Positions 1-64,000 of a stretch of DNA of 64,000 bases are shown one piece after another. The stretch is from NCBI RefSeq assembly GCF_963675165.1, contig NC_087377.1, forward strand, positions 12,882,632 to 12,946,631, given 5' to 3'. The translations under genes and the position numbers were made by a program. The stretch's first letter is position 1. Each line of letters opens with the position of its first letter. This DNA comes from Halichondria panicea (lineage: Eukaryota > Porifera > Demospongiae > Suberitida > Halichondriidae). Under the pieces are notes generated by a model. It was not told the origin of the DNA. It saw nothing but the letters and a program-made list of their open reading frames with translations, and searched no databases.

Positions 1-59
1 CAACATGTACTTCTATATATAGGTACAGGGACACCTTCGTCAATAAGTACACTTGCTTT

Positions 60-422
60 TCAGAGTACTTCTGGATATAGTTTTTCCTTAATACATCCGA
101 TCACCTTGAAAGGTATGGTGTGTGACTGTTTCAGACTCTGCGTCTGAATAGTCCGGGGTTCCATTGGCCGAAAACAAACAGCAATTCCCCTCACTATTAT
201 TACCATCTTGTCTTGTGGATGTAGCACTTGCCACTTCCAAATAACAAACACCTTGCCGTCTTTAATTCTCAATCCATCGACATTGACCACATTGGCAAAC
301 TCAGGTGTGAATACTAATGAGGAAGAATGCTCGAGCTCATCAAAATCTTCATTTTTTGTCGTATCTTGAACTGGTTTGGCAACAACAAGATCATTTTGGA
401 GTTGAATGAGCGTCACATGCAC
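60..422 (-). CDS. Unrecognised 120-residue open frame
   Basis: An open frame of 120 codons on the minus strand with no motif I recognise. It has mixed hydrophobic/charged composition (GLRIKDGKVFVIWKWQVL near residues 50-67) that reads more like protein than a chance frame, but there is no signal peptide, membrane helix or cysteine pattern. It lies upstream of a Ginger-type transposon gene on the other strand and could be a second gene of that transposon or an exon of a gene that starts outside the exposed sequence. No function is proposed. Confidence 0.3.
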   Translation of the reverse strand: MHVTLIQLQNDLVVAKPVQDTTKNEDFDELEHSSSLVFTPEFANVVNVDGLRIKDGKVFVIWKWQVLHPQDKMVIIVRGIAVCFRPMEPRTIQTQSLKQSHTIPFKVIGCIKEKLYPEVL

Positions 423-815
423 ATTAACTGTGAACGAGAATGGATTATTAAAACGTAAAACAGAGAATAAAACTAACTTGTGCGTTTAGCCTAGCTGCTT
501 TGCGACCACTTTCAGTCAAGTATTGAGCTGCTCCCTCCCACAGTCGAACACAGGGCGGATGAGATTTTGGCCAGGCTTCTCAATAGCTGGCCTTTGTTGC
601 ATGTAGCATGCATGTACGGTCCACTTTATACGTATATACATTGTCAAAGGAGGCCTCAGGCTCTTCTGCTGTGGTACATGCATGGCCCTGGATATAACTT
701 CTTTTAATCATAGATGATGGCTTCTTATAGCTGGTTGTTTTGGAGTGTTCCCTGACATGATTCTATTGATGGCAAGCTCTTTGCTCCAGGCTGTCTTGCT
801 TTCAGCTTGTTGGTT
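423..815. other. Intergenic, no gene seen
   Basis: No credible reading frame or repeat was found in this stretch apart from short ATGCATG runs. Confidence 0.5.
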
Positions 816-880
816 AGTCTCACGAATCAGCCGCCCTTCCTAGGTCTCTCACTTAGGAAGGGCGGCTAATTCATGAGACT
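816..880. repeat. Foldback repeat, 27-bp arms
   Basis: 816-842 and 854-880 are inverted copies of each other (AGTCTCACGAATCAGCCGCC on the left arm) with two mismatches, around an 11-base loop. A third, related end (GGGGGCTGATCCATGAGACT) stands at 1361-1380 in the orientation expected of the right terminus of a longer element beginning at 815. Flanks show no clear target duplication. Probably the remains of a non-autonomous DNA transposon. Confidence 0.7.
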
Positions 881-1723
881 GGCATGCAATTAACACAACG
901 GCAATTAGAGACCTAATGAGCAAAGGTTAAGTGCTTCGCGCCTCTCTTGATGTAGTTTTGTTGCACACGCTGGAATTCCAGCGGCTCAATCAGATTGACT
1001 TATTCTAGTCAGGTGATATTATAGGAGGCAATAAAGAACTGCACGTTGCTCAACGCATTTGGATAATCATTAACGCATGCATTACGCATGGTAAACGCTT
1101 CATACATAGACGCTGCTACGAAGCATAAGCAAGCCAAGCAGGGGTCCTTGGGCACAGAGAGTTAGCACCACAGGCAAAAGACATACATGTAATAGATTGA
1201 AGCACCTTCTTCAGAGATAGAGAGATGCCTGCGCTTGACGCTTTGTACAATTAACAAATACGCGGGGGCGTAAGGTCAGGAATTGATTACATTCCATTGG
1301 TCTGGCACATTCCACTGTGAAATGACCTCAAGACAAGAGTGCTCAGACCCCTTCTTAGGAGGGGGCTGATCCATGAGACTAGCCTAAGGTGTGGGTGACT
1401 CCCCCAGGAGTAAATGACTCCCATGCGCATGTTTGTTCCCGCCAACAATGTAAGTATACAGTAGCAAGAGTACATTCATGCACTCCTCATAGACATAGTA
1501 GAGAATGAAGAGCCATGCAGGATGAAGAGCAAGGTTAGTAGTAGCATGCAAGGTAGCAATGAAGCAAGTGTTCATCCTGTAGTAGACAGCAAGTGACAGC
1601 TGGAATGTAGACATATAAATGTGTGAAGAGCAAAGTTGCAAGATTAATTGTTCTATCCTGTAGTTGACAGCAAGTGACAGCTAGGATCTATAGTATAAAA
1701 CCATGCAGTGATCGTTCACAGTC
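881..1723. other. Intergenic with transposon end and GAGTCATT-type repeat
   Basis: Contains the third copy of the 816-880 foldback terminus (1355-1380) and, just after it, a short block with AATGACTCCC motifs (about 1389-1430). The same motif recurs in direct and inverted form at 6124-6245. No gene is supported; short frames here are low quality. Confidence 0.5.
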
Positions 1724-4407
1724 ATGTCATTTGAAGAAGGCAGCAAGAAATGGAGAATTTACAAGAGAATGAAAACTATTTACGAAAAGGAGAATACCCT
1801 CCTACTATTAACAGCAAAACAGAGAAGGCAAACTTTAGAAGAAAATACAGGCAGAACTTTAAGTTTGAAAATGGTAGCCTCTATTACAAGAAGCACACCA
1901 AAGCTGCTGATGCAGCTGACTGGAGGATATGTGTGCGCAGCAATGAGGAGAAATCAAGAATCCTCGAAGATTGCCATGCAGGTATAATAATTATTATGGC
2001 TTTGGTAAAATGATAATAGTAGGTAATAGAGCATGTATGCTATTATACCAATTGATGCATGCATGCAGGAACAGCTGGTGGCCACTTTGGAAGAGATAGA
2101 ACTATAGACAAGATATGTTCTAGATTCTACTGGAAGTTGATGGTGGAGGAGATCCGAAAGTATGTAAAGAACTGCAGCCAGTGCCAGAGAATGAACCCAG
2201 CATTTGTAAAGACAAATGCCAAACTCCATCCGATATCTGTACAACCCAAAGTCTGGCATCAGGTATATATATACTATAATTTTTATGGCATTGCATAATA
2301 ATTATAATGACAGATTTGTTTTGAGCACAATCATATAAATTATATATATTAATTATAATTATGCATGTAATTCACTTTATAGGTTGGCATAGACTTGATA
2401 GGACCTTTGCCGATTACACCCAATGGCAGCAAATATGTGGTAACATTGGTCGATTATTTTAGCAAATGGGCTGAAGCAGCCCCATTCCCTGACAAAACTG
2501 CATTTGGAGTGGCAATGTTCCTGTACAACTTGTTTTGTCGGTAAGCTATGCATGTGTGTGAAATTGTAATCACATGCATCTCTACACATAATTATAATAA
2601 CACGTATTTAATGATTATGGTTATACATCCACGCAGGTTTGGGTTTTGTGAGGTGCTGATATCAGACCAAGGCCGTGAGTTTGTTAATCAGGTCAACACA
2701 GAGCTTTTTCGATTCACTGGAACAGAGCACAGGGTCACTTCAGCTTATACCACCCACAAACCAACAGGCTAACTGAACGTTTCAATCAAACACTTCAAAC
2801 AGCACTACTCAAATATGTGAATGACTCACAGACCGACTGGGACTACCACTTGCCCGCTATTCTCTTTGCTTATAGGACGAGTAAGCAAAAGGCAACGAAG
2901 TATTCACCTTTCGAGTTGATGTTCTGTCGGTGAGCCAACCCTAAGACTGGAAAGACCCTAAAAAAGGCTGTTAACCAACAGTGGTTAAAGCATTACCATG
3001 GCTCAGACTCCAAAAAACCTCTCTTGGATCAACATAGTTCTCTCTCGGATCCTTCCGAATTATCAGACAACCATCACGATGAATCTCTCGATCAGTTTAA
3101 CCCTTCTTTGACGAGTATACTCCTGTGAAAGACCCATGCAAGCAAGGTATATAATGCATGTGTCTCTAGATTTTGAAGCTAATTATAATTACATTACATT
3201 TCTCTTTACGATATTAATTTAATGTTTCTTTATAATTATGCACTCCATTTTTAGAAACTGTGGGAAAAAATTGTGATTTTCCCTCTTCTCACAAGCCAGA
3301 CGCCCCCTCCTCTCACAAGCCAGATGCTCACTCCTCTCGCAAGCGAGACGCCCCCTTCTCTCACGTTAAGACTGCATCCTCTATGGAGCCACCTTTGAAG
3401 AAGCAAAGGACTACTCAGTCTGTAACAAGAAAGGTATATAGTTATATACTTGTTAACAGGAGCTATCGTTAATTACAATTATTATTAATAATTATGTGCA
3501 TGCACACTATTATACCGTTCATTATAATTATTGTGTGCACATTCGACAGAATTCAAGCTACTGGGTGAAGGTTTGGACCTGAGGACGGGAGACAAGGATG
3601 TAGTTCTTGCTGAGAGCGGGATGCTTTCTGACCGTCATATGTATGCTGCCCACAAACTAATGAGAATGCAATTTCCAAATATTGCTTCTGGTTCAGAAGA
3701 TGTCCTTTCCTGCAGTCACTATAGTAGTGAAGCCACAGGTATAATTTCTACTTAAATTAATAGTAGTATTATTTATATACATAATTATATACCTCATCCT
3801 CATCCTTGGCCGTATAATTATAATAATTATATCATATATCCTATATACAGCCGTGCAGATATTCTTTGTAACAGAGAGGCATCACTGGATTGTGACAGCA
3901 CTCATCAAGGGGGAACTTTTCCTCTTTGATAGCTGCTTCCAATATGGGAAAGACCTGGAGCCAAGTGCTGAGTTGCAAATCGCACAGATGTATAAGCCTT
4001 TAATAGCGCACAATGGGCTGTTACTGTCTGTGGCCTCCATTCAACAGCAGAGCAGTGGCAGTAACAACTGTGGTTTGTTTGCAATTGCCGCTGCATACCA
4101 CGCACTGCAAGGAGACAATCTGGATACCATCACCCTAAATGAAGACAAAATGAGGCCACATCTTGTGCGTTGCTTTGAAAATGAGAAACTCAGAAGATTT
4201 CCAAAGTCAAAAGATGTTAGTAGCCGCAAGAGACAAGAAAGATTTTCCAGCATAGTAATTACGATATACTGCCCTTGTCTCCGCCCTGACTGTTATGATG
4301 AAATGGTCCAGTGCGATACGTGTAATGTGTGGTATCATTATAAATGTGTTCGTATTAAAGTATCTCCACTTGGAGATTGGTTTTGTCCTACTTGTAGATC
4401 TAGATAG
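1724..4407 (+). pseudogene. Ginger-type DNA transposon gene: integrase + Ulp1-like protease + PHD (frameshifted)
   Basis: A multi-exon transposon gene with GT-AG introns: about 1750-1981, 2069-2262, 2393-2540, 2637-about 2930, 3255-3433, 3550-3738 and 3851-4407. The first exons give an H2C2 zinc-binding segment (GGHFGRDRT through NCSQCQRMNP) and a DDE integrase core (VGIDLIGPL, then ISDQGREF). The last exon gives a Ulp1/C48-like cysteine protease (RHHWIV histidine, FDSCF aspartate, GSNNCGLFAI cysteine) followed by a PHD finger (CPCLRPDCYDEMVQCDTC to DWFCPTC). Exon 3255-3433 has an 8-residue SSHKPDAP-type repeat. There is no reverse transcriptase, gag or protease of the retroelement type, and introns interrupt the integrase, which fits Ginger cut-and-paste elements. 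The integrase frame shifts near 2752 and again reaches a stop near 2930, so this copy cannot make a whole protein. Terminal repeats were not located. Confidence 0.75.
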
Positions 4408-4600
4408 AATTTTTTTAGCATTTCGTTATCTTCCACTAGCTGTTTTTGTTTATACACTGTTAATTTGCACTGTTATTTTGTTTGTTTTTCATGCACTGTA
4501 GATCTATTTAATGTAAGTTATTTTGATGGATGTTGTTGTATTATAAGTGTTGCTTTACAGTGACCGTGAGACGTGTTAAAATGTGAACAGAGTGTACAAT

Positions 4601-5862
4601 CATAGATACTGTACACTCCGTGGATGTGAAACACTTCCGCCCACTACCAAAAGTCCTGAAACACTCATTGCAACGGATGACACGGACCGAGTATCCGAAA
4701 TTCCCTATAGTATACGGAATCTACTGCATGGATACAATAATAACAGTAACTACGTGTGAGTGATAGGATAACTGAAGCTCCCAGTCCAAGTTCTTCCAGT
4801 GCTAACTGATTCTCTGCGCAGGGAGAGCCAAGAGAGATGTTTATGAATGAAAGTGGAAATGCAGAAATCATATTGGAACGTGATCTTGCTACATGTACAC
4901 TGCTGACTTAATTTTTGTGATGACATTGTATATATAGCACAGCATGTATGCACACAGAATATTATATAGGCAGGCATCCATGCACGAAGATAGACTTAGT
5001 AATAGACAACTAAATGGACAACTAAAACTGATTTAAAGTTGAAGGAGGATTCTTCTTCGTCTTATCGCTACTTGTGCTCGTACACTTGTTTGTTAGTCTT
5101 GCATCAGGGAATAATTATACTCCTTTCCGCTTCCTTTGGTGATAGAGCATTACCTAAATTAAAAAAGTATGTTAGTAATAATAATTTACTCAGGCCGCTG
5201 TTGTACGATCATGTATGCATTATCATCATACAGTACATTTGTATGAGTAAACATGTTCACCACAAAAAGACACGCTTTCCTGAAATAACAAAACATTTAC
5301 TGAGGGTCAAAATAGATTCTCCTGGTATAAGGACATCTATATTATTGAATGACCATATCATTTAAGTGATGGAGCTTTTTGTTGGCAAGATCGCCTAACC
5401 ACAATTAAGATAGGTACTGTTGAACACCTATTTTTGACCTATCATTCAGTTTGCTGCTAGCCTTATATACATTTCCTTAAGTGCTGAACACATTCTCCCA
5501 GTACTTCACTTCATAGACTAACAGGAAAGCAAAGCGAAATGTTCCAACCATAAACCCAACCAAAGATCGCCTAACCACAAACTTGTCACCTAGTAAGTTA
5601 CAGACAAAAATGAGCTCCAAAAGGCTATCCACTAATAATGTAGGCTCAATATACATGCTCTATGATAGACTTACCTCCCACCTACGAGTACAGCAAGCCT
5701 TCTCCTCAACTGAAGCCACAAGTGCGCAGCTGTGCAAGAAAAACAACACTAAAAATGTCCATTTCTGCAGCTGGGTGCCGTTGCAGTGAGTGAACAGGAA
5801 TACTCCGTAATCTACCCGTATACTACCTACGTTTCACATCCACGGAGTGTACAGTATCTATG
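4601..5862. mobile_element. Non-autonomous DNA transposon with perfect 32-bp TIRs and 7-bp target duplication
   Basis: 4601-4632 and 5831-5862 are exact inverted repeats (start CATAGATACTGTACACTCCG). They are flanked directly by GTACAAT at 4594-4600 and again at 5863-5869, a clean 7-bp target duplication. The 1,262-bp body holds no convincing gene; short frames at 5039-5365 and 5583-5789 show no recognisable motif. A phrase GATCGCCTAACCACAA occurs twice inside (near 5389 and 5566). The intact ends suggest a fairly recent insertion. The superfamily is not clear from the ends. Confidence 0.9.
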
Positions 5863-5869
5863 GTACAAT

Positions 5870-6123
5870 GTAGTATAAGTACTATAGGTACTAATAGCTA
5901 GACTGAACCAGTTTACAATAAGGAACAGCTATAATTATATAGTCAATACGTTATTCTATATAACATTTGTATTAAACAGGTCTCTCACAGATAGCATGCA
6001 TGCAGTCCTGATAACAGTCTTGAGCTTGATTGTATAGTCACACTGTGACAGGTTTTGAGGATGTACTTAGTATAGCCCCTGAAGTACGTCTCTTTAGCTC
6101 TATGGCAGTGTTCGTATAAATTT
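5870..6123. other. Intergenic, nothing seen
   Basis: AT-rich sequence with no gene or repeat that I can support. Confidence 0.5.
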
Positions 6124-6245
6124 CGGGGGAGTCATTTTTTCCAGGGGGGAGTCATTCGTGACTAGGAGTCAGTGACCGGGGGAGTCATTTATTCCTAGGT
6201 GTGAGTGACCGGGAGTCACTGGTGACTATAGGTAGGAGTGACCGG
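6124..6245. repeat. Cluster of GGGAGTCATT/GAGTGACC motifs
   Basis: At least six close variants of GGGAGTCATT, GGGAGTCACT and GTGACCGGGA follow each other in about 120 bases. Inverted matches lie at 1389-1430. It looks like a degenerate minisatellite or piled-up transposon ends. Confidence 0.5.
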
Positions 6246-6530
6246 GAGAGACTTAGTGCCGAGCATTAAGCGTATCCCATATCATTATAGGAGAGACTTA
6301 GTGCCCTCAATCATAAAGCATATCCCATATTATTATAGGAGAGATTTAGTGCCGATCATTAAATGTTTCCTATAGTATATAGGAGAGCTTTAATGCCAAT
6401 GGACATTAATGCTCTCCTATATACCTGGGGAAATTGTTTAATGCACATGCATTATAAAAATGCCTCATAGTATATAGGAGAGATATAGTGCCGACGAGCA
6501 TTAAAGCTCTCCTATATACTTGGGGCACTT
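6245..6530. repeat. Degenerate tandem repeat, unit about 45 bp
   Basis: Units beginning TATAGGAGAGACTTAGTGCC recur at about 6245, 6291, 6339, 6383 and 6474, each followed by a short variable part ending in CCCATATTATTATAG or CCTATAGTATATAG. Two later units contain self-complementary halves (GGAGAGCTTTAATGCC against GGACATTAATGCTCTCC), so they can form hairpins. The repeat stops just before the proline-rich frame. Confidence 0.75.
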
Positions 6531-7077
6531 TTTTCCTTTAGTGACATATTATCCGGACCCTTCAATGCCCCAACCACCTATCACTCCAATGCCTCAACCA
6601 CCCGTGACTCCAACCCCTCAGCCACCCCTCACTCCAATGCCTCAGCCACCTGTGACTCCAACGCCTCAGCCACCCCTCACTCCAATGCCTCAGTTACTCC
6701 TCACACCAATGCCTCAGCTACCCGTCGCTCCAGGGCCCTCTGTCGTCTCTCCACTGTTCATCGATCGCGACTGTATTGCTTTTTTATTGGAGATGTTTTC
6801 TAATAGTACTAGCCAGCAACTCAGGACACTTCTGGAAGTAACTGGTCATGACTTGAATAGAGTTGTGGATATTTTCCCGCTGTCTGTCTACAGAAGTTGC
6901 TGCACAAAGTCCAAATCAAGAAGACAGCAAGTGAGAGCCCTTGTTTGAGAATTAATGAAGATGAAGATGAGGACGATTGGGTGTTTTCAGCTATTGCCTT
7001 CTACAAAAGCTCCAGGGTTATGAAAGATGGACAGCTTATAGGGTAGCGATCATTGGGCAGCCAGGAATTGATCTGGT
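6520..7077 (+). pseudogene. Proline-rich / CUE-like / HECT-like fragment, split over three frames
   Basis: 6520-6945 encodes a run of eight-residue MPQPPVTP-type repeats (24-bp DNA repeat), then a segment with the hydrophobic spacing of a CUE/UBA-like three-helix domain (CIAFLLEMFSNSTSQQLRTL to HDLNRVVDIF). From 6951 a second frame reads an acidic stretch and DWVFSAIAFYK. From 7019 a third frame reads YRVAIIGQPGIDL and stops at a good splice donor (GGTAAGT at 7075-7081). The last two pieces resemble the start of a HECT ubiquitin-ligase domain as seen in many invertebrate transposon-borne HECT genes. That resemblance is from memory of the family. No following exon was found. Probably the truncated, frameshifted relic of a ubiquitin-ligase-like gene. 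Confidence 0.45.
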
Positions 7078-7081
7078 AAGT

Positions 7082-7780
7082 ATGGCATGTTACACTTGTG
7101 TTAAAATACCCCGGCCTGGTACATTACTCACGCTAGTTTGAATGTATACATGTGCACATAGGGGATCACGTTTTGTAAGTGGCTATATATATGACCACAT
7201 TCCCATGTATTCAGAGTCACTAAGTGGTTGAACCTACATGCACATATTGTACGCAATACAGGGCTGCAGTTTGCAAGCACTTAGTCGCTAACTGGAACTA
7301 CGAAACTTGATCCCCGAGTATACGTTGAAGTTAGCCACCTTATTTTATAGGCTCCTGGTTTAACTGTTCGCGAAAATATTATTCATTGATTTTACAATCG
7401 TTTTAACATCGATTCGACGACAGTTATTTTCAGTAGTGTTTGTCAAACTAGAGCCCATTTGAAGAGCTTACCAGCCAACTATAATTGACTTGATTGTCCC
7501 ATTCTCAAGACATTATGAGCAATCGCATGCATGCGCTTAATCAGGTATCTGATATATACGTTGTCCGTATAATATTCAAATGGACCAAATGCTCAATATA
7601 ATTATTTATGCCCATTGACAGTGGGAACTTATTAATTATGAGCAGATTTATCTATAGATGGTAATTTACTTTATAATAGCAATCACTACTATGATAATGT
7701 ATAGCATAATTATAACTTAAACAGCGTTTTCCATTGCAGTGTGTACATGCAGTAAGTAAGTATAATTAGTATACACATCT
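7082..7780. other. Intergenic, nothing supported
   Basis: AT-rich sequence without a credible frame or a clear repeat; several ATGCATG and TAATTATA motifs. Confidence 0.5.
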
Positions 7781-8560
7781 AATTTTAGACCGTTTACTGT
7801 ATACCAGGAGCATGCACCTGTTTTTCAGGTCCGACAACTGTGCGCCTAAATATTAATTTTTGCTGAATCAATATTTCATATAACTTGCCTTAAAAGGTAC
7901 GTGTCTAGATTGAATTAGTCCTCTGCGTATTGTCATAATAGATCTAGCTATGTGTGCAGTTTTAGTTAGAGCTCTAAATCTCTCAAGAACGTCTGTAAAG
8001 AGGAATACTGATTCAGCAAAATTCATGTTAGGTGCACGATTGTCGGACCTCCTCTGGGTTTATTGTAGCTACACAAACACTTACATGTATACCCAAAACT
8101 ATAACAGTTGATCATGAATGGGTCATCAAAATAATATTATGTCAATGATCTTTTCCACATCAATCTCCTTATAAGTCACATAAAACAAAATGGTGCACTT
8201 CAGAAGTAATCATTGTATACTTGTAAGTGTATAGCTGTGTCATTGCTGAGCCAAGGTAGGGATAATACTATATAATTATGGTATGAATGTTTAGTGATTA
8301 GTGTCAATGTTTAGTCCTGCAGGCTACCGCATGCAGGACTAGTGCTGCCAGTTGAGAGAACCACTGGACTGGGTTGTATACCAGAGGGTAGGACTGTCAG
8401 CTATGAGTGTAGAATCAACGATCAATATTCGAGACGATCAATAATCGGTGCCGATTGCTTTGAAGTGAGAAGTGCACAACAAATTTTTTTCCATGTACAG
8501 GTGGGCCAGGTCCTCTCTGCAACATCTGTGCAAAAAATCCAACTCAGAGTCTTGATGTAG
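7781..8560 (+). pseudogene. Decayed duplicate of the 14.74-15.14 kb receptor start
   Basis: From about 7787 to 8410 this follows 14743-15143 almost base for base with indels: upstream flank, acceptor TTTAGTCCTGCAG, and the first 40 codons of an Ig-like exon (LPVERTTGLGCIPEGRTVSY). After that the similarity ends and the frame is not Ig-like. A 4-base TGCA insertion at 8330-8335 lies inside the exon and would break the join to it. This is a relic, not an expressed gene. Confidence 0.75.
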
Positions 8561-8610
8561 GCAGTGGTAACTGCTGAAGTACACAAACCGGAGATATTAA
8601 TGTTCACCAT

Positions 8611-9166
8611 AAATTACTTGTTTTTGACAAGAGGATATAACTCCCGTCTAGTGTATAGCTAGAGAAAACTAACTACATAAAACTGTAGAGTAGCTAGCCT
8701 TTGGGCTTGAACTGGCACAAAAACTGATATCTAATCTTTCTGCTGTTGCGTTATCTGAGCTGTTTTGTTGTACTACTACACACAATGCATGTTCGTTTCT
8801 GCGCATGCGCACTGTACTCTATTGCCATGTGGATCATTGATGTGTTCTTGGCAGCAGACCCTATTAACTAAGGTATGTCTGTATAGGATGACAATGAGGA
8901 TAGTGCCAACTAATGAGAATAAGTACTAGCTATCTATGATATAGATCCATGAGAGATGAAAATAAACCCAGCCTTGGCCTTGAACCCTTAAACCTATTTA
9001 GCTAAACCATAACTCAGTGTTTTTCCCACTTGGCTATCAAGGCAGCACATGAAATTGCTGTAAACCTTTCATGTAGCCTTCTGAATGATTTGATTTGAAT
9101 GATGTTCTATTTTATTAGATTAACATCAGAAGATCGGTTGCGTCATATTAAGTATATGCTGTAGGC
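8611..9166. other. Intergenic, nothing supported
   Basis: No gene or recognisable repeat. A long non-coding stretch upstream of the transposase fragment. Confidence 0.5.
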
Positions 9167-9841
9167 ATGCAAGCGTTAAAACTAAGGACGATTCAAAGTA
9201 ATCCGAAAAAGCACTTCCATTCTCCACCAGCTATTGTAAGAAGTCGAGATGTAAGCTACAAACTTTGGACAGAAGAGAACATGTCTCGTGCTCTATATGC
9301 AGTTGAAAGTAAAGGCTTGACTACAACTCAAGCTGCCATTGAGTATAATGTCCCTCGGTCTACCTTGTGTGATAGAGTTAGTCACAAAGTAGAACCTGGA
9401 GCGAAAAGTGGGCCAAGCAAGTACTTAAATGATATAGAAGAATGTGAACTTGTTGATTTTCTCCTGCGGTGTGCCAAAATCGGATACCCAAAGTCTCGTA
9501 AACAAGTCATGGGTATTGTTCAGAGGGTATTAGACGTTAACGGTGTCATGCGTGTTGTAAGTGATGGGTGGTGGACCTCATTTAGCAGACGTCATCCCAG
9601 GTTAACCCTTCGTAATCCCTCTTCTCTCAGTAGAGCACGTGCAGCTGCATCAAATATCGACACACTCAATGACTATTTTGATCTACTCGAGGAAACAATT
9701 GATATGTACAATTTACGAGACCGTCCTGAGCTATATTTCAACATGGATGAATCTGGGATGCCTCTTAACATTAGCTCTAACACAGCCGTATGCGAATATT
9801 CTCCCACTTCAGAAAATTGTAACCATGACCACCCAGGCTGA
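9167..9841 (+). pseudogene. Pogo/jerky-type transposase, truncated after the first catalytic aspartate
   Basis: The 224-residue frame starts with an HTH_psq-like segment (GLTTTQAAIEYNVPRSTLCD, about residues 50-70). A CENP-B-type second DNA-binding region follows (CELVDFLLRCAKIGYP to GWWTSFSRRHP), then the first catalytic block YFNMDESGMPLN of a pogo-family DDE domain. The other two acidic residues and the rest of the catalytic domain are absent: the frame ends in unrelated sequence within 20 residues. The transposase is therefore dead. It abuts the first recognisable part of the kinase gene, so a deletion joining the two is likely. Confidence 0.75.
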
Positions 9842-9886
9842 ACAAGCTAATTTATGTCATAACTCAACATTTCCACAAGAATTAAA

Positions 9887-12800
9887 GTTTGTACAAAGCT
9901 ACCAGGCAAGCGATCACTGATGCTGGAAATGACGAGTCTACTACAATAGGAAGACAAGCAAACCAGGTGATGCATGTAGCTGTTGAGCAATAGCAGTTCA
10001 GTATATACAGAAGAAATTTCTTATGAATAGTTCCAAGAGAGAGAAGTCCTTAATGTATTTCACATGACTTGAAAGTTGTAACTATGAAGCACTTCAGATG
10101 CTCTGCAGAAAATTAAAGTATAATGTTTTTTAACAGACCTAGCTTGCATGGTTACGTAAAACAATTAATTATCAATACCATTTTTAGGCCAGAAGTGAAC
10201 TACAATTTGTCGGTCATAAACAAGACTTCAGTGAAGCTACCAAACAACCGATCAACGCTAAAAAGGATTGGTCCACTGCAGCAGGAACCCAAGCAAACCA
10301 GTTGGATGTAACTGTCAAACAACTTGCACCAGCAGTTCAGAAAGAGAGAGAGAGAGAATCTGCACATCAACAGGAACTGAAAAAAATGAAACAACTGTAC
10401 ATGGTGAGTGGTTTTGTGTAGTCAAATTAGGACTGCAGTTGTGAATTGTCGATACACGTATATTATATGATAATGTCGTTAGGGTTGTTGGTGTATATTT
10501 ATATTGTACTATACCTTGAATAATGAATTTTTAACGACTTATAATTACATGTACAAAAAGAACAAGAGAATAATCCTTGAAGACAAGTACAAAGGGAGGA
10601 TTGATGAGTTTAAGGAATGGCATGAAGAGAGAATGAGTGATTTGAATAAAACCTACCAGGTATAGGTGCATGGGAGGCTCTTAGCCTCGATCCCAGGCCG
10701 AGTTTTCGCTTTTATAACGGTTAGGCGAACAACTGGGCCTGGTACTAGTTGTCTGCGCATGCGTCAGTCGTTCGTCAGATTCTGACGAATGGATATTCTC
10801 GTTCACTTTCGTGACATTTATATTCGTGTACTATCGTGTACTAGAAGTCAGTTCCCGTTTTATCATTATTGGAATCGATTGGAATGGCTCTTAGCTGAAG
10901 CTTCTCTCTTCTCTGAAGCTTATTCTGAAGACTGAACAACAAGGGAAGAGGTATAAAGCTTTGTCAAGCTTGTTAAGGTCAGATATTTTTGTGTGGGCCC
11001 TATGGATGGCTATGCTATCAAGTCTTGTTCATGTTTGGCAAGATCTACCGGTACGTAGGTAGACTATATATAGTTTCATCATTAATATGGTGGATCAAGT
11101 GAAGAGTGTGAGCTAGAGAACTTGGTGCTGCCATCATCAGCTCGTCGACAATGACACTATAACCGAGAAATTTAATATGTATAGATCTACACGTATTTAA
11201 AATGTCTACTTCTCTGTACAGGAGCAATGGCTAATATCCAGCTATCCCAACAGTGCTCCTCTTGGCTATACTAACGGACGAGACTGGACAGTTTGAGGTA
11301 AGGGTTTAACCGTCTTTGGTTTCTTTTAATATTGTCCTATACTCACAGACACAGGACTGGAGTATGACCTGCTCATTCGAGCGTTGCTGGGTAGCTCAGA
11401 GACATCAAGAGAATCTACGTTTTCTCAAGCAATGAGTTACGAGTTGGGGCCTAGAATCAGAGAAGTCCAGCAGCCTGCTAAATCTTTTTGAAACGTAATT
11501 TGAAGGCATTCAATCATCTTGAAGTTGCCCTGGGTCACTGTAATTGTGCTGCAGCACAACTGGCAACTCCCCAGGCCTTTGTGAAGCAGCTCCCTATGTG
11601 CATCTTTTGTGTACTCACTCTGTGCATTTTCTGTGTACAAATTTCGATTATTGATTTATTAAATATTTTTGCCGACCACAAATATACAATGAAAATTTGA
11701 CGCATGCGCAGACAACTAGTACCAGGCCCAGTTGTTCGCCTAACCGTTATAAAAGCGAAAACTCGGCCTGGGATCGAGGCTAGGGAGGCTCTGCGTTATT
11801 GTATGATGATACGCATGATTTTTACTGAACCTGAGTGCACTATTGTTCTTATTAACCTATAGAATGAGCACAATGAACTAAGGAGACAATTGACTGACGA
11901 GTTTCATACTACATTAGCTGTCCAATCAGCTGAACTAGATGCAACTCACGCCGAGAATGCACGTCTACTTACAACAGCTGATCAGACCCTGTTGGATCAT
12001 CAGAAACAATTAGTAGAGTTACAGCAAGAGTTGGCTCCCAAAGTCAAACAGTATGAAGCTGACATACAACAGTTGATCACAGATAATGAGGTAAAGAGCA
12101 TGAATAAAAAATTGAATTACAGAGTATTGTTGCTTAAAGTTAACATGTTGTGGCAATTAAAAATTATTTCACACAATGATCGAGCATCACAACATGTTCA
12201 GCCTGGTGTATCATGCGTATTCAAATTTGCAGGCTAACCTTCAACGTCAGAAAGATGAAACAAAAGCGGCCACAGCGTGTCTGCTTACAGCACTTGATCA
12301 GGTTAAGATGGATCATCGGCAACAGCTATTAGAGCTGCAGCAAGAAAAAGAGGAAAAAGAAGAGTTGGCTCACAAAATCAAGCAGTATGAAGCTGACATA
12401 CAACAGCTGTTGGCAGATAACGAGGTAAATAGCAGGAAGGAAAAATTTATTATATAGAGTATAATTATTGTGAGGGTTTATAGTTGTTTAAACGTTGTCA
12501 ATATAAATTCCAATGCTTCAGCCAATTATAACTACATGCAGTATAGCGGGTATAGTTCATTTCATAAATTTTCGCTGAATGACTGTTAGAAAGGTTGCCC
12601 GAATCTGAGGTTTTTTATAGCAGCCATTTTGCAGCATGCATGCATGCCAATATTAAATTCGTGTGTATAACAATGTTTGTGGTACATGATGAATCAGCGA
12701 AAACCGTGAACATGCGTTTTTACACCCTCGAAATATACCCGCTATAATTATGGTATTCCGTTATTCAGCCTGATATGTATCATTTCAATATTTTCAGGAT

Positions 12801-14061
12801 AACCTTCAACGACAGAAAGATGAAAACCGATGGGCAATTCAACAATTAGAGGTAAGAAAAATATCCCGTGTGCATTACTGCTATTCATGGTCAATCAATC
12901 ACTTTTTTTAGGCTAGCCTTGAAAATTATCAAAATGAAAACCACAAGCTTTCTGCTATTAATCAAGAACTAGAGGTAAGAAGAGTCTTAATTCGGCTATG
13001 ATTATTATGCTCTTAAACAGGTTAGCCTTCAGCAATGTCGTGAACACACCCAACAGTTGGAGGTAAGTTTAAACAAACATATGAAAAAATATCAAAATTA
13101 CGTCACCATGCTACCTATATAGAATAAGTTGCACAACCAGGATGAATTGTCTCCCTACGTCCTTCCTCAAAGTCCAGACCTTAGAGAATGTGAGGGGGTG
13201 GGGTCATACGGATCTGTTCATCGTATCCAACTGAATGGGATTAGCTGCATTGCCAAACGTATTCACGACATTTTGCTTGGTCAAGGGAGAGAAGAAGGAG
13301 TAAATTTAGAAGACAAACGAGCAGCTTATATCAAGTTTTATTGCGAGTGTGTGTTACTGAGTCGATTGCGCCACCCCAACATTGTCCAGTTCATGGGTGT
13401 GTACTACGGGCCACAGAGAGATTACGGGAGAGAGCTCACATTAGTTATGGAGCGCCTGTACATGAATCTCGAGGGCTGCCTAAAGCAATATCGAAACATT
13501 GAAATGTGGTTAAAAGTATCGATTCTTCTAGACATTACCCAAGGCTTACTCCACCTTCATTCTCAGGGTATTGTTCACCGTGATCTGACAGCTCCCAACA
13601 TTCTCCTCACAACGAGCTTTCACGCTAAGATTGCTGACCTTGGCGTCTCAAGAATCATCGATGTCCACCCTCTGGCTGCCTCCAAACAGTCAATGATTCC
13701 CGGTACTCTCGGGTATATGCCTCCTGAGGCACTGGCTGAAATCCCCGTGTATGGCTATGCTTTGGACGTCTTCTCTTTTGGTGTGCTAACCTTGTTTGTC
13801 CTTCTTCAAATCTATCCTCAGTACTATGACAATCTTGTGACCCCCGAAGGATTGACTCTCAAAGAATCTCATATTCAAAAACGTTCAAAATGGATCGACA
13901 TGTTGTCATTCGATAATCCGTTTCTTCTACTAATCCGTCAATGTCTTCAAGATGTGCCTGCACGAAGACCAACCACTACTAATCTTAATTCCGAACTGAT
14001 TCGAATTGCTGAGACGTACCCTAAGCCTTATCAAGATGTTATCGATATGCTATCACATTAA
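9887..14061 (+). CDS. Coiled-coil protein kinase (TKL-like), multi-exon
   Basis: Supported exons: 10188-10403, 10561-10659, 11863-12090, 12233-12424, 12798-12851, 12912-12974, 13021-13062 and 13123-14061. Each is a multiple of three, so all introns are phase 0, and together they encode about 610 residues. A possible earlier exon ends at 9967 (IGRQANQ before GTGATG). Everything before the last exon is Gln/Glu/Lys-rich and reads as coiled coil. Exons 11863-12090 and 12233-12424 are related to each other (both end KQYEADIQQL), a sign of exon duplication. The last exon is a protein kinase: GVGSYGSV glycine loop, lysine in CIAKRI, HRDLTAPN catalytic loop, DLG in place of DFG, and GTLGYMPPEAL. This resembles TKL kinases; the substrate is unknown. 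No signal peptide or membrane helix is visible, so it is probably cytoplasmic. The true start is not identified. The second intron is swollen by a 1.1-kb transposon. Confidence 0.8.
10682..11782. mobile_element. MULE-like transposon, 85-bp perfect TIRs, 10-bp target duplication
   Basis: 10682-10766 and 11698-11782 are exact 85-bp inverted repeats beginning TAGCCTCGATCCCAGGCCGA. The flanks GGGAGGCTCT (10672-10681) and GGGAGGCTCT (11783-11792) form a 10-bp target duplication. Long terminal repeats with 9-10-bp duplications are typical of Mutator-like elements. The interior has no gene I can recognise. This is the longest member of a family whose short foldback members recur through the window. 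It sits inside an intron of the kinase gene. Confidence 0.92.
12542..12746. repeat. MITE, TATAGCGGGTA family
   Basis: Begins TATAGCGGGTATA and ends TATACCCGCTATA, with inner inverted TTTTCGCTGA/TCAGCGAAAA. It lies in the intron between two coiled-coil exons of the kinase gene. The same family recurs at 16025-16138, 31889-32122, 33789-33997, 37748-37926, 50732-50933, 51694-51944, 53368-53577 and about 60727-60905. Confidence 0.75.
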
Positions 14062-14740
14062 TTTTGGTAAGACAAAATAATGTAATTATACAGATCAATG
14101 ATTTATGCTCTGTATACATGTGCATGTATCTATGCAGGCCCAACCACAGCATGGTTTTTCCCACTACTCTTCATAGCTCTCTCTCTCTCTGTCTGTCATG
14201 CAGGCCACACTCAGACAGTAAACATTACTTATAGATAATTAGTCCTGCATCTGATGATTATGGCCAAAATCTGATGATGATGTATTCCTTTAGTTCACCA
14301 GTATTTTTTTTGGAGTGAATTATTTTGTGTTTACAATGGTAAATGCATGGTTTTGGTTTATGTAATGGTATACAATGAAACTTAGTTCCACATAATGATC
14401 ATTGAGAAAATGGGGGCTTGTCTAGTACTGCTTAGCCTATCATAATTTAATATGTGCTGGAAATAGCGAACCTAAAATGTACAGATTTAGAGTTGGTAAA
14501 CTGGTTCTGAAATTAGACTGAGATTGCTCATTTCAAATTAAACCATGTGCAGATTCCTGTGCTATTCCAACCGCTCCTTCGAGTGGTTCCATTTAATAAT
14601 TGCTGTCCAATTATACTCTCATTCGCAGACTGAATAGCAGAAATTAATACTCACGAAAATAATTATGTCACCTTAAGGTAATATACCTATGTATGACAGC
14701 AGCAACTTATTACGAGCAGATAGATCTATAAATTAATTTT
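14062..14740. other. Kinase 3' flank and intergenic sequence
   Basis: No further exon was found after the kinase stop codon. The stretch contains a CTCTCTCTCT run near 14180 and otherwise nothing supported. Confidence 0.5.
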
Positions 14741-15064
14741 GGACTGTTTACTGTATGTATACCAGGAGCACCTGTTTTTCAGGTCCGCCAACTGCATGTG
14801 CGCCTAAACATTAAGTTACGGTGCACGATTGTAGAGTTGACTAAAAGTGCATGCATGTGATCATGAATGGGTCATCACAATAATATTATGTCAATGATCT
14901 TTTCCACCTCAATTCCCTTATAAGTATAAATTAACAAAATGGTGCACTTCAGAAGTAATCATTGTATACTTGTAAGTGTAGCTGTGTCATTGCTGAGCCA
15001 AGGTATATAGTCTTAGGTTTATGAATGTTTAGTGCATGATTAGTGTCAATGTTTAGTCCTGCAG

Positions 15065-16853
15065 GCTACCCCAGGACTAGTGCTGCCAGTAGAGAGAACC
15101 ACTGGACTGGGTTGTATACCAGAGGGCAGGACTGTCAGCTATGTGTGCACTGTCACTGATCCACTAGATCCTCCTGTGGCTAGTACTGTTTGGCAGGGAA
15201 CTGCCCTCAACTGTCCTTCAGCAAGTGATACAACAAACAATCGCATCATTCTATCTCATAATCAATTTCAGTCTGGAGGCAATGCTGGTGTTTGTGGTGG
15301 CTTGTCTGCAATGAGTATTGGATTTAGTAGAAATGAATACACCTCAAGATTGATTCTAACAGCCTCTAATGAGTTGAATGGAATGACTGTTATATGTAGT
15401 TTGAGTGGAATTTTTATAGCTGGAAATGACACCGTAATAGTTGGAGGTGAGTAACATAATTATGACTATCTGACTGTGCCATAACTTTGCCATTCCAAAC
15501 AGCTTCTTCCCTTCCCCCTCTAAGTGTCATGGTTGAGGTCACTTCTTCTTCGTCCTTCACCTTCAGTTGGATTCCACCATCTGATACCAGCAATGTGGGA
15601 GGATATCTGTTTAACGTGACTGGAGAGGATTGTGGTTGTGTAAGTATGAAAACTAGTGCTGACACTACCAATGTCCTGTGTTCTGATTGGACGGTCAGTG
15701 GTCAGACCTGCTCCTTTGAAGTGAGGGCCATATCAGAAGACTGTGGGTTCACCAGTGATTCTGTTGCACTAGCCATCTCACTGCGCGGTGAGTTCATACA
15801 CACAGCTATACATGCATGCACTATATAAAGAGGTAATCGTTCATCTTGCAGTACCATCCAGTCCAACTGGGCTACAAGTGATGTCAATGTACAATCAGTA
15901 TGGAAGCACAGAGTATATTGAAGTGGATGGGTGTGGTGAGTTGAATCAGTGACATTCTCACACTATAACTATAATTATGTCCTTGAGTTTTCCCCATAAA
16001 TTTCGATTTACTGTCACGTGTAATCTATAGCGGGTACATATAATTATACTTGGTGCCTAAAACTTTTCCGGTGAATCTATGTGATGCCGGTTCCAAATTA
16101 ACTTCATTCACCATTGCTTACCAAATACACCTGCTATAATGTAATCCACGAAAAGCGTATAGTTTACTTTGTTTGTATGGCATAAGAGCTATGAAACCGT
16201 TAACTTTGACACATCCTGTCTAGAATTGATTACTGTGACCAACGGTGCATGGTGTGTGAAAGTACTATAACTGGCTTATCGCATAATATGATAAGGCATT
16301 TTGTTAGTACGGTACTATAATATAGATTTTCCCTTCTTGTAAGTAAATATATTGCTCACATCTTAAGCAGTCCACCCCTCAGGGACCCTGAGATGCGAGC
16401 AAGAAACTACACCAGGTGAATGCTATACGGCTATACAAACTGTGACCTGTTGATTGTGCTTATACTAAAGAATGCTAGCTATACAAACTGTGACCTATTG
16501 ATTGTGCATGCATGCCTATACTAACTATACAAACTGTGAGATTGTGCCTATAATAACTAAAGATAACATTTACTTATTAAATGGATGTGAATGTTCTTGC
16601 AACTATAGAAAACAATCTTTCTTTTGGAGTATCTATTACTGTTGCTGTTATTTTGACATTCCTGGCTCTAGGAATCTCCATTGGTGTTTTCATTGTGTTG
16701 GGAGTGAACAAGTGGAGGAGGTCTGAAAATATAACTCTGCAAACTGAAACTGAAATGATACCACCTCCTGTGATATACGAAGAACCTAATGACATTAAAC
16801 CTGACCCCTTCACTCAGGAGAACGTTGCTTATGAGCTAGTAAAACCCAACTGA
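15065..16853 (+). CDS. Ig/FN3 membrane receptor with tyrosine tail (5' part not found)
   Basis: Five exons join in frame: 15065-15446, 15503-15787, 15852-15935, 16371-16415 and 16609-16853. All junctions are phase 1, giving 346 codons to the stop. The first exon is an Ig-like domain (cysteines in LGCIPEGRTVSYVC, VWQGTALNC, MTVIC). The second is a fibronectin-III-like domain (FTFSWIPPSDTSNVGGY to FEVRAISEDCG). A short third piece resembles another FN3 strand (SSPTGLQV). The last exon has one membrane helix (VSITVAVILTFLALGISIGV) and a cytoplasmic tail with VIYEEP and NVAYELV, candidate phosphotyrosine/SH2 motifs. No signal peptide exon was found upstream. Its first exon and 5' flank are duplicated at 7.8-8.4 kb. 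A recognition or adhesion receptor is likely by domain content; the ligand is unknown. Confidence 0.75.
16025..16138. repeat. MITE, TATAGCGGGTA family, in receptor intron
   Basis: Starts CTATAGCGGGTACAT and ends ACACCTGCTATAATG inside the 15936-16370 intron of the receptor gene. The copy is diverged. Confidence 0.5.
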
Positions 16854-17107
16854 CTATAATTTATTATTATTTTAGTGAAAGAAGTAATTAGCGGTGTTAC
16901 ATACAGTCATGTAGATCAGATCATGACACTTTTGGTAATTAGTTTGTTCTCTGCAAAATAGGTTCTTATACTAGTAAGAAATGATTCTATAGCAACTGCT
17001 TGTTTAAATAGCTGCTATAGCAATAATCAAAATAAGGTGCATGGTGACTGTTGACAATAGAAGTGAATGCTATCATATACCATATTGAATCAACAGTACT
17101 ATTTCAA

Positions 17108-19204
17108 TTAAGCTGTATATTTGAGTTCTCCATAAGCCTGGTTTGACTGCAACTCAATGTTTTGCTTTGCCATCTGGGGTGGATAATCATTGTTGTACAC
17201 AAATCTCTTTTAAGTTAATTTTCTCACTTGTCCATAAGCTTCATTAGACACCACTTGAATGTCTTGTGTTCTTTGTGCTGTTACTAGACCGACTTCCTCG
17301 TATACTGGACCAGCTGCAACTTTTGGAACTTTATTGTCTGACAGCTGGGTGCTACCTATTGAACCAAGTCATAAAGAGTCAGTTTTTAATAACATGAAAC
17401 AACCTTTTGCCCTCACTTTTTGTTTTCTTTACTAAGACTATGAACACCACAACAACCAGTACCACCACCACAAACAGACTGCCAAGAGAACCACCAGCTA
17501 TAGCCCCAACGTTATCAGCCAGTAGAGCTAAGACGGAAATCAACAACACATGTATAATCACCACAATGATACAATGCTATTATACACAGCTTAGTATATA
17601 CGTAATTGTGCATGTAGTATAATTTTTATTGACTTTAAAAAGGCTATTAAAAGTACTCACGGACAGTTGTTGGGGACACACACATAATGGTGCTAGGCTC
17701 AAGGTTCCAGACTCCAGCATTAGTGCAAATGATGGTGTTGGGTACAGTCAGTGAGAGTCCATTGTCACACAGCACTGTTCCCTCCAACACTGTCTCGTTC
17801 AACCTCTCATAGTTCACTATAGTAGTGCCATTGGATGGGTCCTCAGGGACAGTGCAGTTGACTGTGTAGATATAGCATGCGCAGTTAATTATATAACAGC
17901 ATGCATTATACCTGGCAAAGTCCTGCACACCACAGCACTTGGATTTTAGGATCCCACACTCCATTTTGTCTATCTCTTGTGCAAGTTGCAGTCAGAACAC
18001 CCTCGGGAAAGTGTTCATCATTGCACTGATAGATGACCTGTGACCCCTCTGTGTAAGACTGACCACTAGTGTTCACACTATACCCATAGAGGGAGACCCG
18101 GGAACTGGGCAGGTCACTGGGGGTTCTGTAAGAGAAATACGGCTTGATCTATATGCAAACTTAATGAAATTCTCAAGGTTAGGACTCCATCGTCCATCAT
18201 TGCCACAGATAGAGGTTACTATCTGATTATCTTCAGAACAAGTGAAGGTAAGTGTGTAGCCCACAGTCGGTACACTGGGTATCTGGATGTTGAAATTCTC
18301 AGGGTTAGGACTCCATCGTCCATCATTGCCACAGATAGAGGTTACTATCTGATTATCTTCAGAACAAGTGAAGGTAAGTGTGTAGCCCACAGTCGGTACA
18401 CTGGGTATCTGGATGTTTATCACTCCACTAGCAGCAGAGAGGGAGGATGGACAGGAAACTGAGTATTATAGAAGTATTATAGTTGTGGGGACAGTAATTT
18501 AACATTTGCTTGCCTATGGAAGGTATAGTGAACCACATTGAAGCAATACTCATTCCAGCACAGTTGACAGCTCTGACAGTCACATCGTAGGGTGTGTTAT
18601 AGGAGACAATGATCTGTGCGGAGGTTGTCTCCATGGTGACTGATGACACAGAGAGAAGTGTTGGGGATATGATGAGGACATAGCTCACAGACACACCACC
18701 AGTAGAGGAGGGAGGGTCCCAGTCCAGAGTGATATTAGAGGAACTGGGTCGGTTCAGAGTAGATGAAATTGTTGGGTTCAAGGGAGGGGAGGGGAGATCT
18801 GTGTAAAATGTGTGTCTATTTATTATATATAAAAATTTTCCTCCAATCACAATAAAAATTTCGTACCTGCCACAACAATGGGTATTGGGCCTTTTCCTGC
18901 TCCTCTTATCACTAGACAGTTCACCATAGCTCCACCCAGCGCTGTCACCATGGTAAGGGTGGTGAGTGTTGATATTATCATCCCTCCATTGTGTCCGGAG
19001 TAATCAGCCCGGAACATGAACCCATCAGAGCCAATCTCCCTAGTTACAATACTGTTACTCACTAACCCAGATGCACTACCGTAGGCACATTCAGTCCAGG
19101 TGGTGGGGTTACTGTCCATTGAAGATCCACACCCATAGTACCAGGCAGAGTACAGGTAAAGGTGACAATTTCATTAGGACAAATGGAACTTGGTGTCAGT
19201 GTGG
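17108..19204 (-). pseudogene. Ig/FN3/sushi membrane receptor, probably decayed
   Basis: Exons read on the minus strand: 19204-18867 (Ig-like, with CPNEIVTFTC), 18798-18514 (FN3: SSNITLDWDPPSSTGG; possible GC donor), 18427 to about 17912 (sushi-like cysteine domains), 17861-17661 (sushi-like: VNCTVPEDPSNGTTI to TIMC), 17527-17417 (membrane helix: LGSLFVVVVLVVVVFIVLV) and 17355-17210 (tail with GPVYEEV and NEAYGQV). Two frame breaks are visible. One is an extra C near 19095 that separates the two halves of the Ig domain; the other is near 18085 inside a sushi domain. The sushi exon has an in-frame 126-bp tandem duplication. The tail stop at 17210-17212 is followed in the same frame by 33 sense codons to 17108. 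It converges with the plus-strand receptor ending at 16853. Either a recent pseudogene, or the indels are assembly errors. Confidence 0.6.
18166..18417 (-). repeat. 126-bp in-frame tandem duplication in sushi exon
   Basis: 18166-18291 and 18292-18417 are nearly identical, so the protein repeats a 42-residue block (IPSVPTVGYTLTFTCSEDNQ onward). The length is a multiple of three and preserves the frame. Only one or two base differences are seen, so the duplication is recent. Confidence 0.9.
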
Positions 19205-20142
19205 CTATAACAATTAAAGCAGTGATAATTAATAGTCTATATACTGAAACAATCTATAAATTAGTGTTATACCTTATACCTGCACTGAAAGAAGAGAGCA
19301 ATACACTAGAACTGCCCTCAAGCGATCCAAGCAGATTTCATTTGTCATGTCTAGAAGTCTAGATGATCTAGTTGCATTGAAATAATTATACAGAAAAAAT
19401 ACCCTTTGTTTTATGTAATACAGCTAGGGACAGGACTTCCTATAGTGGCTTATTTCCTGTGAGGGTTAGCTAATAGTATTGCACTTTTGTAATGATCTTT
19501 ACCTAATCAATTTATGACAGTTCACTCCAGGGTAGCTCTTTCTGGCTCAACCTAGCTCTCTGCTGCTGCACTACATACAAAATCCGGTCATAATGATATT
19601 CACAGGCTGACTATGCATAATTATATACACAGTACTTAAACACTCTTCTTATAAGGCAATCGGTGTTTAGGAAAACAGTGATTCCCACACCCATTTCTGG
19701 GAACGAGGCTACGTGCAGCATTGAGCACCTGATGCACCTAAACTGTCTTAGATCGAACCAGCAACCAAACATTAGATCATTACCAGCACATATTACTTTC
19801 AGGGGCAGAAACACCCCTCCAAGAAATGCTGGCTCAGGCTGTTAACTTGAGCATACGATTAATACATATCTCGAGCATAATCTACCACCCCTATAGCTAT
19901 TGGTAGCTGCAAGAAATAGAAAGAGCTGCAAAGCTTCAGCATCAATAATAGCAACAATCATAGTTATCATTTCCCCACTTATCCATAATAGGTTTATGCA
20001 CTTGTTTAGTTAATGATCTTTACCTAATAATTATTGCACTTTTGATAGAGGCACCGGAGAGGAAGTTGGGACATGCATAAAATTGGTGATAAATTTTTTC
20101 TGGTCACTCACAGCTTGCAATCTACTGTACTATTCATGCATA
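19205..20142. other. Intergenic, nothing supported
   Basis: No exon was found that would supply a signal peptide for the minus-strand receptor. A reversed TGCAATCTACTGTA at 20117-20130 resembles the end of the neighbouring Tc1-like element and may be the remnant of an earlier copy. Confidence 0.45.
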
Positions 20143-20318
20143 CAGCAGATTGCAGTTAACTTGCCTGTAGACTTTGGCAGACGGTTATGTAAACAATAGT
20201 AAACAACATTCCAACAACGTGTTGCCTCTTTTAGACGCCGCGGCTAATAAATAGCCTCACCTGATCAAAGGTGAAAGTTCAACTAGCTAAAGTTTTTAAT
20301 TTTAACAAGGACACAAAA

Positions 20319-21341
20319 ATGGACCAACAACACCCCATGGGACAGTATGCCTACTCATATGGTAATGTTTGGCCGGAGTATCAGTGGTCTCCAGAACAGC
20401 TACCTGTGATCAGTCATCAGCCTAGACAGGTATTAATTACTGGTGTGCTTTAAAAAGAAAAGTATGTTGCAACCTGCATGCATGGCATGTAATTTTCTCT
20501 TTATTGTATTTTGTAGGACGACTTGAAGTACCGTGTTCGAATTATTAACCAAAAGTTAAAGAAGGACTCGATTGTAGTTGATTGGCATGGTATCTCTAAC
20601 AAGTTTTCATCGATACTTGAACTGAAACAAAAGCTTATCAGTACTCTCAGTAAGTATGTCCCTCCTGCATCTGCAATAGATGAGTTTAATGTTGGGTACT
20701 TCCATGGACGTCCTCAAGTAAAGAGCTGGATTTTATCGGAAGAAGATTTAAAAGCCATGTACACAAATGCTGGTGACAAAGAGATCTTGCTGTGGTGTGA
20801 TGGACAAGTGCAGGTTACATCAACTTCTGATCGTAAGCGAAAACAAGACGATGCTGAAACGGAGAGTGTGCCTAAACGTGCTGCTAGCAGTGCTTCTGGA
20901 GAAGAAGCAGAGCTTCAAGAACACGTTCATGAATTACAAAACATTCATGGAGACAAATATGACTATGGTGACTACAGAATCTGGGCGAGAATGATTAAAA
21001 ATCATCAATGGAAAGACAAAGATACTCCTCCAAACATCCCTATGATTAGAGGGAAAGTTTCTCGTAAAGGCAAACATGATGTAGTTGATACTCTGGCTAA
21101 TGCTGCTGTTGCTATCGTGAAAGCTTTAAGGCCATCATCTCCTGACGTAAACCCCAGTGTTACTGCTGCTGCATCATGTAGTACACTTGGGATGTCACCT
21201 GGTAAAAAAGTACAGCTACGGTCCCAGTACCTCAAACAACTCAAGGAGATTCAGAACCTTCGAGATGAAAATGTTCTAAGTATTGATGAGTTTCAAGCTG
21301 AAAAATATACTATCTTAACGACATTACGTGAACTTAAGTAA
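20319..21341 (+). CDS. Unknown accessory protein of the Tc1-like transposon
   Basis: Two exons, 20319-20429 and 20517-21341 (donor CAG/GTATTA, acceptor TTTTGTAG), phase 0, give 311 residues; an in-frame ATG at 20271 would add 16. The N-terminal part is polar and aromatic. Residues about 38-130 look like a compact globular domain (YRVRIINQKL to DKEILLWCDG). Then come a basic KRKQDD patch that could be a nuclear signal, a segment with DYRIWARMIKNHQW and PPNIPMI, and a charged C-terminal helix. I do not recognise the family. Standard Tc1 elements carry only a transposase, so this is an extra gene. It may bind DNA or assist transposition, or be a captured host gene. Confidence 0.75.
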
Positions 21342-21427
21342 GGAAATATTAATTATGGAACACAATAAAGACATGTATGACATTATAATAATAATAATGT
21401 GACATTGTTTAATATCTGATTGACTTG

Positions 21428-22408
21428 TTAATTGTAATAACCTGAATGAGAGTACCAGCCATAGCAGTCTTCTGAGGTTATGCTAGCAAATCCTCTAAGA
21501 AGTATGTCCTCTATGTCCTTGGAAGAAGAGGCTAGTTCTTCATTCGCTCTAAGAAATGATTTCACTGCTGAAAATGACTCCTCAATGGGGTTGAGATCTG
21601 GAGAGTATGGCGGAAGGAACACAAGTAATGCTCCAACGCTTGATATCAGACGCCTGACTCTTTCATTATAATGTATAGAAGCATTATCCATCACTACAAT
21701 GCTGTTTGGGTTCACACCATCAAAGGGTAGCAAATGAGGCAAAACAGACAATTCAATAAAGTCGGCATAGATCTCTCCATTAACACTACCCTTGAGAAAC
21801 TGCACATCTAAGATTCCAACAGATGAAAGTGCAGCAATAGCAGAAACCCTTTTCCCTCTTGCTAATAGTTTGGTACAGCAACAGCGAAGACCTCTAAGAC
21901 TGTAGCCAAATTTTCTCATGGCGGTATTCCTGTCACTCCCAGTTTCATCCAAGAACACTAGCATATCAGGATCATACAATGAAACCTCAGCTACATATCG
22001 GGATCTTAATTCTTCGCTCTGTTGAATGGCAATCATCCTCATCTTTTTCCTGCTAAAGCGAGATTGGTGCAGAAACCTGCATATAGTTGACTCATCAACA
22101 TGCGTACCTCTTGCTTGCAGTTCAAGTTTTAGCTCATGGAGGTATATGCTAGGTTTCTCTATAACAAGCTCAAGGATGTGAAGCTGGTCTGCTCTGCTTA
22201 TTTTTCTTACAGCGTTCGATATATGAATTTTCTTCTCGACTGAGCCACTGGTATCAAATAGATTTACAATCCTTTGCACAGTCGAAGGATCAACACAAAG
22301 GTTTTCACTGATTTTCTTTGTTGAGATGTCAAGTACCTTTCTTTGATACACCATGCGCCATCTGAGGTCTGAGTGGTAAGCTTTTGTTCTTCCAGGTTCA
22401 CAAGACAT
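21428..22408 (-). CDS. Tc1-like DD34E transposase, intact
   Basis: An uninterrupted 326-residue frame with no introns. The N-terminus is a helix-turn-helix region (ISTKKISENLCVDPSTVQRI). The DDE_3 catalytic core has its first aspartate in VFLDETGSD and its second in VVMDNASIHY. The glutamate is in PPYSPDLNPIEESF, with 34 residues between the second aspartate and the glutamate, as in Tc1. It would cut and paste the surrounding element by acting on its terminal repeats. The frame is complete and all catalytic residues are present, so the enzyme could be active. Confidence 0.92.
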   Translation of the reverse strand: MSCEPGRTKAYHSDLRWRMVYQRKVLDISTKKISENLCVDPSTVQRIVNLFDTSGSVEKKIHISNAVRKISRADQLHILELVIEKPSIYLHELKLELQARGTHVDESTICRFLHQSRFSRKKMRMIAIQQSEELRSRYVAEVSLYDPDMLVFLDETGSDRNTAMRKFGYSLRGLRCCCTKLLARGKRVSAIAALSSVGILDVQFLKGSVNGEIYADFIELSVLPHLLPFDGVNPNSIVVMDNASIHYNERVRRLISSVGALLVFLPPYSPDLNPIEESFSAVKSFLRANEELASSSKDIEDILLRGFASITSEDCYGWYSHSGYYN

Positions 22409-22822
22409 CCTTAGTATTGTTCTGTACTTGTACTGCTATTGCACTGCACTGCTGCATGGACTATATACTGAGAAATTTGAACGAGTATATATTAGCCGCG
22501 GCTTCTAAAAGAGGCAATAATTCCTCTCAGTGGTATTGTTGGAATGTATGTTTACTACAGATTTACTATTGTTTATACAACCGGCTGCCAAAGTCTGCAG
22601 GCAAGTTAACTGCAATCTGCTGTATCTGTACCGGCTCTATTAGAAAAACTTTCAAAATCTGATCGAGGTACTGGTCCATTACAAGAAGGTGTGGTCAAGA
22701 CCAAACCTACAGCAAAATAATAACTCTAAGTTATATTTCGCTATGATATGTGATCGTAGCAGGCTCCAAATTAAGTTGTGTCCAGCCTCCTCTGCATAAT
22801 ATAGTATATTATATACATAATA

Positions 22823-22956
22823 GTTAGACACTGTTTTGGAGGTGTCTATGGGATTTAGAAGCCCAAAGGCACTGATTAGTATCCCGAGCGTAGCGAGGGT
22901 ACTAAAGTGGCTGAGGGCTTCTAAATCACATGGACACCGACAAAACAGTGTCTAAC
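22823..22956. repeat. Foldback repeat GTTAGACACTGTTTTG
   Basis: The left arm GTTAGACACTGTTTTGGAGG with its continuation through GATTTAGAAGCCC is matched in reverse up to 22956 (CAAAACAGTGTCTAAC). The centre is another short palindrome, CCGAGCGTAGCGAGG. A half-copy of the same arm stands at 32455-32495. Confidence 0.75.
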
Positions 22957-23435
22957 TCATTTAGATATTAGTGCACATGCGCAAATCGCTTGACTACAAT
23001 ACAATTACTTGACAATGGAATACTAGGTATACTAAGTAAATTTGCAGGTACACTAAGTCCCATAGTATACCTGCTCTGAGGCACTTTTCCCATGTACTTC
23101 CCATGTAGATCTTATCTACTAGTGTCTAGTAATCATAACCAGCATTCCTATATAATGGGTCACATAAAGGAAGTACATGTTACACACATGAAAGTATGAA
23201 GTGTACTTAGTCTACCTCAATACTGGGAAATACCACAAAGGGGAGTATTATGTAGCTAGAGTTGGGTGTGATATTAGATTACATTCTGCTCAGGGATTGA
23301 ATTTCTACATCTGTTAACTGGTCAGCCGGATCCTTAGTGATATGACTGTACTGACACACACTACACAGAGGTACTTGAAGTTAATGTCAAAACCATAATT
23401 AAGCTGAGCTACCAACAGTCATGCCTGTAAGCAAT

Positions 23436-23470
23436 TAGCCTCGATCCCAGCCCCTCTGGAATCGAGGCTA
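23436..23470. mobile_element. 35-bp minimal foldback of the TAGCCTCGA family
   Basis: Two terminal arms and nothing else: TAGCCTCGATCCCAG and its near reverse complement CTGGAATCGAGGCTA joined by five bases. Direct flanks GTAAGCAAT at 23427-23435 and 23471-23479 form a 9-bp target duplication. Confidence 0.85.
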
Positions 23471-23479
23471 GTAAGCAAT

Positions 23480-24976
23480 TATTAATGTGAGTCCCCCTAA
23501 TAGGTGTGTATATAGGGGGGATCTCCCTGGGGGAAACCAATGATAATACTTACAGTATTGCATGGAACATTAAGAAAATTCAATTAGGGTTGACATTGGA
23601 AGCATACCACATCAAATTGGCTGGCATACCAAGAATTAAACACACAAGCCTATACACAACACTGTCACACAGCAGCATAGTTACAAGGTTGGTCACATTG
23701 TAGCTTTTGCTTGACAAGAGAGATTATGAATATAATAACCATGCATTGACTGGCATGTGAAAACAAAAATAGTTATAATAAGATAATATACCTGCAGTGA
23801 ACACAATAATATTATTATATACCTGAACAAAAAAATCAATGAATTGCATGCCAATTGTGAGTCTGTGTATACCTGTTTGTGTTGTGACAAGGCCAAGTTA
23901 TGCCTGCTACAGTACATTGCTCTTCCCACTGACAACTGTTTGGGATGCGCCATTGGGGAGAGCGTCGAACACCAGTGAATAAATGCCTTCATCAGAGATG
24001 TTAGGAGAAGTTGATTTGGGAGTGGGACTCTTACACTGCATGTACATGGATTGCATGGTTCAGGATAATTATCTTACTTACTGTTGTGCTTATCAGCCAA
24101 AGTGGGAGTTATTGAGGGTGTTTTCCAAGGCTTATCAAGTCTTATCCCACAATTCTGGATAACATGGCTGTGTTTATTCTACTAACACTCCACCCCCACA
24201 ACAGTTGCAGTGCATACAGTACAGGCAGCAGGCTTTATCCATACTCTGAGACAAAATGAAAGTTTACTGAGCAACACCACTAGGATATGTACACATGATT
24301 TCTATTGATGATCATCCTCTCTGTACACTTAGCAAATCAAACAAAGGCACGCTCGTGACTGGGGATAATATTATAACCACACTGTCAACTAACTAATTTG
24401 TTTTGATAACTCTAGCTCATATAAGTTAAACAAATTATTGTAAACACAAACTAAATTTGTCACATTCTGACTAATTGTGTACACTCAGCTGCTAATAATT
24501 GTGCAGTACAGGGAAGCTTTACCTGTCCAGCAATCTGGTGAACATCTCACTACAGGCTGATAATGATGTGTGCCCTAGAGTATGTGGGCTCTAACAAACC
24601 TCAAAGTGTACTACAAAGCACCACATTCACATGCAGCCCCCCACAAGGAAAAGTACCTGCAATAAATTGTCCCCCATATGGTGCAAATTGCTAAGCCTGG
24701 ATCCCATATATTTCAAATCTTGAGGTACAGCATAATCTGATTCTTCATGACACTTGGTCTGTGAGATTGTACAAACTAAAATGAATTATGTGATATAAGT
24801 TGCTAGTACAAAAGGGAAGACTTACGTTTCCTGACGAGCTATTTCTTTGGGATATAGATCGCTGGTTCTACCTATACAATGATACAAAAATTATGTAAAA
24901 AGAGATTGTTGTGGGACACATTTTCTCATGGTATACAAAGGGAGAGAGATATGAAAAACTGCTCAAATAGTTCGGT
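23480..24976. other. Intergenic, nothing supported
   Basis: No convincing coding frame. In particular, no GPVYEEV tail exon is found downstream of the receptor gene that ends at 24977. Confidence 0.5.
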
Positions 24977-26834
24977 TTATTGCTTTGGGGAGGTATCATG
25001 GTGTGACCACCTACGTCGAGTGATAACGATGACGATTATGACCATACTTATGAAAGACAAGAAAACAGCTATGCCACCAATTATAGCCACTGCTACAACT
25101 GCAACTGGGAGTGTTGATTCTCCTCCACCACCACCTGCATGTATGGAGAAAATTGATGAATTCAATTGAGTAAGTTGACTGTACCTCCTAATGTTGTCAA
25201 ATTGAATTCTCTAGTGAGTGGAGATACGACGTCATTTGATTGGTTGCTGGCCAAAACAACTCTAGTGGTGTAGGTGTAGAGGAGTCCAGCAGTGATGTTG
25301 GTGAAGGTCACCGTGATTTGGTTGGTTGTGGAGGGGAAAGGGAGGATGATTGGGCCAGAGTATGGGGGAGAGAGAGTGGAGACAATGAGCAGGTCACTGG
25401 GAGGGTAGCCAGTGAAGGGGAGGGACAAGCGGACTGTGTAACTAGTGTCAGATGGTGTGACATCTTGTATGGTAATCATTGTATCTGGAACTGAAACATA
25501 CAGCACAGTAATCAATATTCATTAAAAATGCCACAGTCTTACTGGTCACGGTGGAGTTAATAGCAGAGCAGTCCTTGTTTCTAAACATTACACACACTGT
25601 GTAAGCATCTCCAGGAGATTGGTCTGAGAAATCAATTGCAACTGAACTTCCATTAAATAATGTGGTAGGAACACAATCCTCTCCACTCGTTATGTATCCA
25701 AACATTCGAATGGGTGCAATATCAATTGAAATTTCCTGGAATCAAAAATTATTAATTTACGAAAACAACAAAAGCAATAACACTACCTGGAATACTATTT
25801 GGAGCTTCAGTGCTTCATTTTGGATTATGAAGGAGGCGGATAATGCTGGAGTTCCCAAGTCTAAATGTGACACCACATTAATGAATGAGCTCAAGTATGC
25901 AGTCACTTTACACACATACCTGGATTGATCACAGTGATATTTGAGGTGTCAGATGATAAGAGTCCATTGATTGTGAATGGTGTCACAGTCACTGTCTGAG
26001 TCTCACTGTAAGGGAGGCTCTCTCCAGCTAATGATAGAGATGTATTGGTGGTATTGTACACTGTTCCATTCAGGTTGATAGTGTATCCAGTAACACATCT
26101 CTGGTATGGTGCGTCCAGTGGGTCCCACTCCAGAACAGGACATAAACTATTAGTTCTCAGATTTGCCACCCAGGCAGTTACAGGCAGTGCATTTATATCT
26201 GTATAGCAGTTCACACAAATAGGTAGGCTGCAGCTAGAAATTGTTACTCACCTATCACATTCAGTGTGGTGTTGCCAACTAGTGGCGACGAAAAAAGACC
26301 ACCAGCAAAGCATTCAATCAGAGTACCGTTAAGTACCTCAGTGACAGGTATTTGAATAGTTGAGCTCACTGTAGGGCCAGTGTTGTTGCTGACCATGGTG
26401 ATGGTGAATTGACCACACGTGTATTCTGCAAAACCAGTAGTGTGGCTCACTAAACCATTGCAAGACATGGCTCCACTAATTTCCCATCGACTTTGTTCGC
26501 CATTAACGTTGTCATGGCTACAGGTTAGAGAGACCAACTCTCCAGGACAAACTGTTAGCATTTCTCTTTCATCAGTAATATTTGACAGAAATGCTGAGTT
26601 TCCATACACAGTGTCTAGACAATAGTAAACAAAGCAACTCATTGTTCAGTATAATTATGCACCCTACTCTTTGTCTATACAACTTACCCAGTTGATTTGT
26701 GGCTAGCAGTATCCATGAAGCTAGGACCAACGGGATAATCTACAGAATTAGAAGAGAAGCATTGATTTCTTTTTTGTTACAACATACAGGTATTCAAAGA
26801 TTTTGGATCTTACCTTGCAACTTGACACACTCAT
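24977..26834 (-). CDS. Ig/FN3 receptor with a replaced membrane exon (481 aa)
   Basis: Eight exons, complement of 24977-25134, 25185-25490, 25543-25735, 25787-25860, 25920-26198, 26252-26614, 26688-26739 and 26814-26834. They join in frame to 481 codons. Order: signal peptide (MSVSSCK + IIPLVLASWILLA), Ig-like domain (LTVCPGELVSLTC to GTLIEC), FN3-like domain (SLCPVLEWDPLDAPYQRCVT), a short linker exon, a second FN3-like pair (MFGYITSGEDC; YTVRLSLPFTGYP), then a membrane helix (VAVVAVAIIGGIAVFLSFIS). The ectodomain is almost identical to the gene at 39080-41183. The last exon is unrelated to it: glycine-rich, then the helix, then a tail of about 15 residues ending SHHDTSPKQ with no tyrosine. 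It may be a non-signalling or decoy version. Confidence 0.85.
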
Positions 26835-26940
26835 GATCTATACAGATCTCACTACAATTATCTCTGTTGTCTTCAAACACTGCCTGCATTAATTGGACTA
26901 GATCTATCTTTGACAATCCATACCCATTCAACATCTTCAG

Positions 26941-27257
26941 TAGTTGGGCGGAGCCCGACCGTCCCTGACGGGAGGTCGGGTTGCAAGCCTATCTGGGATT
27001 TGTTCTAGCGCCACTATAGTGGCGCCCTATCAGATTGCAGCATTTTTCACGTGGCTTGGTTACACTTCCGCTTGCATCTAGTTGCAAAACCGCATGCAGT
27101 ATTGCTGTGCCATCCTTGTGGTTTCACGTCATCAAGTCGGTTAACACCCACTTGAGAATAATAATATTCATAGCAGTACTACATAATGCGCAGAACAAAT
27201 CCCAGATATGCTTGCAACCCGACCTCCCGTCAGGGACGGTCGGGCTCCGCCCAACTA
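26941..27257. mobile_element. MULE-like element, TAGTTGGGCGG ends, 9-bp target duplication
   Basis: Inverted ends of about 65 bp with one or two mismatches (TAGTTGGGCGGAGCCCGACC at the left). Flanks are CATCTTCAG at 26932-26940 and 27258-27266. Copy B of the duplication has a single CATCTTCAG at 41281-41289 and no element, so the insertion happened after the duplication. A one-ended relative lies near 60095. Confidence 0.93.
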
Positions 27258-28172
27258 CATCTTCAGCACATTGAGAGCATTGATCAAAGCATAGATAAAA
27301 GTGAGAATCTATAATTATGGTTGAGACCAATCACGAATGTCATGTAAACTTGCAGTTACTGCTCTTATAATCTATGTTAATTTCACTCCTGCAAACAGCT
27401 GAGTATATAAGTGTGCATCTAGACTACATGCTAATTATCTGCATGAAACTACGTAACAATGATGCAATCTGAGCACAATAGTATGATTTTGAATTCATGC
27501 CTCTATGCCCTAGATGCTCTCCTGATGGAATGGATGGAGAGGCTATAATTATGCTAACAGTGTGTCCTAGAGAGTTGGTTTCGCTATACAACCTGCAGCC
27601 ATGACAATAGATTGATAGTGAACAACATTGATGGACAATAATTATTAGTGGAAGTGTATTTTACAATCGTTTAGTGAGCCACACTCATTTCATGGTTTCA
27701 CAGAAGACACATGCATGCAAAATATTATTTGAATGGACGTCTGTCAAGTTGTATATACCCTGTCCATTATAGAACGCTCATTTGCGATAAAAGGCGTGTG
27801 CATCCATCAATTCTTGACGATTGCATGTGAATGGATTACACGTGAACAATCTTCAACAATCTGATAATCAGTTGATTTATTACCAGAAATTGATTTGATC
27901 GATAATAAATTTTTTTATGATTTATGAATTGTTGTGGACCAGCTTTGATGTGATTGATGTAATAGCTCAATTACAGGCCATCCTCACAATTATAAGCGGC
28001 CTGGAATCAAGGGTTTTGATTAGCTATCTCATATGATAGGTTGATCAGTCATATGACTATAACGCAGAAGTGAGACACATCAAAAATTATAGAGAAAGGC
28101 CATTGTCACACCAAATTGTGGTGTTTTTCAGTGAAAGAATAATTATAGATCTACATATATAATTATATATTA

Positions 28173-28261
28173 TAGCCTCTATTCCAGGCCGAGTTTTTGC
28201 TTTTATAACGGTTAGGTGAATGTAGTTATAAAAACGAAAACTCGGTCTGGGATCGAGGCTA
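28173..28261. repeat. Foldback of the TAGCCTCGA family
   Basis: Arms TAGCCTCTATTCCAGGCCGA and its inverted match ending GATCGAGGCTA, with inner arms TTTTATAACGG/TTATAAAAACG. The same insertion is present in copy B at 42179-42267, so it predates the duplication. Confidence 0.8.
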
Positions 28262-28529
28262 TACATGTATAGCTATAATTGATTCTGCGGTAATAATTAT
28301 GTCTACGATCTCATTAAAATTAAGTCAGGTCCTTCAATTATTTTTTATATATAGTTATTAGCCTAGCTAAGTTGTCATCGTTTAATCGGCTCCTCTTAAT
28401 CTCGTCTTAATCAATTGACTGAATAAGCGTTTTAAGTTCAGGCAAGGGCATCACAGACTAAACATGTTTCAGAAGTTCTAGACTGAATATAGTGAAACAA
28501 GCTTGTCACTTCACCGAACATTCTTTTAA

Positions 28530-29224
28530 CTCTTTCCTTGGCAATCTGTTGTAGAAATTACAACAACGGTAACGAATCGTTATGATGAATTAGATGAAGT
28601 TGTATGTGAGCTCCTCCCTGACAAACAAACTGTAGTCTAGGTAACGGCCTTATCAGTCAAGTAGGCTAAAAATCTATGTCCTTTGATGTAAGCTTTGATG
28701 TCTCTTTGTGCATATGTAGTTAAAAAAAAAAAAAAAAAAAAAAAGAAACCTTTGACTAGCTAGGAAGAGTAGCAGCAGTAGTAGTAGGAAGAGTAGCAGT
28801 AGTGTAGCAACCGTAGAAGTAGGGCTACCCCTGGCTTTACTGAATTAACTAGCTGTGTCTGCTGTCTAGTTGGACCAGATTTAGCTAGATAATGGGGTAG
28901 AGAATAGTTGAGCGGTGCTGTGTGTAGCTTGAACTGTACTGGCTGGCAAGAATCTAGTAAGCACCCTATGCACTGATAACTCGTCAGAATGGAGGGTATG
29001 TTCTAGGGATCTGGACAGCTGTACATCCAAAGGAGCCAGGGAGTGCCAATCGTCTTCTCCCAGTCTCTGACACGCTAAACAAAACGAGCTAGAACTGAGC
29101 TAGAATTGCTAGCCGGATCTAGACTAATAGAATGACATGGAGGCGTGGTGAGGCCGGATCCACACTAATTGATCGACCTAAAGACGCTCCTGTTGGCAGA
29201 CTTTCACAAATGGTAAGGAAAGGG
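28530..29224. mobile_element. piggyBac-like non-autonomous element at TTAA
   Basis: Starts CTCTTTCCTTGGCA after TTAA (28526-28529) and ends TGGTAAGGAAAGGG before TTAA (29225-29228). Copy B has one TTAA at 42528-42531 and no insert. The TTAA target and CCCTTT-like tips are the piggyBac pattern. It includes a run of about 24 A at 28720-28743. No transposase is present. Confidence 0.85.
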
Positions 29225-29755
29225 TTAACAGGGCCAATCAATTCAGCTGCTTGTATAGAAGCAAGTTGGAGCCTGTAGCATGAGTAATGTATGTAGAGGG
29301 CATGGACTGCATGCACTTTCAATCGAATTTGTACACCTGCATGTCTTGGCTCCAAAAAACATGTGTGCATGGTTCGTTCACTGTTACGAGGATAGGTAAT
29401 ACAGTTTCTCATACTTGCCACTGAGGCACTGGACAGTACTCTGATTGAATGCTTTTCTGGTGGTCTTACATAGTCTCCACAAGTTGGCAACTCAATGTGA
29501 TAAGTCAGTGAAACAACAAGATTTCATGCTAGCTACATCATAATTATTTTTTTCAACTGTATACAGATCTAAATGTGTCTACTGTAACTGACTGGATGGC
29601 AAATCTGAGAACCAACAGTTTATGTCCTGTTCTGGAGTTGGACCCAGTGGCAATTACCAGAGAGATGTGTCGCTGACTACTCCGTCAACCAATTATACAA
29701 TACAACAAACACATCTCTATCATTAGCTGGAGAGAGTCTCCCTTACCATGAGAAT

Positions 29756-29853
29756 TAGCCTCGTCCCAGGCCAATTTTTTTTTAATAGAACGAAGTTGAA
29801 AAATACGCGACCTAGCGTTCAATTGGAGACGGATCGGCCTGGGGTCGAGGCTA
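29756..29853. mobile_element. Foldback of the TAGCCTCGA family, in FN3 pseudo-exon
   Basis: Ends TAGCCTCGTCCCAGGCC and GGCCTGGGGTCGAGGCTA. Flanks CATGAGAAT (29747-29755) and CATGAGTAT (29854-29862). Copy B at about 43033-43050 reads straight through CATGAGAATAAGACAG, the empty site. Confidence 0.9.
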
Positions 29854-29862
29854 CATGAGTAT

Positions 29863-29920
29863 TAGCCTCGATTCAAGGCCGATTAAAATACGTATTTTAA
29901 TCGGCCTTGAATCGAGGCTA
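29863..29920. mobile_element. Perfect 58-bp palindrome of the TAGCCTCGA family
   Basis: Two exact 29-bp inverted arms with no spacer (start TAGCCTCGATTCAAGGCCGA). Flanked by CATGAGTAT on both sides (29854-29862 and 29921-29929), so it inserted at the edge of the previous foldback. Confidence 0.92.
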
Positions 29921-30125
29921 CATGAGTATAAGACAGTGACTGTGACACCATTCACACAAAATGCACTCTTATTTCCTGACACCTCAAATGTCACGGTGAT
30001 CAATATATAGAGGTGCATGTAATGCGACAGCATTATTCAGTCAATTTGAGTGTCACATTATTCAGATATAGAGACTCCAGCATTATCCGCCTCCTTCACC
30101 ATCACCATCTATAATAATATATATA

Positions 30126-30829
30126 GTGCAAGTAACCTAGGGAGTAGAATACCACATTTTGGTACATAAATGTGAATATCTTGACCTTAAAACATTTCTA
30201 AGAAATTTTGATGATACCAAAGTGTAGGTGAATGCTTGAGCTTCAACATATCCAAAAATGTTTCCATGGCAACCTAAGGTGGTGGATATGTGGTTGCTTT
30301 TACAATAGCAACAAATTATTATAGTGAGCAAAAGCTTAGGGAGGAAAAACACCAACCGTTGTCGGCTAAGGTCTGGAACTCTGGCATTAACATCAGTGGA
30401 TAGTTTGAGCTAACATATGCATGAATTAAAATCGGTTACATAAGTACACACGCTGTTTCGTACTCCATTATGTGTGTTTTGGGTGCCTTTTCGCTTAGGG
30501 AGAGATTTCAAGTAAATTTTTCGGCTAAGGTCTATTTTTTGTACACATGTAATTGTTAATAAATTGTCTATCTTTTGGTAGAAGCAATTTTTCTAGAAAC
30601 ATTTTACTTCCAGAGATAATTGATGTTACATACATTTTTTTACAATCATCCCCGTTTTCACCTAAATGATTTTCCACTATAACAATGTTTTAGAGAAATA
30701 TTTTTGAATATGTTTGTAGCTTATTCATTCACCTACACAATGGTATCAGCATCATTTCTTAGAAATGTTCCAAACTCAAGATACACATGAGTACAAATGT
30801 TTGTATTCTACTCCCTTGGTTACAGGCAC
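30126..30829. mobile_element. 704-bp foldback element, GTGCNNGTAACC ends
   Basis: Ends GTGCAAGTAACCTAGGGAGT and an inverted copy finishing GGTTACAGGCAC. A second copy in opposite orientation is at 44452-45165. Both contain a frame for about 72 residues starting MVFFLPKLLLTI; coding use is not supported. The insertion splits a receptor pseudo-exon. Confidence 0.85.
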
Positions 30830-30944
30830 TGTACTGAAGCTGCAAATAATGGTCCATGCAGGTATGTATATGTATTAGTTATTGCATGCATGGCTATGAG
30901 TGCCACAAACTGTTTATTGGCCCGTTAGTATGGTCAAGGGCCTT

Positions 30945-30993
30945 TAGCCCGAGATCGTTATTTTAGAGACAAATCGGCCTGGGAATGAGGCTA
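30945..30993. repeat. Degenerate foldback of the TAGCCTCGA family
   Basis: Left arm TAGCCCGAGATC, right arm AATCGGCCTGGGAATGAGGCTA. The same copy in duplication B lies at 43338-43396. Confidence 0.6.
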
Positions 30994-31439
30994 CGTATGC
31001 TAAACCATGCATTGTCATTTTTCTAGGCAACATTGTAGGGTATATAATTAACAGAACTGCCAATTGAAAGTGAAAACTATCTTGTCAATTGTAGGGTATT
31101 TTGCTCTGCATGACCTGCCTCAAAGCGAAATTGAAAATGGTGTCTTGGAATATAATATGGAGGAAGATGCATTTAATGCTACTAAGACCGAACAGAACTG
31201 TTTCTGTTTCAACATACACATGCATATATATCCCAGTAGATACAGACTGGATGGAAATATATACCACAAGGATTTGTGACACTGGAAATTGGACGGGCAC
31301 AGAACCGGCATGTATGCATACTATGTATACATGTATGATTGTATACGTATATACATGTACATGTATAGTTATTATTTGGCCTGACCAACAGGAGCAGTTT
31401 CGCTGGCCCTGCAAGCGGTTCACACAAAAGTTATTACAG

Positions 31440-32170
31440 TAACACTATCGCTCGTAGGGTCGGCTGTACATGCATGTATATCTGTAGAGGATGTGAAAAT
31501 TTCAATACACCTGTATAATGCTCATATAACTGCTCTCTGTACATTATGGAGTGGGACCAACATCAAAAAGAAATTTATAAGAGACCCTTCAACTAATTAA
31601 TTGCTGTTTACTGTTGCCAGTAATAAATACTGTAACAATAAAACCACAATAAAATGCTCTGTTTAGTAATTATTATGAGCTATAATATAGCTAAGGACTC
31701 TCTGCATGTGAATAAGGACACCTTTTATATAATCAGGACAGTCACTCTTAATGCAATAGAAATTACTATATAGGGTTAATTTTACTCCAGGTTTCACAAC
31801 TTAAATGCAGCAACACTACTATTAGACAACAACCAAGCTACCAACCTCTCCATTGATACGCCCACTGCATTATAGGTACGACCAAGTATACCGTATATTT
31901 ATAATTATTAAGCAGGTATAATTTTCGGGGGGCAAAGGCAAAACATTCATGGTTAAGCGTCACTTTGTGGAGAATTTTTTCGTGCTTGCTGCTTGCACTG
32001 TAGGTAAAGGTAGGCAAGGTCGCTTCATTCGTGGGTAAAATATTCGTGCATGGTCAGAGTTCCAACTACGAAAACCAAGAATACTTTGTTTCCCGGAAAT
32101 TACCAGCTTATAATATACGGTACCTCTCTGAGGTGAACATTAGGTTTGTTGTTTTCAAGGGCCAATGCAT
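31440..32170. repeat. Duplicated block, matches 51260-52000
   Basis: From ACACTATCGCTCGTAGGGTC to GAACATTAGGTTT the two stretches align in the same orientation with many small indels, several of them TGCA units. Includes a MITE at 31889-32122 (copy at 51694-51944). No gene. Confidence 0.8.
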
Positions 32171-32328
32171 TAATTAATAGCCCAAGGATGAAAATGTGCA
32201 CTGTATACAAGTGGTGCATGCAAATTCCGTTCAATATATCACAAAAAAACGGTCATCTATTATAATTTTAGATCATGTTTGCCATAAATACTGCAATTTG
32301 ATTGGCTAAAGGAAGTGTTCTATCCAAC

Positions 32329-32384
32329 TTAGAAAATCATGTACTTACTTAGAAAATCATGTACTTCACTTAGAAAATCATGTA
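32329..32384. repeat. Three tandem ACTTAGAAAATCATGTA units
   Basis: ACTTAGAAAATCATGTA occurs three times in succession with spacers of a few bases. Confidence 0.85.
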
Positions 32385-33005
32385 GCAAAGATTAGATAAG
32401 AACATTCAAATCTGATTGGCTAAATACTCATGGTTGCTATGATCTAAAATGCTCAGACACTGTTTAGGAAGTTTCCACATGATTTAGAAGTTCTCAGGGC
32501 TAGTAGAACCTTCCTAAACACTATTATATAGTCGCACATTTTGTGTGAGGACCACACAGTGTTTTTTACCAAATTGTGACAGGCCTGCGTGCTAAGAATA
32601 TATAGGCATTTAAATATAATGTGATAGTAGAAATCGTTTTATTAATGTATTAGTTTAATACCAAGCAGTTGTTGTAGGAAAAAGTGTGAGCGTAATTTAA
32701 CAATCTGTTGAGAGATTTCAATAGCTACAACACTAACAAATAAAAAAATAAAAGCCTGCATGGCTGCCTATATCGTGGTCGCCATATAAACAGGCCATGC
32801 TCTATATAATGCAGCCAGGTTAACAAGCAGTAAAGTCTCCATAATTATAGTATGTGTTACAGGTCACCTCTTCATTGCAGCCACTGTTATAGTGCATGTG
32901 CCCTACAGTACTATAGGGTTGCATGGTCGCCGCTAAATTCATATTGACACAAATAATTACGACCCCATACAGGCTCACCTGCGGATTGTGAAGCAGGTGC
33001 AACGC

Positions 33006-33072
33006 TAGCCTCGAATCCAGGCCGATTACCCATGGACCAGGCCGTATTTTAATCGGCCTGGTCTCGAGGTTA
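33006..33072. mobile_element. Foldback of the TAGCCTCGA family with an empty site elsewhere
   Basis: Left GTGCAACGC (32997-33005) and right GTGCAACGT (33075-33083) flank it. The same insertion is at 44204-44250. The third paralogue reads GTGCAACGC straight through at 52751-52759. Confidence 0.9.
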
Positions 33073-33100
33073 TAGTGCAACGTTGCATGATAAACACAAC

Positions 33101-33290
33101 TACAGTGGAACCCCTGTATAACGGACACCTTTGGGGAACAATGTTTTGGCCTTTATACAGAGGTGGCCTTTGTTGAGACTCGAGGTTGTTTTGTACATGC
33201 ACGAACTGTTCATTTGGGACCTGGGTGCCTGGCCGTTATATAGCAGCTGGCCTTTATTCGGAGGTAGTTGTTAACAGAGGTTCCACTGTA
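33101..33290. mobile_element. Tigger/Tc1-type MITE, CAGTGGAACC ends at TA
   Basis: Starts TACAGTGGAACCCCTGTATA and ends AACAGAGGTTCCACTGTA. A copy at about 44261-44412 lacks the left end, and one at 52787-52905 lacks the right end. Confidence 0.8.
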
Positions 33291-33788
33291 TTCATTATGC
33301 ATTAATTCTCAAATGAAAAACATGTACAATTAATGTATATACACTCATGCAGAATCTGTGCGATCCTTCTCTACTGGTGAAGCAATGGCAGTCAGTGTGG
33401 CAGCTACATTCACTATCTCCATAGCGATTGGACTCTTGCTGGGGATGTCTCTAATTATGCATTATGTAATAATATTATGTAATTATAATTATATGCATTA
33501 TGTATTACAGGAATAGGGGTTGCTACACAGTAAGACAGCGACAGGAAGAAAGCATTCAACCCACTGTGCCAAGTGGTCCTGTTTACGAAGAAGTTACTCC
33601 TATCCAAGAACAAATTGAGCTGAAACTGAATGAAGCATAATTAAACGGACCATTATAATTAACAGTACTAGCCCAGTACTACATGTCTGAAAGCCTAAAT
33701 TCGTGTATTGTGTACCTGCATAAAAAGCAGAGAATGAATGAATTATGAAGCTGTTTGGTAAAGATCATTAATTAATGTCATAATTGAC

Positions 33789-33997
33789 TACCGTATAGCG
33801 GGTAAGTTTCGTGGGGTAAAAAATTCGTTCAACTCGAGAAACAGTGGTTTTCGTGAGTAAAAATTTCGTTTAGTCTCGTGGCTGCACGGCATTCCTACGT
33901 TCCGATAAGCGACGCCTACGTTAACATTTCGTGGAGGTCAGCCTGCCCACGAAAATAACAAATATTTTACCCCACGAAAATTACCCGCTATATACGG
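33789..33997. repeat. MITE, CCGTATAGCGGG family
   Basis: Starts TACCGTATAGCGGGTAAGTT and ends AAAATTACCCGCTATATACGGTA. The same insertion is at 53368-53577; the corresponding place near 45608 has no MITE but a TAATTATA in its stead. Confidence 0.8.
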
Positions 33998-34051
33998 TAG
34001 GTATATAGTTGGGTGAGTTGCATGTGATATGGTTCTATAAAGCTGATCATG

Positions 34052-34113
34052 GCACCCCAAATCAACAAGCAGACAACAATTTTACCCCAAATCAACAAGC
34101 AGACAACAATTTT
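34052..34113. repeat. 31-bp tandem duplication
   Basis: CCCCAAATCAACAAGCAGAC with its continuation ACAATTTTA occurs twice in a row; the paralogues near 45668 and 53625 have it once. Confidence 0.85.
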
Positions 34114-35360
34114 ACTGATACATTGAATGACGATAAGACCAGATAGGAGCATTAGACGTCTGCGACGTATTTGACCAGCAATATCGTTATGAACGAATAC
34201 CCCTTTCAGGACATCCAAACCAAACTCTCAGAAGTACTAACGGACCCGCCAGGCCCTACTTGGCACACCAATATGTTAGACATGCCGTTTCCTATATGCT
34301 TGTTTTGAGTTGAGCTAGATCGACAAGTCTATACATGTATACACACCTATAGTAACACCCGTTCTGTTTTAGTCATTCTCAATGATATTTTCTGAAAACT
34401 AATAATAATGCAATCGATTTGATTCTCATTATAATTATTTGTAAGAGATGATATGCTGAGCTTAAAATAAAGAATTTTTGTATTCCGTATTTAGTGAGTA
34501 AGGTTAAACATTCGGGGTTTTCGTTGATTAAGCACATACACCGCGAACATACTAATATCGCATGCATGCATGCACGTCAAAAGGCTATAGCCCAAGGATC
34601 TGCAAATTAAAGGTCTTTCCGCAAAAGTTTATACCCTCGAAATAATTATCTGTTTTTCATAAAACAGTGAAGCCTGCATGGCTGCCTATTACATAAACAG
34701 GCCATCCTCAATATGCAGCCAGGTTAATGAGCACTAAAGTCTCCAAACAAGTATAGTGTGTGTATTAGCAGGTCACCTCTTTATTACAGCAACTGTTGGT
34801 GTGCCCAAGGGTTACATGGTGGCTGCTATAACATCATGACACAAATATGACCCCGTGCGGATTCACCTGCGGTTTGAAGCAGGTGCAACACAGTCACACT
34901 GCATGAGGAGAAACATAACTGCTTTGCATTGGACATTGTGGTGTTTCTGTAGGAGAAATTGAATACCTGTCAATTGCAAATGAAAGTAGTCAAAAGAGCT
35001 AGAGGAATACAGTTTACAAAGCTCTTATTAGGCCCTGATGTATTATGTTTTTTGTTGCACACATTATTCTCAAACAAAATCCAAAAATGTGATAATTATA
35101 GACGTAGACATAAACACAGCACACACAATACATATGATTCTCAGTGTTGTCTTGCTGACTTTATTAACTTAAATATTCACCTTTACCATTTTTTGCCATG
35201 ATAACGTCGTTATGCAAAACTTAATGTATTCATAATAGACACTTTATTATTCCCAATTATAAAAGTATATGGACACACAATGTATTATGGGTGTGGTTGT
35301 ATTTAGTTCAAGCTTTGCACATGTGATTGTTTGATAAAGTATTAAAACAGTTCATAGGAA

Positions 35361-37420
35361 ATGAGTATGCCAAGTTGCAGCAAGGTAAAAGATATATACT
35401 TCTGCATGTATAAATATAAATACTCTCATGAATATTGATTGCTTCACCCTGCATCGTAGATTATACAATTGGTCCTGACTTCATGCATGGGTACTGCTAG
35501 CAAATCAACTGGGTAAGTGTTTATAGTATAGTACACCTGCTATATGATGCCCAATTCATAAAGGCTGCTGGTAGATCTACTGAGAAAAATATTACTTATC
35601 CAGAAGCAGAGTAAATCCCTTTGGCTTTCATTGTCTGTTTTTAATTGTCTATAATAATTGTCCAGATGCCGTAAATGAACATTCTGTTGATGAAGTGTGC
35701 AAACAGTTTGCCCTGGAGAGTTGGTTTCTCTAATTTGCACTCATGACAATGTTGGTGGTCAACAAACTCACTGGATCGTCAGTGGCTCTCAGCCTTGTGA
35801 TGAATTTGTAAGCCACTTCACTGATTCGACTGAAGACATGTGTGGTTCGTTCACTATTACGAGGATAGGTAATACAGTTTTTACATTATACTCAACTATT
35901 CAAATACCTGCCACTGAGGCACTGGACGGTACTCTGATTGAGTGCTTTTCTGGTGCTCTTACATCGTCTCCACAAGTTGGCAACATCACACTGAATGTGA
36001 TAGGTAAGTCATTGCTAGCTGCAGCCTACCTTTTTGTACTGCTACAGATATAAATGCATTGCCTGTAACTGCCTGGGTGGCAAATCTGAGAACTAACAAT
36101 TTATGTTCTGTTCTGGAGTGGGACCCACTGGACGCACCATACCAAAGATGTGTTACTGGATACACTATCAACCTGAATGGAACAGTGTACAATACCACAA
36201 ACACATCTCTATCATTAGCTGGAGAGAGCCTCTCTTACTGTGAGACTCAGACAGTGACTGTGACACCACTCACACTCAATGGACTCTTATCGCCAGATAC
36301 CTCAAATATCACAGTGATCAATAGAGGTGCCTGTAATGCGACAGCATTATTGTTCAATTTGTGTGTCATAATTTTTAGATTTGGGGACTCCAGCATTATC
36401 TGCCTCCTTCACCATCCATACTGAAGTGCTACTGAAGCTGCAAATAATGGTCCATGCATGTGTGTATTAGTTATTACATGGCTATGAGTGCCACGAACTG
36501 TTTATTGGCCCGGTATAAGATAAGATTGTGGTCAAGGGCCTTTAGATTTTGGTGTTTATTGGCCCGGTAGAAGATAAGATTGTGGTCAAGGGCCTTTAGA
36601 TTTTGGTGGCTGGAATTACGTAATAACCAGTGGCGTAGGCAAAGGGGGGCTCACGGGGCTAGAGCCCCCCCCCTTTTGTGCTCCATCAACTCCAACTTAG
36701 CTTGTATCACTGTGATCTGTCAATCTATTCTGCACTGTACTGATCTATTCTGCACTGATTTGAGCCCTGCCCTTCCCAAAATCCTGGCTCTACGCCACTG
36801 ATAACTGCATGGAAACCAGCATATGCTGCATAGCAAACTTCCCACAAGGATCACAATAATATTTACGTCAAGAGTGTGTCCCTATATAAAAGCAGTATAA
36901 TTATAGTTGACAGTTTGGGTGCGAGGTGAGTTTCTCTCTCCAGAGGTCAATTTTCTGTATGCCAGAATACATGCAGCCATATATTGGCATTGCTCAAAAA
37001 GGCAACAAAATTAATATGTATATATTGCATGTCCTCATATTTACTATTAGCTATTATCTCTACAGGAAATTTCGACTGATATTGCACCCATTCAATCGAT
37101 TTCTCAGACCAATCTCCTGGAGATGCTTACACAGTGTGTGTGATGTTCAGAAACAAGGACTGCTCTGCAATCAACTCCACTACTGTGACTGGTAAAAATG
37201 CATATGCTGGCATATCATCAAATTCATGATTTCGTATCTTTCAGTTTTATCTTTCTACGTGTTTAATCGTAGTTAGCCCGCTATGAGAATTATATCATTT
37301 ACACTGTAACTCATGCTCAAATGAAAAACATGTATAATACACTCATGCAGAATACACTCATGCAAAATCTGTGCGGTCCCTCTCGACTGGTGAAGCAGTG
37401 GCATATGCATTTGCATTGTT
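35361..37420 (+). pseudogene. Broken Ig/FN3 receptor (three separate lesions)
   Basis: Exons 35361-35384 and 35460-35512 (signal peptide), 35666-36003 (Ig), 36048-36326 (FN3), 36379-36455 (linker) and 37063-37190 (second FN3, internal deletion) correspond to 47052-50002. Lesions: a TGCA insertion in the signal exon at 35484-35489, one base missing near 35694 in the Ig exon, and a membrane exon near 37368 with a damaged acceptor that is cut off after GEAVAYAF. A 173-bp element also sits in the linker intron. It cannot encode a receptor. Confidence 0.85.
36628..36800. mobile_element. hAT-like short element, CAGTGGCGTAG ends
   Basis: Starts CAGTGGCGTAGG and ends CTACGCCACTG, flanked by ATAAC (36623-36627 and 36801-36805). 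The paralogous introns near 48785 and 56723 read AATAACTGCATAG without it. Similar CAGTGGCGGATC ends occur at 37991, 48298 and 56244, with inverted ones near 38967 and 60655. Confidence 0.8.
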
Positions 37421-38500
37421 TGGTAGATTATTATGCATAAAATAACTTATTGGGTCAAGTTTTATATGAATGACGATAAGAACAGATAGGGGGGCATCAG
37501 ACATCTGCGACGTTTGACCAGCAATAGCATTATGAACAACTGCCCCTTCCAGGCTGGTTTCAGACATCCAAACTCTCAGAAGTACTGACAGACCCTATAC
37601 TGTGTTGCCCGTTCTGTTTTACTCGGCATTCTCACAATGATACTTTCTGAAAGCTCACAATTAATGCAATCGATTTGATATGTATCTGTAAGATGCATGA
37701 TATGCTGAGAGCTCAAAATAAAAATGTTCAAGAATTTGAGCACCGCATACCGTATTATATAGCGAGTATATTTCGGCGATAAACGTTAGCGGTTTTTGCA
37801 GATACTAATATCGTATGCATGCTTGCGCGTCAAAAGACTATATTGAATCTGCAAAATTTCTTATAATTATATGGTCTTCTGTAAACATTTATACCCTAGA
37901 AATATATACTTGCTGTATATACGGTAAGCAATAAAATTATAATGACACTTTGATAATAATTGCAACTCTGCACAGTATATACGTGTAACCAGTGGCGGAT
38001 CTAGAAAAAGTGGTAGGCAATACAGACAGACACACAGACAAACACACTACCGTATACCTCGCTTGCGCATGCGCACCGAGGCATATAATAAACAGATTGT
38101 GACACTCATAGCCATGTAATAACTATTACATAATCTGCTTGTATAATCTGTTACAGTCTGAAAACCAGGAGGCTCTGCCCCCCCCCCCCATATTATATAT
38201 ACATACCGTATTACGTAAAATTATATATGCATGCACCAATAGTTTAATGTTCAATACCTTCATACTCTACTTTATTTGGTTGTTGCACTGTATCTACCTC
38301 GATCAATCCCTATTATGTTAATTGTGCTTCCCCAGTTATAATTAATACCGAGGCAAATTTTTCAATTCAAAGAAAAATCAAAAAGAAAAATCAGCCTGGG
38401 ACCAAGGTTATAATATGAGGGTACCGGTATAATTATGCTTTCTTCGATAATGGAACATTTGATCCAAAAGCAATCATGCACTATACTTGTATAAAGTTAG
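37400..38500. repeat. Inverted duplication with 59750-61230
   Basis: Read in reverse, 60310-61200 follows 37500-38330. It includes a C-run (G-run on the other side), the CAGTGGCGGATCTAGA end, a MITE at 37748-37926 and a degenerate TAGCCTCGA-family foldback near 38345-38405. It marks an inversion breakpoint region between oppositely oriented receptor genes. Confidence 0.8.
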
Positions 38501-39079
38501 GCTTAGCGGGGAGGGGGGGATATTTGTAGTTGAGCAATATTTAGTCAGTTTGTGATCTGGTTGCTGCTTGTACTGGCAGGTAAAGGTAGTCAAGGTCGTT
38601 TCATTTGTTGTGTTAAAATAATCGTGCGCAGGATTTAAACCTTTCCCAGCTTTAGCCGACCATAGTCGGCATGGCTACTGATATAGTTTAAAAAATCATT
38701 GTGCACGCTGTGTTGGAGCTATGTGAACGCTGCAGGTATCAGCACATGCACATTGATAATTAACCACGACAAGCACGCCGAATAGTTCCCCCTGAAAACT
38801 ACCGCTAACTTCTTTCACAATATGTAGGCATTTGAAAAGTATACAGTTGCAAAGTACTTGTAAAGGCTTATAATGGATGTACACAAGACTGCGACCCCCA
38901 AAGGGGGCGTGGCTAACATTTCGGCTCGCTCTGTACCCCCCTTTCTGAAATCCTGCATCCGCCACTGAATTATACTCAATATGCACAGGTAAGGGTATTT
39001 ATTACTTACAACTACAACTGCACACCACAACATACTGCAATAAAAGAGTTGAGGCCTTCAGACAGTTCAGTTTAATAAG

Positions 39080-41183
39080 CTATGATAACGGTCCGTATGC
39101 ATCATTCAGTTTCAGCTCAATTCCATCTTGGATAGGAGTAACCTCTTCATAAACAGGACCACTTGGCACAGTGGGTTGAATGCTTTCCTCCTGTCGCTGT
39201 CTTACTGTATAGCGTCCCTTATTCCTGAAATACATAATGCAGTACATTACAGACATCCCCAACAGGAGTCCAATCGCTATGGAGATAGTGAATGTAGCTG
39301 CCACACTGACTGCCACTGCTTCACCAGTAGAGAGGGACCGCACAGATTCTGCATGAGTGTATTCTGCATGAGTGTATTATACATGTTTTTCATTTGAGCA
39401 TGAGTTACTGTAATGAGTATATCATAGCGGGCTAACTACTAGTAAACACCTCACGACTCTAGCTTATTCACTAATGTTGAAGTAAACAATACTATTTGCG
39501 ATTGTTTCACTATCTACCAGTTATTCGCCTCCATGTAGCATACCTCCTAATACATGTAGAGCCAATATGAAATTTCCAGTGACTGGAAAAACGACATCAT
39601 TTGATTGGTTGCTGGCCAGAACAACTCTAATGGTGTAGGTGTAGAAGACTCCAGCAGTGATGTCGGTGAAGGTTACTGTGATTTGGTTGGTTGTGTACGG
39701 GAAGAGGAGGGTGATTGGGTCCGAGTGAGGGGGGGAGAGGGTGGAGACAATGAGCAGGTCACTGGGAGGGTAGCCAGTGAAGGGGAGAGACAAACGAACC
39801 GTGTAGTTAGTGTCTGATGGTGTAATTTCTTGTACGGTAATCATTGTAGCTGGAACTGAAAGATACGAATGAACTTGATGATATGCCAGCATATGTATTT
39901 TACCAGTCACAGTAGTGGAATTGAATGCAGAGCATTCCTTGTTTCTGAACATCACACACAATGTGTAAGCATCTCCAGGAGATTGGTCTGAGAAATCAAT
40001 CACAACTGAACTCCCATTAAATAATGTGGTAGGAACACAATCCTCTCCACTCGTTATGTATCCAAACATTCGAATGGGTGCAATAACAATTGAAATTTCC
40101 TGGAATCAAAAATTATTAATTTACGAAAACAACGAAAGCAATAACACTACCTGGAATACTATTTGGAGCTTCAGTGCTTCATTTTGGATTATGAAGGAGG
40201 CGGATAATGCTGGAGTCCACAAGTCTAAATGTGATACCACATTAATGAATGAGCTCAAGTATGCAGTCACATACCTGGATTGATCACAGTGATATTTGAG
40301 GTGTCAGATGATAAGAGTCCATTGATTGTGAGTGGTGTCACAGTCACTGTCTCATAGTAAGGGAGCCTCTCTCCAGCTAATGATAGAGATGTGTTGGTGG
40401 TATTGTACACTGTTCCATTTAGGTTGATAGTGTATCCAGTAACACATCTCTGGTATGGTGCGTCCAGTGGGTCCCACTCCAGAACAGGACATAAACTATT
40501 AGTTCTCAGATTTGCCACCCAGGCAGTTACAGGCAGTGCATTTATATCTGTATAGCAGTTCACACAAATAGGTAGGCTGCAGCTAGAAATTGTTACTCAC
40601 CTATCACATTCAGTGTGGTGTTGCCAACTAGTGGCGATGAAAAAAGACCACCAGCAAGACATTCAATCAGAGTACCATTCAGTACCTCAGTGACAGGTAT
40701 TTGAATAGTTGAGCTCACTGTAGGGCCAGTGTTGTTGCTGACCATGGTGATGGTGAATTGACCACACGTGTATTCTGCAAAACCAGTAGTGTGGCTCACT
40801 AAACCATTGCAAGACATGGCTCCACTAATTTCCCATCGACTTTGTTCGCCATTAACGTTGTCATGGCTACAGGTTAGAGAGACCAACTCTCCAGGACAAA
40901 CTGTTAGCACTTCTCTTTCATCAGTAATATTTGACAGAAATGCTGAGTTTCCATACACAGTATCTAGACAATAGTAAACTAAGCAACTCATTGTTCAGTA
41001 TAATTATGCACCCTACTCTTTGTCTATATAAACTTACCCAGTTGATTTGTGGCTAGCAGTATCCATGAAGCTAGGACCAACGGGATAATCTACAGAATTA
41101 GAAGAGAAGCATTGATTTCTTTTTTGTTACAACATACAGGTATTCATAGATTTGGATCTTACCTTGCAACTTGACACACTCAT
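39080..41183 (-). CDS. Ig/FN3 receptor with YEEV tail, intact model (519 aa)
   Basis: Complement of 39080-39348, 39544-39855, 39904-40099, 40151-40224, 40275-40547, 40601-40963, 41038-41089 and 41163-41183; frames and splice sites agree to give 519 codons. Order: signal peptide, Ig-like domain (CPGELVSLTC to LIECLAG), FN3-like domain (CPVLEWDPLDAPYQRCVTGY), linker, second FN3-like pair, membrane helix (VAATFTISIAIGLLLGMSVM) and a tail of about 50 residues with GPVYEEV and NDAYGPLS. pYEEV resembles the preferred target of Src-type SH2 domains, so tyrosine-kinase signalling is inferred. Exons 1-7 are close to identical to those of 24977-26834. The exon-8 acceptor is duplicated (two GCAG/AAT choices 13 bases apart). 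A cell-surface recognition or adhesion role is likely; the ligand is unknown. Confidence 0.88.
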
Positions 41184-43875
41184 GATCTATATAGATCTCA
41201 CTACAATTATCTCTGTTGTCTTCAAACACTGCCTGCATTAATTGGACTAGATCTATCTTTGACAATCCATACCCATTCAACATCTTCAGCACATTGAGAG
41301 CATTGATCAAAGCATAGATAAAAGTGAGAATCTATAATTATGGTTGAGACCAATCACGAATGTCATGTAAACTTGCAGTTACTGCTCTTATAATCCATGT
41401 TAATTTCACTCCTGCAAACAGCTGAGTATATAAGTGTGCATCTAGACTACATGCTAATTATCTGCATGAAACTACGTAACAATGATGCAATCTGAGCACA
41501 ATAGTATGATTTTGAATTCATGCCTCTATGCCCTAGATGCTCTCCTGATGGAATGGATGGAGAGGCTATAATTATGCTAACAGTGTGTCCTAGAGAGTTG
41601 GTTTCGCTATACAACCTGCAGCCATGACAATAGATTGATAGTGAACAACATTGATGGACAATAATTATTAGTGGAAGTGTATTTTACAATCGTTTAGTGA
41701 GCCACACTCATTTCATGGTTTCACAGAAGACACATGCATGCAAAATATTATTTGAATGGACGTCTGTCAAGTTGTAGAACGCTCATTTGCAATAAAAGGC
41801 GTGTGCATCCATCAATTCTTGACGATTGCATGTGAATGGATTACACGTGAACAATCTTCAACAATCTGATAATCAATTGATTTATTATCAGAAATTGATT
41901 TGATCGATAATAAATTTTTTTATGATTTATGAATTGTTGTGGACCAGCTTTGATGTGATTGATGTAATAGCTCAATTACAGGCCATCCTCACAATTATAA
42001 GCGGCCTGGAATCGAGGGTCTTGATTAGCTATCTCATATGATAGGTTGATCAGTCATATGACTATAACGCAGAAGCGAGACACATCAAAAATTATAGAGA
42101 AAGGCCCATTGTCACAAAATTGTGGTGTTTTTCAGTGAAAGAATAATTATAGATCTACATGTATATAATTATATATTATAGCCTCTATTCCAGGCCGAGT
42201 TTTTGCTTTTATAACGGTTAGGTAAATGTAGTTATAAAAACGAAAACTCGGTCTGGGATCGAGGCTATACATGTATAGCTATAATTGATTCTGCGGTAAT
42301 AATTATGTCTACAATCTCATTAAAATTAAGTCAGGTCCTTCAATTATTTTTTATATATAGTTATTAGCCTAGCTAAGTTGTCATCGTTTAATCGGCTCCT
42401 CTTAATCTCGTCTTAATCAATTGACTGAATGAGCGTTTTAAGTTCAGGCAAGGGCATGACAGACTAAACATGTTTCAGGAGTTCTAGAATATAGTGAAAC
42501 AAGCTTGTCACTTCACCGAACATTCTTTTAACAGGGCCAATCAATTCAGCTGCTTGTATAGAAGCAAGTTAGAGCCTGTGGCATGAGTAATGTATGTAGA
42601 GGGCATGGACTGCATGCACTTTCAATCGAATTTGTACACCTGTCTTGGCTCCAAAAAACATGTGTGGTTCGTTCACTATTACGAGGATAGGTAATACAGT
42701 TTCTCATACTTGCCACTGAGGCACTGGACAATACTCTGATTGAATGCTTTTCTGGTGGTCTTACATAGTCTCCACAAGTTGGCAACACCACACTCAATGT
42801 GATAAGTCAGTGAAACAACAAGTTTCATGCTAGCTACACCATAATAATTTTTTGCAACTGTATACAGATCTAAATGTGTCTACTGTAACTGACTGGATGG
42901 TAAATCGTAATAAGTATATATTTTTCTCAGTAGATCTACCAGCAGCCTTTATGAATTGGGCATCATATAGCAGGTGTACTATACTATAAACATCTCTATC
43001 ATTAGCTGGAGAGAGTCTCCCTTACCATGAGAATAAGACAGTGACTGTGACACCATTCACACGAAATGCACTCTTATTTCCTGACACCTCAAATGTCACG
43101 GTGATCAATATATAGAGGCCCGGGGGGGTGCATGTAATGCGACAGCATTATTCAGTCAATTTGAGTGTCACATTATTCAGATATAGGGACTCCAGCATTA
43201 TCCGCCTCCTTCACCATCTATAATTATACTAAAGCTGCAAATAATGGTCCATGCAGGTATGTATGTATTAGTTATTGCATGCATGGCTATGAGTGCCACA
43301 AACTGTTTATTGGCCCGTTAGTATGGTCAAGGGTCTTTAGCCCGAGATCATTATCTAGCGTTATTTTAGAGACAAATCAGCCTGGGAACGAGGCTACGTA
43401 TGCTAAACCATGCATTGTCATTTTTCTAGGCAACATTGTAGGGTATATAATTAACAGAACTGCCAATTAAAAGTGAAAACTATCTTGTCAATTGTAGGGT
43501 ATTTTGCTCTGACCTGCCTCAAATCGAAATTGAAAATGGTGTCTTGGAATATAATATGGAGGAAGATGCGTTTAATGCTACTAAGACCGAACGGAACTGT
43601 TTCAACATACACATGCATAATAGATACAGACTGGATGGAAATATATACCACAAGGATTTGTGACACTGGAAATTGGACGGGCACAGAACCTGCATGTATG
43701 CATACATTTTATGCTATGTATACATGTATGATTGTATACGTATACATGTACATGTATAGTTATTATTTGGCCTGACCAACAGGAGCAGTTCCGCTGGCCC
43801 TGCAAGCGGTTCACACAAAAGTTATTACAGTAACACTATCGCTTGTAGGGTCGGCTGTACATGCATGTACATCTG
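39544..43875. repeat. Segmental duplication, copy B
   Basis: The shorter, less invaded partner of 25185-31475; supplies the empty sites for the insertions listed there. Confidence 0.85.
42179..42267. repeat. Foldback of the TAGCCTCGA family (copy B)
   Basis: Orthologous to 28173-28261. Confidence 0.8.
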
Positions 43876-44203
43876 TAGAGGATGTGAACATTTCAATACA
43901 CCTGTATAATGCTCATATAACTGCTCTCTGTACATTATGGAGTGGGACCAACATCAAAAAGAAATTTATAAGATGCTCTACATCATCAGTGATATAATGC
44001 AGCCAGGTTAACAAGCAGTAAAGTCTCTATAATTATAGTATATGCATGTGTTACAGGTATAACTTCTTCATTGCAGCCACTGTTATAGTGCATGTGCCCT
44101 ACAGTACTATAGGGTTGCATGGTGGCCGCTAAATTCATATTGACACAAATATGACCCCACTTACAGGCTCACCTGCGGATTCAGTGTGAAGCAGGTGCAA
44201 CGC

Positions 44204-44250
44204 TAGCCTCGAATCCAGGCCGTATTTTAATCGGCCTGGTCTCGAGGCTA
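44204..44250. mobile_element. 47-bp foldback of the TAGCCTCGA family
   Basis: Flanked by GTGCAACGC (44195-44203) and GTGCAACGT (44251-44259); shared with 33006-33072, absent at 52751. Confidence 0.9.
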
Positions 44251-44451
44251 GTGCAACGTTGTTTGGGGAACAATGTTTTGGCCTTTATACAGAGGTGGCC
44301 TTTGTTGAGGGGTTGTTTTGTACACTAACTGTTCATTTGGGACCTGGATACCTGGCCGTTGTATAGCAGCTGGCCTTTATTCGGAGGTGATTGTTAACAG
44401 AGGTTCCACTGTATTCATTATACATTAATTCTCAAATGAAAAACATGTACA

Positions 44452-45165
44452 GTGCCTGTAACCTAGGGAGTAGAATACAAACATTTGTACTTAAGTGTAT
44501 CTTGAGTTTGGAACATTTCTAAGAAATGATGCTGATATAAGTTATACCTGTGTAGGTGAATGAATAAGCTACAAACATATTCAAAAATATTTCTCTAAAA
44601 CATTGTTATAGTGGAAAATCATTTAGGTGAAAACGGGGATGATTGTAAAAAAATGTATGTAACATCAATTATCTATGGAAGTAAAATGTTTCTAGAAAAA
44701 TTGCTTCTACAAAAAGATAGACAATTTATTAACAATTACATGTGTAAAAAAATTAGACCTTAGCCGAAAAATTTACTTGAAATCTCTCCCTAAGCGAAAA
44801 GGCACCCAAAAACACACATAATGGAGTACGAAACAGCGTGTGTACTTATGTAACCGATTTTAATTCATGCATATGTTACCTCAACTATCCACTGATGTTA
44901 TGCCAGAGTTCCAGACCTTAGCCGACAACGGTTGGTGTTTTTCCTCCCTAAGCTTTTGCTCACTATAATAATTTGTTGCTGTTGTAAAAGCAACCACATA
45001 CCCACCACCTTAGGTTGCCATGGAAACGTTTTTGGATATGTTGAAGCTCAAGAATTCACCTACACTTTGGTATCATCAAAATTTCTTAGAAATGTTTTAA
45101 GGTCAAGATATTCACATTTATGTACCAAAATGTGGTATTCTACTCCCTATATAGGTTACTTGCAC
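44452..45165. mobile_element. 714-bp foldback element, inverted relative of 30126-30829
   Basis: Starts GTGCCTGTAACCTAGGGAGT and ends GGTTACTTGCAC. Flanks TGTACA (44446-44451) and TGTACA (45166-45171) form a 6-bp target duplication. The paralogue at 33320-33335 reads ACATGTACAATTAATG without it. Confidence 0.88.
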
Positions 45166-47051
45166 TGTACAATTAATGTATGCATGTACGCATGCAGAAT
45201 CTGTGCGGTCCCTCTCTATTGGTGAAGCAGTGGCAGCCAGTGTGGCAGCTACATTCACTATCTCCATAGCGATTGGACTCTTGCTGGGGATGTCTCTAAT
45301 TATGCATTATGTAATTATAATTATATGCATTATGTATTACAGGAATAGGGGTTGCTACACAGTATAAGACAGCGACAGGAAGAAAGCATTCAACCCACTG
45401 TGCCAAGTGGTCCTGTTTACGAAGAAGTTACTCCTATCCAAGAACAAATTGAGCTGAAACTGAATGAAGCATAATTATACGGACCATTATAATTAACAGT
45501 ACTAGCCCAGTACTACATGTCTGAAAGCCTAAATTCGTGTATTGTGTACCTGCATAAAAAGAATGAGTTATGAAGCTGTTTGGTAAAGATCATTAACGTC
45601 ATAATTGACTATAATTATAGTTGGGTGAGTTGCATGTGATATGGTTCTATAAAGTTGATCTCATGGCACCCCAAATCAACAAGCAGACAACAATTTTACT
45701 GAACACATTTATCACAATTAAATTGGACAATGTTTATAACTGCCCGTATACATTGAATGACGATAAGACCAGATAGGATCATTATAGACATCTGCGATCG
45801 TCGACGTATTTGACCAGCAATATCGTTATGAACGAATACCCCTTTCAGGACATCCAAACCAAACTCTCAGAAGTACTAACAGACCCGCCAGGCCCTACTT
45901 GGCACACCAATATGTTAGACATGCCGTTTCCTATATGCTTGTTTTGAGTTGAGCTAGATCGACAAGTCTATCAGGAGTACATGTGTACACACCTATAGTA
46001 ACACTGTGTTTCCCGTTCTGTTTTAGTCATTCTCAATGATATTTTCTGAAAACTAATAATAATACAATCGATTTGATTCTCATTATAATTATTTGTAAGA
46101 TGATAAATTATGCTGAGCTTAAAATAAGGAATTTTTGTATTCCGTATTTAGTGAGTAAGGGTAAACGTTCGGGGTTTTCGTTGATTAAGCACATACACCG
46201 CGAACATACTAATATCGCATGCATGCATGCACGTCAAAAGGCTATAGTCCAAGGATCTGCAAATTAAAGGTCTTTCCGCAAAAATTTATACCCTCGAAAT
46301 AATTATCTGTTTTTCATAAAACAGTGAAGCCTGCATGGCTGCCTATCGTGCATGATCGCCATATAAACAGGCCATCCTCAATATACAGTCGGGTTAATGA
46401 GCACTAAAGTCTCCATAAAATTATAGTGTGTGTGTTAGCAGGTCACCTCTTTATTACAGCAACTGTTGGTGTGCCCAAGGGTTACATGGTGGCTGCTATA
46501 ACATCATGACACAAGTATGACCCCGTGCGGATTCACCTGCGGTTTGAAGCAGGTGCAATACAGTCACACTGCATGATGAGAAACATAACTGCTTTGCATT
46601 GGACATTGTGGTGTTTCTGTAGGAGAAATTGAATACCTGTCAATTGCAAATGAAAGTAGTCAAAAGAGCTAGAGGAATACAGTTTACGGCCCTGATGTAT
46701 TATGTTTTTTGTTGCACACATTATTCACAAACAAAATCCAAAAATGTGATAATTATAGACAAAATAAGACGTAGACATAAACACAGCACACACAATACAT
46801 ATGATTCTAAGTGTTGTCTTTGCTGACTTTATTAACTGATCCATAATTAAATATTCACCTTCACCATTTTTGCCATGAGAACGTCGACTCATTATGCAAA
46901 ACTTAATGTATTCAAAATAGACATTGATGCTATTATTCCCTATTATGAAAGTATGGACACACAATGGGTGTGGTTGTATTTAGTTTAAGCTTTGCACATG
47001 TCATTTTTTGGATAAAGTCTGTAAATGTAGCTATAGAACAGTTCATAGGAG

Positions 47052-50002
47052 ATGAGTATGCCAAGTTGCAGCAAGGTAATATTATTTCTGCATGTATAAT
47101 TATATACTCTCATGAATATTAATTGATTGCTTCATCTCTACATGGTATTTTATAGATTATACAATTGGTCCTGACTTCATGGGTACTGCTAGCAAATCAA
47201 CTGGGCAAGTACTTACAGTAGTATACCTGCTATAGATGCCAAATTCATTTAAGGCTTCTGGTATAGATCTATATACTGAGAAAAGTATTACTATCCAGAA
47301 GCAGAGCAAATCCCTTTGGCTTTCATTACTGTTTTTAATAAAAATTGTCCAGATGCTGTGAATGAACATTCTGTTGATGAAGGTGTGCAAACAGTTTGCC
47401 CTGGAGGGTTGGTTTCGCTAATTTGCATTCATGACAATGTTGCTGGTCAACAAACTCACTGGATTGTCAGTGGCTCTCAGCCTTGTGATGAATTTGTAAG
47501 CCACTTCACTGATTCGACTGAAGACATGTGTGGTTCGTTCACTATTACGAGGATAGGTAATACAGTTTCTACATTATACTCAACTATTCAAATACCTGCC
47601 ACTGAAGCACTGGACGGTACTCTGATTGAATGTTTTTCTGGTGGTCTTACATCGTCTCCACAAGTTGGCAACACCACACTGAATGTGATAAGTCAGTGAA
47701 ACAAGAAGATTTCATGCTAGCCACACCATATCAACTTTATATATATAATTATATACTTTCAACTGTTACAGATCTAACTGTGTCTACTGTAACTGACTGG
47801 ATGGCTAACCTGACAGCCAACAGTTTATGTCCTGTTCTGGAGTGGGACCCAGTGGACGCACCATACCAGAGATGTGTCATCGGCTACACTATCAACCTGA
47901 ATGGAACAGTGTACAATACCACAAACACATCTCTATCATTAGCTGGAGAGAGCCTCTCTTACTGTGAGACTCAGACAGTGACTGTGACACCACTCACACT
48001 CAATGGACTCTTATCGCCAGATACCTCAAATATCACTGAGATCAATAGAGGTGCCTGTAATGCGACAGCATTATTGTTCAATTTGGGTGTCACATTATTC
48101 AGATTTGGGGACTCCAGCATTATCTGCCTCCTTCACCATCCATAATGAAGTGCTACTGAAGCTGCAAATAATGGTCCAGGTATGTAGCTATTACATGGCT
48201 ATGAGTGCCACAAGCTGTTTATTGGCCCGGTAGAAGATTGTGGTCAAGGGCCTCTAGCCTGAGAGCATTATCTACTACAAGGACCAATACTGCTTGTCAG
48301 TGGCGGATCCAGACATGCAGGTTCCATGGGTTCCATGGAATCAACACACTGGAGATCAACTTACTAGCTATATAGCTAGCAACTAAGCTTGCATGAATGA
48401 TCGTGATCTGTATAATAGAGTTACGCAATTTACGTGGGCTCTCTAATGTGCATGCTCATTGCTTAGGAAAAGTGATGACCTTTTTTTTTTGTAAATTTTA
48501 GCTGTTTTGTAACCCCCCTCTCAAATTCTTAGATACGTCACAGCTGGTTGCATTTTGACCTCTGAGATCAAATAAAACAGGGTGCCAATATCTACCATAA
48601 TTATGGCATGCACAGTTCAGGTCGTGAACTGTGCCAGTAAGGCGCATATGTCACAACTACTTGTGGCATGCACGAATTGCCATGTAATAACTACTTCGTT
48701 GCCTTGAAAACCAGCATAAAAACCACTTGTTGCATATAGATATGACAGATCTCTACTGATTTTGGTGGCTGGAATTACATAATAACTGCATAGAAACCAG
48801 CATATGCTGCATAGCAAACTTCCCACAGGGACCACAAAAACTTACAAGAGCGTGTCCCTGTATAAAGTAGTAGTTGACAGTTTGGGTGTGAGGAGGTTTC
48901 TCTCTCCAGAGGGCGATTTTATGCGTCAATAGGCAACATAAATATGTAATATTAATTTTGTTGCCATATAATTATTATTGTCCTCTCACAACAGGAAATT
49001 TCAATTGATATTGCACCCATTCGATTATTCGGATACATAACGAGTGGAGAAAATTGTGTTCCTACCAAATCATTTAATGGAAGTTCAGTTGCAATCGATT
49101 TTTCAGACCAATCTCCTGGAGATGCTTACACAGTGTGTGTGATGTTCAGAAACAAGGAATGCTCTGTGTCTGCAATCAATTCCATTACTGTGACTGGTAA
49201 AATGCATAATGCTGGCATATCATTAAATTTATGATTTCGTATCTTTCAGTTCCAGCTACAATGATTACCGTACAAGAAGTTACACCATCGGATACTAACT
49301 ACACGGTTCGTTTGTCCCTCCCCTTCACCAGCTACCCTCCCGGTGACCTGCTCATTATCTCCACCCTCTCTCCCCCTCACTCGGACCCAATCATCCTCCC
49401 CTTTCCCTACACAACCAACCAAGTTACCGTGACTCTCACTGAACTCACTGCTGGAGTCCTCTACACCTACACCATTAGAGTTGTTCTGGCCAGCAACAAA
49501 TCAAATGACGTCGTATCTCCAATCACTGGAGAATTCAGTTTGACAACATTAGGAGATATTACATGGAGGCGAATAACTGGTAGATAGTGAAACAATTGCA
49601 AATAGTATTGTTTACCTCAACAGTATAGTGAATAAGCTAGAGTTTACTAGTAGTTAGCCTGCTATGATAATAATACTCATTACTGTAACTCATGCATTAA
49701 TTCTCAAATGAAAAACATCTATATACACACATGCAGAACCTGTGCGGTCCCTCTCTACTGGTGAAGCAGTGGCAGTCAGTGTGGCAGCTACATTCACTAT
49801 CTCCATAGCGATTGGACTCCTGCTGGGGATGTCTGTAATGTACTGCATTATGTACTACAGGAATAAGGGACACTATGCAGTAAGACAGCGACAGGAGGAA
49901 AGCATTCAACCCACTGTGCCAAGTGGTCCTGTTTACGAAGAAGTTACTCCTATCCAAGAACGAATTGAGCTGAAACCGAATGAAGCATACAGACCAATAT
50001 AA
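47052..50002 (+). CDS. Ig/FN3 receptor with YEEV tail; altered exon-7 donor (521 aa)
   Basis: Exons 47052-47075, 47156-47204 (GC donor), 47353-47691, 47772-48050, 48103-48179, 48995-49196, 49250-49579 and 49737-50002 join in frame to 521 codons. Signal peptide (MSMPSCSK + IIQLVLTSWVLLA), Ig-like (TVCPGGLVSLIC to LIECFSG), FN3-like (CPVLEWDPVDAPYQRCVIGY), linker, FN3-like pair (LFGYITSGENC; LSLPFTSYP), membrane helix, tail with GPVYEEV and NEAYRPI. The usual exon-7 donor (GGAG/GT in relatives) reads GGAG/AT at 49552-49557, so it cannot be used. The next in-phase donor, ACTG/GTAGAT at 49576, adds eight residues. If it fails, the frame stops at 49585 and the product is secreted. Confidence 0.82.
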
Positions 50003-50195
50003 AACTGTACTAGTCTGGAAACCTAAACTCTGTATTTGTGCACCACAATAATTATGTGCGTAAAAAGTAGAAGCACACATAGGAAGTCTGTTTTGCATTG
50101 TTTGGTAAAGATCATTAACATCATAATTGACGTATTGGATCAAGTTGAACGATAAGAACAGATAGGGGGGCGTCAGACATCTGCGACGTTTGACC

Positions 50196-50489
50196 TAGAC
50201 TCGCAAGCCGTCACTGTTGCAGGCGAACAGTAGACTGGTCAAACTCCGTGTTGAGACTCGTGTTGCACAGTCAGCATATCAGAAAATATTTTAAGTGGCT
50301 GCGGTTTTCGTGACGTCAGTATACTGCATGTGATACGTAGAGTTTTCTAGTGAAACGTCACTATCGTTGATCTTGTGGTAACCGCATGCGGTTAGTTGCC
50401 ACAAATATCGTGGCAAACGTTACACGAGTCTCAACACGGAGTTTGACCAGTCTACTGTTCGCCTGCAACAGTGACGGCTTGCGAGTCTA
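50196..50489. mobile_element. MULE-like element, 68-bp perfect TIRs, 9-bp target duplication
   Basis: 50196-50263 and 50422-50489 are exact inverted repeats (start TAGACTCGCAAGCCGTCACT). Flanks CGTTTGACC at 50187-50195 and 50490-50498. The paralogue has one CGTTTGACC at 37511-37519. No gene inside. Confidence 0.93.
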
Positions 50490-50731
50490 CGTTTGACCAG
50501 CAACAGCATTATGAACAACTGCCCCTTCCAGGCTGGCTCCAGACATCCAAACTCTCAGAAGTACTGACAGACCCTATACTGCATGTGTTGCCCGTTCTGT
50601 TTTACTCGGTATTCTCACAATGATACTTTCTGAAAGCTCACAATTAATGCAATCGATTTGTGATTTTTCCCGACATGTATCTGTAAGATGATATGCTGAG
50701 AGCTCAAAATAAAAATGTTCAGGAATTTGAG

Positions 50732-50933
50732 TACCGTATACTGTATTATTATAGCGAGTATATTTCGGCGGTAAACGTTAGCGGTTTTCGCAGATAGCAT
50801 GTATCCTACAGATATATAAGTATCGCATGCATGCATGCGCGTTAAAAGGCTATTCCAAGGAAATTGAATCTGCAAAATTCCTTATGGTTTTCTGCAAAAG
50901 TTTATACCCTCGAAATATACCTGCTATACGGTA
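50732..50933. repeat. MITE, CCGTATA/GCGAGTATA family
   Basis: Copy of the MITE at 37748-37926 and, inverted, about 60727-60905; ends TACCGTATAC and GCTATACGGTA. Confidence 0.75.
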
Positions 50934-51259
50934 AGCAGTAAAAATAAAATGACACTTCGATTGTTTAAACAATTGCAACCCTGCACAGTATACGTGTAAC
51001 CCCTCATAGCGGTGTACAAAACAACCATTCAATAAAAGATAACGTTCCACTGTATATAAGGGGAGAGGGTTGGATACACTATTATAGGATTTTCAATACA
51101 AGGTTTTGTTGTATTGCTGATGCAAAGAATAACTTACGCAAAATATGCATTGTAGAGAGTATTAGAGAGAAACATACGCAGCTGTACAACACAGCTATAA
51201 GACTCACCTGACCGCGATGACCTCCTCGGAGTTCCTCTCTGACACAGAAGCTATACATG

Positions 51260-52000
51260 CACTATCGCTCGTAGGGTCGGCTGTACATGTAGTATATCTG
51301 TAGAGGATGTGAACATTTCAATACACCTGTATAATGCTCATAAGAACTGCTGTACATGCATTATGGACTGGGACCAACACCAAAAATAAATTTATAAGAG
51401 ACCCTTCAACTTATATAATTGCTGCTGTTTACTGCATGTTGTCAGTAATAAATACTATAACAGTGAAACCACAATAAAATGCTCTGTTTATTAATTATGA
51501 GCTAGCTAAGGACTCTCTGCATGTGAATAAGGACACTTAACGCTTAGAAATAGAAGCACATAGAAATTACTAAAATCAATTTTACCCAAAACATGTTGCA
51601 TTTTATGCAGCAACATTACTATTAGACAACAACCAAGCTACACACAACCTCTCCATTAATTGATACACCCACTGCATTAGGTACGACCGAGTATACCGTA
51701 TTATAATTATTATAGCTGGTATAATTATTTTTTGGGGGGCAAAGGCAAAACATTCGTGATTGAGCAATATTTAGTCACTTTGTGGATAATATTTTTGTGA
51801 GGTTGCTGCTTGCACTACTGCAGGTAAAGGTAGGCAAGGTCGCTTCATTCATGGGTAAAAATTAATAATTATATTCGTGCAGAGTTCCAATCACGAAAAC
51901 CAAGAATATTTTGTTTCCCGGAAATGACCAGCAAAAATATACGGTACCTCTCTGAGGTGAACATTAGGTTTATTGGTTTCAAGCGCCAATGCATTGATTA
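51260..52000. repeat. Duplicated block, matches 31440-32170
   Basis: Partner of the block described at 31440; no gene. Contains a MITE at 51694-51944. Confidence 0.8.
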
Positions 52001-52926
52001 TAATAGCCTATAAGGATGAAAAAATGTATACTGTATAGAAGTGGTGCATGCATAGTTTTCATGCAAATGTCACCAAAAAATGATCATCTGAATCTATAGT
52101 CACACATTTTGCAATTGTGTAAAAACTATACTCATCACTTTTACAGTACTTTTTTTGCCAAATTGTGACAGGCCTGCATGCTAAGAACATAATAACAGGT
52201 ATTTAGTTTTGATGTGATAGCAGAAATCGTTTAACGTTTAATACCAAGCAGTTAGCGTAATTTAACAATCTGTTGAGAGATTCAACACTAACTAATCTTT
52301 TTGCTGAGTATAATAATAGTCATTAATATGCCTGGTGTGGATCAATCAAGGAGAGATCAATAATAACTAAGCATCATTCGGCTGACAAAAATTTTCACGA
52401 GTTTTCACGATAATATAAATAATATCTCAAATAATCCTGAGTGCGGTATAGGGGCAAGATTTTGAGCATGAACAATGAACTTCCCAGACAAAATGACCGT
52501 AAGTTAATATCTGCATGGTAATGAAAAACAGAAGCCTGGCTGCCTATCGTGGTCGCCATATAAACAGGCCATCCTCTATATAATACAGCCAGAATAACAA
52601 GCAGTAAAGTCTCCATAATTATAGTATGTGTTACAGGTCACCTCTTCTTTGCAGCCACTGTTAGTGTGCCCTAGGGTTGCATGGTGGCCGCTAAATTCAT
52701 ATTGACACAAATATGACCCCATACAGGCTCACCTGCGGATTGTGAAGCAGGTGCAACGCTGCATGAGAAACACAACTACAGTGGAACCCATCAGGCTATA
52801 ACGGACACCTTTGGGGAACAATGTTTTGGCCTTTATACAGAGGTGGCCTTTGTTGAGAGGTTGTTTTGTACACGAACTGTTCATTTGGGACCTGGGTGCC
52901 TGGCCAATGTATATACACTCATGCAG

Positions 52927-53212
52927 AATCTGTGCGGTCCCTCTCTACTGGTGAAGCAATGGCAGTCAGTGTGGCAGCTACATTCACTATTTCCATATAG
53001 CGATTGGACTCTTGCTGGGGATGTCTCTAATTATGCATTATGTAATAATAATTATTATGTAATTATGCATTATGTATTACAGGAATAGGGGTTGCTACAC
53101 AGTAAGACAGCGACAGGAAGAAAGCATTCAACCCACTGTGCCAAGTGGTCCTGTTTACGAAGAAGTTACTCCTATCCAAGAACGAATTGAGCTGAAACTG
53201 AATGAAGCATAA
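52927..53212 (+). pseudogene. Isolated membrane/tail exon of a receptor
   Basis: Acceptor ATGCAG then SVRSLSTGEAMAV as in the functional copies, but an extra TA at about 52998 and an AT-rich expansion in the helix break the frame. GPVYEEV is still encoded downstream. No Ig or FN3 exons are attached; the preceding 52.1-52.9 kb is spacer. Confidence 0.8.
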
Positions 53213-56200
53213 TTATACGGACCATTATAATTAACAGTACTAACCCAGTACTACATGTCTGAAAGCCTAAATTCGTGTATTGTGTACCTGCATAAAAGGC
53301 AGAGAATGAATGTAAGCTGTTTTGAATTGTTTGGTAAAGATCATTAATTAACGTCATAAAATTGACTACCGTATAGCAGGTAAGTTTCGTGGGGTAAAAA
53401 ATCGTTCAACTCGAGAAATGGTGGTTTTCGTGAGTAAAAATTTCGTTTAGTCTCGTGGCTGCACGGCATTCCTACGTTCCGATAAGCAACGCCTACGTTA
53501 ACATTTCGTGGAGGTCAGCCTGCCCACGAAAATAACAAATATTTTACCCCACGAAAATTACCCGCTATACGGTATATAGTTGGGTGAGTTGCATGTGATA
53601 TGGTTCTATAAAATTGATCATAGCACCCCAAATCAACAAGCAGACAACAATTTTACTAATGAATTATTATCACAATTAATTTTGTTAAATTAGACAATGT
53701 TTATAACTGCCCGTATACATTGAATGACGATAAGACCAGATAGGAGCATTAGACATCTGCGATGTATTTGACCAGCAATATCATTATGAACGAATACCCC
53801 TTTCAGGACATCCAAAACCAAACTCTCAGAAGTACTAACAGACCCGCCAGGCCCTACTTGGCACACCAATATGTTAGACATGCCGTTTCCTATATATGCT
53901 TGTTTTGAGTTGAGCTAGATCGACAAGTCTATCAGGAGTACATGTGTATACACACCTATATAGTAACACTGTGTTTCCCGTTCTGTTTTAGTCATTCTCA
54001 ATGATATTTTCTGAAAGCTAATAATGCAATCGATTTGATTCTCATTATAATTATTTGTAAGATGATATGCTGAGCTTAAAATAAGTATTCCGTATTTAGT
54101 GAGTAAGGGTAAACATTCGGGGTTTTCGTTGATTAAGCACATACACCGCGAACATACTAATATCGCATGCATGCATGCACGTCAAAAGTCCAAGGATCTG
54201 CAAATTAAAGGTCTTTCCACAAAAGTTTATACCCTCGAAATACTTATCTGTTTTTCATAAAACAGTGAAGCTTGCATGGCTGCCTATCATGCATGATTGC
54301 CACATAAGCAGGCCATCCTCAATATGCAGCCAGGTTAATGAGCACTAAAGTCTCCATACAATTATAGTGTGTGTGTTAGCAGGTCACCTCTTTATTACAG
54401 CAACTGTTGGTGTGCCCAAGGGTTACATGGTGGCTGCTATAACATCATGACACAAATATGACCCCGTGCGGATTCACCTGCGGTTTGAAGTAGGTGCAAC
54501 ACACTCACACTGCATGATGAGAAACATAACTGCTTTGCATTGGACATTGTGGTGTTTCTGTAGGAGAAATTGAATACCTGTCAATTGCAAATGAAAGTAG
54601 TCAAAAGAGCTAGAGGAATACAGTTTACAAAGCTCTTATTAGGCCCTGATGTATATTATGCTTTTTGTTGTACACATTATTCACAAACAAAATCCAAAAA
54701 TGTGATAATTATAGACAAAATAAGACGTAGACATAAACACAGCACACACAATACATATGATTCTAAGTGTTGTCGTTGCTGACTTTATTAACTGATCCAT
54801 AATTAAATATTCACCTTCACCATTTTTGCCATGAGAATGTCGACTCGTTATGCAAAACTTAATGTATTCAAAATAGACATTGATGCCTATTATTGAAAGT
54901 AGACTATGGACACACAATGGGTGTGGTTGTATTTAGTTTAAGCTTTGCACATGTCATTTTTTGGATAAAGTCTGTAAATTTAGCTATAGAACAGTTCATA
55001 GGAGATGAGTATGCCAAGTTGCAGCAAGGTAATATATTTCTGCATGTATAATTATATACTCTCTTGAGATTGCTTCATCTCTACATGGTATTTTATAGAT
55101 TATACAATTGGTCCTGACTTCATGGGTACTGCTAGCAAATCAACTGGGTAAGTACTTACAGTAGTATACCTGCTATAGATGCCAGATTCATTTAAGGCTT
55201 CTGGTATAGATCTATATGTAAATATACTGAGAAAAGTATTACTATCCAGAAGCAGAGCAAATCTCTTCGGCTTTTACTATCTGTTTTTAATAAATTGTCC
55301 AGATGCCGTGAATGAACATTCTGTTGATGAAGGTGTGCAAACAGTTTGCCCTGGAGAGTTGGTTTCGCTAATTTGCATTCATGACAATGTTGCTGGTCAA
55401 CTAACTCGCTGGATTGTCAGTGGCTCTCAGCCGTGTGATGAATTTGTGGCCCACTTCACTGATTCGACTGAAGACATGTGTGGTTTGTTCACTATTACGA
55501 GGATAGGTAATACAGTTTCTACATTATACTCAACTATTCAAATACCTGTCACTGAGGCACTGCATGGATGGTACTCTAATTGAATGTTTTTTTGGTGGTC
55601 TTACATCGTCTCCACAAGTTGGCAACACCACACTGAATGTGATAAGTCAGTGAAACAACAAGATTTCATGCTAGCCACACCATATCAACTTTATATATAT
55701 ACTTTCAACTGTTACAGATCTAACTGTGTCTACTGTAACTGACTGGATGGCTAACCTGAGAACCAACAGTTTATGTCCTGTTCTGGAGTGGGACCCAGTG
55801 GACCAACCTTACCAGAGATGTGTCATCGGCTACACTATCAACCTGAATGGAACAGTGTACAATACCACAAACACATCTCTATCATTAGCTGGAGAGAGCC
55901 TCTCTTACTGTGAGACTCACACAGTGACTGTGACACCACTCACAATCAATGGACTCTTATCGCCAGATACCTCAAATATCACTGAGATCAATAGAGGTGC
56001 CTGTAATGCGACAGCATTATTGTTCAATTTGGGTGTCACATTATTCAGATTTTGGGACTCCAGCATTATCTGCCTCCTTCACCATCCATAATGAAGTGCT
56101 ACTGAAGCTGCAAATAATGGTCCAGGTATGTAGCTATTACATGGCTATGAGTGCCACAAGCTGTTTATTGGCATGGTAGAAGATTGTGGTCAAGGGCCTC

Positions 56201-57650
56201 TAGCCTGAGAGCATTATCTACTACAAGGACCAATACTGCTTGTCAGTGGCGGATCTAGACATGCAGGTTCCATGGGTTCCATGGAATCAACACACTGGAG
56301 ATCAACTTACTAGCTATAGCTAGCAACTAAGCTTGCATGAATGATCGTGATCTGTATAATAGAGTTACGCAATTTACGTGGGCTCTCTAATGCGCATGCT
56401 CATTGCTTAGGAAAAGTGATGACCTTTTTTTTGTAAATTTTAGCTGTTTTGTAACCCCCCTCTCAAATTCTTAGATACGTCACAGCTGGTTGCATTTTGA
56501 CCTCTGAGATCAAATAAAACAGGGTGCCAATATCTGCCATAATTATGGCATGCACAGTTCAGGTGGTGAACTGTGCCAGTATGGCGCATATGTCACAACT
56601 ACTTGTGGCATGCACGAATTGCCATGTAAAAACTACTTCATTGCCTTGAAAACCAGCATAAAAACCACTTGTTGCATATAGATATGACAAATCTCTACTG
56701 ATTTTGGTGGCTGGAATTACGTAATAACTGCATAGAAACCAGCATATGCTGCATAGCAAACTTCCCACAGGGACCACAAAAACTTACAAGAGCGTGTCCC
56801 TGTATAAAAGTAGTAGTTGACAGTTTGGGTGAGGGGGTTTCTCTCTCCAGAGGGCGATTTTATGTGTCAATAATATGTAATATTAATTTTGTTGCCATAT
56901 AATTATTATTGTCCTCACAATAGGAAATTTCAATTGATACTGCACCCATTCGAATGTTCGGATACATAACGAGTGGAGAAAATTGTGTTCCTACCAAATC
57001 GTTTAATGGAAGTTCAGTTGCAATCGATTTCTCAGACCAATCTCCTGGAGATGCTTACACAGTGTGTGTGATGTTCAGAAACAAGGAATGCTATGTGTCT
57101 GCAATCAATTCCATTACTGTGACTGGTAAAATGCATAATGCTGGTATGTCATTAAATTTATGATTTCGTATCTTTCAGTTCCAGCTACAGTAATTACTGT
57201 ACAAGAAGTTACACCATCGGATACTAACTACACGGTTCGTTTGTCCCTCCCCTTCACCAGCTACCCTCCCGGTGACCTGTTCATTGTCTCCACCCTCTCT
57301 CCCCCTCACTCGGACCCAAACACCCTCACCTTCCCCTCCAATACCAACCAAGTCATGGTGACCTTCACTGAACTCACTGCTGGAGTCCTCTACACCTACA
57401 CCATTAGAGTTGTTCTGGCCAGCAACAAATCAAATGACGTCGTATCTCCAGTCACTGGAGAATTCAGTTTGACAACATTAGGAGGTATTACATGGAGGCG
57501 AATAACTGGTAGATAGTGAAACAATTGCAAATAGTATTGTTTACTTCAACAGTATAATGAATAAGCTAGACGTGTTTACTAGTAGTTGTACTATGGTTGC
57601 ACCAAAGATCAAAGGCTTCAGTTGTAGTTTATACTACTTATACAACCTGT

Positions 57651-57722
57651 CTGACCACAGCCATGGTATTATGGCAGTTATACCCTAGTGTATAACTGCC
57701 ATATACCATGGCTGTGGTCAAA
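57651..57722. repeat. Foldback repeat in receptor intron
   Basis: Arms TGACCACAGCCATGGTATTA and inverted TATACCATGGCTGTGGTCA around TATACCCTAGTGTATA. Confidence 0.85.
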
Positions 57723-58427
57723 CTACATGTACAGCTAGAACTGAATACAGTATCCCACCTTTGCAACAAAATTGACACACTGTTTCAATTAAAACAATGA
57801 CACACTACTCAATTCAATCAATATTAGCAATATTAGAGTTAGAGAGAATTCAATACAAAACAGACTACTATACTAATGATTTTAGTCAACATAAAAAGAG
57901 CCAAGTTCGAGCGATGAATAGTTCCAAAAAGGAGGCAAATTTGGAAGAACTCCGTGATCGTGAATCGAACGATACTGGTTTGTTTGTGTTGCTTTTTTTC
58001 AACTTTCAACATTGGTTGTCACAACCTGCTTATTACATTGCTGCATGGGACCAGGAGCAGTAAGAAGGGTCCAGACTGCCAAGTGTTTCTCAGACTAAAG
58101 AGACTGCACTGCACTGGGCCAGTACAGTAGGCTTGTGGAATGATATTTTGGGGTACATTTGCACTCTTTGTAGACAAGTAGCACCAGTGTACTTTCTTGA
58201 AGTGCCTTCTATAAAGATGCAGAAACACAGCCTTCACAATTGCTTGCTTGAATCATAGACGCTTGATTGAATCAGCCATCGCTTTTTAAAAAAATAGCAA
58301 ATTCATTGCATAGCTATAGCAACAGTGACGTCAAACAGTAGTTATAAGCATATTCATTGAAGAAGCATGACAGGAAGTAGCTAAACATAGTAGTACAGTT
58401 CTAAACATAGTACAAGCCAGTTAAACT

Positions 58428-58547
58428 ATGGCCTCTCGTGGTATATTTGCTTTACACGCTCGAGTAATCAGATAAACCAGCTCGGCTGCGCCTCGTGGTT
58501 TATCAGATTACTCTCGCGTGTAAATCAAATATACCACTCGAGGCCAT
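58428..58547. repeat. Foldback repeat, about 52-bp arms, in receptor intron
   Basis: ATGGCCTCTCGTGGTATATT at the left is matched by inverted AATATACCACTCGAGGCCAT at the right; inner parts GTAATCAGATAAACCA and TGGTTTATCAGATTAC also pair. No target duplication is evident. Confidence 0.85.
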
Positions 58548-58918
58548 TGCTTAGCCCGCTATGATATATATACTCATTACTGTAACTCATGCATTAATTC
58601 TCAAATGAAAAACATGTATAATACACTCATGCAGAGTACACTCATGCAGAATCTGTGCGGTCCCTCTCTACTGGTGAAGCAGTGGCAGTCAGTGTGGCAG
58701 CTACATTCATTATTTCCATAGCGGTTGGAATCCTGTTGGGGATGTCTGTAATGTACTGCATTATGTATTTCAGGAATAGGGGACGCTACGCAGTAAGACA
58801 GCATCAGGAGGAAAGCATTCAACCCACTGTGCCAAGTGGTCCTGTTTATGAAGAGGTTACTCCTATCCAAGATGGAATTGAGCTGAAACTGAATGAAGCA
58901 TACGGACCGTTATCCTAG

Positions 58919-61340
58919 CTTATTAAACTGAACTGTCTGAAGGCCTCAACTCTTTTATTGCAGTATGTTGTGGTGTGCAGTTGTAGTTGTAAGTAATAAA
59001 AAGATACTTATATACCTGTGCATATTGAGTATCACTTGATATTGCAAGACAGTAGAGTATGTAGAATCTAGTTGTATGTTGTATAGAATGAAGAGCAATA
59101 ACCTGTAAGTCTGTTTCTTTCAGGCAGTCAGTATAAGTATAATGTGCATGTTATATATTATGCTCTCAAAACAGGGAGCTTGTGTGACCTCAAAAGACAA
59201 GGATATAAGTTGCTGCATGTGTAAAGTGAATAACTATTATTTTGTGACAATAAAGCATCATGCAATGGTCGCATAATTAGCTAAATAAATACACTATATA
59301 TATACTAGCTGTATTATTATTAATACAGCTAGTATAATAGTCGAAAGAAACGATGTTGAAGAATGAAACTCCCCGCTCACACACAGCAGTTCTTGCAGCA
59401 GTATATCTATCACTCATCCATCTATATATACCAGTCACTGCTGCAACTGTTCCATATCAACCGTCAACAGAACTTTTGGCTGGAGGAACCCATGCATGCA
59501 TCATGTTCATCAGTAAAGTAATTACGAGTTTGTAGACTGTATAATAATAACAAGGCATTATCAACTCTCTTAGTTTTACAAGCCCTGCCCTTGTACAAAA
59601 TAACCAGCCCTTGTTGCCTTTGACCTCTGAGATCAGAGTGCAACATGCCAGTATATGGCATGTTGGCTACTTTAGACTTTTGGCTACTTTTACCTGCCAG
59701 TGCAAGCAGCAACCAGATCACAAACTGACTAAATATTGCTCAACTACAAATATCCCCCCTCCCCGCTAAGCCTATTAGTATAGTGATTGCTTTTGGATCG
59801 AATGTTCCATTATCAAAGAAAGCATAATTATACCCTCATATTATAACCTTGGTCCCATGCATGCAGGCCGATTTTTCTTTAAATTGAAAATTCGCCTCGG
59901 TATTAATTTTATCTGGGCGTGTTTAAAAAAAGCAGATCACATTTTGTTAAATCTAGCAACAGATTTAATTAATATCTAGCTAGTTATAAGTTTAAGTTGT
60001 TTAGATTTAATGTGTACATTGTCTTGTTTCTGAAACAAAAAGGCCTCACTCTCATTGCAGAAAAGGCCCAAGCTCTCAGACTCCTGCTGTAGTTGGGCGT
60101 GGTCCGACCGTCCCTGACGGAAGGTCGGGTTTCAAGCCTATGTCATGCAGGATTGATCTTGCTGGATTATGTAACACGCTGATAGCAGCTAGTGGGTGTT
60201 AACCAATTCTACCTTGCTTGTGGTTGTACAACCGAGCGTGACACCGACCATAATTATTAGAAATGCTGCAATCTGATAGGACTGCAACTATAATAATTTG
60301 ATAATATAATTATAACTAGGGAAGCACAATTAACATATATAGGGATTGATCGAGGTAGATACAGTGCAACAACCAAATAAAGTAGAATATGAAGGTATTG
60401 AAAATTAAAGTATTGGTGCATGCATATATAATTATACGTAATACAGTATGTATATATAATATGGGGGGGGCAGAGCCTCCTGGTTTTCAGACTGTAACAG
60501 ATTATACAAACAGATTATGTAATAGTTATTACATGTCTATGAGTGTCACAAGCTGTTTATTATGCCTCGGTGCGCATGCGCAAGCGAGGTATATGGTAGT
60601 GTGTTTGTCTGTGTGTCTGTCTGTATCATCTACCACTTTTTCTAGATCCGCCACTGGTTACACGTATATATATACTGTGCAGAGTTGCAATTATTATCAA
60701 AGTGTCATTATAATTTTATTGCTTATCATATATATATCAGGTATATATATTTCTAGGGTATAAATGTTTGCAGAAGACCATAAGGAATTTTGCAGATTCA
60801 ATTTCCTTGGAATAGTCTTTTGACGCGCAAGCATGCATGCGATATTAATATCTGCGAAAACCGCTAACGTTTATCGCCGAAACATACTCGCTATATAATA
60901 CGGTATATATGGTACTCAAATTCTTGAACATTTTTATTTTGAGCTCTCAGCATATCATGCATCTTACAGATACATATTAAATCGATTGCATTAATCGTGA
61001 GCTTTCAGAAAGTATCATTGTGAGAATGTCGAGTAAAACAGAGTGGGAAACACAGTATAGGGTCTGTCAGTACTTTAATTTGAGAGTTTGGATGTCTGGA
61101 GCCAGCCTGAAAGGGGCATGCAGTCGTTCATAATGCTATTGCTGGTCAAACGTCATAGATGTCTGATGCCCCTCTATCTGGTCTTATCGTTGTTCGTATA
61201 CAACTTGACCCAATAAATTATTTTATGCATAATAATCTACCAAACAATGCAAATGTATATAATAAATGCTTCTACTTTTTACGCACATAATTATTATGGT
61301 GCACAAATACAAAGAGTTTAGGTTTCCAGACTAGTACAGT
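58919..61340. other. Intergenic between convergent receptors; inverted duplication and foldback relics
   Basis: 59385-59530 is repeated at 63720-63845 (AGCAGTTCTTGCAGCAGTA, CTGCTGCAACTGTTCC). 59750-61230 is the inverted partner of 37400-38500. A relic of the TAGTTGGGCGG element begins at about 60094. No gene is supported. Confidence 0.55.
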
Positions 61341-61341
61341 T

Positions 61342-63459
61342 TTATAATGGTCCGTATGCTTCATTCGGTTTCAGCTCAATTTGTTCTTGGATAGGAGTAA
61401 CTTCTTCGTAAACAGGACCACTTGGTGCAGTGGGTTGAATGCTTTCTTCTTGTCGCTGTCTTACTGCGTAGTGTCCCCTATTCCTGTAGTACATAATGCA
61501 GTACATTAGAGACATCCCCAGCAAGAGTCCAATCGCTATGGAAATAGTGAATGTAGCTGCCATAATGACTGCCACTGCTTCACCAGTAGAGAGGGACTGC
61601 ACAGATTCTGCATGAGTGTTGATTGTACATGTTTTTCATTTGAGCATGAGTTACAGTGTAATGAATATATCATAGTAGGCTAACTACGAGTAAAAACACG
61701 TAGCTTATTCACTATACTGTTGAAGTAAACAATATTATTTCCGATTGTTTCACTATCTACCAGTTATTCGCCTCCATGTATAGCATAATCTCCTAATACA
61801 TGTAGAGCCAATATGAAATTTCCAGTGACTGGAAAAACGACATCATTTGATTGGTTGCTGGCCAGAATAATTCTAATTGTGTAGGTGTAGAAGACTCCAG
61901 CAGTGATGTCGATGAAGATCACTGTGATTTGGTTGGTTGTGTACGGGAAGGGGAGGGTAATTGGGTCCGAATGAGGGGGGGAGAGGGTGGAGACAATGAG
62001 CAGGTCACTGGGAGGGTAGTCGATGAAGGGGAGAGACAAACGTATCGTATAACTAGAACCAGATGGCCTAACTTCTTGTACGGTAATCATCGTAGCTGGA
62101 ACTGAAAGATACAAAATCATGAATTATGCCAGCATATGCAGTTTTACCAGTCACAGTAGTGGAATTGATTGCAGAGCATTCCTTGTTTCTGAACATCACA
62201 CACACTGTGTAAGTATCTCCAGGAGATTGGTCTGAGAAATCGATTGCAACTGAACTTCCATTAAATGATGTGGTAGGAACACAATTTTCTCCGCTCGTTA
62301 TGTATCCGAACATTCGAATGGGTGCAGTATCAATTGAAATTTCCTGGAATCAAAATTGTTAATTTACCAAGAAAACATCAAAAACTATATAACACTATGT
62401 ACCTGGAATTTTATTTTGAGCTTCAGTGCTTCATTTTGGATTAAGAAGGAGGTGGATAATGCTGGAGTCCCCAAGTCTAAATGTGACACCACATTAATGA
62501 GCTCCAAGTACGCAGTCACATTACACACATACCTGGATTCATCAACGTGATATTTGAGGTATCTGGCAATAAGAGTCCATTCAGTGTGAGTGGTGTCACA
62601 GTCACTGTTGTCTCACAATAAGAGAGGCTCTCTCCAGCTATTGATAGAGATGTGTTGGTGGTATTGTACACTGTTCCATTCAGGTTGACAGTGTAGCCGG
62701 TGACACATTTCTGGTAAGGTTGGTCCAGTGGGTCCCACTCCAGAATAGGACATAAACTGTTGGTTCTCAGATTAGCCATCCAGTTAGTTAAAGAAGTCAT
62801 ATCTGTACAAAAGAAAATGATCGGTTAGCTATCGTAAAATCTGATCACATTACTTACTTAACACATTGAGAGTGGTGTTACCAACTTGTGGAGAAGACCC
62901 ACTGCTACCAGCGAGGCACGTCACCAGAGTACTGTTCAATGTTTCAGTGGCAGGTATCTGAATAGTTGAGCTCAGTGTAGACCCAGAGTTATCACTGATC
63001 ATGGTGATAGTGAATGGACCACAGACGTCTTCTTGCAACCCGGCATCATGGGGAACCAATGCAACGCAAGACATCGGACCGCTGACTTGCCAGCGAGTTA
63101 GCCCACCAGCAACATCGTTATGAGTGCAAGTGAGAGAGACCAACTCTCCAGGACACACTGTCAGTAGATCTTCCTCTTTTGTGATGTCAGCAGCCAGAGC
63201 AACTACATGTATATAGAATGATTAAGATTATTCATCACAAAAATACGGTGAACAATGGTTGTACAACACAACACTATATCTGGTCTATGAATTCTAGCTA
63301 CAAAACTTGCACTTTACTAAATAACTTACAGTAATCTAGATCTAGCTGCAGCAAAAGTGCCCATGACAACAGTACAATCTAGTGATGTTAAAGAAAGTCA
63401 TTAACATTCTATCCAAGTAACTTTTAACTCACAACTTTATTTTTCAGCTTGGTAGACAT
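61342..63459 (-). CDS. Ig/FN3 receptor, exon-7 donor lost (possibly secreted)
   Basis: Complement of 63433-63459, 63330-63378, 62858-63202, 62533-62802, 62403-62476, 62148-62343 and 62101 downward, with a membrane/tail exon at 61607-61342. Signal peptide (MSTKLKNKV + IVLLSWALLLQ), Ig-like (LTVCPGELVSLTC to STLVTCLAG), FN3-like (CPILEWDPLDQPYQKCVTGY), linker, FN3-like pair. At the end of exon 7 relatives read GGAG/GT; here it is GGAG/AT at 61788-61791. Without another donor the frame runs on for eight residues (DYAIHGGE) and stops at 61764, giving a secreted protein of about 432 residues. The membrane exon itself is intact (helix, GPVYEEV, NEAYGPL). It is the most diverged member in its Ig domain. 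Confidence 0.75.
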
Positions 63460-64000
63460 GGCTATACCACCAGACTGAGTGCATTTTAGATGGCCTGATA
63501 TGAATATCATTGAGTATCACACTGATTGATTTGAAATTTCAGAAACACAACCTTTACCAACCTGCCCCATGCACTGCATCAAGAAATATGACTTCAGAAG
63601 GTAGCTTGCTGTGCATAATATTTGGGACGATAAATTAGTACCTACCTTGCTCTGTCGCATATCGTGTAGATTAAAGTAATAATGTGAATAATTATGAAAT
63701 TGTGCCCATCCCCCCTCCACACATAGCAGTTCTTGCAGCAGTACCATGCATGTATATATACCAGTCGCTGCTGCAACTGTTCCACATCAATCATCGTTCA
63801 TGATCAACAGAGCTCTCAACTCATCATGTTCATCATTCAAGTAATCATAAGTTTGTACAGTAAATAATAGCAAACCTGTAATAATTATTATCAACTCATA
63901 CTCTACATGCAGCCCCTTATCAAATGCTCGTACATTTCTAGGCCTATATCTATCCGATTTAATCAACATTGTACTTTTGCATGATTATAGCTACACTTTA
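63460..64000. other. Upstream flank of the last receptor; repeat of 59385-59530
   Basis: 63720-63845 repeats the segment at 59385-59530. Nothing else is supported up to the window end. Confidence 0.5.

What the first reader, a model, noticed from the sequence alone, without database searches (positions are those of the whole stretch)
7811..61122. Recurrent 4-bp TGCA insertions separate otherwise matching copies
Seen directly: aligned duplicates differ by exactly one unit, TG in one copy and TGCATG in the other, or CA and CATGCA. Longer form / shorter form: 7811/14769, 14793/7839, 15033/8295, 8330/15072, 29338/42641, 29366/42665, 31107/43510, 30855 and 43250/48177 and 56123, 33196/52871, 50580/37601, 37694 and 60956/50689, 51355/31542, 51433/31612, 35484/47180 and 55123, 55561/47611, 46349/52551, 46332/52538, 61117/37541. 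At 59866 the copy has two units (CATGCATGCA) against one CA-type site at 38397. In four cases (8330, 30855, 35484, 55561) the shorter form preserves a conserved coding frame, so the event is an insertion. Established: palindromic 4-bp changes of one sequence are unlike ordinary slippage, which needs several repeats first. Inference: an unknown process (footprint of a transposon that leaves, staggered-end repair at TG:CA sites, or a templated addition) adds TGCA and seeds the ATGCATGC runs seen everywhere.
Basis: partly seen in the sequence, partly recalled or inferred. Interest (0 to 1): 0.92.

Follow-up and report, generated by a model that had tools for sequence, protein, structure and literature searches.

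The report
Palindromic four-base insertions in a sponge
A sponge-like animal genome keeps gaining tiny self-complementary four-base inserts, most often turning TG into TGCATG, by a mutation process that does not fit ordinary slippage and looks like a two-base stretch copied forwards, backwards and forwards again.

Summary
In self-alignments of 276 kb, 4-bp indels outnumber 3-bp ones (153 against 97) and 100 of the 153 can be placed as a palindromic 4-mer. The usual form is U -> U.rc(U).U with U of 2 bp: TG->TGCATG, TA->TATATA, TT->TTAATT. A sister class, ATAT->ATAATTAT, does not obey it. At equal 2-bp homology, palindromic sites vary with an odds ratio of 38 over other sites. Of 90 palindromic events tested, 24 are insertions, none a deletion, 1 mixed and 65 unresolved. 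ATAATTAT occurs 100,191 times genome-wide against 5,899 for its mirror image, and a satellite 12 Mb away shows TGCATG and TTAATT forms among its listed +4 variants. Slippage, deletion of existing palindromes and alignment artefact are disfavoured; generic template switching gets little support. My best mechanism is a 2-nt staggered break at a CA/TG or TA step whose two ends each gain two palindromic (P-type) nucleotides that anneal. The product rule is shown; the cutter and repair steps are inferred.

The parts
7811..7816 (+). CATGCA, long form (short copy CA at 14769)
14793..14798 (+). TGCATG, long form (short copy TG at 7839)
15033..15038 (+). TGCATG (short 8295)
8330..8335 (+). CATGCA (short 15072)
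29338..29343 (+). TGCATG (short 42641)
29366..29371 (+). TGCATG (short 42665, 47531, 55481, 35843)
   Evidence: four other copies short
31107..31112 (+). TGCATG (short 43510)
30855..30860 (+). CATGCA (short 48177, 56123)
43250..43255 (+). CATGCA (short 48177, 56123)
33196..33201 (+). CATGCA (short 52871, 44323); polarised as insertion on one outgroup copy
50580..50585 (+). TGCATG (short 37601); polarised as insertion on two outgroup copies; these flanks occur twice in the genome, once with and once without the insert
37694..37699 (+). TGCATG (short 50689); flanks found 10 times genome-wide, 5 with TGCATG and 5 with TG
60956..60961 (+). CATGCA, inverted copy of the 37694 site
51355..51360 (+). 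CATGCA (short 31542)
   Evidence: automatic realignment missed it
51433..51438 (+). TGCATG (short 31612)
35484..35489 (+). TGCATG in a locally open frame (short 47180, 55123); insertion, 7 outgroup copies short; leads to a stop
55561..55566 (+). TGCATG in an open frame (short 47611 and others); insertion, 11 outgroup copies short; leads to a stop
46332..46337 (+). TGCATG (short 52538)
46349..46354 (+). TGCATG (short 52551, one extra substitution)
61117..61122 (+). CATGCA (short 37541, inverted copy)
59856..59865 (+). CATGCATGCA, two units (short 38397, inverted copy)
   Evidence: automatic realignment missed it
61077..61083 (+). TTAATT-type insert (TT->TTAATT), same rule with U=TT; insertion, 3 outgroup copies short; position approximate
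45150..45156 (+). TATATA-type insert (TA->TATATA) relative to 30140; insertion, 2 outgroup copies short; position approximate
47117..47123 (+). TTAATT-type insert relative to 35434; not polarised; position approximate

Best explanation
The genome is subject to an insertion-biased germline mutation process that replaces a short word U, typically 2 bp and mostly CA/TG or TA, by U.rc(U).U. Shown here: the product rule, the base preference, insertion polarity where it can be read, and occurrence outside the window. Inferred: a break with a 2-nt stagger at a CA/TG or TA step leaves U at both ends after fill-in; each end is sealed as a hairpin (or otherwise turned round) and reopened about 2 nt from the tip, so each end carries two palindromic nucleotides; these two added dinucleotides are complementary for any U, anneal and are sealed, giving U.rc(U).U. 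Because the product again holds TG/CA steps, repeated hits can build (TGCA)n runs. ATAT->ATAATTAT is treated as a sister outcome that this scheme does not explain.
For: Palindromic share of 4-bp indels: 100 of 153 and 101 of 165 in the enlarged set, against 16 of 111 for simulated indels passed through the same aligner and flank filter (Fisher p about 3e-15). Per-site rate at exactly 2-bp homology: 64 of 1825 palindromic sites against 9 of 9471 others (odds ratio 38, p about 2e-41). The rule reaches n=3 and n=4 (19.9 and 38.5 against 1.5 and 3.1 per 1000 sites, on only 6 and 2 type-I events, some of them pure A/T), e.g. GTA.TAC.GTA, TGC.GCA.TGC, TAGG.CCTA.TAGG (read). U at n=2: CA/TG 39, TA 13 plus 11 where TA and AT cannot be told apart, AA/TT 10, AC 3, GA 2, CC 1, AG 1. 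Of 113 four-bp events with at least 2 bp homology, 80 have filler rc(U), 17 are other palindromes, 16 neither. Polarity 24 insertion, 0 deletion, 1 mixed. Artemis opens hairpins mainly 2 nt from the tip and human P nucleotides are mainly 2 bases (PMC3528771, passages). The genome has matches to the SNM1/Artemis-type DRMBL domain (4 matches) and to the hAT dimerisation domain (32 matches); that hAT transposases make flanking hairpins is recalled.
Against: One-sided additions U.rc(U), expected of P nucleotides, are not enriched at 4 bp (6 against 5.0 in shuffles) or clearly at 2 bp (16 against 12.7); at 3 bp they are (11 against 5.0). n=1 events (mostly TA->TATA) are as many as n=2 (79 against 80), with a smaller excess per site (7.0 against 1.5 per 1000), so a 2-nt step is not exclusive. 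ATAATTAT, the most abundant product, does not fit. TG->TGTG is rare (3) while TA->TATA is common (34 of 48 exact 2-bp cases), so plain fill-in joining differs between targets. TATATA cannot be separated from dinucleotide slippage. No cutter is identified; RAG1 gave no match, but that search found nothing in its control genomes either. Insertion bias is not special to palindromes: non-palindromic 4-bp events were 12 insertions to 1 deletion, 2-bp ones 38 to 9.
Confidence: 0.37

Rival explanations
1. Excision footprints of a DNA transposon or its short derivatives with a 2-bp target duplication: an element inserts at TA or TG, leaves, and two bases remain between the duplicated dinucleotides.
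For: A 2-bp duplication is present by definition; TA-flanked elements with CCGTATAGCG ends and a Tc1/mariner-like transposase frame exist; ATAT is the sort of TA target such elements like (recalled).
Against: The filler changes with the duplicated dinucleotide (TG gives CA, TA gives TA or AT, TT gives AA), which fixed element ends would not do. No insertion with a TG/CA 2-bp duplication was seen, by eye, in the about 90 rows printed out of 1872 redundant candidates or in the printed rows of the inverted-repeat survey (arms of 14 or more, from 296 pairs). About 100,000 ATAATTAT copies would need as many excisions.
Confidence: 0.17
2. Template switching during replication or break repair: synthesis copies U, jumps to the opposite strand and copies rc(U), then returns (a micro version of inverted triplication).
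For: Gives exactly U.rc(U).U; a one-base offset would also give ATAATTAT from ATAT (my derivation, no call).
Against: Insertions of 5-28 bp show little excess of inverted copies of their flanks: at 7 bp or more 4 of 361 against 3.7 in controls, at 5 or more 64 against 46.7. The CA/TG and TA preference is not expected. Flanks of type-I events carry few mismatches (0.042 against 0.08 beside non-palindromic 3-6 bp indels, in alignments of mean divergence 0.114 and 0.138).
Confidence: 0.25
3. Ordinary deletion or slippage at pre-existing TGCATG, or selection keeping functional palindromes (homeodomain-like TAATTA, Fox-like TGCATG; motif names recalled).
For: The hexamers are abundant; longer tracts vary more (88 and 111 per 1000 sites at 6 and 7 bp homology, on 5 and 2 events).
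Against: No deletion among 25 polarised events; homology-matched non-palindromic sites vary about 35-fold less; inserts break reading frames at two sites and occur in a satellite.
Confidence: 0.08
4. Alignment, calling or assembly artefact.
For: Single assembly, no reads available.
Against: Simulated random indels give 16 of 111 palindromic, not 101 of 165; the inserts recur in several copies, in a satellite and in whole-genome counts.
Confidence: 0.03

Closest known systems
P nucleotides of V(D)J joints (Artemis-opened hairpins)
   Same: Added bases are the reverse complement of the adjacent end; two bases is the dominant length (PMC3528771, passages)
   Different: Here a second copy of U follows, both ends behave alike, no V(D)J system is known here, and one-sided additions are not enriched at 4 bp
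hAT/Transib-type transposon excision footprints
   Same: Duplicated target bases with palindromic changes between them (recalled)
   Different: Known target duplications are 8 or 5 bp (recalled), not 2; no donor element with TG/CA duplications seen in the rows read
Highly iterated palindrome HIP1 of cyanobacteria
   Same: An octamer palindrome scattered at high copy (start of abstract of PMC4390886, listing)
   Different: Sequence ATAATTAT, an animal-like genome, and a visible origin by 4-bp insertion into ATAT; HIP1 is linked to DNA methyltransferases in that abstract, not tested here
SPO11 breaks with 2-nt 5' overhangs and their end joining
   Same: 2-nt stagger; joining can be mutagenic and can insert locally inverted pieces (PMC12918824, passages)
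   Different: The passages I read describe deletions and inserts of 15 bp or more in mice; no palindromic 4-bp rule appeared in them
Inverted triplication by template switching (ODIRA)
   Same: Forward-inverted-forward order (PMC4689423, search listing only)
   Different: 2 bp here; the known cases are far larger (recalled)

Membership tests
Microsatellite slippage | needs tandem copies of the unit beforehand | tested here: not met
   28 of 41 TGCA-class events have exactly 2 bp of homology, i.e. half a unit
Microsatellite slippage | rate set by repeat length, not by palindromy | tested here: not met
   64 of 1825 against 9 of 9471 sites at equal homology
Transposon footprint, 2-bp duplication | duplicated target bases | tested here: met
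   U on both sides
Transposon footprint, 2-bp duplication | filler derived from fixed element ends | tested here: not met
   filler is rc(U) in 80 of 113 four-bp events with 2 bp or more homology; the TAATTA class (17) would be compatible with fixed ends
Transposon footprint, 2-bp duplication | full sites with the same duplication exist | tested here: inconclusive
   TA yes; TG/CA none in partly printed lists from 276 kb
P-nucleotide joint | added bases are the reverse complement of the adjacent end | tested here: met
P-nucleotide joint | length mostly 2 | tested here: inconclusive
   type-I events 79, 80, 6 and 2 at n=1, 2, 3, 4; the excess per site is largest at n=2
P-nucleotide joint | one-sided additions U.rc(U) also occur | tested here: not met
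   4-bp class 6 against 5.0, 2-bp 16 against 12.7; 3-bp class 11 against 5.0 is an exception
P-nucleotide joint | hairpin-making cutter and Artemis-type opener | tested here: inconclusive
   DRMBL and hAT matches, RAG1 none and uninformative; no activity data
Inverted template switch | longer inverted copies from flanks | tested here: not met
   modest excess only at 4-6 bp
HIP-like iterated palindrome | one octamer palindrome far above expectation genome-wide | tested here: met
   ATAATTAT 100,191 against 5,899 mirrored
HIP-like iterated palindrome | matching DNA methyltransferase | not tested
   no search made

The most novel reading that the evidence does not exclude
An undescribed germline mutation process in an animal writes palindromes: at CA/TG and TA steps it inserts the reverse complement plus a second copy of a 2-bp word, has put about 100,000 ATAATTAT octamers and the seeds of (TGCA)n arrays into one genome, and acts at up to one event per 37 substitutions between the most recent copies (16 redundant sightings to 595 substitutions at 94% identity or more; the ratio falls to 3.7 per 1000 in the oldest alignments).
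Probability: 0.5. Interest if true: 0.88.

Novelty: categorically new. Interest (0 to 1): 0.8.

Why it matters
Small-insertion signatures are read as fingerprints of enzymes. A rule this exact (U.rc(U).U, CA/TG and TA) points to a specific break-and-repair chemistry that is not slippage, tandem duplication or a footprint that I could match. It would give an origin for palindromic microsatellites, shows how mutation alone can fill a genome with a short palindrome (an animal parallel to cyanobacterial HIP1, whose origin is open as far as I recall), and is directly testable by trio or population sequencing of the animal.

Tried and rejected
Slippage, deletion of existing TGCATG, aligner artefact: rejected. 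TGCA as a 4-bp target duplication or 4-nt overhang fill-in: 64 of 100 palindromic events have exactly 2-bp homology and 3 have less. Simultaneous multi-hit episodes: neighbouring events within 100 bp have the insert in the same copy 18 times and in opposite copies 30 times, so no co-occurrence. ATAATTAT riding inside a repeat family: 126 of 330 sites have look-alike flanks, close to 115 of 306 for the control hexamer TGATTG (TGCATG 452 of 1003), and flank composition is roughly background beyond the first base. Donor element: none with a TG/CA 2-bp duplication in the printed rows. Run lengths as proof of seeding: only weak, because the excess at 6 is matched by some non-palindromic classes (ACGG 1.57, AAGG 1.37, against ATGC 1.52) and missing in two palindromic ones (ACGT 0.99, CCGG 0.86). 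Literature: ten answered searches; the listings named no report of such insertions, searches returned nothing, and only two papers were opened, in passages. Most subscription journals are not in that library. Species: one listed hit is named Ephydatia muelleri (47% identity) among 120 shown of 5144 kinase hits, so 'sponge-like' is an inference.

Dropped before counts: indels without 10 or 12 clean flanking columns, alignments under 75% identity, and repeated sightings of one site merged by position. Counts (events per substitution) are redundant. Of the 100 palindromic 4-bp events, 90 entered the polarity test. Its class II means every palindromic 4-bp event that is not type I: of its 5 insertions 4 are TAATTA and 1 is an ACGT-class event. 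The Fisher polarity test used only 3-, 5- and 7-bp events as control (25:15); 2-bp (38:9), non-palindromic 4-bp (12:1), other 6-bp (4:7), other 8-bp (3:0), and palindromic 6-bp (3:0) and 8-bp (2:0) events were left out.
Full report
What was checked. The window is G000:C1:12882632-12946631 of a 131-Mb, 39-contig assembly.

TGCA is part of a palindrome rule. I self-aligned 276 kb (window, 80 kb of adjoining flank, twelve 10-kb samples from elsewhere, four 3-kb loci fetched) and kept clean indels, merged by site: 948 events. Lengths 1-6 gave 166, 204, 97, 153, 37 and 64. Of the 153 4-bp events, 41 are of the TGCA class, 29 AATT, 24 ATAT; 100 of 153 can be placed as a palindrome, and 73 of the 153 have exactly 2 bp of homology with the flank, 64 of these 73 being palindromic. 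Adding 50 kb gave 1015 events, with 101 of 165 4-bp ones palindromic.

The usual form is U.rc(U).U: TG.CA.TG, TA.TA.TA, TT.AA.TT, AG.CT.AG, TC.GA.TC, with a few 3- and 4-base versions. Of 80 type-I events at n=2, U is CA/TG in 39, TA in 24 (11 of these cannot be told from AT), AA/TT in 10, other in 7. A second class, 17 events, is TA->TAATTA;'s broader match of 19, the base to the left is A in 89% and the base to the right is T in 79%. In the static sequence ATAATTAT is 660 against 33 expected (both strands counted), while the other TAATTA contexts are near or a few-fold above expectation.

Controls. At sites with exactly 2 bp of period-4 homology, 64 of 1825 palindromic against 9 of 9471 non-palindromic sites vary (p about 2e-41). 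Random indels drawn from words of the window and passed through the same aligner gave 16 palindromic of 111. Mean mismatch beside type-I events is 0.042 against 0.08 beside non-palindromic 3-6 bp indels, in alignments of somewhat different divergence (0.114 and 0.138).

Direction. Using copies less similar than the nearest short copy as outgroups, type I is 19 insertions, 0 deletions, 52 unresolved; the remaining palindromic 4-bp events 5, 0, 13 and 1 mixed. Other small indels are also insertion-rich here (2-bp 38:9, non-palindromic 4-bp 12:1, 5-bp 10:2), but 3-bp (14:8), 6-bp (4:7) and 7-bp (1:5) are less so or the reverse, so the method can see deletions. Queries were built from the long copy, a possible bias. 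Two inserts break locally open frames.

Beyond the window. ATAATTAT occurs 100,191 times in the genome, its mirror 5,899; TAGATCTA 12,812 against 2,882. A 40-bp satellite near the start of C1 (2,380 matches to one motif) has 233 places where the next copy is 1-6 bp further off than the 40-bp monomer; in the first 100 listed, the +4 variants are TG->TGCATG (most, apparently an amplified lineage) and a TTAATT form that could also be an AATT tandem copy. At that TG, 211 of 235 matches with four extra bases read CATG; the other 24 were not listed, and these amplified copies stand for few independent events.

Runs. TGCA-phase runs peak locally at 10 bases and are in excess at 6 over a smooth decline (780, 528, 154, 55, 27, 41, 8 at lengths 5-11), but some non-palindromic classes show similar ratios, so this is weak evidence. 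Clearer is the frame of exact 6-base runs: TGCATG/CATGCA 399 (two strands merged) against ATGCAT 87 and GCATGC 42; TAATTA 433 against ATTAAT 62.

Mechanism. rc(U) beside U suggests copying from the opposite strand. A fixed element end cannot supply a filler that follows U. Generic inverted template switching predicts longer inverted inserts, which are at most in modest excess. Palindromic end nucleotides on both sides of a 2-nt staggered break do predict U.rc(U).U, and two bases is the dominant Artemis opening distance described in PMC3528771 (passages). The genome has DRMBL and hAT matches. Weak points: one-sided additions are not enriched at 4 bp, n=1 events are as many as n=2, ATAATTAT is unexplained, +2 events differ between TA and TG, and no enzyme is known. 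I hold the product rule at about 0.93 and this mechanism at 0.37 (lowered from 0.40 on rechecking, for the n=1 count).

Limits. One assembly, no reads, no relatives; most events come from one duplicated stretch of C1 (144 kb, 194 kb); the organism is inferred to be sponge-like from protein hits.

Noticed in passing
whole genome (G000): ATAATTAT is present 100,191 times, 17 times its mirror image: an animal counterpart to a highly iterated palindrome.
   Followed up: partly
G000:C1 about 38,500-600,000 (listed part) and L013:2460-3720: 40-bp satellite, monomer about TTCACTAGCAATAGTTTTACGTTCCCGTGAGTGGGTTCAA, 2,380 matches to one motif genome-wide; a TGCATG-bearing variant monomer has been amplified.
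   Followed up: partly
window about 10682-11782, 26940-27258 and 50196-50489 (coordinates minus 40,000): Inverted-repeat elements with 10-bp target duplications and ends starting TAGCCTCG, TAGTTGGG or TAGACTCG; family not identified.
   Followed up: no
window about 33791-34003 and 53369-53574: Short elements with CCGTATAGCG-type ends at TA targets.
   Followed up: no
window 21428-22408 (-): Open frame with DDE_3, HTH_23 and HTH_Tnp_Tc3_2 matches, Tc1/mariner-like transposase.
   Followed up: no
window 13129-14061 (+): Protein-kinase-like open frame without introns, with relatives of up to 84% identity in the protein database.
   Followed up: partly
276-kb sample: GCGCATGCGC and TGCGCATGCGCA palindromes far above expectation (26 and 24, both strands counted), and TACATGTA 8-fold.
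   Followed up: no
window 25182-63164: Tandem and inverted array of diverged copies; open frames in it look extracellular, and two copies carry frame-breaking inserts.
   Followed up: no
Indels of 6-10 bp are also frequent, 10-bp ones about as common as 8-bp ones (44 and 38; 45 and 44); not explained.
   Followed up: no
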